A stretch of 64,000 nucleotides of DNA from Rugalucina vietnamica (lineage: Eukaryota > Mollusca > Bivalvia > Lucinida > Lucinidae): contig OZ024869.1 of assembly GCA_964017185.1 (NCBI GenBank), positions 72,418,008 to 72,482,007 of the forward strand, in the 5' to 3' direction. Shown one piece after another: positions 1 to 64,000 of this stretch. Both the position numbers and the translations under genes were made by a program. Numbering within the stretch: the first letter of the stretch is position 1; the number at the start of each line of letters is the position of its first letter. The notes below the pieces were generated by a model. It had not been told where the DNA came from. It ran no database searches and saw only the letters and a list, made by a program, of their open reading frames with translations.

Positions 1-258
1 TATTTAATCTTTTTAAGAAAAAATATTGAATTGTTATTCAGGAAGTCCAGCCCTATAAGATGGTATTAAGTTTTAAAAGTTTATTTGAAAAATATCTTTA
101 CTAGACATTATTCTAAAATGAGAAAAATATTAACTGGTGCAAAACTTCTTTTGATGAGTATAGTTTGTAATCAATATCATGAATGTTAATACATGTATGT
201 TCATTTTCATGGCATGAGCCTTATTCGATTTGAATGTTTATCATTATTATGACCTTCA

Positions 259-425
259 GGGGCGGGTCCAAAATTTCTGAAGAGGGGGTTCAAATGTATA
301 AAAGTGGGGTTTGTTTGCCTAATTTCACACAGAATCTTTTGAAATTCTCCATGAAAATCAAATAATTTGGGTACATAGAGGGGTTTTAGGGAACCCCTTG
401 AACCCCCTCTAAATCAGCCAATGAC
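259..425. repeat. dispersed repeat, GGGGCGG-type, copy 1
   Basis: The stretch opens with a GGGGCGGGTCC motif and ends in a C-rich/G-rich block. The same order of motifs (TTTCTGAA, GGGGTTCAAAT, GTTTGTTT, AAATAATTTGG) recurs at about 5728-5895, so this is a diverged interspersed repeat rather than unique sequence. No coding potential is visible in the first 700 bases. Confidence 0.6.
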
Positions 426-700
426 CGTTAAAGAGAAATGTATTTGCTATAGACTGAGTAAGAATTTATTGATACATGTATGCATTTATTATTTATAAGC
501 CACTAGAAAATCTGTCTTCAGGATTTCCAAAAGGCCTGGCAACAAAATGAGGCTGTACATCCTCAGAAAATGGACAATGGGCTTTGAATTCCTAAAAGGA
601 ATGAAAATTGACTACCATTCAGCAAAATATGTAAATGGTCTGCTATAATATGTTTCCCATATGCAAAAAGTAGGTTTTCTCATGAGACAATTAATTAAGT

Positions 701-932
701 GAGCCGTCTCTTGAGAGAACTAATAGTGTGGTTTTGGAACACCCCGACACAATCAGACTGTACAGTCACAGAAGCAGGCTAGAAGCTTGAAATTTCTGAT
801 TTAAAAAGAAAAGGAAGTGTGCTATAAGTGTAGCGAAAACAAAAGCGCTGATCAGCTTCGCGGTTACCACAAAGCTGATCTGCGTCTTAGTTTTTCGCAT
901 ATGCAGATTGTTGGATTCTCATGAGGCAGCTC
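701..932 (+). mobile_element. hairpin MITE, family H, copy 1
   Basis: This 230-bp element has GAGCC...GGCTC ends and a central palindrome (about 837-898) in which GCGCTGATCAGCTTCGC pairs with an imperfect complement. It is one of about ten family H copies in the window (also near 7.7, 11.1, 12.8, 13.4, 15.5, 20.1, 36.6, 38.8 and 61.6 kb). No ORF is present, so it is a non-autonomous element. This copy has the longer spacer on its left side. Confidence 0.75.
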
Positions 933-1176
933 AAGTTTGTGGCCCCTTTTTGAGAAAAAATATACACTAAATGTGTCATTTTTCTCAACTTCTATAATGA
1001 CAACTTATAAAGGCATACCTCCATTGTAGATTTTCATAGTGTGAATTTTATGGATGTTAACAAAAAAGCTACATCTGTGTGCAGGTATTTTATGAGAAAG
1101 AAGTTCAGATATGATTTTATCTTTTAATTGAGCTGCATACTGAGAAATACAGTCTGGTGTAGATTAACTACACTTA

Positions 1177-2413
1177 TGTTACGTCTACACCGGGCCACGT
1201 TCTCACTACGTCCTTACTACGTCCTAAAAAAATTAAGGACGTAGTGAGGACGTGGTACGGTCTTGTAGGACGTGGTAGGAACGTAGTAAGGACGTAGTGA
1301 GGTCTTGATGGACGCGGAGGTCTTGGTCAAATTTTGAACATGATCAAAAGAAACGTGACGAGGACGGGGTGGAATTAGAACGCAGTAAGGACGTAGTAAG
1401 GACGTGGTAAGGACGTAGTAGGAACTTGTAGGACGTAGAAAGAACGTGGCGCAAACGCAGTGCGGTCTTCGTGGACGCGGTGCAAATTTGTTGCAGACCA
1501 TCAAGACCTCGCTACGCTTCTACTACGTCCTCGCTACGTCCTCGCTACGTCCATCAAGTTCTCGACAAGACCATACCACGCTTCTTGTACGTCCTTATCG
1601 CGTCCTAGAAGACTGCACTGCGTTCTTATCACGTCCTAGCGGTTCCTAACACGTCCTTAGTAGGTTCTTATCACGTTCACACCAGGTTCAAACTACGTCC
1701 TCCACGTTTTATTAATTTTGTTTTAATTGTCCCGTACCCTCAAGCAATTGCTATCGCTTTTATTTAAATCATATCGAAATCGAAACATGAACAGAGAAGT
1801 ACTCTTGTAACTTGCTCTCCTTCAAGGACATCATGCCTTACTTGGTGCACAGGCTGCACTTGTGCTATTTCACAGGAGGAGGAATAGAAGGGCAAGATCT
1901 TGTTGGGTGCGCCCTTGGCTATCAGCTGAAAGGAGGCTTTAGTATGGGCATTACGACCGACTACTAGCGGAGTTGAGGATAGAGGCATTCTTCAATTTTA
2001 TGCGAATACCACCGGAAATGTTGTCCGCCCGTCATTTTCTTACTGCAATTTCAAGCTGCTTCGCAACTTATCTGACTCTTAATACACGACTGATTAATAT
2101 ATTTACAGTTAGAACGTACTAGAAACGTAGTTCGCGCGTGGTATGAACTGCTTGGTCTTTGTGAGGACGTAGCAAGGACGTAGTGGAAACGGGGTGAACT
2201 TGGTGAGCGCGTATTGAGGACGTAGTGGAAACGTGAAGGACGTAGTAAGGACGTGGTGCGGACGTAATAAGAACGTGGCGGGGACGTAGTAAGGACGTAG
2301 TGGGAACTTAGAAATCCGAAATTGTTTCATTTTGACCCCGTCCTCGCCACGTTCTTGAATTTTTAGAACGTGGTAAGGACGTAGTGAGAACGTGGTCCAG
2401 TGTAGACGTAACA
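1177..2413. mobile_element. 1.24-kb fold-back element with long inverted arms
   Basis: The two ends are inverted copies: TGTTACGTCTACAC on the left and its complement on the right, flanked on both sides by TTA. Each arm runs for several hundred bases and consists largely of tandem variants of a roughly 10-bp unit (GGACGTAGTA on one strand). The middle (about 1730-2100) is unrelated to the arms and has no convincing gene. A TTA target duplication would fit a PIF/Harbinger-type transposase acting in trans, but that is inference. The Arg/Pro/Tyr-rich reading frames across the arms are translation artefacts of the repeat. Confidence 0.8.
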
Positions 2414-2520
2414 TTACTATGACCAATGTGAGAAATAATTCGGAAACATGGAAAAATACTACCACCTAGTCAGCAAACTTGAAGATGTTTATCAATATCA
2501 ATATGTCTGAATTTGTTTTT

Positions 2521-4406
2521 AGCTCACCTGAGCCGAAGGCTCACAAGGTGAGCTTATAGGATGGCCATGATCCGGCGTCCGTCCGTCCGTCGTCCGTCGG
2601 TCGTCCGTCGTCCACAATTTCAAAGATCTTCTTCTCTGAAACCGCTTGGCCGATCTAGTTGAAATTTTATGTGGAGCCTCCTTGGGTAGTGGCATTTCAA
2701 GTTTGATCGCGAAATCCAGGTCACATGACCAAGATGGCCGCCGCGCCCATATATGGTAAAAACCCTTCAAAAATCTTCTTCTCCAGAACCGGTGGGCCGA
2801 TTTCCACGAAACTTGGTATGTAGCATCGGGGACTTCAGCTCATCATAGTTTGATAAAATGATGACCCTTGGATGACCTTGACCTATTTTACGGCAAGGTC
2901 AAATTTGGAAACATAGGCTTTTACATGGGAAAAAGTGAAAACTATGGATTTTTTGAAAACTATTGCAGCCTGAGGCCTGAAAAGTGGTAGATGCAAATAA
3001 CTAATGGAGTAGATGAAGGTATGTGATTAATATAGGTCAAGGTCATCTCTTGACCTTGGCCAGTCTGTTGTCCATACACACTTTTCAAAGATCTTCTTCT
3101 CTGAAACTGCGCGGCCAATCAAAGTGAAATTTTATGTGGAGCATCCATGGATAGGGGAGACGAAAGTTTGATCGCAAAATCCAGGTCACCTGACCAAGAT
3201 GGCCGCCAGGCCCATATATGGTTAAAACCACTCAAAAATCTTCTTCTCCAGAACCGGTGGGCCGATTTCCACGAAACTTTGTATGTAGCATCGAGGACCT
3301 CAGCCCATCATAGTTTGATAAAATGATGACCCTTGGATGACCTTGACCTATTTTACGGCAAGGTCAAATTTGGAAACATAGGCTTTTACATAGGAAGAAG
3401 TGAAAACTATGGATTTTTTGAAAACTATTGCAGCCTGAGGCCTGAAAAGTGGTAGATGCAAACAACTAATGGAGTAGATGAAGGTATGTGATTAATATAG
3501 GTCAAGGTCATATCTTGACCTTGGCCAGTCTGTTGTCCATACACACTTTTCAAAGATCTTCTTCTCTGAAACTGCTTGGCAAATCAAAGTGAAATGTTAT
3601 GTGGAGCATCCATGGGTAGGGGAGACGAAAGTTTGATTGCGAAATCCAGGTCACATGACCAAGATGGCCGCCACGCCCATATATGGTAAAAACCTTTCAA
3701 AAATCTTCTTCTCCAGAACCGGCAGGCCAATTTTCATGAAACTTGGTACTGTAAATTCGGAAATTTTCGCGAGACTTTTATTTCGCGAATTTTCGATTTC
3801 TGAATTATTAGCGAGTTCTTGAATTCGCGAGCGAGTACTCGTGCAGACTATAAAGCTTATAGTAATTCTTTATTAGCGAGAACTTTATTTTCGCGAAGCA
3901 ACGACTTCGAGAATATTAGCGAAAATTAAGTTCTCGCGAAAATTTCCGGATTTACAGTATGTAGCATTTGGGACTCCAGCCCATCATAGTTTGTTGAAAT
4001 GATGACCCTTTGATGACCTTGACCTATTTTACGGCAAGGTCAATTTTGGAAACATAGGCTTTTACATGGGAAAAGGCGAAAACAAACTGTTGCAGCCTGA
4101 GACCTGAAAGTTGCTAGATGCAGACAACTAATGGAGTCAATGAAGGTAAGTAATTAATGAAGGCCAAGGTCATGTCTTGACCTTGGCCCAAGGTCATTTA
4201 AATATCAAAATTAAAATTATGGTTTTCTCAGAAATCACTGGGTTTGGAAACTATTGCAGCCTGAGACCTGAAACTTTGCAGATGCTGACAACTTATGAAG
4301 TCAATAAAGGTGTGTGAGTATTCAAGGTCAAGGTCATTTCATGATGACTTAATACTCCAAGATCAGGCTTCAGGTGAGCGTTCTCAGGACCAATGGTCCT
4401 CTGGTT
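2521..4406 (+). repeat. GCTCACC-type interspersed repeat (family R1), tandem copies
   Basis: The element starts with a hairpin (AGCTCACCTGAGCC paired with AAGGTGAGCTT) and ends with CAGGTGAGCG and a second small hairpin (GACCAATGGTCC). In between, a module of about 465 bp is tandemly repeated: the run starting CAGTCTGTTGTCC at about 3061 recurs at 3526. Recurrent blocks include CTTCTTCTCCAGAACCGG and ATGACCTTGACCTATTTTA. Related copies lie near 15.1, 19.4, 54.4, 55.1, 56.1, 57.3 and 63.8 kb. No intact ORF is present. Confidence 0.8.
3749..3957. mobile_element. 209-bp MITE inserted at TA inside the R1 repeat
   Basis: The ends are inverted repeats (CTGTAAATTCGGAAATTTTC on the left, its near-exact complement on the right) and the insertion is bounded by TA on both sides (3747-3748 and 3958-3959). 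The sister modules of the host repeat near 2.82 and 3.28 kb read straight through ACTTGGTATGTAGCAT or a close variant, so the empty site can be read in the same window. The interior is rich in TTCGCGA motifs. TA flanks fit the Tc1/mariner type. Confidence 0.85.
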
Positions 4407-4578
4407 TCACAGATACAAAAGTAAAAAAAATAAGATAAGTAAAGATTTACTGGTGCTGCACTGGCTACACATTACAAAAACACACTCATGCAATAAGCAA
4501 GAGATTTTTTCAGTTGTAAAAATTGATTAATTTTTATAAAAAAAACAAAAAACAAACAAACTGGAATTGTTTAGAATA

Positions 4579-4700
4579 TCCACCCAGAATCTATGTTTTC
4601 GATCAAAATAAGAAAAATAGGTATACCCCTGTAATCCCCAGATTTACTATATGAACATGGGGTTTATGAGGGTATGCATTACACGGACATGTTTTCATGC
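4579..4700. repeat. fragment of palindromic family P
   Basis: The stretch carries the outer part of family P (ATCTATGTTTT, AAAATAAGAAAAAT, GGTATACCCC, CATGTTTTCATG), as seen in the fuller copies at 40.6 and 59.7 kb, but lacks the GC-rich central palindrome. Confidence 0.5.
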
Positions 4701-4906
4701 TGTTTACAGGCAGGTTGTACATGTATATTTGTAAATTTGATGTATTATTTATTTGTATCTAATTAACTGTGATAGATTTTGATAGACATCAATCTTTATA
4801 ACTTTCCTAGAACAAAATAATGCATACATGTAGCTATGCAATAGAAATAAAGCTAATGATGAACCATTTTGTTTTATCCTTCTTCACCAACCCTGTGCAT
4901 AGGACC

Positions 4907-5250
4907 ATATTCTAATTAGTGCACATGCTGAGCTCCATTAGGTGCACACCCTGGGCATTTCCGAAAAATGTGCATAAACACACACTGCTCGACTAGCATA
5001 TTGCCATGATATACCAATTTTACACATTAATATCATATAAGCGGTTTTAAAACTTATCCTTAAATTATCAATTACTGTTTTGTGACAATTGGAACACTAA
5101 TGACATCATCATGGATATTTTTGACATGATTGTTTAAGCAGATTATACATGTACAGTATGTTGTTTTTGTTTGTGGTTTGTGCTAATTAGAACGATATAT
5201 TACCTTTTAAGTATTTTGAAAAATTAAGTGCACCATGCACTAATTAAAAT
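4907..5250 (+). repeat. diverged direct repeat, copy 1
   Basis: A run of motifs (CTAATTAGTGCACATGCT, GCACACCCTGG, CATTTCC, TTAAAACTTATCCTTAAAT, TTTTGACATG, GCTAATTAGAACGATAT) recurs in the same order at about 5905-6500. The second copy was later split by a SINE. No protein-coding frame is supported. Confidence 0.6.
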
Positions 5251-5727
5251 GAAAACAGTAGTTATAATATAGAGATAGATATAACCTTAGTGTGAGATTC
5301 TCAACTGTCACCAGTTCAAAGAATGCCTTAATTGAAATAGCAATTGAATCTGCCTCTAAAAAAGCAACAACTTTCAGTTTTAAAAATTCCAAGTTTTTGT
5401 CGGGAAACACCAAGATAAAGATGTCCACAATCTGCTAGCCCGGAGCACATCAGCTGTTTTCCAAAATACTTAATATTGATGTCCACAGTGCATAGGGCTG
5501 TGCTTGCTTTGCCAGTATCCTTATCATATGAGGTTTTATGACCCATCAACAAGTTTAAGGTCATTGAGCATATATTGAGCATAAACAGTAATCTAACAAT
5601 AATTGGCTATGAAGTGGTAGACTAATCAATACTTGTAAATATTCTTAATGCCAAAATACAGATTACAGTAAAGTATTATAGTTTTCAATGATTTTGACTA
5701 TTTTTCAATAGGTAGATCATTTATCAG

Positions 5728-5895
5728 GGGCGAATCCATTATTTCTGAAAGGGGAGGGGGGTCGGGTTCAAATCCGTCAAAAAGGGTGTTTGTTTTCAAC
5801 ATTAAATTTTACCTGATAAGATTTGTCATAAAGTTTCCCATGAAACTGAAATAATTTGGTGCCAGAGGGGGGTTCGTTTAAATCCGCCACTGTTT
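5728..5895. repeat. dispersed repeat, GGGGCGG-type, copy 2
   Basis: This is the second copy of the repeat at 259-425. It starts GGGGCGAATCC and shares the TTTCTGAA, GGTTCAAAT and AAATAATTTGG blocks. Confidence 0.55.
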
Positions 5896-5904
5896 ATGAA
5901 CATC

Positions 5905-6500
5905 GGTGGTATTCCGTATTTGTTCCAATTAACACACATGCTCCAATAAGGGCACACCCTGGCCATTTCCAAAGAACATGAGCTTAAGCGCACACAAGTT
6001 GACTGGCCTATTGGTATTTTGTACCAGTTAATGCTGTTTTAACCCCATTCAAACCTATCCTTAAATGATGGAGCACTAATTTGCGATGATTGTAACACTT
6101 AAATGGCATAATCATTTACATTTTGACATGGTTGCTTCAGAAATTTGTTTTCGTTATTAGTGTGCGCTAATTAGAACGATATTTTGATACATCGACTTTA
6201 CTTTGAAAAAGCGGCCCCAGTGGCAGAGCGATTAAGAGCACTGTATCTTAATCACTCGATCATCTCACTGCTGTGTCTGGTGTGGGTTCGAGCCCCGCTC
6301 TGGCCACATGTGAGACAAGCCAAGTTCTGCTTGCGGGTATGACCTGTGTTTTTTTTTTTTTCGGGGTCCTCCCGTTTTCGCCCACCTACTGATTGGCCCG
6401 TCTCATATGAGCTGAAATAATCTTGAAAAGGGACGTAAAACTGAATTAAAAAAAAAATACTTTGAAAAGTTAAGCGCGCTTTGCGCTGATTAGAACGAAT
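5905..6500 (+). repeat. diverged direct repeat, copy 2, split by a SINE
   Basis: This stretch matches the order of motifs at 4907-5250 and is interrupted at 6210-6457 by a tRNA-derived SINE. After the SINE the repeat resumes with CTTTGAAAAGTTAAGCGC, the counterpart of TTTTGAAAAATTAAGTGC in copy 1. Confidence 0.6.
6210..6457 (+). mobile_element. tRNA-derived SINE with target-site duplication
   Basis: The head has pol III promoter boxes: a box A-like TGGCAGAGCGATTAAGAGC and a box B GGTTCGAGCC about 45 bp later. A body rich in CCCGTTTTCGCC follows, then the tail AAGGGACGTAAAACTGAATT and an A-run. The element is flanked by TACTTTGAAAA on both sides (6199-6209 and 6458-6468), an 11-bp target duplication typical of LINE-mediated insertion. 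The tail recurs in reverse at about 48208-48262. The head does not fold into an intact cloverleaf with a usable anticodon arm, so it is not called a tRNA gene. Confidence 0.85.
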
Positions 6501-6665
6501 ACGGTATGTATCAGAAAATAAGGACCGAAACGACTCTATTTTTTTCGGTAGTTAGTATAACTTTTCTATCTGTTGGATTTTACTCTATAAACAAACAGCA
6601 CATGTTTTTGACAGTTCAGAGCTCCAAATAGTCAAGTTTGTCGATGAATTTAATCATTACCACCA

Positions 6666-13867
<7,202 letters not shown>

Positions 13868-15102
13868 AATATTGTCAATATTTGTTTATGAACTTTGTTG
13901 TGAACCTTTCGGATTTGAGACAAACCTACCTGTGCAGTCACTGGAGCTAGCTAGAGACTTGAACCTGGGGTTTGAGAGGTTGTGCTTACTTAAGCACTAA
14001 AGGATAAAGTTGCTGACTAGCTTATATGCTAGCATATCTAGGCTGCATTGTTTCCACCTATCCACAATATGTCTTAACCAGCATTTAGCATGAAAGTATA
14101 TATGTTTTATATACATTATATTTTCCACATTAAAATAATGATGGAATGTTATGGAAAGTAAGAAAGAAAATCATTGAAGAAATAACATTATTTTATTGCT
14201 TAGTATTGTTGCAACCCTAATGATAGCAGTCACCATATACATCCACACTCCATCCACCTATAGTGGTTCTTACTTGTGTTGATGATGGACCTTCACATCC
14301 AGCTTACTATATTCTTGGCCCTTATTCTTGTGTGAAGCAATGAAAATGAATTCAGCTGTATGCCATAGATATAAGATATAAATGCAAGATTCTTTCGAAG
14401 CAGTGAAAATGTTCAAAGGGTGGTAGTATGGGCCATATTGCACAATTTTGGATACTGAACACTTATAAACTGGCTACGAAAGCCAGATGAATATACTGCA
14501 ATTTCAAAAATTTTCACAAGGGAAGTCTAAATCAAAGACACTTGCATAAACAGAGTCAAATAATTAAAACATTGTTTAGAAAATGGCTCTAAACGTACAA
14601 TTATTTTTAAAATACTCTGAATGTTCTGATTTCAAAGGACAGAAAGAAAAATATAATCTGCACTATACATGATGTAGGGGAGGCATTTTAGGGCTGCCAC
14701 ATGGCACAACACCAGCTGCAGTTATGACAAATAAAATATAAATGCAAGTAAAAAGCATATAAAATCCAGTTAAAAACAAAATACACACCCAGAGATCCAC
14801 TCGTATAGCTGGCCACCCAGTATTCCATTTCCACTTTCTTCTTGAACTGAGATGTCCCAATTTGGAATCCTATCACCTCCCTGTGTCCTTGAGTAAGACG
14901 CCTACATACTCTCCATAGTACTGGTATTTGGCAGAAAATGTTTGGTATGTCTAAACATGAGTGAAAAATTGTTGTGGGACATAAAAGATGGAATCAAATA
15001 AATCTATTTTAATAATGTTTACATGTATATGTAAATCAGACCCCATCCATTTCTCCATACTTTCAGAATAGTTTGTTAACATACCATTGAAAACACATAT
15101 TT
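13868..15102. other. non-coding stretch downstream of AFG2A
   Basis: AT-rich sequence, probably the 3' UTR at its left end, then intergenic. A dispersed motif block (GGGAGGCATTTTAGGGCTGCCAC... CACCAGCTGCAGT, about 14677-14725) recurs at about 48778-48825 beside another repeat. No gene is supported. Confidence 0.6.
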
Positions 15103-15500
15103 GGCTCACCTGAGCCATAAGGTTCATCAGGTGAGCATATAGGATAGGCATCCTCTTGCGTTTGTCTGTAGTCGTCTATCGGTCCACAGTGTCAAAGCTC
15201 TTCTCCTCTAGAACCGTTTGGCCAATCATAGCCAAATTTTACGAGAAGCCTCTGTTGGAATTGTGGATGAAAATATTTACAAATGGTGCATATCACATGA
15301 CCAAGATGGATGTGATGCCCGTTTCTGTTAAAAAAACATTTGAAAATCTCCATAACCGTTGGACATATTTCAACGAAACATAGTATACATGTAGCATCAG
15401 GGTCTTGGGCTTATCTGTATCATAGTTTATATTAATTGTGACCTTGGCCTATTTTATCTCAAGGTCAAATTAGGCCGTATATGCTTTTGAATGGGAAAAC
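15103..15500 (+). repeat. R1 (GCTCACC-type) repeat, short copy
   Basis: GGCTCACCTGAGCC and CAGGTGAGCATATAGG form the start hairpin. TCTTCTCCTCTAGAACCG, CACATGACCAAGATGG and GACCTTGGCCTATTTTATC follow, as in the 2.5-kb copy. The right end is lost. Confidence 0.75.
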
Positions 15501-15519
15501 TAGAAGATTGCTACATTAT

Positions 15520-15723
15520 GAGCCTCATCGTGAGAAAACGGGAATTTTGCTTTCGAAAACAAAGGCGCAGATCAGCTTTTGTTTTCACTACACGGATAGT
15601 ACAATTTCTCTTGCTCTTAAATCCGAAATTTCAAGCTTATAGCCTGCTTCTGTGACTGTACAGCTCGGTTTGTGTTGCACCTGGTTGGAAACCCCGAAGA
15701 CCGGTTTTTTCGCGTCGCGGCTC
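15520..15723 (-). mobile_element. family H hairpin element, reverse, internally deleted
   Basis: GAGCCTCATCGTGAGAAAAC begins and CGTCGCGGCTC ends the element. Much of the central palindrome is missing (AACAAAGGCGCAGATCAGC runs straight into TTTTGTTTTC). This shows how one stem arm can be lost. Confidence 0.75.
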
Positions 15724-16307
15724 GGTATATATTTGATCTTGCCGTATTATCAAAGCAGATTGTATCTCGTAGTAGTAAACGTGATCTTTGATGCTTGATG
15801 CATCCGTCAAATGAGAAATAATAACATACATACCATCATGAACTAAAGGTAAGATTGAACTTAAAAAATTTTAAGAACGTCAGGTAAGACGATACGTAAA
15901 ACAATTTTATCATCGAAATTAAAAATCTAAATCTATTGTTTTGACATACTGAGGCTTATCTTCTTTCACACTGATGTACATTGTAGTACAGGCCACATTT
16001 CAGTTCGATAACAGTTTGTTTCTGGCACAGTCTGCTACTAAAACAACAATAGCAACAATTTTCTAGGACAACATTTACTTTCTTGCAATCTGAATGTGCA
16101 AAACAAGTCAAGTGGTTGAACAGTCTAGTATGCAACCTTTATGGTGGTTGGGCATGATACAGATTGACAACAAAACTTCAATGAATCTAAGCACATTTGA
16201 ATTGAGATAAGGTGTTGGAAAATATCTCTGTATTTAATTGGAGAATAACGTGGATTTTAGGGGTTTCTCCAACACCATGATGTTCATAACAAATAGAGGA
16301 TATTCAA

Positions 16308-16730
16308 GTTTTTGGAGTGAATATGAGTTTTATTTCATTGAGTGAAGTGAAAAAAATTATATTTCATGAGTGCCTTATGTTCTAACTAAGAAAATGAATA
16401 CCCACACTTTATGTTTTCGTTCATAAATAACGGAGTTATAGGCGTTTGAATTTCCGAAGTGAGACACATTTAATGACGTCAAGTAAATGGAAACGTCAGA
16501 AGTAATCCAAAAAATCTGACGTCATTACAGTGACGATATAGGCTGATATCAGTCACTAGTGACTTTTGATATCAGTGAGTTTTGATATCAGTGAAATTTC
16601 ATATCAGTGAAAATACCAATTTTATCAAGTTTTGATATACATTGGGTTTCACTGTAAAGTATAAAATAAATAATTTTTCACTTCACGAGATGAAATAAAA
16701 GTCATATTCACGACAAAAACTTGAATTTTC
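16308..16730. mobile_element. 420-bp inverted-repeat MITE
   Basis: ATTCAAGTTTTTGGAGTGAA and ATTTCATTGAGTGAAGTGAA on the left are mirrored by TTCACTTCACGAGATGAAAT and ACAAAAACTTGAAT on the right. The interior contains GACGTCA motifs and several TTTTGATATCAGTGA repeats. No coding potential is seen. Confidence 0.7.
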
Positions 16731-16934
16731 TTTTTATTATATTGCATGTAGTCATTGTAACGTTGCGCGCTAAAGCATATGACGTCAAAATTTTAAATGA
16801 CGTCATTACGTCACGTCATTACGTCGCTATTGTGTGTGAACGTTCATTGCGTCAACATTAGCATAGATTATAAAATTTAGTTATGTATAAATTAGAAATG
16901 AAACCGTGAAATCGTAATTTGCGTATTCCCAAAT

Positions 16935-16993
16935 CTTATATTTTCACATGTGAAAATATAACTTTTTTATATTTTCACATGTGAAAATATAAC
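16935..16993. repeat. tandem palindrome
   Basis: TATATTTTCACATGTGAAAATATA occurs twice in succession; each copy is a perfect palindrome about CACATGTG. The flanking 16.75-16.9 kb region is rich in TGACGTCA and ACGTCATTACGTCA. Confidence 0.8.
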
Positions 16994-17107
16994 GTTTTCA
17001 AATATTGGTTATATTTAATACATATTTCTCTATATTTCATCACTAACCATATAATAAAAAAGAAAAGTCAGTGCTAGAACAATGTTATATTTATGGAAAG
17101 GTCTAGT

Positions 17108-17420
17108 ACCAGTTGACTGGCAGCAGCGATTTTACGTTGAAATCGCTGCTGCCAGTTGACTGGCAATAGCGATTTTACGTTAAATTGGCTGCTGCCAGTT
17201 GACTGGTAATAGCGATTTTACGTTAAATTGGCTGCTGCCAGTTGACTGTCACCAGCCATTTTTAAGATAAATCGCTGCTGCCAGTCAACTGGTTATGACA
17301 GTTTTATCATTATTAAAAATGCTGCAGCCAGTTGACTTTTATGTTAAGTAAAGACAGTCTAAGAGTTGTCAACTGAATACGAGTAGAAAATGTATCAAAT
17401 GAAAGGGTATTTTTGGTTTC
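17108..17420 (+). repeat. left arm of a putative 4.9-kb fold-back element
   Basis: About five tandem units of 43 bp, each starting CCAGTTGACTGG and containing GCGATTTTACGTT, are followed by a non-tandem segment (AAGTAAAGACAGTCTAAG... CAAATGAAAGGGTAT). The whole arrangement recurs inverted at 21650-21985. Units are partly self-complementary (GGCAGCAGCGATT with AATCGCTGCTGCC). Confidence 0.75.
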
Positions 17421-17494
17421 TGTTACTTTTTTAGTTATCTTTTTTGTTGGGATTGTGGCAAAAATTCGGGTAATAAAAATACATGAAATTGACT

Positions 17495-17720
17495 AGAAAC
17501 ATGTCCGTGTTAGATACACCGCTTTTATATGCAAAACTGGGGTATGCCTGTTTTTCTTATTTTTGCTCCAAAACATAGATTGAGGGTACTCGTTAGAACC
17601 TGAGGCCTGAACCACAATCTATGTTTTGAACAAAAAATAGGAAAAAAGGATGAAAATGTTCTATTTTTACAACGGCGTAAAAAAAAACTCTGTATTTTGC
17701 ATGTGCGTGTTTTCGGAATG
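17495..17720 (+). repeat. palindromic family P, degenerate copy
   Basis: ACATGTCCGTGTTAGATACACC, AAAACTGGGGTATGCC and AACATAGATTGAGGGTACTC match the left half of the copies at 40.6 and 59.7 kb; CACAATCTATGTTTTG matches the right half. The GC-rich centre is decayed to AACCTGAGGCCTGAACC. Confidence 0.7.
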
Positions 17721-18146
17721 AAAAAGTTTGTTTCATGAATTTAAATGGATCCAAACTATGTGTAGAATAGTTCATAACATGTTATTTTGCACATACTGCT
17801 TATGTTCCTATGGCCAAAAATGTCCTAAATATTCTCGATGGTCCAAACATTAATGATGCATGGATGACGAAAAACACATATAGCTGTTGACACTGGACAT
17901 ATTTTAAAAAATGTCGATTTCAAAAGCAAAAAAAAAAACAACAAAAAACTTAATTTTCTTGAACTCAAACGCAGCCCTTGTGCGATTTAAACACAACTGG
18001 AAGAGTCTGTCATCGGCCGTGCACTTTCCATCTGTACCAACACGTTGCAGTCTCATTTACAAGTTACATGGTCTATATACACATCCAACAATAATCAAAA
18101 TGAAACGAGGTTAGCTTGTGAATTTTGATTGAAAGACACCTTTTGT

Positions 18147-18189
18147 ACTAGTATAGGTCCCATAATGACTAGTATAGGTCCCATAATGA
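18147..18189 (+). repeat. short tandem duplication
   Basis: ACTAGTATAGGTCCCATAATG occurs twice in direct succession. The surrounding 17.7-18.7 kb is AT-rich and shows no supported gene. Confidence 0.85.
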
Positions 18190-18704
18190 CTGCATCTAGC
18201 TCTGAATTTCTTGACTAGAATACTTTCCAAATACGCTCGGTTTCTAAAGTTTATCTCCAGTATGTAATTGTTACATTAATGGAAAACAATGCAATATGAT
18301 GATCAATGATATTGACCTTTGCATCGAAATATATGACGTAAATGAAATTGACACACTAATAGGACACCTAATTCCATACTATTTCAAACGTATAAATTGT
18401 AGGCGACCTGATGCCTTACAATCAAAACTATTTGTATTCATTTTGCTTTTGAAGGATTTTGTAAAATTGCTTTTGTAAGATGCCCCTGAAATTTTCAAAG
18501 CACTGATATGTAGTTTATTTCCAGTCGAAAAATATGTTCAATTGTTATTTCTGTAGGAATTCAGTAGCAATGTTAATATGGGCCTACTTTGTTTTGCTTT
18601 CATTACTTTTGCTACAGTACATGTATACTCAGGGCCGTCGGCTTTAAAAAGTTGCCCGGACATGAGACTTCAAAGACGTTTCATAATTGTGTGGGGGCAC
18701 AAGG

Positions 18705-18707
<3 letters not shown>

Positions 18708-18759
<52 letters not shown>
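18708..18759 (+). repeat. (CT)n microsatellite
   Basis: About 26 CT units. The Ser-Leu repeat reading frame across it, and the Arg-Glu repeat on the other strand, are artefacts. Confidence 0.95.
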
Positions 18760-18762
<3 letters not shown>

Positions 18763-18910
18763 TGATGGTTCGGGGGTTATCCCCCGAGAAAATTCTTCGA
18801 CAAGGGAGACGATTTTAATGCATTTTATAGGCTTAATTCTTTTACAACACCAAAAAGAGTTAATAATTATTTCGACCCCTCGGTGAGGGTCATCAGGTGG
18901 TGCCATCAAA

Positions 18911-19230
18911 GTTGTTTGTTTGTTTGTTTGTTTGTTTGTTTGAATTGACGCTTTACGTCCCAGTCAACAGCAATGGTCATGTCGAGACGTTGCCTCCATT
19001 TTATAGGACTTTTACCCTACATTACGATGTCATGACACTCAAAATACGCTTCATAAACAGAACCACCCAACTAAGCCTATAAGGTGGTTTGACTAAACCA
19101 CTTTTCCTGGGCAGGCTCAGCCATGAGCGGTTAACCAGTAATCAGATGGTCGGTCAGTACATTAGAAGCTTTTCCAGGCGGCAGAAGCAGCCCATCTATT
19201 TCTCCTAGGTCCCAATGGGCGGGGGGCCGC
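18911..19230 (+). mobile_element. SINE-like dispersed repeat (family S2) with (TTTG)n
   Basis: A (TTTG)n run (18911-18942) is followed by TTTACGTCCCAGTCAACAGC, ATGTCGAGACGTTGCCTCC and a body ending with CCCATCTATTTCTCCTAGG. The same body is present in reverse at 45040-45390, in degenerate form at about 37500-37790 and as a fragment at 63600-63680. Family S2 has no ORF. Confidence 0.75.
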
Positions 19231-19365
19231 AATCAAAATTAACAGTTGCTGAATGCGACTTGACACAATCACGGTTACTTGCTTCAACTTCAAAGTGTTT
19301 TGTCTTTGATTTGATTTTCAACTGTGAAATACAACTAAAGCTTTACATTTTAGCGTTACACTTTA

Positions 19366-19725
19366 GCCCACCTAAGCCGAATGCTCACAGGTGAGCTTAT
19401 AGGATCCGTTTTTGCTGCAGCAAATATTCTGCTAACTTGACCGAGCCTATGATAGGCAGGCATCCAAAGTCCGTCATCATCGGCGTCCGTCCACAATTTC
19501 AAAGAAGAATATTTCTGAAGCTAGAGGGTCAATCTTGATCAAATACAATGTGAATCATCATTGGATTGGAGATTGACTGCATTATGTTTTGAAACAAATT
19601 GTATCAAAATTGTGGTTTCCATGGCAACCGATAGCTTCCATGGACTTACAAAAAAAAAAAAAAATAAATAAATAAAAAAAAAATAAAAAATAAAAAATAA
19701 ATAAAAATAAAAAAAGAAAAAAAAA
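19366..19725 (+). repeat. R1 repeat, short copy, with A-rich tract
   Basis: AGCCCACCTAAGCCGAATGC and CAGGTGAGCTTATAGGAT start the copy. CGTCCACAATTTCAAAGAAG and TTGTGGTTTCCATGGCAAC match the copy at 57.3 kb. It ends in an A/AAAT-rich low-complexity run (about 19650-19725). Confidence 0.75.
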
Positions 19726-20120
19726 TATTCAAGTCTCCAACCGTGAATTTTAGCAAGATTTGAAAAGTTCCCCGGTTTATCCCGGTAGTCCTGTTCGTTG
19801 CACTGTTTATTTCAGACGATGCGTTCATTCAGTCAGTCAGTTTAAAAAAAATGAGGTAAACACACAGTATGCATCCCTAATTTTTTAATTCTTTACTGAA
19901 ATCTGAGATAAAGATGTATAGTATAGTATATATCTCTGCTGAAATGCGTATTTAATCAAATTTTGCAATTCTTCTCAAGGATGCGGTTTATCAAAGATTA
20001 GGGGCGAACACTAATAAGTTGTCATAAAATGCCTCAAGGTTTCTCAAGGTGTGAAAAGAGAAGTTCTAACACGCGTACTGTAAAAACATTTTAGGGATAT
20101 TCTTGTTTTTAATGACACCT

Positions 20121-20328
20121 GAGCCGCACCACAAGAAAACTATATTTGACCTTTTCAATCAAAACATATGTGCAGCCTAAAAACAGCTTTAGCCAACGCC
20201 CCATCTTTTCACTACTTATTTAGCACAATGCATTTTATATCAAACCTCCAGACATTAACTGTGTCTGCATGTCCTGTCCTGTTTAGGGGCTAATCAGAAA
20301 TCCCGAAGACATTTTTATGACGCGGCTC
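20121..20328 (-). mobile_element. family H hairpin element, degenerate reverse copy
   Basis: GAGCCGCACCACAAGAAAAC begins and GACGCGGCTC ends it, with AGAAATCCCGAAGAC near the right end. The central palindrome has largely decayed. Confidence 0.65.
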
Positions 20329-20329
20329 C

Positions 20330-21649
20330 ATAGTTTGACCATGTGATCGAATAATGCTTGATTGGCTATATCAGAAAAAGGTGTCATTGAATCGGGATAG
20401 GCCCAACAAAAAGAAGACGTTCGACACACCATGTTTTAATGATAACATATTTGACACACGTCAGTGTACCTAAAACGTTTTAGGCCATATCCTTATTGTA
20501 ATCTTCTGTTTTAATGGAACGAGGACATAAAAGTTACAGGAAAAAAAAAAAAAAACATGTAAAATGTAGCAGAGTTGGGAAGGAATAAAAGTCAAAAGAA
20601 AAAAAAAGTCAAAAGAAAATATAAGTCACAAAAAAGAATTACGCTTTATTCGCTACTTCTGGTTAGGTCTAAGGTATTGTTATTTTTCCGTCCACCGTTT
20701 TGATAACAGGCCGTTGCAAGAAAGCGATTTAAGCCATAGAATCCGACCAAGTCAGTCACTAAGAAGTTACCAGTTCTGGCTTTGAAGGATGTTGGCTGAA
20801 TAACTGCAATGTTTAAGCATTTATTTATTTAATGCTAAATACCTGTACGTCCATGGTCAACAGCTAATGAAATGCCGCAACGATCAATTTTCTTAGCCAC
20901 ACCTTTATCCTAGCAGATTGCCTATACTTAGTGCACATTTAAGTACCGATCTTGGATCAAGGGGAGAGGAAGAATGATCATATAAATATGTTCATAAACA
21001 TTGGCAAAGACCAACAATGATCAGAATGCAAACCACTAAAATGACAACCGAGCAGTCACGAAAAAGCAATAATATTCAGAGAAGTATATTGTAGCTTGAA
21101 ACGCTCTAAGAAAAGATATTATTCCTACTTTTGTCCCCAAACCTACTTTGTGCAAGGAAAATAATAGATTCTTAATTTGTCCCGATTCCTACTGTTAGCA
21201 CGGACAATTCCGGAATCGAACAGATTTTTGCACATTTTTAGAAAGACCCATTGACCTTAACACGTTCGGGGTCAGGCTGGTGCATTACAGAGGCTTGAAC
21301 TTTGTAAATTTGCATTGTTGCAACAATGCAAAAAGCAAGTCATAAACTACATGTACATGCACTAGATAGACCAGCGCTCAATGTCGGCAAATTATGGGAA
21401 TAATAATAAATGTATACCAACATGTAACATGTTACACTGAATGCAAAGTGGGCGTCTAAGTCAAGTGAGATAAGTGCTAGCTTCAAAAAAGGCTCATTCA
21501 AAATAATTAAGAAATCCGAAATTATGCATCGAACACGCGACACACTGGTTTACGAGTCCAAAACTGAAGCCAAGAAGACTTCTACAAGCATAATATACAT
21601 GCTTTGAACTAAAATGGGACACTTTTAACAACACAGAAATGTAAATTGT
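20330..21649. other. non-coding stretch
   Basis: AT-rich sequence between two repeat arms. It contains several A-runs (20540-20630) but no supported gene, RNA or clear repeat. Confidence 0.5.
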
Positions 21650-21985
21650 GTAGATACCCTTTCATTTGAAACATTTTTACTAATATTTTGACAACCCTTA
21701 CATTGTCTTTACTTCATCTATGTACAAATAATAATTTGTAAAATATGAAAGTCAACTGGCAGCAGCTATTTTATGTTAAAATTGTTATATCCAGTTGACT
21801 GGCAGCAGCGATTTGTCGTAAAAATGGCTGGTGACAGTCAACTGGCAGCAGCCAATTTAACGTAAAATCGCTATTACCAGTCAACTGGCAGCAGCCAATT
21901 TAACGTAAAATCGCTATTGCCAGTCAACTGGCAGCAGCCATTTTAACGTAAAATCGCTATTACCAGTTAACTGGTAATAGCCACT
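21650..21985 (-). repeat. right arm of the putative 4.9-kb fold-back element
   Basis: This is the inverted counterpart of 17108-17420: 43-bp units read CAGTCAACTGGCAGCAGCC on + and are preceded by the complement of CAAATGAAAGGGTAT and AAGTAAAGACA. The order is a mirror image of the left arm, so the arms are either the ends of one element or two inverted copies. No transposase is visible between them. Confidence 0.75.
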
Positions 21986-22464
21986 CCGTATATTTATTCC
22001 CGTCGGCATTCCCTGATACCTGCGGGTTAGCTATAGTTGGCAAAAATGCTAGCCTTAAAACCCACAGTGATAATACTACTGAGTAGTTGTGTCCGGTTAG
22101 ATTTTCTTTTCATTTTTCCAACTTCTTATTCTCGTGAATAGACCTTCATCTTTCCAGTATAATAAGTAAGTATTCAAAGAGTCGAGAATCACCATGTCTT
22201 CGTTTTCCAGTATGTTTTATAATTATACTATTTTCTGCAATTTCACAAGTTTTGACTGCAAATTGAGTTTACATGCATTTGCATTCGAAAATCGGCATTG
22301 ACCAACACTGGCAGTTTGATTATTCCTTTACTTTGATTCGTTTACTTTTTCTTTCTTTTGGAGACCTCTTATCTCTCTACCTAGTCTCTTAAACTGGCTT
22401 AACGGAGTTTTGTTCATCTTGGTCCGAAATCTAGAAGACAAAATTATACATACAAATGACTGGA

Positions 22465-24408
22465 TTATTTCTGAACCTTTTTAGTTTTTCCGTCTTTTTT
22501 GTTCTCTTTTTTGTTCTTTTTACAGCAACTTGATAAAAACCTCTTGAAGTTCCGCTTGTACCTTGAACTATTGTAAGCGTAGAGAAATGGGTTGATTGCC
22601 GACTTTGACCAAAGCAACCAGGTCAAGGCTTCATACAGGATCTTATCCTGAATGCAGGATTTCCTATTCTCTGGACAGAACACCTGCCAGACGGTAACAA
22701 AGGTGTAAGGGGCCCAGCAAATGAAGAACACCCCAACTAATATCGCTAGGAATCTTGCTGCTTTCTTATCTCTGCGTATCCGTGACGTGACGTTAGACCC
22801 TGTGCTTTCCTTTCGCGGAAGATTAATCGGATCGGGGGCTTTTATTCCACGTTCTCTGATGGCTTGGTCAATATCTACTTCGTTGTAGCTCTTCTCCGCG
22901 CCACTGCTTCGATCATACGACTTTCTTCGCCCTGCCGAATGTTTCCGTTGGTTGACCTGTTCTAAGCCCACGTTCTCTACAGTTTGTCCTCCACCAAACA
23001 ATTTGCTTTTCACACCCGAAAACTTCCTCTTTAGCGTAGATTTTATTTCATTTCGCGACTTGGTTGATTCTATACTGCTTGCTCCACTGATGTGTCCAGT
23101 TTCATCCTCTATACCTTGTGTAGAATCTATAATATTTTCTGTGCTCGGCGAGGAAAACAACTTACTACCGTGCTTTTCCATTACACTCAAAACCGATTTC
23201 ATGATTTCACTTTCATCAGTATCATCCGCACAAGTCAAATTTGCAGAGCCTTCGCCAGCGCTGTCTCGATGTTTGTTCTTAGGACTGCGACGTGTGATCG
23301 TGTCTTCTGTTTCATTGCTTTGGCTAGTTGTTTGCTTGAGGGTAGTTCCCGTATCAATTTGACGTTCTTCTTTGTTGCTTGGTAAATCAATTTCTTCATC
23401 TTGAATAGTCTCAGATGGTACCAATTCCTCTTCGTCATCGTTAAATGCTTGTGTGTCGATTTGATCTGTTCGCTTGTCTAAAACTTTAACGTCGGATGTT
23501 ATTAAGGTGTGCGTCATGAAAATATCACTCTGAATTGGTGTTCCTCCAGCTTGGTCGACTTTTTGTTTCTGGTCTTTCTTTGTTCCGTCTTCTGTCTTGG
23601 CAGTAGCTATAGATTGGTCTAAAACATTCCCTGCTTCTTTTGGACTATTGCTCGCTGTTGCATCTTCTCCTTCAGTCAGAGTTTCTAACGTGTCTGAAGT
23701 TAGACCTGCAGTGTCTTCTTCTGAAACTTTGACTTTCAGAAGAAATTTCCTCAATTTACAGTACAAAACGCTATTGATTATCAAGAGTCCTTTAAAGGGC
23801 ATGAAGAATTCAATGATTGCAGTCGCCAGTAGGTATTCGTATTCGTAAAGGAACTCAACTTCACATACATTGCTATCGACTATAGTACATCCTTTCAGTA
23901 TATCCCAACCAATTATAAATGGTCCCCACAACAAGAAGGCAACAATCCATGTTATCACTATCTTCACGATAGTCCATTTCATCGTGACTTTGGATTCGTA
24001 GCGGTGTCCGTAACGTATTAACAGGTACCTGTCGTAGCTAAGCATTAATATCATCAAAACTGACTCGAAACACAACGTATAGTCAACTACAAGCCAGAAT
24101 TTACAGAATTCTCTGCCAAAATACCAGTTAAATTCCCTTACAGTATACCAAGCGTGGAATGGCATACTGATTAGTCCAATTAAAAGATCTGTGATCGCCA
24201 GATTGAAGATGAATGTGTTATAGACGTTACGAAGACGTTTGTCGATAATGTATGCGGCCACGGTCATGGCGTTACCTATCACGGTAATGATAATAAGCAC
24301 TAACATAGATACACCCAGAATGTAGGGGACGTACTGCTCCATTGGAATTGTTGTCTCTTTATGGAGTACGACATTGGTGTCGTTAGTGCTAGTGTTGCAA
24401 AGCTCCAT
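22465..24408 (-). CDS. class A GPCR, histamine H3-like/aminergic, long third loop
   Basis: Plasma-membrane rhodopsin-class receptor, 647 aa from the ATG at 24408. The frame stays open a little upstream, but TTTGATTTTACAG just before the ATG reads as a splice acceptor, so a 5' UTR exon is likely. Seven membrane segments carry the class A marks: N46 (GNAMTV), D74 in TM2, C102, D109 in WLVVDY of TM3 (the amine-contact aspartate), D126-R127-Y128, W154, P204, CWAP (564-567) and NPFLY (606-610). WLVVDY and WLLWSKSAINP resemble vertebrate H3/H4 receptors. The third intracellular loop is about 325 residues, Ser/Thr- and acid-rich, as in muscarinic and H3-type receptors. N5 and N9 lie in NxT/S-type sites. 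The C-tail is Lys-rich. A paralogue lies at 39.2 kb on +. The natural ligand cannot be told from sequence. Confidence 0.9.
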   Translation of the reverse strand: MELCNTSTNDTNVVLHKETTIPMEQYVPYILGVSMLVLIIITVIGNAMTVAAYIIDKRLRNVYNTFIFNLAITDLLIGLISMPFHAWYTVREFNWYFGREFCKFWLVVDYTLCFESVLMILMLSYDRYLLIRYGHRYESKVTMKWTIVKIVITWIVAFLLWGPFIIGWDILKGCTIVDSNVCEVEFLYEYEYLLATAIIEFFMPFKGLLIINSVLYCKLRKFLLKVKVSEEDTAGLTSDTLETLTEGEDATASNSPKEAGNVLDQSIATAKTEDGTKKDQKQKVDQAGGTPIQSDIFMTHTLITSDVKVLDKRTDQIDTQAFNDDEEELVPSETIQDEEIDLPSNKEERQIDTGTTLKQTTSQSNETEDTITRRSPKNKHRDSAGEGSANLTCADDTDESEIMKSVLSVMEKHGSKLFSSPSTENIIDSTQGIEDETGHISGASSIESTKSRNEIKSTLKRKFSGVKSKLFGGGQTVENVGLEQVNQRKHSAGRRKSYDRSSGAEKSYNEVDIDQAIRERGIKAPDPINLPRKESTGSNVTSRIRRDKKAARFLAILVGVFFICWAPYTFVTVWQVFCPENRKSCIQDKILYEALTWLLWSKSAINPFLYAYNSSRYKRNFKRFLSSCCKKNKKENKKDGKTKKVQK

Positions 24409-25577
24409 ATCTAGGAATAGTGGCTGTAAAATCAAAGTAAAGTACTTTCATTTGTGGAACTCATGAGTTGAAGACTAATTTGTTGGTGACATGTAAGAAA
24501 TATTGCCTGCATGTGTTCTTCGCTTTATATTTCCTTAATACTAAGAAACTGATCTTGTGACAAGTTAAAGTACATGTAGGTTGATGGATTTTTTGCCATG
24601 TATATTATATACACAAGGGATATTTTCATTAATGGTTAAGATTAAAAGTAGCCCATTGGTTTTGTTTTTCAAAATCTTAAACCTATGTCTTGGAAATCCC
24701 GACTTCTTACAGAGCTACGCTGTTGGAGATAAATAAAATAAGCAAAACGTACCTATTTAACTGCTATTCTGGACAGAGCTGTCGCTGGATACAGCCGCTA
24801 GAGCTCTCACCCCATACTCATTTTGATGAACCAATCGTTTGATTAGTGAAGTTGAAGAATCAAGAACATACCTTTCGGAAACACGATATCGCGGACTGGA
24901 CGCGAACAAAACAACACCCATCTTTCTTTATTAAAGTTCTTGTATCTACAGACACTCCATTTGAGGACTATAAATCAAAGGGAAATCCTGCGAGCGAACC
25001 TATCAGCCTTTTACCGAAAACTTAAATCTAGCAGACTCAGGATGCTCATACCTTTAAGAAAGGAAATGCAATATATATTTTTGTTCCGACCGAGCAAAAA
25101 GGAAAGACGATACATGTGCGTGAAACTGGATACACAATACTGGTCCAGTAACCGATATTTTCGTTAATTTCTTTGTCATCATCATGCGGGTTTTGTTACA
25201 TGGAAATATTTCAAATAGTCTGTCATCATGCACTTTATTTCATTGTACATATTGCGCGAGTATGGTAATACATTGCGTGATTCGTATGTATACATGTAGT
25301 AAATTGCCGTTGACGGTATTAGATCTATGACACAGGTGTGCATATCTCTTAAAATACACCCATGACGTCATCCTTTTATAAAAACTGTCCATTATTTTTC
25401 GGGAATGGACAGTTTAGTGTCCATTATTTTTCGCATGAGCTCGTGTGAGCACAAAAGTCATGGTCACCAATGAAGTGTTCATATGTTGTGCGAAGTCTGG
25501 TCAACCGGCTTGCTGTCTAAAGATTAAAAGCGCTTGTTATAACGAAACAAAGGCGCCAGTATATGGTGTATTTTAAG

Positions 25578-25689
25578 TCGGAGAAAGTCCTCGTAAGTAT
25601 CCATTCCTGAAAAATAATGAATCCTCGGCCCCTTCGGGGCCTCGGATCCATTATTTTTCAGGAATGGATACTTACTCGGACTTTCTCCT
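25578..25689. repeat. hairpin with TTCG apex
   Basis: GGAGAAAGTCC and AAGTATCCATTCCTGAAAAA on the left are mirrored on the right. The apex GGCCCCTTCGGGGCC is a perfect stem with C(TTCG)G at its tip. A related half-size copy (CTGTCCATTATTTTTCGGG) lies at 25385-25430. Confidence 0.9.
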
Positions 25690-25807
25690 ATACTTATTAA
25701 CCTATTTATGACGGATGGATTTTCCCGTCGTTAGTCCACAGTCTTGTTTAGGTGAATGCGGAGTGATTTTAAAATTTTGTTCATTTTTAATGAAATTCCT
25801 CTAAGCA

Positions 25808-25876
25808 AACAGAGTAGCCCCAGATGGTACGCCGCGTCCTGCGGCGTCACATCTGGGGCTATACTGTTTGCATATT
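25808..25876. repeat. AGCCCCAGATG hairpin family, copy 1
   Basis: GCAAACAGAGTAGCCCCAGATG is mirrored by CATCTGGGGCTATACTGTTTGC around a GCCGCGTCCTGCGGC centre. Diverged partial copies occur at 30336-30380 and about 44800-44850, each preceded by a similar spacer. Confidence 0.85.
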
Positions 25877-26489
25877 TCCCATAAAAAGACACCAGACTTA
25901 TGTGAGTTAAATCAGAATCCGGGTACAGTCAGTTTAGCTTCTTTTGGTAACTCGAAATGTACATCACACAATGAAGTTATTTATAGTCGGCTGACTTGAT
26001 GATTACATGCATGTATCCGGCATGCTCTGATAAATGCATTAGTACATACTGTACCCCTTGTTGTCGTTTTAGGAAATGACTACACGTATTGCATATGCAT
26101 GCATACGTATGCAAAAAATAACTGGCTTGAGAAATAAGGAGTTTGAAATGAGAAGCTATAAGTTGAAGGATGTTACAGTTGGTAAAATACAAAAACAACT
26201 ACTAGTATACATATAATGTTTCCATGTGACTGCCTTCAAGACTAATTGAATTGAAACAAACAAACTGAAAAAGATTGAAAAGAATGGATTCCATATCACT
26301 TTAGTATTTACATTAGTTTGCTCTGTTTTTAAACTGTCACGTACATTGACATTGGGACCGGACATTTATAGCAAAGATAATTTAGATGTATGATTCTCAT
26401 ACATGTATAAATGTCAATCGCATCCTGTTGCTTTTTAATATCCGAATTTTGGATTTATTTAACTTCAATGAATTACCAGAACGAGATAT

Positions 26490-26490
<1 letters not shown>

Positions 26491-26529
<39 letters not shown>

Positions 26530-26548
26530 TAATAATAATAATAATAAA
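26491..26548 (+). repeat. (AAT)n microsatellite
   Basis: A run of AAT/TAA units with one GAT interruption. Confidence 0.95.
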
Positions 26549-28841
26549 ATGTAGTTTCATATTCTGAAGAAACCAGGAAAAAACTTAATAGTGCGACAAT
26601 GTAAATATTTTACAGGTTTTTTTGAGAGCGTAGAAGACATGGTTGTGGACAGCAAATTATCAGATACATGTACATTTGTACATGTAACAGTCGCCGTCAA
26701 CATTTTTACTGAAAAACAATTATTTAGAAGAAACTGCGGTATGGCCCACTGTTTTCCATCAATATGATTTATTCTTCTTGACCGACCTCACATCAGTGTG
26801 TGTTTGGTCTGAATCTCTCTAGGGTTGTCTTCAGTGTTGAACCATTGATACAACATTACTTTCGACAGGGAATCCTCTAAAAAATACATGTAAGGATGGG
26901 AAAGTGATACAATATCCAGGATCAAGTGTGGTGTCAAACCATGATCATATCATGTAAAGATGAAGAAAATGTATGTGTGTAATTGATAATAACGGTACAT
27001 TCTTGCTTGACGTATTGGGATCATTCATTAAGCAATTTGTTACCCATCAAAACCAGTTAGTATCCTTCACTAAGCAGCCGTGGTGACATCTACATTGACA
27101 GATATTGTCATAACCTATACTATGATATGAAATATATCACTTTTAGTGCGTCGGGCATGAGTATTGTTACAAAAATGATATATTTTACCTGGTAAAATTG
27201 ACGTTGCGTGTCCATCGCGATGACAGACGTAGCTTACGTATAAATAACAAAACGTTACTGGAAAAAATATTGGACACGGATACTATAGGCCAACTTTTGT
27301 CATTTTAAACATGTAAGTTTTTTTTATATGTTATAATTGTTTCTGCATAAAAATTTTAGAGAGATAAAATATTGATTTTGTTTTAAATAACGTTGACTTG
27401 GTTATTTTGGATTTCTAATCGTTGATGAATAAGACCATCCGACGTAAAATTAGCATTTAAGAGAAGAATTCGGAACACTCAATATGTTCTGTATATTTGA
27501 GTTTAATTACTTTCTGACTCAGTTTAGTTGAAAATACGTAAACGGCTTAACGTTTTCTATTTTTCATGAAGTTGTTAGCAAACCAGTATGTTTAGATACT
27601 TTTAGTAGTTACTTTAGATTTGGATGACGAAGCCGTATCTAGAATTGAATTTACAATTACAATTTATTTTATGTGCGGCGTGCTGCATGTTGCACACATA
27701 CCACTACAGTGACTGATTAATCGAGCATTCCATAAATCACTCTTGTCATTTACTTGCACGTGTATGTTGGCGTTGCGTTTTAAAGTGATATTTAACTTGA
27801 AGCATCTTTATGACTTTCATTGAGGAAAATATTAATTTGCTTTCGTGTCTTTTTCTTGTTGTTGTTGCTCCTGCAGCTGCGTTATGTACTTGAAACAGGC
27901 TCACCATTATTTTTTGTCTATGATTGGCTTCGTCAAACCGAATTTAAATTTGTTTAAATAACCACATGGATTTGGTTCGGCGGAAAACATAAAGAGGTCC
28001 ATCTTTGATACTTGGATAAGTCGCACATTTCATAATAAAGCCTTCGGTTGTTGCATTAATGATGACATAAATTGTCAGACTCGCAAATGATTTAACTAAC
28101 ACCTTTCCACATACCAGTCGCCAATACTCGGAAATATATATGTACTTAATGATTGATTTCATTTGTTATCTTTGTCTTGGAAGCAAGGCACTTGCCATAT
28201 AGAAATATAGCAATTGTATATTTCTCGCATAGGAGGCAGCACTTTTTGTGTTTGTGACCAGTGAGTGATACAAGATTGCTAAAGGCAACATGTAGTACTC
28301 AGTAGCATTCGACTGCATGCCAAGTAAGAGATAGAAATGAAGCGAAGCAGTTCTATCAAATGCACCCAGTTTGTAAAGGGTTATATTCTTATGTCATTAG
28401 TCTTATCACCGATTATTACCCCCTGCAGAGAAATGATAATACCCTAGCTCATTATGACAGTGTTCTTATCTATGGTCCATATTGCACCAGCAGGGGTCAA
28501 AAATGCAAACAATGCAAAAAATAAAATAAAATAAATAAAATAGATATATTAAAATAAGAAAAAAAAAATGCAATAAACAATGATATCATAAATGCTACTG
28601 TAGAAGCTACACCTAACACGTTATTTTCTTAATGCGTCTTTGGGAGTAGCTTTGTGGTTGTTTCAATTTCGTTTCTTAATTCATTCCGGTGGACTTAAAC
28701 ACGCTCGTAGGTAAGTTTCTTTCAGCTTTCCAAAAACAAATATTTGACTCAGCTATGCTCTAAATGAAACATATCTAAGTGTAAACCTATACAGTTCCAC
28801 GTATAACGTATTCATCTACATCTATAACTTTTTCATAAAAT

Positions 28842-28915
28842 AATAAACGCTTCCTTGAAAATATTTTATCTATATATTATTTAGAAGATAAAATATTTTC
28901 AAGGAAGCGTTTATT
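28842..28915. repeat. perfect 30-bp-arm hairpin
   Basis: 28842-28871 and 28886-28915 are exact reverse complements around a 14-base AT-rich loop. It lies 40 bp left of the mariner-like element. Confidence 0.9.
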
Positions 28916-28954
28916 AATATTTAAAAACTGTATGCACTTATAATATTACATGTA

Positions 28955-29908
28955 CGAGGGTCATTCAGGAATTAATGACAATGATTCCATTAAACTTTAT
29001 TCTTAACACTTGTGTGCTTCTCATATACTAATAACCAAATTTGAAGATGTATGCCATTCAATGGTTCCTCCAAAAGTTCGCTAAGATGCCAGTTCTGTGG
29101 TTGCTAGGCAACCAAATAATACAAGGTAAATGAGCTTGGACGCGGCATACTGTTGTTTATAAAAGCTAGTACTTGCCTGGATGGAAGACCAGTATCTTAG
29201 ATATGTTAACAACATTTCATGAGGATTAAATACGTGGTTGTTGTTAGCATGACTGTTAATGATATTGATCACAGTGACACTGTACACAGAGTTTCAAAAT
29301 GAATCAGCACCGTCTCCAGTTCAAATTTAACTGTATCAAATCTAGCTAGTCTTTTTAAAATCTAATACTTGTTCCACAACAGTCTCAGATTTTTGAATTT
29401 TTGTGTTTGTTAAGAAGCCATAGGAATACCTTTAAGATTAAACACATCACTAGCTGTTGGAATTTATTTGATTGTTTCATTATTTGGTTTAAAACACACT
29501 GTTAGGCTCAGAATGGGTTTATTTTGTCCTGTTCTGCTGTTGCTTAGCAACCACGCGTGTTGCAAAATGAGGAAATTGACATAAATGCTATGGTTGCACT
29601 TGCTGACCTCTAGTGCTTTCATTAATCATCAAACATAATTGATAAGACTGTCCTAGCAACAATCCTACATGTTTTACTTACTCTACCCCCATACAAAAAT
29701 AAGTAAAAAATGACTTTTTCGCGTCCATGGACACTTCAGGAGCCATATTGAAATTAGCATAACGTCAAATCTAGACATGATAAAAGCACAAAATTTTCAG
29801 CACGAATGCACAATATATGTGTCCACATGTAACATATCAAATAAAGCTGAGCTTAATTATACTTTCGGAGATATGGATCCATTGTCATTAATTCTTGAAT
29901 GACCCCCG
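28955..29908. mobile_element. mariner-like non-autonomous element
   Basis: The left end CGAGGGTCATTCAGGAATTA is mirrored on the right by the complement of CGGGGGTCATTCAAGAATTA, for about 34 bp with few mismatches. TA flanks both sides (28953-28954 and 29909-29910). Starting with CGAGGGT and inserting at TA is typical of Tc1/mariner elements. At 954 bp it is shorter than an autonomous mariner, and no frame inside resembles a DDE/D transposase. Confidence 0.85.
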
Positions 29909-32421
29909 TATATATACGAATCGTTATATATATTGTAAGTGCTCGGTCAGTCATTGTCTTAAGCTAGTACCGCCTCATTTTTCACGACCGTTTGTATTTC
30001 CGCCATTTTACATGCCAGCGGTTGAGTCCTTAACGTTACAAATGGTTCTGTCAGATTCTCGTTTTCAGAATGATCAAACTAACAAATGACAACAAAACCC
30101 TATCATAAAGATTAAGCTTTCAGGTGACAGGGGAGCCACAGATTGTCTACTTTGTTCGTGCGGTCATATTTCATCTCGCAAGATGTCCTACAATTACATT
30201 TTCGTAAAAACTTCCTCGTCTGTAAGTTTGAAACTGCAATACCGTACGTACACTGGTATTAATCCATTTTTGACGAATGGATTTTCCCATCATTATCATT
30301 TTTCATTTTTAGGGGTGTTAGGAGTGATTTTTTTTTAAGCGAACAGAATAGCCCCAGATGGGACGCCGCGTTCTAGGATGCGGAGAACCTAATAAACTCA
30401 AAGCTTCCGTTTCAATTTTGCGTATTATGTGTTGATTTAAAAAGTTGGAGAAAGAAATAGAATATGTATACATAATGGGAATTATTTTATTCCCACTCAT
30501 GTGAGATTTACGTCATGCCAAATTTAAGCTACCAGCAAGTTATCACCAGAACGAATTGCTGAAATCGAAACATTATGCGCTAAAAGAATCTAATGCAAAT
30601 CTCTGGCATAGTAAAGACTGCAGCCTCAAATTCTGGATATGCATATGGCGTGGTCATAGCCAGGGATGCTTATTTGATCCATGGCTAAAATAGTGTGAAA
30701 CTTGTATATTCGACAATCAAAATTATCATTGACTGTTTAAATATGATGCACAAGTAGTCTAAAGACATTCTAGTATTCAATTTAAGTGTACGAGAATGCG
30801 GAATGAAATTATTTTTATGCAAATATTTTACAAGCACATCGTTTGAACATGTGTAAAACAATACCTTATAGATCATTCTTAGAATTAACATGTCATTCTA
30901 GATGTATCAATTTCATTTTTATTGTACTCTCCTGACACACATATTTAAACTCTCATCAGAAAAACATTACATTAAATGAAAAAATGAATATTTATCTAGC
31001 TTCTTAATTTGAAATGCGGTCATTCTTGTTTGACTCTGTACTATGCTTAATATACTGCTGGCTTAAAGTTAAGCATGTTTGAACTGTTCAAAAATTATAT
31101 CATTTTGAAAGGTCACAACAATGAAAATTATTGTCATTTTAATACATTGTCAGCTGTACACAAAACAGTTCATCATGATCACGCTTAATGTTTTGAGCGT
31201 TATTTCTCTACCACGGTAGAATGTGCTCTGTCATCAAAATCTTTACCAAAGTTCAAGCAAAAAAAATCACATATGAAGAAGTTGTGATAAATCTTGGCCT
31301 ACATATTTTATGTTTTATGTCACTTTTTGGGTACTTATTGTCTTGGTGCGACATTTAAGTTTCTCATAGAAACAAATTGATTTGAATATCAGGAAAAAAG
31401 TAACTACTTTTCTCTTCTCTGGATGGATTTTATAAGTGTGAGCTGTTCAAATCTTTAACCTAAATACCGACGGAATACAGTGGTATACATAGATGAAAAC
31501 ATGAATGTATCAACATAATTAAGTCGTTTGAACGGAGACATAATGCCAATCGCTTGCCAAATCTGATTGATATATTATTAATTTATTCGAAGAGATATGA
31601 ACCATTTAAGAACTGCTTCCTTCTTGCCATTTGTTGCCACCTACCAATAAGCATTATGTTTTACTACTAACTGCACTTCAGCATGGAAAAAGAGTAATAA
31701 TTGATTTTGTTTTATTTTATAGCCAATAATTCAATTTTAATGGCATAATTTATAACCTTGCTCTCTACGGCATAGTCGAGCCAAATTGAAATCGGATCAG
31801 CCTATTGCATGTTCTCACATCAAAGCCACCGAATGGTTTTATGACATGGTTAATGGTTTGACACTCAATCATACTATCATTCATGAGTTTTCAATGAATT
31901 AAATATTCTGATATATACAGTATACATCTTTAAAGGGCACGATAATTATACCAGTGCATGTATATTATTAATTGGCTGATTTGAATCGATGTGTGGTTGT
32001 CGGCGTGACAAATCAAATTTAAGAACTACTACTACTAAAACATTTAAAATCTTTAAAAATCTTATTTTGGCAGCCATCTTGGATGCCACCCTTGGTTTTT
32101 TTTAACCAAAGAGCATTAAATGAAGACAGTTGAGTTAATTGTCTACGCGCCAGCGCGTAGACTACTCTAAAGTTTGAGATTGACCTACTTTTAATTAAAT
32201 TACAAGACAACTCGTACACCTCTCTACAACTGCAACTGCACGTTTGAGTCTAGTGGCTTGACCATCGTGTTAGTAGGATTCCGGGTCGTTTCGCCAAGGA
32301 CCGTGTAAACACCCAAAACACCCAGGCAAACCTCCCTTTGGTTGGTAACATTTGTACCAATGGTGCAGTAGGTATCAAAAATGGGGCAAATTGTTAAATT
32401 CGTGGAACTGGTGCATGACTG

Positions 32422-32633
32422 CATTCTATCTAAGCAACAACGGAATGAAATGAACCGACGGTATTATGACGCTATATGGTCAGGCCTGAAAGCTTTGACC
32501 GCACCCCACCTGCCGTGTAGCCAATTACATTCTATCCAAGCCACAACGGAATGAAATGAACCGACAATACTGTGACGGTCAATTGTCAGGTATGAATGCT
32601 TTGACCGCGCAGCGTTTTATTTCTGTTCAGTCA
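32422..32633 (+). repeat. 106-bp tandem duplication
   Basis: CATTCTATC...CAACGGAATGAAATGAACCGAC...GCTTTGACCGC occurs at 32422 and again at 32528, with about one-sixth of positions differing. No coding frame spans both. Confidence 0.85.
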
Positions 32634-33051
32634 CATGAACCACGATGAAATGGGAGTACGGTCAGATTCTTTGACATTCAAGTTTATATATGCGAAGCGT
32701 AGACCAAGCTTTTTGTAAAAGCTTATACTTGTACTTAATAAAGTTGTGGGGCACAATTACATTTTTATTCATTTTATGGACAATCTGTGTAGAAGACCAT
32801 ATCATTTTAGACTCTTGGACGCCATCTTGAATTTCTCAAAATGGTCAATGATGACAGGCTGTCATCATCCAGAATCTTGAATGGCAATGTCTTACCTACA
32901 AGAATAAAAAACAAAGCTTTATACCCGACCTCCAGGTCTGGCGAAAATACGCCATTTTCGTGCCAGACTTAAACAGTTGATGGCAGAGTTCAAAGATTAT
33001 AACATGTACTTCACATGTTATACATTGTACATGATTCAGACCTATATAAAA

Positions 33052-33168
33052 TAGACTTCTTAGAAATATCAACAGCAATGGATTTTAAAAAAAAATGTTC
33101 ATTATAAAAATAGACTTCTTAGAAATATCAACAGCAATGGATTTAAAAAAAAGTTCATAACCACCGTT
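33052..33168 (+). repeat. 59-bp tandem duplication
   Basis: TAGACTTCTTAGAAATATCAA and the following GCAATGGATTT recur 59 bases later, with only A-run length changes, so the duplication is recent. Confidence 0.9.
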
Positions 33169-33924
33169 GCCAACAACACGTTCGAAAACTTCAGGAGTAT
33201 GCGCTCGTTAATTTCAAAAGCAAAGCAGTCACATGAACGGTGAAATTACCAGGCGGCATGGTGGAAGTCCTTTTCGCTTTGACATGTCCTACTTAAGCAC
33301 AGGCAACCTAATGATATGCAAGGTTAATTTGAACATTATGTCTACATATGTATAATGTATATTTTTTGTTTTAATAATTAATTTGTCATAATTAAGTTAA
33401 TTTACGACCAGTAAGTAAATGTGAACCAGGCATTTAATTTTGATACATCTGAAAAGGGGACATCTATTTTTTCATTACCTTTTAATAGCTTAAGTTAAAG
33501 AAGATCTCCTCGGGTAAAATTCTTTTAGAAATGCGATGATTAGCACTTTTTAAAGACATGACTGTACGAGTACGATGTAAAATGATTAAAAATGACAATT
33601 CCAAGATTACTTTAGACAGTTAAAAGTAGTTTGTCAAACATAGTATGGACCGGTCCCACTACGCTTCATATCGCTATAAGATTGTCTTAATATTAAGTTG
33701 GGGTTCATACCTTTGACCCCGATATGCAAATTAAGAAAACAGACAGAAACCCGTTAGAAAATATTTTACAAATCTTGCATACACAGTCTTATCAATAAAC
33801 TTATGATAAGACAATCGTACGATTGCATACGATTCTGTGAGACCGGCACTTAAATAGCAAAAATATTTTATGCATCACGACAATTTGCCCATGCAATACT
33901 CAGAGATCTTTTTCAGCTCTAAAA

Positions 33925-34060
33925 ATGTAAAATTCAAAACATAGATAGTGGGTACACGTTAGAACCGCCTCGGCGAGGCGGTTCTAATGAGTACCCACTA
34001 TCTATGTTTTGGTGTTTAAGGGGTATTCATTGCACGGACATGTTTTTCTGATATGGAGAA
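33925..34060 (-). repeat. palindromic family P, copy with intact centre
   Basis: AACATAGATAGTGGGTAC is mirrored by GTACCCACTATCTATGTT around the GC-rich core AGAACCGCCTCGGCGAGGCG. The stem is almost perfect over about 70 bp. In this copy the stem reads TAGTGGG where other copies read TTGTGGG, and the opposite arm has changed to match. Confidence 0.85.
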
Positions 34061-35308
34061 CTGGTGAGGATATATACAACACTTACACAAGCCACCAGTC
34101 AAGCTATGTAATGAGGGGTTTTAAAACCAGTAAACACCCAACCATAGTGGGGACTGAAGAAACATAATAACGTACGCGGAAGATACGCCAACTTCGCGTA
34201 CCAGGTGGCTTAAATCACACACTATTAGTCGTAAATGACGAAAAGCGACAATCCATTTGTCTAAGTAACGTAACAATGTATATACACCACAGTGAAAATA
34301 CACGACAAAAGCGCACATAACCTCAAATTAATCAAGCTGTCCTCATCTCTTTGTCACATTACCTAACTATGGAAAATGTCGATGTTAGTTGAAAAAAAAA
34401 AACTGTATAAATGCGTATGCAAAAAAAAACAAAACAAAAACGAAATCTCATGCATTGCAACCTTCGCGGCTAAGATAGTATTACGCTTCTCTGTTTGCGC
34501 AGGCAGGGTTCAGTCTAGGTTTGCTGTATACCAAAGATACAGTTTTGTTCGCGTAGCGGGTAAATCTCCGCACTGAGGTATCATACCTTTTACGGCTGTC
34601 ATGTAACAAACGTATACCAATGGATTTTAGTACAAAGTCGTTAAAACAACACATTGGTCGTTAACTCTGCTTAACCAAACCAGCAATAAACATCACGTAT
34701 AGGGCAATAACATGTCAACTATTTCGCCTCCGTGAAATGATTTACAGGTAAACGTTATTTAATAAATTAAATGTTAACGACAAATGACGCCAACGATGGG
34801 ATCTTCTTGCGATATCTGGTGAAAACGCTCATGCATGACTTTTGTTTAGGTGATCGCGAGGAAAAATCCGATCCTTTTGTTATACAAAAGTATAAAACAA
34901 TCATAAATCACACATGTACTAGCGTGCACACATGCGAACATTTACTCACATTTGATGCTTTAACATGCGTTCTCTGACCAAACAGGACTTACCCATGGAT
35001 GCTTATATGAGTATACGCATAATGTGAGTTTATATGAAAAATCAGAAATTCATTTTGAGTTTATATTAATTTACTAAACAGTGTTTAAAAAATTAAAATA
35101 TTAGGCTTCATTTGAACCTGCCTTTGTGTCTCGACGCCTGTTGAAATTTGCAAGATAATAGTAAATTGTGCCAGGTATTTAGGGTTACCGATGGGGCTTT
35201 AGCAGCCGAAAACGAGATATGACCCATTCCCTTTCTGATATTTTCACTATTTGCTCGAAAAGGAACTCGCATTTCATTTTATTGTGTTTTACATGCGTAT
35301 GCTTTCAG

Positions 35309-36557
35309 GCGGGGCCTTTTCCCAGTATCCATTGCTTTGGTCCTGTGCCTGTCATGTGTCCAGTCACAACCAGGAGGGGGAGGACCACGTGGGGGACCAC
35401 CCGGGCCACCACCACCCCGAGAGAACGCTGCCGGACCACCACGAGAGGGACCCGGACCCCCACCAAAACAGTTTGACGCGTCCAAGGGAGCTTCGGGACC
35501 ACGCGATGGACCTGCAGGCGGTCCGCCAGCGGCGAAACCAGATGCCTCAGGCAATCAGAGCTCAAACCCCTGGCAAGATCTGCTTACCAGAATGATGGAC
35601 CTACTCAGTACCGGAATGGGCCCGAAAAATCTCAGTAAAGTTCCAGCAGAAATCGTCGATCCTAAGCAACCCCCAAGTGCAGGCCCAGGGCCTTCCGACG
35701 TACCACCACCACCAAAACCCTTAAATGTAGCGAAGAAACCGGTTATAAAAGACTGTTTCTGGGAAGGCCGATATTATTCTCCAGGGAGTGACATTATTCG
35801 AGGTCAGCATGACCGTTGGTGTTACGTTACGTATTGCGATTCTCAGGGTAAAATCCAGTTTTGGGATGACTACAATTGTAAGCCAAATTCTATGAGAGAC
35901 ACCAGTTCTCACAATACTGGTAGGGAGAGATGGGTACCCCCGGGTCAGAGACCTTCGGGCGGACAACCACAGAAGGAGGGATGTAACCACAAGGGACAGT
36001 GGTACGATGCTAACCAGGATATTTCAAGCCATCGGGTTGGAGACAGATGTTATGGGTCTTATTGTAGCAGGGATTCACAAGTCATCAACTGGGAGGATTG
36101 GTGTACCAATGTGAACAACGTGGGTGCCACGCCTAGCCCGGGACGCGCACAAAATCAGATGGAGCAAGGAGGTGGTGCACAGGGCCAGGGTCAGACTCAG
36201 GGTCAGGGACAAGGCCGGGGCCAGAACCAGGGAATGGGTATGGATAGGCAGCAATTTCAAGGTCGTGGTCAAGGGCAAGGCCAGGGACAAGGTCAAGCGC
36301 AAGGTCAAAGGTCATTTCGACGCAAGCAACCAACCATGGGTTGCTTTCACGGCGGAAGGCAATACCAACCTAATGAGGATGTGATTTCAGGTCAAATAGG
36401 AGACTTATGTTATGGTTATTATTGTGAAGGGGACAATGTTTTTGTACATTGGGAAGATACTTGTCAGCACCAGAACATTGTACCAATGGATCAATCTACG
36501 ACGCCCCCACCCGTGCCTTCAACTACAGCTGGTTTCTGGGGTGGTTTCATGGGCTAA
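35309..36557 (+). CDS. secreted four-Cys-domain protein A (3 domains), last exon
   Basis: Unnamed family. The exon follows a TATGCTTTCAG acceptor; its first residues (FPVSIALVLCLSCVQS) read as the hydrophobic part of a signal peptide, so the start codon is in an upstream exon not found. Order: signal peptide, Gly/Pro-rich stretch, a helix-like segment (WQDLLTRMMDLLS), then three four-Cys domains at about 35754-35882, 35982-36104 and 36342-36464. Cys spacing is 21-4-13, 21-4-12 and 21-4-12. Between domains 2 and 3 is a Gly-Gln repeat (about 36177-36320). Each domain resembles the first part of a von Willebrand type C domain with most cysteines missing. It is likely extracellular; function unknown. 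The stop codon directly abuts a family H element. Two other frames are also open over the GC-rich 5' part, but only this one has the domains. Confidence 0.85.
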
Positions 36558-36559
36558 TT

Positions 36560-36793
36560 GAGCATGTGCGTGACAAAACCAACAATTTGGGTTCCGACCA
36601 TGTCCGACACAAACTGAGCTGTACAGTCACAGAAGATGGTTAGAGGCTGGAAATTTTGGATTTAGAAGGAAGAGGAATTCTACTATCCGTGTAGGGGAAA
36701 CAAAGGCGCTGATCAGCTTCGCAGTTACTGCGAAGCTGATCTGCGCCTTTGTTTTCGCCTATGATTGTTGGTTTTCCCATGCGGCGGCTCAAT
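36560..36793 (+). mobile_element. family H hairpin element abutting gene A's stop codon
   Basis: TTGAGCATGTGCGTGACAAAACC begins 0-2 bases after the TAA stop at 36555-36557; GGCGGCTCAA ends it. The central palindrome (36699-36755) is the cleanest in the window, with GCGCTGATCAGCTTCGCAG pairing to its complement. It must form the first part of gene A's 3' UTR. Confidence 0.9.
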
Positions 36794-38823
36794 TAAAATG
36801 ACATTCACTGCATAGTTCTGTCACGAATTTATTAAATGTGTATTTTCATAATTGCAAGACGCTTAAAATATGAGGTTTTTCGTTTAGGACAGCTATAAAT
36901 GGACAATTTTCAGAAGACAAGCTGTTCATTTATGGACTTCATATAGACACATTGATATGATCGACGATTGCAACACTTTTGGTGACGTGAATGCGTGACA
37001 AAAACAACAAAAATAGCGATAACATCAATATATAGAATCAGTTAAAAGAACACCATAGCAACTTTCTGGTATCTTCCATACTCAGTGTGTTTTGGAAGTC
37101 ACTAGCAACTGTATATTAATACTCATGAGTTCATCTATGCCATCCTTCCATCGAGTCATTACTTCCAGCCAGTTTCACAAAGCTGGCATCGAGGGTCCAC
37201 CGTATTTAACTACTGTTTTTCTATACTGAACACAAAATAAACCGAAATGTCGCAAATTTTCTTTTTATACACACATCCTCTTAATCTATAAAAGCAAACT
37301 ACAATCTACGGCTTACCAAAGAGGTTCATTCTTTATACGGTATCATACCGTTTCGCTGCATTGCACCCGTGCACGGTGTGGAAGCTAAAGCGATCTGTAA
37401 GAACTGTTTTAATAGCGAATTCGTCGACCTTTGGCTTGTGACGGGCGTTGTCCAGTTGCAAATTTACCGATGTTTTGCTAGTAACGGACGTCTGCCATTA
37501 CATTCTTGTTTTGTGTTTGTGTTGTTTTTGCGGTTCAGTCAACAGTTATGATTATAACGCGACGTTTCCTCTATTCTGTGGTACTTCTGCCTGATAAAAC
37601 CCAACAGTATACTTGAATACCCCTCCATCACACCCAATTAAACAACTAATATTTATTATATGAGTGAAGCGCTTTTCATTTTAAGGCACATAACTTCTAA
37701 GAGGTTAACCAGTACTCAGGTGACCAGTTATTCGGTTAGCAGAACAAAGCATCTTTTGTTCTTAGAACCGATGGCGGCGATCTAGGTTCTTGCATTCTTG
37801 ACTCTGTTTATGTTGTTATGAACCACTGCAGAAGATGAGGGTGAGGTTAGGGCCCTGTAAAACCGGTTTAAGCCCGCCCCCAGTAATTTTATATTACTGA
37901 TCGTTCCAAGTCGACACTTCTGTTGTGGTTCTGATTGTTTTGTGTTTTGGAGTCGATTTTTTGTGCTGTTTGAGCATTATGTACGTTTTCATATTTAAGT
38001 TCAGTTCAGGTTACTGAGTGGTCGCCTATTGGGGAATAGCTGCTCACTCGGCTTACTATATTATGTTTTCTTTGTATAAGTTTTAAGTGTCATTTTAGTT
38101 TTTTCCCACCCCTCGGTTTATGGAGTGGGAATTTCTTTCTGATTGCGCCATTTCCTTATCATTGCCTACTTGTACCTTTTTTATGTTCGAAGTAGAGACT
38201 GTTCACAGTGAAGTGGCATAATGTTTAACGATATTCGCCAATAATACTAAAACCTTTTTGCATTCTGGGTCCTGCTGTTCAAAATTAACGATGTCGTAAG
38301 TTAACAATTCGACAAATACACAGTTATTTTTGTTGATAAAATGTGTCAATTTTTATCATTGCAAAGGATTCTCACATTTTATCAACAAAAATTACAATGT
38401 ACTTGCTTAGCTTTACAGTCCAAAGTGACCATACCGTCATCCAACTAAATTCGTTCATACTGATCTAATAGGTGGACATTGTTTGTTTTGTTATTTATTA
38501 CAAGTTGTAGTGCATGTGTTATTAAGTCAAGGGTGTGCTTGTGATGGTGTTATCGAAGTCATGATAGTAGTTCCAATAAAGTAATTAAAATCTATCATTA
38601 TTTGATGTCATACGTACCATAGGCCAATAAATGATCATATTGAAGTAGCATGTTGAACTGCCTAAAATTTGTATACACCCGAACCGGTTCTGTATAGCAA
38701 AGTAGCTACCCGAATTCAGGATACATTTGATATATCCATAAAAGTTTCATCAGGAACTGTTTTTTCGATCAAACTGGAACTAATCTTTGTCGGATATTAC
38801 ATCATAGATTTCAGAAATGATGT
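36794..38823. other. non-coding stretch with SINE-like fragments
   Basis: A degenerate S2-type copy (CAGTCAACAGTTATG, GCGACGTTTCCTC, AGGTTAACCAGTACTCAGGTG) spans about 37530-37790. A block at 38098-38185 (TTTTTTCCCACC, GGAGTGGGAATTTCTTTCTG, TGCCTACTTGTACC) recurs in reverse at 63910-64000. A 19-bp-arm hairpin lies at 38327-38391. No gene is supported. Confidence 0.55.
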
Positions 38824-39059
38824 GAGCCATCGCATGAGATAGCCAACAATTTGGGTTTCCGACCAGGTCCTGCACAAATCAAGCTGTACAGTCAGGGAAT
38901 AAAGCAAGAAGCTTGAAACTTTGGATATAAATTGAAGAGGAATTGTACTATCCGTGTGGCGAAAACAAATGCGCCGATCAGCTGTGCAGCTACTGCACAG
39001 CTGATCTGCGTCTTTGTTTTTGCATATGCAAATCGTTGGTTTTCTCATGCGAAGGCTCG
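38824..39059 (+). mobile_element. family H hairpin element upstream of GPCR 2
   Basis: GAGCCATCGCATGAGATAGCC begins and CGAAGGCTC ends it, about 120 bp before the receptor's start codon. The stem pairs GATCAGCTGTGCAG with CTGCACAGCTGATC, sharing the TGTGCAG variant with the copy at 12805 rather than TTCGCAG. Confidence 0.85.
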
Positions 39060-39181
39060 AGTAATAACAATGTAGAATATAGAATATCTCTATTATCTTC
39101 ACGTTTATAAGTCGCCTCTACTCTGAGCATGGCAACAGTTTTAGTTTATTCTAAAGAAAAGCGCATCTAGTGAATCTGAAA

Positions 39182-40369
39182 ATGGCGAACGACACCGACT
39201 ACGAATATGAAGACGAGTTTCTACGTATGACACCGGAAGTTCTAATTCCATCAGCAATTGGAATGTCTTTGCTTGCTTCGTTGGCAATAGCAGGAAACCT
39301 CATGACGGTGATCGCCTACGTGAGGGACAGGCGTCTGCACACAGTTTATGACTTCTATATTTTCAATTTAGCAATAGCTGATTTGTTGATTGGAAGCTTT
39401 AGCATGCCGTTTTATGCCTGGTACACGCTCGACGAATTCACTTGGCATCTTGGAAGAACATTCTGCAAAGCATGGCTGGTGGTGGACTTTACGCTCTGTT
39501 TTGAGACCATTCTTCTGATGTTACTTCTCAGCTCGGACAGACTTCTTATGTTGTGTCTAGGACCAGTTTACTCTTCAAAAGTCACGTTAAGAAAAGCATA
39601 TGTTCTTGTAGCTATTTCATGGATTGTGTCTTTTCTGTTATATGGACCGTCCATAATCGGCTGGGACGCTTGGCATGGACATTCGATTGTCGAACACATG
39701 GATTGTGACGTTGAATTCGCCCACAGTTACGCATACACCACTATTTCAGCAATGTTGGAGTTTGTTCTACCCTTCGTTATTCTGACTATACTTAACGCTG
39801 TTATCTATTTTAAGATACGAAAACGGCTTAAGATCAGTAATATACCAAGACCTTCTCCAGAGGGCGCTTCTGTAAGCATCCTCCCCGACCCGGATCAAAG
39901 CCAAAGGATTCAAGATGGCGATTCTGTAACTTCAGCAACCAAAACAAACACTCCAAGAATAAGATTCAGGGACAGACTATCTGTGGCTAACTTCAACATT
40001 GGGAGTCTCGGTAAAAAGATACTAAAGCCATCTAGCAGGTTCAGAACTCGCAAAGATCGCGCATCGTCGAGGGTGAAACGGGAGTCAAAATCAGCGCGTT
40101 TCTTGGCTATACTTGTGATCGTGTTTCTTCTTTGTTGGACGCCATATACTGTCATTACAATTGTCATATCGTTCTGTCAGTATGACTGTGTGGCAATCAG
40201 CTGGTATGAGTCCACCAACTGGATTTTGTGGCTGAAGTCGGCCATCAACCCGTTTCTGTACGCCACGAACAGTTCCAGATATCGCTATAATTTTAGGCAG
40301 TTCATGTTTTGTTTGAAGAAAGATGTTGCTGTTGTATCCATCGAAACAACCGTTCAGACGGTGGGCTAA
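39182..40369 (+). CDS. class A GPCR, histamine H3-like/aminergic, DRL variant
   Basis: Rhodopsin-class receptor of 395 aa, intronless over the coding region. The ATG at 39182 (AAAATGGCG) is chosen; the frame is open four codons further with no ATG. Landmarks: N39, D67 in TM2, C95, D102 in WLVVDF (amine-contact position), W147, C175 in the second extracellular loop, P197, CWTP (318-321) and NPFLY (356-360). The DRY motif reads D119-R120-L121; tyrosine is replaced by leucine, which could alter activation or basal activity. The third intracellular loop is about 85 residues, far shorter than in the paralogue at 22.5 kb, with which it shares WLVVD, KSAINPFLY and NSSRY. A polyadenylation signal AATAAA follows at 40376. 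Ligand unknown; H3 or muscarinic-like labels are by resemblance only. Confidence 0.92.
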   Translation: MANDTDYEYEDEFLRMTPEVLIPSAIGMSLLASLAIAGNLMTVIAYVRDRRLHTVYDFYIFNLAIADLLIGSFSMPFYAWYTLDEFTWHLGRTFCKAWLVVDFTLCFETILLMLLLSSDRLLMLCLGPVYSSKVTLRKAYVLVAISWIVSFLLYGPSIIGWDAWHGHSIVEHMDCDVEFAHSYAYTTISAMLEFVLPFVILTILNAVIYFKIRKRLKISNIPRPSPEGASVSILPDPDQSQRIQDGDSVTSATKTNTPRIRFRDRLSVANFNIGSLGKKILKPSSRFRTRKDRASSRVKRESKSARFLAILVIVFLLCWTPYTVITIVISFCQYDCVAISWYESTNWILWLKSAINPFLYATNSSRYRYNFRQFMFCLKKDVAVVSIETTVQTVG

Positions 40370-40375
40370 TCAAGC

Positions 40376-40381
40376 AATAAA
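40376..40381 (+). terminator. possible polyadenylation signal of GPCR 2
   Basis: AATAAA lies 7 bases after the stop codon. That would give a very short 3' UTR, so a later site may also be used. Confidence 0.4.
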
Positions 40382-40569
40382 ATGCGATTAGCGGTCATGG
40401 GGTAATAATGTACGTTCATTTAATATAAACATACGAGTATATACGAATATCATCATATGCCCAACACAAAGCCACCAGAACAAATGTGATTCGATAGACA
40501 ATTTAAAATTAAATTGAGAATGTTATGCACATAGTTCTTTTAAATACAAACAGACATAGGTTCTAACTA

Positions 40570-40850
40570 AATTCCATCATGAAAACATGTCCATGTAATG
40601 TATACCCCCGTGAACCCCACTTTTATATAGCAAAACTGGGGTATGCAGGGGTATACCTGTTTTTCTTATTTTTGCTCCAAAACATAGATTGTGGGTACTC
40701 GTTAGAACCGCCTCGGCGAGGCGGTTCTAACGTGTACCCACAATCTATGTTTTGAGCAAAAATAAGAAAAATATCAAAAATTTTCAATTTCTAAAGCTCA
40801 AAAAATCTCTGTTTATTGCATGGGCAAATTTTCGTAATGAATGGGACCCT
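40570..40850. repeat. palindromic family P, full copy
   Basis: Left part: CATCATGAAAACATGTCC, GTATACCCCCGTGAACCCC, CTGGGGTATGCAGGGGTATACC and TTTTTCTTATTTTTGCTCC. The palindrome 40681-40753 pairs AACATAGATTGTGGGTAC with GTACCCACAATCTATGTT around CCGCCTCGGCGAGGCGG. Right part: AAAAATAAGAAAAATATC and TGCATGGGCAAATTTTCGTAA. No ORF. Confidence 0.9.
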
Positions 40851-42128
40851 TACATGTAGGTACGATGAGTTCAAGTATCTGATAGTAGTGTTGCACGATT
40901 GACGTTAACCTAGAGATAACCGATATAGTGGACTAAGAGACACTGTTATGAAAAAAAATCAATTTTAATAGTGGAGCGGCTTAGTGTGAGATTTTGAGGA
41001 AATACTTCAGTTGATGATACAAGCACGAAATTTTCACCATATGTTCTTTACATGACAAACATTAAATTCAGATCCCTGGCCACTTGAAATTTCGCCACTT
41101 TCAAGATGGCTGCCAAAAACAAAATGGCCGACAGTTGTGAATGTTGTACATGTAGTAAATTGCTCATATCTTAGGTTCTTTTCATCATAGAACAACAATA
41201 TTGATACCAAAATGAAGCCAATGATTGCTCTTTCAAATATAGTTCCAATATGCAAATTACCTAATTTGCATATTTATGAATATTAATGAGATTTTACTTT
41301 TTTGGTTAAAAATTGAGAAAAAAATAACATCCTATTTTCTGAACAATGTAAAATGTTAAATGAAATGGATAACTGTGGCTTTGATATTGCTAGACCATAA
41401 ATTATCATAAATTGACAAAATTTAATTAGCATGTGCATGAATATTCATTTTAGAATATTTCAAGACTTTGTATGTCCTTACCTATCAGTTTGTTTTAGAA
41501 AGTTCATACAGTAAATTACTCATATCTTTGGTCCTGTTCATAATAGAACAACAATATTGATACCAAAATGAAGCTAAATGATTGTTATTTCAAACAGAGT
41601 TCAAATATGCGAATTACCTCATTTGCATATATATGAATATAAATGAGATTTTTGTTTTGCTAAAAACTTGAGAAAAAAATCACATCTTATTCACTGAACG
41701 ATGTAAAATGTTCATGTTGTAGATTGTCTATAAATATCACATTCATTGTAAAATAAATGCCATTAATATAAGATCTATGCCATATTTTTGGAGGTCTGCA
41801 GTTACCAATTACTTTCCGGTATACACCAGTTACTATTTTCTGCCTGGTCTCATTGTTGAGACTATCTTGGTGATAAATAAAAAAAATACACCCTGTAATG
41901 TTTTTTGGCATATGACTCAATATGAGGTACTATCGCCTCCTTGACCTAATCTTCAAAAGTTTTGATGCTTCGGGTTAGACTACTGTGACCATGTGTATTT
42001 GGAGAAAGCAATTAGCTAAGAACTTGCAAGTATGTTGTCGCCCATTCTGGTATGCTTGAAATGAGCCGTACTGGCAATTATAAATTATGATTTTTTTACT
42101 TAACTGATTGATGTGTTTATCAAATACA

Positions 42129-43345
42129 AGAGAAGCACTTGGGCACTAACAAGCTGCTCTACATGGCCGTCATTGATCTGAAGAAAGCAGTTGACCGAGC
42201 ACTGAGGGATGTAATGACTTATGATATAACACTGTCGAGTCCATGGAAGAACTACCTGTTAAGTTGAAGACTTGGACAGCAGAGATGGTTAGGAAAGTTC
42301 TTTGAGTGAACATGGGGAAGACAAAGATCATAGTCTCTGGCCTCAAATTGAACCTTCTGAAAACTGAAAAAAATCTGGAAAGAATCCCTGTGGCTTCTGT
42401 CAGACAGGTGTAGGAAGAAATGCTGTCTTCTGTGGTGGATGCTTGTACTGGATCTACAAGAAATGCAGTGGGATCAAAGGCTCCTTGCGCCGTGATCCTA
42501 ATTTCAGCTGTGCTGGCTGCCGAGGAAAGGCGCATCCCATAGATGGAAGGCTAGTGAAGGAGGTTCTAGTTGATGACAAAAAAGTTGAGGATGTACCAGA
42601 GTTCAGGGAGACATGCTTTCTGTTGGCGGAGGTTGTGAACTGGCTGCAGGTCACGCACTACAAATCGGCTTAGGGCAAGTTCCGCCAACTACTCCTCTCC
42701 ACACCAGTGGCAATATGCCACGTTTGACCAGAGGTCGAGTGTATTCAACTTACGTACTGCCACATGCAGCAGAAACATGGGCAATGACTGGCTACACTTT
42801 GTCGCCTGCAGCGCAATGACCATGCAATGATGTACTGGATCTGTAATTTCAAGGCGAATGATGAAGTAAGCTCAGACTCCCTTCTCTCAAAGCTTGGACT
42901 TCAGGATATAGATGTAGTTCTTCGCTCCAGCAAGGTGAGATGGTATGGACATGTAGAGCGCATTAAAGGCTTTATTTTTCAAATACGCAAGCTAAATGTA
43001 GTTGCACAGAATAGATCCGGCAAGCTAAGGAAAACATGGGATGAAGTGTTGTTGGACGACGAAAAGAAGGTTAGAATGGATACTGCCGATCATAGAATCT
43101 CTCAGAGTGGAGAGGTCGTCTAAGAATAAAAATAAAACTGAGATCCTTTAAGAGCAGTGAGTATATTTGTGAGAAAGGTGATGGGCCATACCGTGGTTTC
43201 GGCTATTCAAGCCCCTTCAGTTATTAGAATTGGCAACATGGAGCCAAAGAAAATCGCTGTGATTTTGCAACTTTGAACAGAAGGAGACTTGTCAAACAAG
43301 TCCAACCCTCAGATGAGGACCAAGGACTATAAAAAGGATATGATG
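42129..43345 (+). pseudogene. degenerate non-LTR retrotransposon (LINE) reverse-transcriptase fragment
   Basis: Translation in shifting frames gives YMAVIDLKKAVDRA (reverse-transcriptase motif A, F/YxDxxxAFD type), then VNMGKTKIIVSG, a Cys-rich segment (CGFCQTGVG, FCGGC, KKCSGIKG) and LSKLGLQDIDVVLRSSKVRW and KLNVVAQNRSGKLRKTWDEV near the C-terminal end. Stops and frameshifts separate these blocks and the N-terminal half is missing. A 150-bp dispersed repeat (about 43125-43275) interrupts the end. The copy cannot encode a working enzyme. Confidence 0.85.
43125..43275 (+). mobile_element. dispersed repeat (family S3), copy inside the LINE
   Basis: AAACTGAGATCCTTTAAGAGCAG, GGGCCATACCGTGGTTTCGG and CATGGAG(C/T)CAAA blocks recur at 48838-48990 and, reversed, at 57190-57297. 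The LINE's C-terminal reading resumes after it, so it inserted later. Confidence 0.7.
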
Positions 43346-44769
43346 ATGATATGATCAGTCGACAGACTTAGTAGATGCAAGGAAATAATTGATGGGAAAT
43401 GACTTAATCGTGGGAAGCTCACTACAAAAATAAATTGTCAATTTAATTTAAATATATAGATAGGTATGCATTTTTATATGATTAATACGTTTTGGTATTC
43501 AGTTAGCCAGCTAATACGTGCGAGCCTAGAAAGAAAGTACAATGACATATATCTTGTATTAATGACATTTATTTTACAATGAAAGTGATATTTACACTGT
43601 ATAGACAATTTAAAGAATGAAAGAATGAACTTTCTTAACTAAATTGATACAGTCTTGAAGTTTTTAAAGATGAATATTCATGAATATGCTAATTGGCTGT
43701 TGTTAATTTATGATTCTTTATGGTGTAGCCACAGTTATCAATCTCATTTAACATTTTACATCATTCAGAGAATGAGATGTGATTTTTTTTTTCAAGTTTT
43801 TGGCAACAAAATAAGACCTTTTAACATTCATAAATATGAAAATGAATTAAATTGCATATTTGAACTCCATTGGAAAGAACAATCATTATGCTTCATTTTG
43901 GTATCAATACTGATGTTCTATGATGAACAGGACCTGAGCTATACGCAATTAACTGTATGAACTTTTAAACCAAACTGATAGATAAGGGCATACAAAGTCT
44001 TAAAATGTTTTAAAATGAATATTCATGAACATGCTAATTAGCTTTTGTTACTTTATGATAATTTATGGTCTAACAATATCAAAGCCATAGTTATCCATTT
44101 CATTTAACATTTTACATCGTTCAGAAAATAAGATGTGTTTTTTTTTCTCAATTTTTAGTCAAAAAAGTAAGATCTCATTAATATTCAGGCATAAATATGC
44201 AAATGAGGTAATTTGCATATTGGAGCTTTATTTCAAAGAACAATCATTTAACTTCATTTTGGTATCAATATTGTTGTTCTATGATGATAAGAACCTAAGA
44301 TATGAGCAATTTACTACATGTACTCCTTTCACAACTGTTGGCCATTTTGTTTTTTGGCGGCCATCTTGAAAATGGCGGAATTTCAAGTGGCCAGGGATCA
44401 GAATTTAATGTAAGTCATGTAAAGAACATATGGTGAAAATTTCATGCTTGTATCATCAACTGAAGTATTTTCTCATTAAGCAGCTCCACTATAAAGGATA
44501 TTATGGCTGATGGTTTTAAAGGCCCGTGGATAAAATATAGCATCAATATTAGACATGGAGAATTCATTACTGTCAATGCAGCTGCAGGTTTTAGAATCGG
44601 TCCGTTATAATTCCAGGACACAAAGCGAATAACAATTTTGTTTTAATTACGTGAAAATTATAAACACCTGTCTTCATGACACTTTGTGAATGTTACTTGT
44701 ATGTTATGAAGGATTTTGGTAGGTCGGCGTGTCACTTCATTCTATAATTTCCAGAATAAACTATTTTAC

Positions 44770-44930
44770 TCATTTAAGCCCGGCGTCCTTTTTATGGGAC
44801 ATAGGCAAATAGTATAGCCCCAGATGTGTCGCCGCAAAATGACACCTGAAGCCCCCAAAAAGTGGACTCACCAAATAATAATTATGGGTGAATTCATTCA
44901 TCATTAATGGGTTAAGGACTGACATGTACA
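44770..44930. repeat. AGCCCCAGATG hairpin family, degenerate copy
   Basis: AGTATAGCCCCAGATGTGTCGCCGC matches one arm of the hairpin at 25808-25876; the other arm has decayed. ACGGATGGATT-like text seen beside the other copies is replaced by AT-rich sequence. Confidence 0.5.
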
Positions 44931-45039
44931 TTGTATTCTAATTCATTATAGCAAGTTATGTGAACAATCGTTTTCTTCTGTTTGTCAATAAATGCAAATA
45001 TTACAAACACTTTAAAACACGTTAAAATTGCTGTTAGGC

Positions 45040-45390
45040 CCCTGCCCATTTGGGCCTAAAAATAGATGGGCTGCTTGTGCCTCCAGGCAAAGCTTATACA
45101 CTTCTGACTGACCATCTGATTACTGGTTAACCGTTTAGGTCTGAGCCTGCCCTGGGAAAGTGGTTCGAGTCAAACCATAAATGCGTATAAGCCTTTTGTG
45201 GCTTAGTTGGATGGGTATTTTGTGACTTGGATGGGTATATTTCAAGCACTTGTTGGATATCATGGCATCCTCATTTTGGGTAAAATTCTCTTAAAATGGA
45301 GGCAAGGTACCGGCATGACATTGGCTGTTGACTGGGACGTAAAGCATCAATTCAAACAAACAAACAATAAAGCAAACAAACAAACAAAAA
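45040..45390 (-). mobile_element. SINE-like repeat family S2, reverse copy
   Basis: GGCCCCTGCCCATTTGGGCC, ATAGATGGGCTGCTTGTGCC, CTGACCATCTGATTACTGG and AATGGAGGCAAGGTACCGGC mirror the body at 18940-19230. It ends with TTGACTGGGACGTAAAG and an (AAAC)n run, the complement of the (TTTG)n head there. Confidence 0.8.
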
Positions 45391-46145
45391 ACAAACAATT
45401 GTTGTTATTAATCGAATTGAAACATTTTTCCCTTCTCGAACATAATACATCTGAACTCAGCTTGTAGACTGATCAAAAATGGCATGTAAACCCGAGTGTT
45501 TTATTACCTGAACCGAACGCATGCATGTCGGTGCTAGTTTCATCTAAAGAGAAAAAAAGAATACCACCGTTCGAAACTTAAAATATCAAAAGATGGCATA
45601 TAACAATTATAATTCAATGCTAAAATATACAGAAAACGCATGCAACCCGAGTCGAAATCCCCCAAAATTAGGAGAAGGATGTATTTGGTCCCTTGTATAT
45701 ATAGAATACTTCTAATAAACCAGAGAACCCCCATTAAATGCCGTTTTACCATTTTTTTCCCAATCATCCGAAAGCATAAACGAACTAAGTTAACCTTGCT
45801 GTCATGATTTATATAATCTTTGTAGAGCTCGGGACCTTGATGCCACTATCCTATGCATTTCGGTTCTGGAGAAGAATAATTTAAAGGATTTTGCTATTTA
45901 TTGCCTTGGCTACCGTCTTGGTCATGTGATCTGGATCATTTATATAAAATTTCGTTCCCCTTTTCTAATGATGAAGTTTGGCATTGATTGATTTCAGAGG
46001 ATAAAAGTTTGCACATTAAGCTGTCCATTCAAGCCGTCGGCTAAGGTGAGCAAAAAGGCACTCACCCCATTGCTATAGTATTGTAAATTTAAAGTAAAAA
46101 CAGAAAATGTACTACAGGAATTTTAAATAACCCCAGAAGTCATGT

Positions 46146-46211
<66 letters not shown>

Positions 46212-46844
46212 AGAAAGAGAGATGACAATGTTCACTAAACATTACATATAATTTAAACACCACAAAATTTGATAACAAGCATAGAGCTAGAAGATAATCT
46301 CTTTCCCACTAATAGAGGACATGTAGCCAACCAAAAACAAAGATGACTAGCACAAACAGAAAAGGCGATTTTGTATAAACATACAACGTGGGAATATAAA
46401 CACAATAAAAAGTGGAATAGTCTTAAATTTATTAGTAAAGACATTTGTTTCTTAATGAAACATATTTGACAACAACAAACAACGTTTCGAAGTTTTCGAA
46501 ACCTAAACAGCCAAAGCCCTGTATAAAATTACGACCCCTGATTGAGTTCATTTAATGACGAGCACCTTTTCGAAAGTAGTTAATTGTGGTTATGATAAGC
46601 CTAGGGGTATCATTTGCATAAACCTAAAATGCGGATGTTTATCTCATATATTTTTGATGATGTTAATGATACCAAAAGTGTAAACATTTAATCGTAAACA
46701 TTTACTTGGATACTAGAATAAATGAGAGAATAAATCAAACGGTATTCTTTTATTATTGTAGTTAAATTCGAAAAAAAAGAAAAAGAAAAAAGTGTGTAGA
46801 ATCAGAAACAAAGTCACGTCCAGCAAATAAGTTAGGATTCTTAT
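45391..46844. other. non-coding stretch
   Basis: AT-rich, with a weak R1-like fragment about 45840-46060 (TTCGGTTCTGGAGAAGAA, TTGGTCATGTGATC) and a GA microsatellite. No gene is supported. Confidence 0.5.
46148..46222 (+). repeat. (GA)n microsatellite
   Basis: About 37 GA units with small interruptions near 46193 and 46214. Confidence 0.95.
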
Positions 46845-47290
46845 AAGCACGATTAATATCTTAATAGTAAGCATGATACAGACCTTTTGAATAAATATAA
46901 TGGATAAATAAGCATGATAATGAAAACCTTATAAATAAGCATGACGAAGCCTTATAAATGAGCATATTGGAGACTTTAAACACAAACATTATGCTGACCA
47001 CATAAATAATCATCATGGGAATTTTATGGTTATTAATAAGCATTATGAAAACCCTGTAAATAAACACAATGAAGACCTTAACATGTATGCATGTATAAGC
47101 AGTATGGAAACCGTATAAAAATTGTAAATAAACACACAATGGAGACCTAATATACATGATATATGGAGGCCTTATAAATAAGCCTAGGCGGGGATCTTGT
47201 AGAAAAGCATAATGGAGACCATGAGCGTATGGAGACAATGAGCGTAATGTAGACTTTATATATAAACATAATCAAAGCCTTGTATAATTA
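46845..47290 (+). repeat. degenerate minisatellite upstream of gene B
   Basis: Loosely repeated units of about 25-35 bp built on TAAATAAGCATAATGGAGACC occur some 13-15 times (CTTATAAATAAGCATGA, CCTGTAAATAAACACAATG, and so on). The array ends about 40 bp before the coding start of gene B, so it occupies the expected promoter or 5' intron. Confidence 0.8.
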
Positions 47291-47329
47291 TAAGCATACC
47301 GTAGAGATAAATGCAAATGTACATTTCAG

Positions 47330-48106
47330 ATGCTGCAAAGAATAGTGTCAACATTTTGTCTGGTGCTGTTATTCGCTCAGTCTGTGGTTTTAGTGGGGTC
47401 CACGAGCAAAGGAAAAGCCTTATCTAAAGTACTTATTGAATTACTCCAAGCCAAAGGAGTCGATAGATTTCGTATTGCGGGGGAGGCAACCACGCCTCCT
47501 GCGACATCTACCATACCCACCACCTTGCTGCAAGGTTGTCATTACGAAGGCCGCCTTTACCCATTAAACAAAGATATTTACAAAGGGGAGGATAGGGAAA
47601 GTAATTGGTGTTATGGTGCTATCTGCGATCAACACGGACAAGTATTACACTGGGATGATTTCAACTGTTTCCCTACGTCCACGACCACTGAATCAACAAC
47701 ACCAACAACACCAGAGAGGACAACAACTACGCCGCCACCTCCCGAAACAACACCACCCCTGCCCCCAGGTTGTGAGTACAACGGTCAACATTACGCTCCC
47801 AACTCAGAAATTTACAATGGAGAGGATAGGGGGAGTAACTGGTGTTATGGTGCGTTCTGTGATCAAGATGGACAAGTTTTACATTGGGACGATTTCAACT
47901 GTTTCCCCACCACAACCATACCAACCACGACATCACCAATGACAAGTTCAAGTACCGTATCCCCTACAACACCCAACAACAACAACAACAATAATAACAG
48001 CAACAATAACAATGGCAACAACAATAACAATGGCAACAACAATAACAATGACAACAGCATCAACAACTGGTTTTTGAAATTATGGAATAATATTTTCAAT
48101 GGCTAG
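47330..48106 (+). CDS. secreted four-Cys-domain protein B (2 domains, Asn-rich tail)
   Basis: 258 aa. The ATG at 47330 follows a CATTTCAG splice acceptor directly, so a non-coding first exon is likely. Signal peptide at residues 1 to about 24 (VLLFAQSVVLVG), then an amphipathic stretch (LSKVLIELLQAKGVDRF, 31-47). Domain 1 has C70, C94, C99, C113; domain 2 has C148, C172, C177, C191; both read GEDR-x-SNWCYG and VLHWDDFNCFP. A Thr/Pro linker separates them. The tail is a poly-Asn/Gly tract (about 216-245) from an (AAC)n-type repeat, ending in the hydrophobic NNWFLKLWNNIFNG. The two domains are more alike than those of the other genes, suggesting an internal duplication or conversion. No known full-length family is recognised; likely extracellular. 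Confidence 0.9.
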   Translation: MLQRIVSTFCLVLLFAQSVVLVGSTSKGKALSKVLIELLQAKGVDRFRIAGEATTPPATSTIPTTLLQGCHYEGRLYPLNKDIYKGEDRESNWCYGAICDQHGQVLHWDDFNCFPTSTTTESTTPTTPERTTTTPPPPETTPPLPPGCEYNGQHYAPNSEIYNGEDRGSNWCYGAFCDQDGQVLHWDDFNCFPTTTIPTTTSPMTSSSTVSPTTPNNNNNNNNSNNNNGNNNNNGNNNNNDNSINNWFLKLWNNIFNG

Positions 48107-48207
48107 ATAAACCGAAGAAGGACTATTTGATGTTATTTTAATGACATGTTTATAACACGAGTTCATCTGTATAATATAAAATGCCATAAAAGGTAACATC
48201 ATAAGTT

Positions 48208-48262
48208 CATTTTTTTAAATTCACTTTTACGTCCCTTTCAAGATTATTTCAGCTCATATATC
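48208..48262 (-). repeat. SINE tail fragment
   Basis: TTTACGTCCCTTTCAAGATTATTTCAGCTCATAT is the reverse complement of the tail region of the SINE at 6405-6445. The tRNA-like head is not found beside it. Confidence 0.65.
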
Positions 48263-48501
48263 ATGGAAATATACATTGATTGATGTCTTGCAGTCCTGCT
48301 GATGAACTACAGATGGTATTTACTACTGTTTAATTTATTTGAAATTAAGACTTTATGTCCCAATGAACTTTTTTTAGTCATGCTGGGACTTTATGCAAGC
48401 TGTTGAAAACAATCCATTTTCAAATGAAAAATATTTTTTTTTCTGCTCAGTCTTTTTAAAAGTTTTGTATTAAAAGAAAGTGTTATACAATAAAACAATT
48501 G

Positions 48502-48630
48502 TTGACTATTGAGTCATTGAATATGATGTGATATCCAACAGAGACTACCAATATTGACCTCGGCTTCGCCTCGGTCAATATTGGTAGTCTCTGTTGGATA
48601 TCACATCATATTCAATGACTCAATAGTCAA
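48502..48630. repeat. perfect 58-bp-arm hairpin
   Basis: 48502-48559 and 48573-48630 are exact reverse complements (58 of 58) around a 13-base GC-rich loop (TCGGCTTCGCCTC). It lies 400 bp downstream of gene B, next to an AATAAA at 48489. The lack of any mismatch suggests recent insertion or arm-to-arm conversion. Confidence 0.95.
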
Positions 48631-48774
48631 TAATTGTATAGTATACTCCAGATATATTAAACGTTGGTTAGAACATGATTCTAAACCAATAATAATTTTC
48701 TGATTTCTCAGAATACCCTAGCTGATCTCAACGGACCAAAACGAAAATATATATAAGCTGCTTTATGGATTATG

Positions 48775-48990
48775 TACGGGAGACGTTTAGGGCCACCACA
48801 AGGCACATCACCAGCTGCAGTAATAGCAAATAAAAATACAACTCAGATCCTTTAAGAGCAGTTACCATATTAATGAGAAAGGGGTGGGCCATACCGCGGT
48901 TTCGGCCTTAAGCCTCTTCAGTGACTTATAGATTTGGCTACATGGAGTCAAACAGAATTACTGTTATTTTGCATCTTCCAACAGGGTAGT
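48775..48990 (+). mobile_element. dispersed repeat family S3, longer copy
   Basis: ATTATGTACGGGAGACGTTTAGGGCC and CACCAGCTGCAGTAATAGC match 14677-14725; AACTCAGATCCTTTAAGAGCAG and GGGCCATACCGCGGTTTCGG match 43125-43200. This copy joins the two blocks, showing they belong to one repeat. Confidence 0.75.
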
Positions 48991-50210
48991 CGATACAAAG
49001 ACTAGTATACTCCAAATGGAACCAAAAATATAAACATGATTCTAAACCGATAATTTCTTTCTGATTTCTAAGAATACCCTCGCTGTTGTTTTGTATAAAA
49101 CCGATATTCATGCCTCAAGCCATCGAGTTCCTACGAGTCAATATTTCGTGACGAGTCTCCTATGGTAGGGCATCATTAAAATTCAAGCCACTGGACAATG
49201 TCGGTGACGTCCGGATTGCCTATGGTCGCTTGTTGCAGTCATTTGCAGATGTTACAAACTAAGGTGTCGATGAAGTGAGCCACGACGTCCATAAACTTAT
49301 CTTCGAAAATTCCGACCTGGTTAAACTCCAATCAGTTTCAGCTTCAGAAATGTTACATGTAAGCTGAATAAAATTTCGAGCCAGAAAAAACTAAAGATGC
49401 AATGATATGATACTCACAATATCAAGTCTAATAAGAGGCTGTAATAGCGCATTATACTGTAAATGTTACCACTGATGATGCTTTTACGACTAGGCCTGGC
49501 AATTAACAAAATGTCGCCAGACATAGCATGATAGTAGACGCAAATCCTTCCGAACCAACGAATTGTTGTAGTAAGAACTAGAAGTTTAAGGTGAGATTCG
49601 AAGGCTTTTACCGAGGTCCTGGAAGGGTACATGTATTTAGATGTTAAGGGAAATATATATGAATATTTGCGGAATACATGTAGTTAAATGGATAAAGGAT
49701 ATAAATAGATATGGGATACTAAAGAGACACTGGAAGGATACTAAGAATCGGACATAATTTTTGGTGATACTTTTCAAAATGTTTAAAGGGATATGGGATA
49801 CCTTCTCAACATTAAAGGAATATGGTATATTTGAAATCATCTTCCCGGGCCTCACCAATATCTAATTCTTTATCGTTCAACTACAAATATAGATTATAAT
49901 AATGCTTAGGTTTAGGGATGATGATGAGCTTTGTGGTAATGCTTAATTGGAATTTTACAGATATATTCTGGTTCGGGCCTGTCCCAAAATTAGGATTTCT
50001 CATCAAGTCCGTAGATGAAGCTTCAATGAACATGTTGTTCTGTGTCCATTGCTGTACACGTAAGCAATGTATGGGATTAAAATAAACACAATGATCATAA
50101 AGCTAAGATTTATCATTATTTACTGTTAATAGAATTACATAATGCCATGTGCATATTTTTTAACGTTTCCCCTTGTCTCCATCTCAAAAATTTTATTTTC
50201 TTTTTTCTAG
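48991..50210. other. non-coding stretch between genes B and C
   Basis: AT-rich; weakly repetitive GGATAT/GGGATAC motifs at 49640-49830. No gene is supported. The first exon of gene C presumably lies here. Confidence 0.5.
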
Positions 50211-50226
50211 GTTGACAACAGCTATA

Positions 50227-50760
50227 ATGACATTTCTGACTTATTTGTGCATCTTCTTCCTTACTCTGACCATCTGTTCAGCGTCAGAGGTTGAGTATAA
50301 AACCATCAAGGATGCAGAACCCCGCCCACCCGGGTGCTACTACAAGGATGCCTACTACAGTCCCAACTCTGAAATACTTAGCGTGGAGGATAAGGACGAA
50401 GACTTGTGCTATGGCTTAATCTGTAACGATCAGGGGGATATCATACACTGGGATGACTTCGATTGTTTTACCAGGGAGGACCGCTCGGACGATTCACTGC
50501 CGCCCTCAAGACCGAAACGGTACGGCAGACACCAGCCGCATCACCCTAGACCAACGCCCAGGCCCACGAAGCCGCCCGGCTGTGAGCTTGATGGTAAATT
50601 TTACATGCCCGGGGAGGAGATTTCGAAAGGAGTAGATGGTAACTGGTGTTATGGTATGTTTTGTGGCGAGGACGGGCACCTGATAGCCTGGGATAATTGG
50701 GACTGTTTCCCGTCAAAGAAAACGACTACAACGGGTCCCCCACCACTGGAGGGGCACTGA
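50227..50760 (+). CDS. secreted four-Cys-domain protein C (2 domains)
   Basis: 177 aa from the ATG at 50227. A TTTTTTCTAG acceptor at 50210 leaves 16 bases of 5' UTR in this exon, the same arrangement as in genes B and D. Signal peptide 1-19 (FLTLTICSAS at its end). Domain 1: C37, C61, C66, C80; domain 2: C119, C141, C146, C160. The linker is Arg/His/Pro-rich (PKRYGRHQPHHPRPTPRP) rather than Thr-rich, and includes a basic KR that could be cleaved. It lacks the post-signal amphipathic segment seen in genes A, B, D and F and has no basic C-terminal tail. Likely secreted; function unknown. Confidence 0.9.
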   Translation: MTFLTYLCIFFLTLTICSASEVEYKTIKDAEPRPPGCYYKDAYYSPNSEILSVEDKDEDLCYGLICNDQGDIIHWDDFDCFTREDRSDDSLPPSRPKRYGRHQPHHPRPTPRPTKPPGCELDGKFYMPGEEISKGVDGNWCYGMFCGEDGHLIAWDNWDCFPSKKTTTTGPPPLEGH

Positions 50761-50795
50761 TAGTTTGCCATATTCTGTTTGTGAAAGCATTGTGA

Positions 50796-50801
50796 AATAA
50801 A
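50796..50801 (+). terminator. polyadenylation signal of gene C
   Basis: AATAAA lies 36 bases after the stop codon, a plausible distance for a short 3' UTR. Confidence 0.6.
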
Positions 50802-50804
50802 GAA

Positions 50805-51711
50805 AGAAAACCTTTCTTTGATCTATATTGTTCTTAAAAATAGTCGACATTTATTGAGACTATACTCATTAGACTTAATCATCAAACTCCAAAGTATAAA
50901 CTTTAGTGTGCCAGTTTTAGTTCGCATTGGCTACAGCGGTTATTCAGCATTTTAATATATGTCTACTCAAAACCAAATTGCTGCTATCTGACAAATATTG
51001 ATGGTTTTGGTCTTTGTGTTTCAGGTTAGCGATCGTTGCTAAAATGTAGAGGTTCAAATGAAATAAATGTTCATCTCTAGTCACACAAAATAACTACGTC
51101 AGAAGTACAATTTACGTACACCAATAGTAAACAACATTGTAATAAATGTAATTTCAGTGGTTACGGAAGCATGCCGGAGTATAAATATATTTTTATCATA
51201 TTTTGCCATGCCTCTTTGCCCTTACAGTTTAGCCTGTACATTACAAAAATAGCTTTATTTATTCATGGAAAATCCATACTTCAGTGAATATTCGTAAACT
51301 TTTGACAGGGGTAGCTATTATCCATATTTCACAGGAGAAAGGTATGTGTTTGGGCAATATTTTTGTGTTGTTTTTGGCCAGTAAACAGCCGCCGAAATAA
51401 TGTTTAGTCGGTCAGCAATTTAATCATTTAAAGGTTTTTCTCATGTTTAGAAGATGCATGTATTTAGCTTTCAAGTGTACCTAAAAGAAGAGATTTCATT
51501 GCATCCTGGAAAGTAAAGATTTAAACCATGTGCTGATGCACTCTATAATCATTTTGATTTCATTTTTGAGAAGTTTCGATTAAATTGTTTTGCTTTTGTT
51601 TTTAAGTCATCCTGCATTCAGTAAATAGAAGCCAGTAGGAGTCCTGGGGCGATATTTGCATTACCAGTCGTCAAATCGTCAGTAAGTGTTGTATTTTTTT
51701 ATTCGTTTCAG
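50805..51711. other. non-coding stretch between genes C and D
   Basis: AT-rich. It should contain the first exon and promoter of gene D; a pyrimidine-rich acceptor (TTCGTTTCAG) ends it. No repeat or gene is clear. Confidence 0.5.
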
Positions 51712-51743
51712 CTTTAGCTTGACGTATCTGTTAACAAACAGTA

Positions 51744-52394
51744 ATGAAGCACTATACAATCCTGCACCTGTTTGTCCTGGTCCTGGTGCTTCATCTTGCT
51801 TCCAGTAACACAAACACGGTAGACTTTAGATCTATATTGGACCTTTTGAAGAAAATCAAAGGAATGACTCTAAAACAACTCATGACATTGCTGTCAAACC
51901 GTCAACCGACGACCACTACGAGCACACCAACCCCCAGTACTACTCCGGAGACCACAACACCAACAACCATGCCACCTGGATGTATCCACAACGGACAATT
52001 CTATACACCTAACTCCGAAATATCCAGGATCGAAGATTATACGAATAATCGGTGCCATGGTCTATACTGCGATCACCATAGTCAGATCGTACCCTGGGAT
52101 CAACCGAACTGTTTTACAACCACACCGCCAACTACGACTCCAAGGGGTTGTTATCATAACGGAAAACACTATCCCCCGGGAGAGATATCCCGGGGTGAAG
52201 ACCGGGGTAGTAATTGGTGTTGGGGTTACACATGTGGTGCAGACGGATATGTTATGACCTGGGATAACTTCACTTGTTTCGGAACTACCCCACATACTAC
52301 TACAACACCTCCATGGACTACCCCCGAGTCACCTTCATCTGGCTCCAAGAGAAAATTGGATAGGAACTTTTTCAGAAAATTGTTCAGACGATGA
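51744..52394 (+). CDS. secreted four-Cys-domain protein D (2 domains, basic tail)
   Basis: 216 aa from the ATG at 51744, 32 bases after a TTTCAG acceptor. Signal peptide 1-21 (VLVLVLHLASS). An amphipathic, Lys/Leu-rich segment follows (FRSILDLLKKIKG and LKQLMTLLSNR, 28-53), then a Thr/Pro linker. Domain 1: C80, C104, C109, C123; domain 2: C136, C159, C164, C178, reading GEDRGSNWCWG and WDNFTCF. After a second Thr/Pro linker the C-terminus is strongly basic and amphipathic (KRKLDRNFFRKLFRR). The last 430 coding bases and about 380 bases downstream recur twice in tandem (52395-54020). Likely secreted; the ends resemble membrane- or polyanion-binding peptides, which is only an inference. Confidence 0.92.
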   Translation: MKHYTILHLFVLVLVLHLASSNTNTVDFRSILDLLKKIKGMTLKQLMTLLSNRQPTTTTSTPTPSTTPETTTPTTMPPGCIHNGQFYTPNSEISRIEDYTNNRCHGLYCDHHSQIVPWDQPNCFTTTPPTTTPRGCYHNGKHYPPGEISRGEDRGSNWCWGYTCGADGYVMTWDNFTCFGTTPHTTTTPPWTTPESPSSGSKRKLDRNFFRKLFRR

Positions 52395-52722
52395 GCTTTG
52401 CATGTTTATGTTAATGTGTTGTTTTTAAATGCGGCGCAAAATATATAACCCGTACTATTTTATGATCTATTGAAATATAACTCCGATTTTGGCAGTTACA
52501 GAAATAGGACACGTTGGTCCATACAGGTGCTTCTCAAAATTATTATGGTTAGCGATTTTTCTCATAATTATTTACATACTCCCCTGTGTGATAAACATGA
52601 CAGCCATCCACTTGATTTTGCAGATATCTGTTGTTTAATTGCATGGCATTGTTAAACGATTACCATGCTTAAACGGAGGAAAGATTTGGATTGTCCAGTT
52701 GCCCAAAATATTTTTATGAACC

Positions 52723-53223
52723 ATGATAAAAATTGGATACTATAATTGTATAATAGAAACAGCAAGTTTTGAAGTCGAAGTATTGTCACGTGATATGGTG
52801 TCACCTGGATGTATCCACAATGGACAGTTCTATACACCTAACTCAGAGATATCCAGGATCGAGGATTATGCGAATAATCGTTGCCATGGTCTATACTGCG
52901 ATCACCATAGTCAGATCGTACCCTGGGATCAACCGAACTGTTTTACAACCACACCGCCAACTACGACTCCAAGAGGTTGTTATCATAACGGACAACACTA
53001 TCACCCGGGAGAGATATCCCGGGGTGAAGACCGGGGTAGTAATTGCTGTTGGGGTTACACATGTGATGCAGACGGATATGTTATGACCTGGGATAACTTC
53101 ACTTGTTTCGGAACTACCCCGCATACTACTACAACACCTCCATGGACTACCCCCGAGTCACCTTCATCTGGCTCCAAGAGAAAATTGGATAGGAACTTTT
53201 TCAGAAAATTGTTCAGACGATGA
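52723..53223 (+). CDS. 5'-truncated tandem copy of gene D (E), possibly non-functional
   Basis: From the codon before Pro-Gly-Cys (about 52800) to the stop, this frame is nearly identical to gene D: two four-Cys domains, the Thr/Pro linker and the same basic C-terminus. The signal peptide, helix and first linker are absent, replaced by spacer-derived residues (MIKIGYYNCIIETASF...). In domain 2 GSNWCW became GSNCCW, giving a fifth cysteine and removing the conserved Trp. No splice acceptor is evident just before the homology. It could be a pseudogene, or an alternative last exon of gene D. The frame is intact, so decay is recent. Confidence 0.5.
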   Translation: MIKIGYYNCIIETASFEVEVLSRDMVSPGCIHNGQFYTPNSEISRIEDYANNRCHGLYCDHHSQIVPWDQPNCFTTTPPTTTPRGCYHNGQHYHPGEISRGEDRGSNCCWGYTCDADGYVMTWDNFTCFGTTPHTTTTPPWTTPESPSSGSKRKLDRNFFRKLFRR

Positions 53224-53604
53224 GCTTTGCATGTTTATGTTAATGTGTTGTTTTTAAATGCGGCGCAAAATATATAACCTGTATCTCTTTTATGATCTAT
53301 TGAAATTTAACTCCGATTTTGGCAGTTACAGATATAGAACACGTTGGTCCATACAGGTGCTTCTCAAAATTATTATGGTTAGCGATTTTTCTCATAATTA
53401 TTTACATACCCCAGTGTGATAAACAGGGCGGCCATCCGCTTGATTTTGCAGATATCAAGGCATGGTTAAACGATTATCATTCTTAAACGGAGGAAAGATT
53501 CAGATTGGCCAGTTGCCCAAAATATTTTTATGAACCATGATAAAATTGGATAATATATAGAAACAGCAAGTTTTGAAGTCGAAGTCTTGTCACGTGATAT
53601 AGTG

Positions 53605-54020
53605 TCACCTGGATGTATCCACAACGGTTAGTTCTAAACACCTAACTCCGAGATATCCAGGATTGAGGATTATACAAATAACCGGTGTCATGGCCTATAC
53701 TGCGACCACCATAGTCAGATCGTACCGTGGGATCAACCGAACTGTTTTACAACCACACTACAGCCCGAAGGTTGTTATCATCACGGTCAATTCTATCCCC
53801 CGGGACATATTCCGGGGTGAAGACAGGGTAGTATTTGGTGTTGGGGTTACATATGTGGTACTGACGGCTATGTTATGGTCTGGGATAACTTCACTTGTTT
53901 CGGCACTACACCGCATACTACAACAACACCTCCATGGACAACCCCTGAGTCGCCTTCATCTGGTTCCAAGAGAAAATTGGATAGGAAATTTTCAGAAAAT
54001 TGTTCAAGCGATAAGCGGCG
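53605..54020 (+). pseudogene. decayed third copy of the gene D 3' part
   Basis: The homology begins GTGTCACCTGGATGTATCCAC, as in copy E. Stops occur within the first domain (GGT-TAG-TTC-TAA), a short deletion shifts the frame near ATATTCCGGGGTG, and the basic tail is disrupted (TTCAAGCGATAAGCGG). Spacer sequence upstream also matches that before copy E. It is a dead copy. Confidence 0.85.
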
Positions 54021-54399
54021 CAAACAAAATAATCTGTATCTGTATAAATTGTACTTTTATTATCTATAATTGTAACATACTCGCAACTCCGAGTTTGGCA
54101 CAATTCCGATTCTTGTACACTGACTTACTGGTACATGTACACGTGCTTATGACGGCTTAAGCTGAAACCGAGGTCCATATGTCACATATCGTTCAGGCTG
54201 TATTTATTGATTAGAAGTCATATCCATTTTAATTGTAGATCTACATTTTAGTGGTATGTACATGTACACAGTATAGGTAAAATACTTTGACCGTGCCGCT
54301 TGATAGCACGCCATAACATATCCATGCGAAGATTTCATGATGAGAAATAGGTAATGTCAACATTCACGTGTTTATTTTTGACTGCGTATTGTCCCGTAT
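54021..54399. other. non-coding stretch
   Basis: No gene or clear repeat is visible between the tandem array and the R1 repeats. Confidence 0.5.
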
Positions 54400-54850
54400 T
54401 GTCCCGCCACGCTCACATATGGTAAAAAACCCTCAAAAATCTTCTTCTCCAGAACCGGTGGGCCGGTTTCCACGAAACTTCGTGTGTAGCATTCGGTACT
54501 CCAGCCCATCATAGTCTGATAAAATGATGACCCTGTGATGACCTTGGCCTATTTTACGACAAGGTCAATTTTGGAACCATAGGCTTTTTACATGGGAAAG
54601 GCGAAACAATGGATATTTTGGAAACTATTGCAGCCCGAGATTTGGAAGCTGCTAGATGAATCAATGAATGTATGTAATTAATTAAGGTCAAGTTCATTTC
54701 TTGACTCTGACCCAAGGTCATTGAAATATCAAAATTGTGTCACAATTTCAAAGATCTTCTTCTCTGTAACCGCTTGGCTGATCAAGTTGAATTTTTATGC
54801 GGAGCCTCCTTGAATAGTGGCATTGAAAGGCCTAGGGAGTTGAAGGCCTG
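54400..54850 (+). repeat. R1 repeat, 5'-truncated copy
   Basis: It starts inside the element (CCACGCTCACATATGGTAAA, CTTCTTCTCCAGAACCGGTG) and carries GATGACCTTGGCCTATTTTACG and CAAAGATCTTCTTCTCTG blocks. Confidence 0.8.
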
Positions 54851-55096
54851 ATTTCGGCCTCAGATTAACTCCTTATATTTCAGTAAATGTCAATGTCATA
54901 TCTAAGATGTTATGCTGTCTAAGCAACCCAAATTTAGAAATCTCGCAAAGTTGTTTTTTTTTCCAGAAAATGGAGGATTTTAGATGCCACTACCGCCAAT
55001 AATAATTAAGTATCGGTTTTCACAAAAAGGTTTGCAAAATATACAGAAATAATGCTCTAGTTCTATTTTTTTTTTTCGTTTTTCTTTTCTTTTTGA

Positions 55097-56134
55097 CTCA
55101 GCTGAGCCGTTAGGCTCACAAGGTGAGCTTACAGTATACCCATGCTCCGTCGTCCGTCGTCGTCGCTCACAATGTTTAAACATCTCCTCAGAAACCCCTG
55201 GGCCAATCAAAGCCAAACTTTATATGGAGCATCATAAGGAAAGGGGAACCAAATTTTGTATAAATGGTCCAGGCCACACGACCAAGATAGCCGCCATGGC
55301 TATAAACAGCAAAAACCTTTAAAATCTTCTTCTCCAGAACCAGAAAGCCTATGGCTTTGAAACTTGGCATGAAGCATAAGGCAATGGAGCTTTACAAAGT
55401 TTGTATAAATCTGAATAATGACCCTTGGATGACCTTGACCTATATTGCGGCAAGGTTACTTTTGGAAGCATAGGCTTTTACACGAGAAAAGGCGTAAACA
55501 ATGGATATTTTGGAAACTATTGCAGCCTGAGACTTGAAAGTTGCTTGATGCAGACAACTAATGAAGTCAATGAAGGTATGTGACTAATTAAGATCAAAGT
55601 CATTTCTTGACCATGACCGAAGGTCATTGAAATATTAAAATTAAGTCACACTGTCAAAGATCATCTTCTCTGAAACCGCTTGGCCGATCAAGTTTAAATT
55701 TTATGTGGAGCCTCTTCGGTAGTGCCATTGAAATTTTGTTTGCGATACCTTGGCCACATGGTCAAGATGGTCGCCACGCCCATATATGGTAAAACCCTAA
55801 AAAAATGTTCTTTTCCAGAACCGGTGGGCCGATTTCCACGAAACTCGGTATGTAGTATCGGGGACTCCAGCCCATCATAGTTTGATCAAATAATCAACCT
55901 TGGCCTATTTTACGACAAGGTAATTTGGAAACTGGCTTTTTCATGGAAAAAGTGAAAAGAATAGATTTTTTTGGAAACTATTGCAACCTGAGACCTGAAA
56001 CTTGGCAGGTGTGGACAACTTATGAAGTCAATAAAAGTGTGTGAGTATTAAAGGTCAAGGTTATTTCATGATGACTAAATTCTCCAAGATTAGGCTTCAG
56101 GTGAGCGTTTTCATGACTAATGGTCCTCTGGTTA
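55097..56134 (+). repeat. R1 repeat, near-full copy
   Basis: Start hairpin CAGCTGAGCCGTTAGGCTC and AAGGTGAGCTTACAG; two internal modules; end CTTCAGGTGAGCG and ATGGTCCTCTGGTT. It is directly followed by the next copy, so R1 copies are stacked head to tail here. Confidence 0.85.
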
Positions 56135-56574
56135 GCTCACTTGAGCTGAAGCCTCAAAGTGAGCTTACAGTATAGGCATGATCCGGAGTCCGTACGTCGT
56201 CGTCCATCGTCAATCGTCGTCCGTCCGTCGTCCACAATTTCCAATTTCAAAGATCTTCTCTGAAACCGCCTGGCTGATCAAAATGAATTTTTATATGGAA
56301 CCTTTATGGGTTAAGGGAATGAAACTTTGTTCATGGGATCTTGGTCACATGATCAAGATGGCCGCCACACCCATATATGATAGAACCCTTCAAAAATCTT
56401 TTTCTCCAGAAGTAGTGGGCTTATTTCTTCGTAACTTGGTGTGTAGCATTGGGTACTACAGCCCATCATAGTTTATTCAAATGATGACCGTGTGATGAAA
56501 TTGACCTATTTTACGGCAAGGTCAATATTGGAAGCATAGGCTTTTATATGAAAAAAAAAAAAAAAAAAAAAAAA
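56133..56574 (+). repeat. R1 repeat, truncated copy ending in a poly-A run
   Basis: AGCTCACTTGAGCTGAAGCC and GTGAGCTTACAGTATAGG start the copy. It ends within the module at GCTTTTATATG followed by 24 A (56551-56574). Confidence 0.8.
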
Positions 56575-57189
56575 CGTGTGGATGGTCCACACTCACCATG
56601 CTTATGTAATGTGCGACTGTGTACTGTGTGCTTATTCACTACTGCCTGAGATCTAGGAAAATGACAGTGGTCATGAGTGGATGAGTGGTGATCTTGAAAA
56701 CAATGGCCACGATAACAAAACACTGTGAACCATCTACACTAATGTGTACAATCACGATTTCAAACTTAAAATTCTATTATGGGGATGTCGTTATATTATG
56801 GATGCAAGCCGCCGGACATGAATCTGCATAAACTGAAATTAAGATTTTTATCAAAATTTATTCATCCGATATGGCACATACAAATGCAACCGAAATATAC
56901 GAAATCGAAACATTTCTAAACTCAATACATGAATAAAGAACAACCATGGACTATAATAAGGTACGTAGCATCGTTATAAATCATATTTTTGTGAATACGA
57001 CTTCAGTTTGGTCATGCTATATTATAAAGTGCAGTTCTGGTTTTAGTTTTTCTAAGGAGTACAAAAACTTTATAGGCGCATGTGTCCATTATTGTTCATG
57101 TTTGATTCAGCTAAGAGACGTATAATTGAGATTTTCGCGGACATGGATTCTCATAGTTTTGATTGCAAAGTATGAGTTTTGAATGCAAA
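56575..57189. other. non-coding stretch
   Basis: No gene or repeat is clear between the poly-A run and the S3 fragment. Confidence 0.5.
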
Positions 57190-57297
57190 GTATGACAAAA
57201 TGTACAGGGTCACTGAAGAGGCTTAAGTAGCCGAAACCGCGGTACGGCTCATCATCTTTCCCATTAATATGTTCACTGCTCTTGAGGCTTTATTTTT
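57190..57297 (-). mobile_element. family S3 fragment, reverse
   Basis: CACTGAAGAGGCTTAAGTAGCC, CGAAACCGCGGTACGG and TTCACTGCTCTTGAGG are the complement of blocks at 48850-48935. Confidence 0.65.
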
Positions 57298-58561
57298 AGC
57301 TCACCTGAGCCGAAGGCTCACAGGTGAGCTTATAGGATAGGCAGGCATCCGTCGTCCGTCGTCGTCCGTCCACAATTTCAAAGAAGAATATTTCTGAAGC
57401 TAGTAGGCCGATCTTGATCAAATTTAATGTGAACCATAATTGGGTTGGGGGATTGATGGTATTAGGTTTTGGAGCAGATTGTATCAAAATTGTGGTTTCC
57501 ATGGCAACAGATAGGTCCCATAGACTTACAATGGGAAAAACTAAAAAAATCTTCTCTGAAACCACTAGGCCCACAGCTTTGATATTTGGTATGTAGCAAT
57601 GGCTAATGGTCCTCTACATAAATTGTGCCATTCATGCCCCTGGGGTCAAATTTGGCCACGCCCCGGGGGGTCGATAGTCTCCATAGACTTACTATGGGAA
57701 AAAAATCATTATGTGGCAATGGCTAATGGTCCTCTACATAAATTGTGCCAGCCATGCCCCTGGGGTCAAATTTGGCCACTCCCCGGGGGTGGATAGTTTC
57801 CATAGACTTACAATTGGAAAAACTAAAAAAATCTTCTTCTCTGAAACCACTAGGCCCACAGCTTTGATATTTGGAATGTAGCAATGGCTAATAGTCCTCT
57901 ACATAAATTGTGCCATGGGGTCAAATTTAGCCACGCCCCAGGGGTCGATAGTCTCCATAGACTATTAGACTTACTATGGGAAAAAAAAATAAAAAAAATT
58001 CTTCTCTGAAACCACAGGGCCCACAGCTTTGATATTTTGTATGTGGCAATGGCTAATGGTCCTCTACATAAATTGTGCCAATCATGCCCCTGGGGTCAAA
58101 TTTGGCCACGCCCCGGGGGTCGATATTCTCCATAGACCTACAATAGGAAAAAACTAAAAAAATCTTCTTCTCTGAAACCACAGGGCACACAGCTTTGATA
58201 TTTTGTATGTGGCAATGGCTAATGGTCCTCTACATAAATTGTGCCAGCCATGCCCCTGGGGTAAAATTTGGCCACGCCCCGGGGGTAGATAGTCTCCATA
58301 GACTTACAATGGGAAAAACTAAAAGAATCTTCTTCTCTGAAACCAAAAGGCCCAGAGCTTCTATATTTTGTATGTTGCAATGTTTGGTAGTCCCCATTAT
58401 AAATTGTGCCAGTCATGCCCCTGGGTCAAATTTGGCCATGCCCCGGGGGTCAATAGTGTCCATGCATAGACTTTCATTGGTCGATTCTGAATTAATTTAA
58501 ATCTCATGAGCTTACAATGTGATAATCTCTCAGGTGAGCTACAGGACCAATGGTCCTCTAG
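57298..58561 (+). repeat. R1-type repeat with internal 165-bp tandem array
   Basis: AGCTCACCTGAGCCGAAGGC starts the element; CAGGTGAGCTACAGG and ACCAATGGTCCTCTAG end it. Inside (57595-58480) a unit carrying GCAATGGCTAATGGTCCTC, AATTGTGCCA, GCCCCTGGGGTCAAATTTGG and GCCACGCCCCGGGGG recurs six times with period about 165 bp (one unit shortened to 120). No intact ORF. Confidence 0.85.
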
Positions 58562-58639
58562 TTTTTTTATCCCATCCACGGTCAAGCTTGACTATCAAAA
58601 TAATTATAATTTTATCAGCCGAGCATGAGATTAAAAGAA

Positions 58640-58790
58640 TCTATGATGGGGTTGAAGCCGAGACAAGGAAATCTCAGGTAAGTTTACAGATTATTCAAGT
58701 CTCATCCGAGGCTCAGCCGAAGATGAGACTCGAATAATCTGAAAACGAGCCTGAGATTTCCGTGTTGAGGCCTGAACACCATCATTGATT
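58640..58790. repeat. imperfect inverted repeat
   Basis: ATGATGGGGTTGAAGCCGAG, GGAAATCTCAGG and AGATTATTCAAGTCTCATC on the left are mirrored by GATGAGACTCGAATAATCT, CCTGAGATTTCC and AACACCATCAT on the right. The centre is CGAGGCTCAGCCGAAG. Confidence 0.8.
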
Positions 58791-59379
58791 ATTTTTCTCA
58801 CCCATCACTGAAAGCATTTTGATTCTGAATAGGCTACAAGTGCTGTTCAGGCAGCCATTATGTTTTACATGAAACAATATGCAAATTAACCAATGGAAAA
58901 ATAAAAAAAATAATTTTGTATATGAACTAACCTTACAAAAAATCAATCAGCATTTTGTTTTGTGCATAAAATTCTCAGCAAAATTAAATTTTGAGATTTT
59001 TATCAAAGCAGCAGACTACAGTTACTCCTGAAATTAACATCTCAAAGTTTATTTTTGTCACTGACAGTTGACACCTAGCTTATAGTTTCCTTATATGGAA
59101 GTACACATGAAGATGTACATGTACATTTCTATTGGCTAAATACAGAAATGATTTGCATTTTGAGACAGCAAAAATCTACTAGTATATACTGAGACAGAAA
59201 TATCTCAGACAGGCACACTAAGGGATATGCTTGTCTGATGGGTGAGAAATAACTAGGTCATCGTTAGAACTTCTTGGATGATCCTCGTACTATGTAAATG
59301 TATAAATGGGAAAGAAAGAATAGTGGGACCAGGAATCAAAGCAAATCATTGGGATAGCATGTCCGTAAAATTTATACCC
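58791..59379. other. non-coding stretch
   Basis: AT-rich; no gene or clear repeat is seen. Confidence 0.5.
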
Positions 59380-59630
59380 TCTAATACCCCAATTTTATAT
59401 AGTAAAATTGGGGTTTACAGGGGTAAACATATTTTTCTAATTTTTGATCCAAAACATAAATTTTGGGTACTCGTTAGAACCGCCTCGACGAGGCGGTTCT
59501 AAAGTGTACCCACAATCAATGTTTTGAGCAAAAATTAAAAAAAATATCATTTTTTTTTTCTAATAAAATTTTCAAGTTTTGCAGCTGCAAAGATATCTGT
59601 ATATTGTATGGGCTTGTTTTCGTAATCTAA
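59380..59630. repeat. palindromic family P, copy
   Basis: ATACCCCAATTTTATATAG, AATTGGGGTTTACAGGGG and AACATAAATTTTGGGTACTC lead into the palindrome CCGCCTCGACGAGGCGG; the right arm reads GTGTACCCACAATCAATGTT. This copy is more diverged between arms than the next. Confidence 0.85.
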
Positions 59631-59689
59631 GATTCCAACAAAGACACCAGGCGGGAAAGAACAAACATCACAATACAAATCATTTTTTC

Positions 59690-59975
59690 CGACCATCATG
59701 AAAACATATCCGTGTAATGTATACCCCCTTGAACCCCACTTTTATATAGCAATACTGGGGTATGCAGGGGTATACATATTTTTCTTATTTTTGCTCCAAA
59801 ACATAGATTGTGGGTACTCGTTAGAACCGCCTCGCCGAGGCGGTTCTAACGTGTACCCACAATCTATGTTTTAGCAAAAATAAGAAAAATATCAAGAATT
59901 TTCAGCTGAGAATTTTCAATTTTTAAAGCTCAAAAAATCTCTGTATATTGCATGGGCAAGTTTTCGTAATGAATA
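59690..59975. repeat. palindromic family P, copy adjacent to the previous one
   Basis: It has the full arrangement seen at 40.57-40.85 kb, from CATCATGAAAACATATCC to GCATGGGCAAGTTTTCG. The core is CCGCCTCGCCGAGGCGG with near-perfect arms. Two copies thus sit about 60 bp apart in the same orientation. Confidence 0.9.
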
Positions 59976-60492
59976 CACTTGAAGAGCAGGATGATTAGCT
60001 CTTTCCCAACGAGGTAGCCATTCGGCTAGTCTCATCTAAACCCAACGACAACAAGCACAACGGGGAGAAAGCCTAACAATATAAACTGTAAAATGAAAAA
60101 TCTGTAGCCTTGATATCTTTTTTCTTTTAAATATTAATTGTTGTGATTTCCTTTGTTGATTAATATTGTGTGGTTTTAGTTCAGATTGTGCCAAGAATTG
60201 GCCATCGCTTATAAATTTTTCCGGTGCAGTTTCTGGTCCACTTAGATCTTATGATTTTTTCCATGTTGTTTAACCGTGAAAGAAGTGGCGCCCATGTTTC
60301 CAGCATAAATTCAACGCATTGCTTGATATTTTAGGAACCTATGTACTGTGTCACCATGTGTAAGTTGGGGTTGGATTAAAGAGGGATGTAATGACTGGTT
60401 TAAGTCCATCAATGAAACAATGTAACGCCGGATGGGTCGACTGGACGGTGTTACTTGCCAAAGCTCAGTAACGTATATACTCACATTTTCAG
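59976..60492. other. non-coding stretch upstream of gene F
   Basis: No repeat or gene is clear. The first exon of gene F, with its start codon, should lie here or further left; no ATG followed by a donor in the right phase could be chosen. Confidence 0.5.
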
Positions 60493-61089
60493 ATCACCCA
60501 ACATGTCGTGACAATCGTTCTAGTCTTCGTCTTTGCCCATTATCCGGGAGCCGTGGTTGGAAAATCATCTCTAGCTAGGATTCTTACCGGACTACTGGAG
60601 GACAGAAATCTCGACAGACTGAGGAATAGGATGGTACCCCCTACAACGACACCACCAATTCCCCCAGGGTGTCGATACAACAACCGCTTTTACCCTCCAA
60701 ACTCCGAGATTGAGAGCGGAGAGGATCGAGCAAGAAATTGGTGCTTTGGCACAATCTGTAATGAACATGGGCAAGTTATACAATGGGATGAGTTTAACTG
60801 CTTTCCAACGACAACCCCACCGACAACCCGACCGCCGGGCTGTTTTCACCATGGTCATTTCTATCCCCCGGGCAAGATATCTGAGGGAGAGGACAGGGGG
60901 AGTAACTGGTGTTGGGGATATATTTGTGATGTGAGCGGTCATGTTCTGACTTGGGATAACTTCAACTGTTTTCCTACGACAACCCCACCACCGACTCCAC
61001 CCGAAGAATCCACGACCCCGCCAGTGCCCACAACCCCTGCTGCTAGAAGAAAGAAAAAGCAACTGCGTGAACTCTTTCTGAACTTATGA
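60493..61089 (+). CDS. secreted four-Cys-domain protein F (2 domains, basic tail), last exon
   Basis: The exon follows CACATTTTCAG; its frame is open from the first base (ITQHVVTIVLVFVFAHYPG), reading as a signal peptide that lacks its start, so the ATG is in an earlier exon (an ATG at 60503 is out of frame). 198 residues are visible. After the signal comes an amphipathic segment (SLARILTGLLEDRNLDRLR), a Thr/Pro linker, domain 1 (C60, C84, C89, C103, counted from the exon start), domain 2 (C117, C140, C145, C159; GEDRGSNWCWG), and a basic C-terminus (RRKKKQLRELFLNL). The domain 2 spacing of 22 and its WCWGY match domain 2 of gene D, so D and F descend from a two-domain ancestor. Function unknown; likely secreted. 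Confidence 0.88.
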   Translation: MTQHVVTIVLVFVFAHYPGAVVGKSSLARILTGLLEDRNLDRLRNRMVPPTTTPPIPPGCRYNNRFYPPNSEIESGEDRARNWCFGTICNEHGQVIQWDEFNCFPTTTPPTTRPPGCFHHGHFYPPGKISEGEDRGSNWCWGYICDVSGHVLTWDNFNCFPTTTPPPTPPEESTTPPVPTTPAARRKKKQLRELFLNL

Positions 61090-61624
61090 AATGACATTAT
61101 CATTATGAAGTACTTTCGTATCAAGCTTAAAGCTTATTTTTATGTCATACATGTTATGTTATGTTGTTTTGTGCGGACGTTAAATATTTAATGTATGTTA
61201 AACCCATAAATAATGATATATCCGTTTATTCTGGATTAAGAAAAAAAAAACTCTTAGAATGACGAGAAGATGAAGAAGTTACATGCATGTGCTCATTTAT
61301 AACCTTTTCCTTAGGCAACTGGTCATTATGAATAGCAAAATTCATGCATTGTTGTCCGCGACACTGTATCACGCGTACGACACACTTTCGTACCCCTTTA
61401 CACCCCTCTGCGCCAATTATTCACAGTATGGTGACCCCCCCCCCCCTCTACTTGTATTTCGATTAAAACCAGTTAACGATGTTGACTGCAAAATTTGTTA
61501 CATGTACTTAAACTGAATATCTTTGAGACACATGAGAGATGAAAGTGGTATGGTGGAAACTGGTGCCAATTAAAGGAATAGAGGCTCTGTGTAGCTTAGG
61601 AGTGGCCAGTATTGAGGCCCGGAT
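61090..61624. other. non-coding stretch downstream of gene F
   Basis: Gene F's 3' UTR should lie at the left. A CCCCCCCCCC run is at 61436-61446. No other feature is clear. Confidence 0.5.
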
Positions 61625-61830
61625 CCGACCCAAATTGAGGGCAGATTGTACTATCCGTGAAGCAAAAACAAAGACGCTTATCGGCTGTACAGTTCCTGCA
61701 TAGCTACGCAGATAGTACAATAACGGCTTCCTTTTTAAATCTCAAGTTTCTTATGTGACTGCGCAGTTCTGTTTGTGTACAGCCTCATCGGAAACCCTGA
61801 AGACATATTTTCTCAAAATGCGGTTCAATA
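61625..61830. mobile_element. family H hairpin element, rearranged degenerate copy
   Basis: AGATTGTACTATCCGTGAAGC (left) and GCAGATAGTACAATAACGGC (right) are both long-side sequences of family H, so two long sides face each other. GGAAACCCTGAAGACATATTTTC lies at the right end. The copy looks like a larger palindrome or recombinant. Confidence 0.6.
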
Positions 61831-63123
61831 TAATTACATCACGTGATGATGAAACAGCCGCGTGCTAATCAAGTAATCAGTTATAAGATCCTATCATAAT
61901 ATTGAAACTATTATAGCATTCATTTCCAGATATCCATTTCCAGATATGATATCTGAAACCTCGTGAAGCGCAACAGATGTATCTAAACCGGTATTGTCCA
62001 CAATTTTCCAGATTTTACTGCTGCCTATCTATCCATCTTCCATTTAGTGCATGAACTGGTCATGTATATATCGGCTGAGTCAAGATCAGGGGTTATTTTA
62101 CTACCTAGTCGGTCGTCATGTTATGCAACTGTAATTCAATCGGGTATTATTCAAGACTAAATGTATTTATTTTTTCGAAACACTTAGACAACAAGCTTTC
62201 TTGTGATATATGATAATGGAAAATGTATGCAACATTTTGCTATTGGGAAGCTATATATGCCCACAAAGCATCACTTTTCACAGGTTATGACGCTGCACTT
62301 TAATTTTGGATGTTTTGTACTCTGGTTTGCTGTTCTGTAAAAATAAGATATTCATGTAAATTAATGTTAAAGACACATATTAACCTTGTAATATGCTTTT
62401 TACGGCATTGAATTTGGACGCAAGTGACAAAGATATGATGTAGCGAAACTGTACTTTGTTATGTTTTTCAATGTTTCTTGGTGTCTACAGTTGGCATGCC
62501 AAACAAATTACACGTGTGATTAAAACACGATTTGTTTTGTTTTTAGTCTTTCATTTATAAGAATAAAGAAAGTCTAGAGTTTAATTCAATTGAAGTCGAA
62601 ATGACCCACTCGGAAGTGAAAAGTATTTGTTTCTTGAAAATCGTATTTTTTATGTAGAGTCCTTAGCCCCTATTTTCAAAATAAAATCTCAAGAACAATC
62701 ATCTGTTGAAAGGATTAAATCATATAATTGTTTTTCAGACTGCAGGACTTGTAAAACATTTTCTCAAGAAATAAAATTTTAGCTGCTGTTTCTTCCAAAT
62801 TTTCATATGCAACCAAATATATTACATTGTATTAGATTAACTGCAACATGGAACACTGACTTATCAAGACTGGATGTGCTTGCATTTCAGTGGCCCAGAA
62901 CACAATTTTGAAGCCCCCAGTTCTGAACTATTCTCGTTATCTACTATAGCGAAATTTGAAAACACATTAGGACCAAAACAATTATCACTGGAATACATTC
63001 CTGAGAGGACTAAATATATTACAAAGTAAGAAAAATGAATGTACATTTAGATGTTGATTTTTGCTACAAGTGCTACGGGATTAGCAACCCTGATCTTGAC
63101 TCAGCCGACTTGTACGAGTAAAT
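61831..63123. other. non-coding stretch
   Basis: AT-rich, no supported gene, RNA or repeat. Confidence 0.5.
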
Positions 63124-63350
63124 ACTGTTATTTCCAGATGACCGAAAGGTAGAATAGCTAAAGCTAATTAGTGTTACCCTATGTAGACACTATATAAATT
63201 TAAGTAAATAAGTAAAGAAGAAATAAACCTAATACTGTTATTTCCAGATGGCCACACGGCAGAATAGCTAAAGCTAATTAGTGTTACCCTTTCTAAATGT
63301 CGTACAAATTTAGATAAATAAATAGATGTGAAGAAGAAATAAATCTAATC
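63124..63350 (+). repeat. 110-bp tandem duplication with AATA-type tail
   Basis: AATACTGTTATTTCCAGATG and AGAATAGCTAAAGCTAATTA, GTGTTACCCT, then AAATAAGTAAAGAAGAAATAA occur twice in succession. The A/T-rich tail resembles a SINE 3' end, but no pol III boxes are present. Confidence 0.8.
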
Positions 63351-63599
63351 ACCACAAAAGATGTAGATCCCTAAAATCAGCTATTAATAAAGAACTTAGC
63401 GAAGAAATCTCACAATTACATTAAATTTTCATTTTTCGGTCATTTTTAGGTTCAATTAGTTTACTTACATAGATCATCATGAAAAATAAAATAAATTTAA
63501 AACTTATTGCTTGCGGCTTTATTTTAAAGATCGAAAGAAAACAGTCATGCACTTTAGTCTCATTGATTCTATTACTTCACGGGCAGGTCCTTTGTTTCT

Positions 63600-63680
63600 T
63601 CAAATTGATGCTTAACGTACCAGTCAACAGCCATGGTCATGTCGGGATGTTGCCTCCATTTTATGGGACGTTTAATTAGA
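63600..63680 (+). repeat. family S2 fragment
   Basis: ACGTACCAGTCAACAGCCATGG and GGATGTTGCCTCCATTTTATGG match the left part of S2 at 18955-19010. Confidence 0.75.
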
Positions 63681-63788
63681 ACGTCATTACATATAAAAAA
63701 GTGCTTCAGAAATAACCTCGCAAGTACGCCGCGGAGAGATCTAGAATAAAAGCCAAGTGTAATAAACGACATACTTTATTCGTTTTAT

Positions 63789-64000
63789 TAGCTCCAGATG
63801 AGCTTACGATATACCCATGATCAGTCGTGCGCCCGTCGGCTCCCGTCCATGGTCTAAAAAATCTTTGAAACGCGTTGAAAACGTACACATATTGCAGAAA
63901 AAAACCTAGCCTGTTTTCAAAAAGGTACAAGTAGGCAAAGATCAGGAAAAGGCGCAATCAGAAAAAGATTCCCACTCCAAAAACCGAGGTGGGAAAAAAC
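63789..64000. repeat. R1 fragment and a second dispersed repeat, cut by the window end
   Basis: AGCTCCAGATGAGCTTACGATATACCC and CGTCCATGGTC (63789-63850) are R1-like. From about 63910 to the end, GGTACAAGTAGGCAAAGATC and GATTCCCACTCC match 38098-38185 in reverse. Confidence 0.65.

Follow-up and report, generated by a model that had tools for sequence, protein, structure and literature searches.

A family of short, putatively secreted four-cysteine proteins with likeness to mucin E modules in a lucinid bivalve

Introduction

Single-domain von Willebrand factor type C (SVWC) proteins have eight cysteines. The fibronectin type I domain (Fn1) is a small beta module with four cysteines, of which cysteines 2 and 3 form a C-x-C. 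E modules of mucins, FCGBP and VWF usually have VWD, C8 and TIL partners. According to the sections of PMC6270503 used here, the von Willebrand factor type C (VWC) domain has ten cysteines, and its subdomain-1 bond joins the first and fourth cysteine. In MUC5AC, PTS and CysD segments come after the D3 region, and the CysD domains interrupt the PTS stretches and join in homotypic contacts; the E3 module of MUC2 has been solved, and that of MUC5AC was too flexible to model in cryo-EM (PMC11933400, in the parts cited here). A loose parallel, offered as an analogy only, is a flatworm adhesive in which vWD, C8, TIL and vWC domains occur together in one protein, and further proteins are rich in lysine or in predicted O-glycosylation motifs (excerpts of PMC9229212).

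A cluster of four-cysteine proteins

The window, by which we mean the whole 64,000-nucleotide stretch analysed here, is C1:72418008-72482007 of the 1.09-Gb, 47-contig assembly of Rugalucina vietnamica; positions without a contig name are those of the window. An earlier note, made from the letters of the window alone, had described five genes with one truncated and one dead copy, all on the plus strand. This layout was borne out: seven family copies, all plus, lie between 35.3 and 61.1 kb, five of them intact genes, one 5'-truncated and one broken. The domain that the note had defined also held in the window copies, with the pattern C-x(21-23)-C-x4-C-x(12-13)-C and the motifs GxxY, ED..NWC.G and W[DE]..xC. 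Its count of ten intact domains was one short, as the five intact genes contain 11 (3+2+2+2+2).

The main exon of gene 1 (35309..36557, plus) is entered after ...tttcag and is open to its stop codon. It encodes the end of a signal peptide, Gly/Gln/Pro-rich spacers and three four-cysteine domains, at 35754..35879 (x21-x4-x13), 35982..36104 (x21-x4-x12, with WEDWC) and 36342..36464 (x21-x4-x12, with WEDTC). Gene 2 (47330..48106, plus), which has ttcag immediately before its ATG, encodes a signal peptide, a short N region, two domains on Thr/Pro linkers (47537..47668 and 47771..47902, both x23-x4-x13), poly-Asn and an aromatic C-terminal tail. Gene 3 (50227..50760, plus) encodes a signal peptide and two domains, at 50335..50466 (x23-x4-x13) and 50581..50706 (x21-x4-x13), with a His/Pro/Arg-rich linker. 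In gene 4 (51744..52394, plus), a signal peptide and an N region, for which a low-confidence model gives a helix, are accompanied by Thr/Pro linkers, two domains (51981..52112, x23-x4-x13; 52149..52277, x22-x4-x13) and a cationic C-terminal tail. The main exon of gene 5 (60493..61089, plus; g6 in our scripts), entered after ...ttttcag, encodes the end of a signal peptide, two domains on Thr/Pro linkers (60670..60801, x23-x4-x13; 60841..60969, x22-x4-x13) and a basic C-terminal tail.

Signal peptides, judged by eye rather than with a predictor, are complete in the main exons of genes 2, 3 and 4, which supports the proposal of the earlier note that these are secreted proteins. Because the main exons of genes 1 and 5 begin inside an apparent signal peptide, of which only the end is visible, their first coding exon should lie upstream. 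AG stands immediately before the ATG in 10 of the 14 ATG-bearing copies examined (gene 2, L009, L013, L041, L043, L044, L045, L046, L060 and L065, but not genes 3 and 4, L004 or L022), as if a 5' UTR intron ended there.

The two defective copies are both copies of gene 4. The truncated copy (52723..53223, plus) is homologous to gene 4 from about position 52801 and has two domains, of which the second contains one cysteine more (NCCWG); no signal peptide was seen in it. The broken copy (53611..53901, plus) consists of two decayed domains with in-frame stops, TAG and TAA in one and TGA in the other. Gene 4 and the truncated copy differ by a dS of 0.09 and a dN of 0.018 over 420 bases, with dN/dS values of 0.07 and 1.04 for the two domains. 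Divergence along this pair (51744-53223) is uneven (dS 0.23 for the first domain, 0.03 for the second), which may reflect gene conversion or chance.

A six-frame scan of the window with a looser pattern (C-x18-26-C-x4-C-x10-16-C) gave 12 matches, all on the plus strand and all within family copies, namely one in each of the 11 intact domains and one in the first domain of the truncated copy. The same pattern averaged 0.23 matches, and at most 2, in 60 mononucleotide shuffles of the window. When the 13 open window domains were aligned, six columns were invariant: the four cysteines, one tyrosine and one tryptophan.

Relatives elsewhere in the genome

Searching the genome with protein queries from the window, among them domain 2 of gene 2, and from paralogue domains added 14 loci outside the window. 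With the seven window copies the total comes to 21 loci, of which 19 are on C1. All these counts are minima, and broken copies are among the loci counted. The outside loci lie at C1:54.72 and 54.75 Mb, at C1:72.50-72.61 Mb (six on the minus strand, a short way past the window), at C1:79.93, 79.95 and 80.00 Mb, at C1:96.66 Mb and at C8:47.59 Mb (two). We left out of the count a match at C8:41.39 Mb (E = 3.2), one on C16 with stops (E = 0.035) and a repeat set at E > 2. The family appears to be locally expanded. By the domain pattern, its short proteins have between one and five domains, which we call beads. L009 and L013 connect two branches of the family: their first domains match the window query (57 and 46% identity, respectively), and their second domains are of the type found with lysine-rich tails. 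Another copy, L064/L065 (C1:72.502 Mb), has an in-frame TGA and a lysine-rich tail in a different frame, and looks broken. No name for the family was found in the titles and abstract openings of an open library, although one may still exist elsewhere.

Likeness to E modules of mucins and FCGBP

We built a profile from 28 domains of the family and compared it with 177,635 PDB sequences. The best match was MUC5AC (E = 0.0067), and 16 of the 18 matches were to MUC5AC, FCGBP, MUC2 or VWF, several constructs each; VWF matched at E values of 0.57-6.1, and the other two matches were an antibody and a cytochrome subunit. In MUC5AC the matched module has the spacing C-x22-C-x4-C-x12-C, of the same type as that of the family bead (21-23, 4 and 12-13). 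Other E modules among the matches have a C-x2/x3-C-x-C cluster in place of the C-x4-C that prevails in the family. The remaining MUC5AC sub-matches fall on what we take, from the domain order, to be E modules. We place the best MUC5AC match after TIL3, in the E3 region, on the basis of cysteine numbers given in the cited part of PMC11933400.

We also kept the cysteines of each target fixed and shuffled its other residues, making 1000 shuffles per target (denominators are those reported by hmmsearch). With the 28-domain model, the score of the MUC5AC module was reached by 0 of 999 shuffles, that of another MUC5AC module by 0 of 993, and those of two FCGBP modules by 0 of 987 and 0 of 980. With a model built from the window domains only, the scores of the first MUC5AC module and of both FCGBP modules were again reached by no shuffle and that of the other MUC5AC module by 8 of 989, so that three of the four mucin and FCGBP modules outscored all of their cysteine-fixed shuffles. 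The MUC5AC and FCGBP targets were picked as hits, unlike the Fn1 and VWC targets described below, which were chosen on other grounds, and correction for the search rests in the E value rather than in the shuffles. The window-only profile itself returned just two chance-like matches from the PDB, and the E-module match needed the wider profile. A single domain of the CxxC variant gave ten PDB matches, eight of them antibody-like, with FCGBP at E = 1.5 and PARP1 at E = 9.5.

The closest sequence relatives found are E modules of gel-forming mucins and FCGBP, one of them with the same spacing, so the cysteine pattern is not unprecedented. The scanned proteins, six from the window and seven relatives, had no listed Pfam match to VWD, C8 or TIL, which argues for an E-like module rather than the E domain of a VWD-C8-TIL-E assembly. 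Half of the relatives outside the window also carry long basic tails, unlike E-module proteins.

Predicted fold and comparison with other domain families

Domain 2 of gene 5 was modelled with AlphaFold2, and VWC, Fn1 and VWF/mucin E modules were among its best structural matches, all at low Z (the best VIA-align Z was 4.2, to the Fn1 structure 3mql). The idea that the structural and the sequence matches point to one mucin module is probably wrong, judging from residue numbering: the MUC2 structural match (1186-1238) is probably E3 proper and the best MUC5AC sequence match the module after it.

No Pfam model reached its cut-off in the six window proteins of the family, and the best E value among single domains was 0.013; the 43-residue fragment of the matched MUC5AC module likewise reached no Pfam cut-off. 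NCBIfam gave a single match to the 28 domains, at E = 0.11. Outside the window, L018 (C1:54.75 Mb) passed DUF1496 (PF07383) with 25.8 against a cut-off of 20.2 bits, in two stretches. It was the only one of the 13 family proteins scanned to do so, over half of the profile; its best stretch covers profile positions 8-30 of 53, up to C2, and one of the 28 single domains matched at E = 0.014. This may reflect either a hairpin in common or chance. The earlier note had suggested a distinct, possibly undescribed domain, and this stands in so far as Pfam makes no clear claim on it, but not as to the cysteine pattern, which the MUC5AC module shares.

Membership of the Fn1 family is unsupported by sequence. 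Fn1_2 (PF23003) scored 13.5 bits against a cut-off of 27 in the window proteins, and a search of the genome with this model gave no match, nor did its controls, so that this search is uninformative. Shuffles reached the scores of two Fn1 targets in 42 of 994 and 13 of 987 cases with the 28-domain model, and in 172 of 978 and 148 of 974 with the window-only model. The family domain has four cysteines in a predicted small beta module, resembling Fn1, with C-x4-C where Fn1 has C-x-C.

A degenerate VWC domain, reduced to subdomain 1 by loss of subdomain 2 and its cysteines and still binding growth factors or matrix as VWC domains do, is a very unlikely account. Subdomain 1 has a similar small sheet, and VWC lies in the same fold neighbourhood. 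However, the beads have four cysteines and the window genes lack a cysteine-rich second part, as against the ten cysteines and subdomain 2 of VWC (in the sections of PMC6270503 used here), and C2-x4-C3 stands in place of C-x-C. VWC subdomain 1 scored like its cysteine-fixed shuffles, unlike the E modules: shuffles reached the score in 470 of 998 cases for COL2A and 626 of 999 and 121 of 1000 for NEL with the 28-domain model, and in 330 of 994, 886 of 996 and 43 of 999 with the window-only model. The Pfam VWC model (PF00093) has at least 31 matches in the genome (150 of 169 candidates scored), none listed at family loci, and was not listed for the window proteins, the seven relatives or the single domains. 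On profile, cysteine count and shuffles we therefore reject membership. The earlier proposal of a VWC-derived or convergent domain survives as regards the fold neighbourhood, which at low Z takes in VWC, Fn1 and E modules, and fails in that the nearest sequences are E modules.

Cysteine positions and probable disulfide pairing

The C2-C3 spacing is x4 in all 11 intact window domains; in the relatives it is x2, x4 or x8, with x4 the commonest. The x8 spacing occurs in the first domains of L009, L013, L022, L043 and L044 and in the second domains of L022 and L043, and the x2 spacing in one domain of L004; other x4 domains of the relatives have x10 to x16 after C3. CxxC is absent from the domain, as first described, throughout the window; outside it, one domain of a paralogue at C1:96.66 Mb contains YCTKC. 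In the x8 class, x8 plus x9 equals the x4 plus x13 of the main class, as if C3 could slide while the C2-C4 distance stayed fixed.

Domain 3 of L046 has lost both C1 and C3 and retains C2 and C4. This joint loss, a single event, suggests that C1 pairs with C3 and C2 with C4, and two such internal disulfides per bead seem most likely. The pairing would resemble the subdomain-1 bond of VWC (as described in the cited part of PMC6270503).

Outside the domains, the five intact window genes have cysteines only within the first 17 residues read, and L004, L022, L044 and L060 only within the first 18. Exceptions are L009 (residue 163), L014 (66 and 70), L018 (32 and 37; start uncertain), L024 (12; a fragment), L043 (four in an irregular domain) and the third domain of L046. 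Since all cysteines of the window genes after the signal peptide lie inside beads, disulfide polymerization of the MUC2 or VWF kind is probably not how these proteins assemble.

Linkers, tails and a possible mode of assembly

Linkers between domains contain 75-79% Thr, Ser and Pro in genes 2, 4 and 5, so that the Thr/Pro linkers of the earlier note hold for these genes. The share drops to 42% in gene 3, which fits less well, and to 18% in gene 1, where the linkers are Gly/Gln/Pro-rich and the description fails. By composition, genes 2, 4 and 5 are mucin-like and gene 1 is not. Each of the 11 intact window domains has a net negative charge (-2 to -10), and the tails carry -1, 0, +1, +6 and +3 for genes 1 to 5. 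Long lysine-rich tails are found in seven of the 14 outside loci (L013, L022, L043, L044, L045, L046 and L060), with 17-38% Lys over the last 90 residues; six of them carry a net charge of +13 to +31 past the last recognized domain, the count for L046 taking in a decayed domain, and L060 carries +7. Other tails carry -3 (L009), 0 (L004 and L014), +3 (L018), +6 (L024) and +2 (L041). The tails of L045 (C1:72.551 Mb) and L060 (C1:72.564 Mb) have a lysine-rich block followed by a Glu/Asp run, a charge-separated polyampholyte end. An amphipathic N-terminal segment was rejected as a common device: it was significant in gene 1 only, and not in genes 2, 4 or 5. Among the C-terminal tails, that of gene 2 alone stands out (41 of 5000 shuffles).

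We propose, giving it about an even chance, that these are short secreted mucin-like proteins whose E-like beads on Thr/Pro stretches assemble non-covalently into a mucus, glue or matrix layer. A signal peptide would be followed by beads, each a free-standing E-like module with an Fn1-like fold and two internal disulfides, on flexible, probably O-glycosylated Thr/Pro segments, and then by a short tail. The tail of gene 2 is aromatic, those of genes 4 and 5 are basic, and half of the outside relatives have a long one rich in lysine. Contacts between the mostly acidic beads and the basic tails of neighbouring chains would be more likely than disulfide polymers; alternatively, acidic glycans or surfaces may hold the layer together with the chains. 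MUC5AC has its PTS and CysD segments after D3 (PMC11933400, in part), and here beads alternate with Thr/Pro stretches. The likeness to CysD would be one of function and not of membership; no CysD model was listed in the Pfam scans of the window proteins and seven relatives.

Two other roles would draw on the same tails and spacers. A role in innate immunity, as effectors or as recognition proteins of the arthropod SVWC kind, with cationic tails that would act against microbes and beads that would bind them, is a distinctly unlikely reading. Tandem duplication with broken copies would fit it, as would the cationic tails of genes 4 and 5 and of relatives up to +31, but genes 1, 2 and 3 have no cationic tail. 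SVWC (PF15430) matched one of 28 domains, weakly (E = 0.046), with no match listed among the 13 whole proteins, and membership is rejected given four cysteines rather than eight. Five pairs of intact-gene domains look conserved rather than diversifying, with dN/dS of 0.07-0.15, and two pairs with gene 1 gave 0.34 and 0.42; these ratios are rough because all dS values printed between intact domains exceed 1. Of the 78 domain pairs, nine had synonymous differences low enough to be printed.

Proteins of a shell or other biomineral matrix, with low-complexity Gly/Gln/Pro- or Lys-rich segments and beads occluded in mineral, seem an unlikely alternative. Matrix proteins include a general type with acidic parts and Lys-rich tails, which acidic beads and lysine-rich tails would fit, and the spacers of gene 1, L014 and L018 are Gly/Gln/Pro-rich or repeated low-complexity. 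Against this, none of the 13 family proteins scanned had a listed Pfam match to a named matrix family.

Returning to non-covalent assembly, a bolder version, which we hold only tentatively and think doubtful as a whole, is that of an undescribed animal mini-mucin family. A lone, exchangeable E-type bead, at no fewer than 21 loci mainly on one chromosome, with C3 at three positions and with varied tails, would make a tunable non-covalent secreted gel or glue. The tails would vary from ones close to neutral to lysine-rich ones and on to lysine blocks followed by glutamate, and the E-type module would work by itself, in contrast to the giant VWD polymers to which it is bound in other proteins. 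What looks new is the use of free-standing beads in short mucin-like proteins, and not the fold. The comparison offers a candidate kinship and fold for a domain absent from Pfam, though a human mucin shares its cysteine spacing, and hints that E-type modules are able to function outside VWD assemblies. Should the proposed assembly be true, the cluster would be a natural series that varies bead number, disulfide position and tail charge, useful for asking how small glycoproteins can form gels or adhere when disulfide polymerization plays no part.

Other features of the window

The window also contains an intronless rhodopsin-family GPCR gene at 39170-40369 (plus; Pfam 7tm_1 at 2.5e-54) and a second, read by eye only, at 22465-24447 (minus). 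AAA ATPase exons of SPATA5/AFG2-like type, recognized by eye in the list of open reading frames, lie at 8614-10368 and about 12429-12635 (plus). An interspersed repeat with a recurring peptide, one example of which has 17 residues, is found at 36710-36742, 38797-39102, 10929-11327 and other places, and near 36725 there is a hairpin that is perfect by eye.
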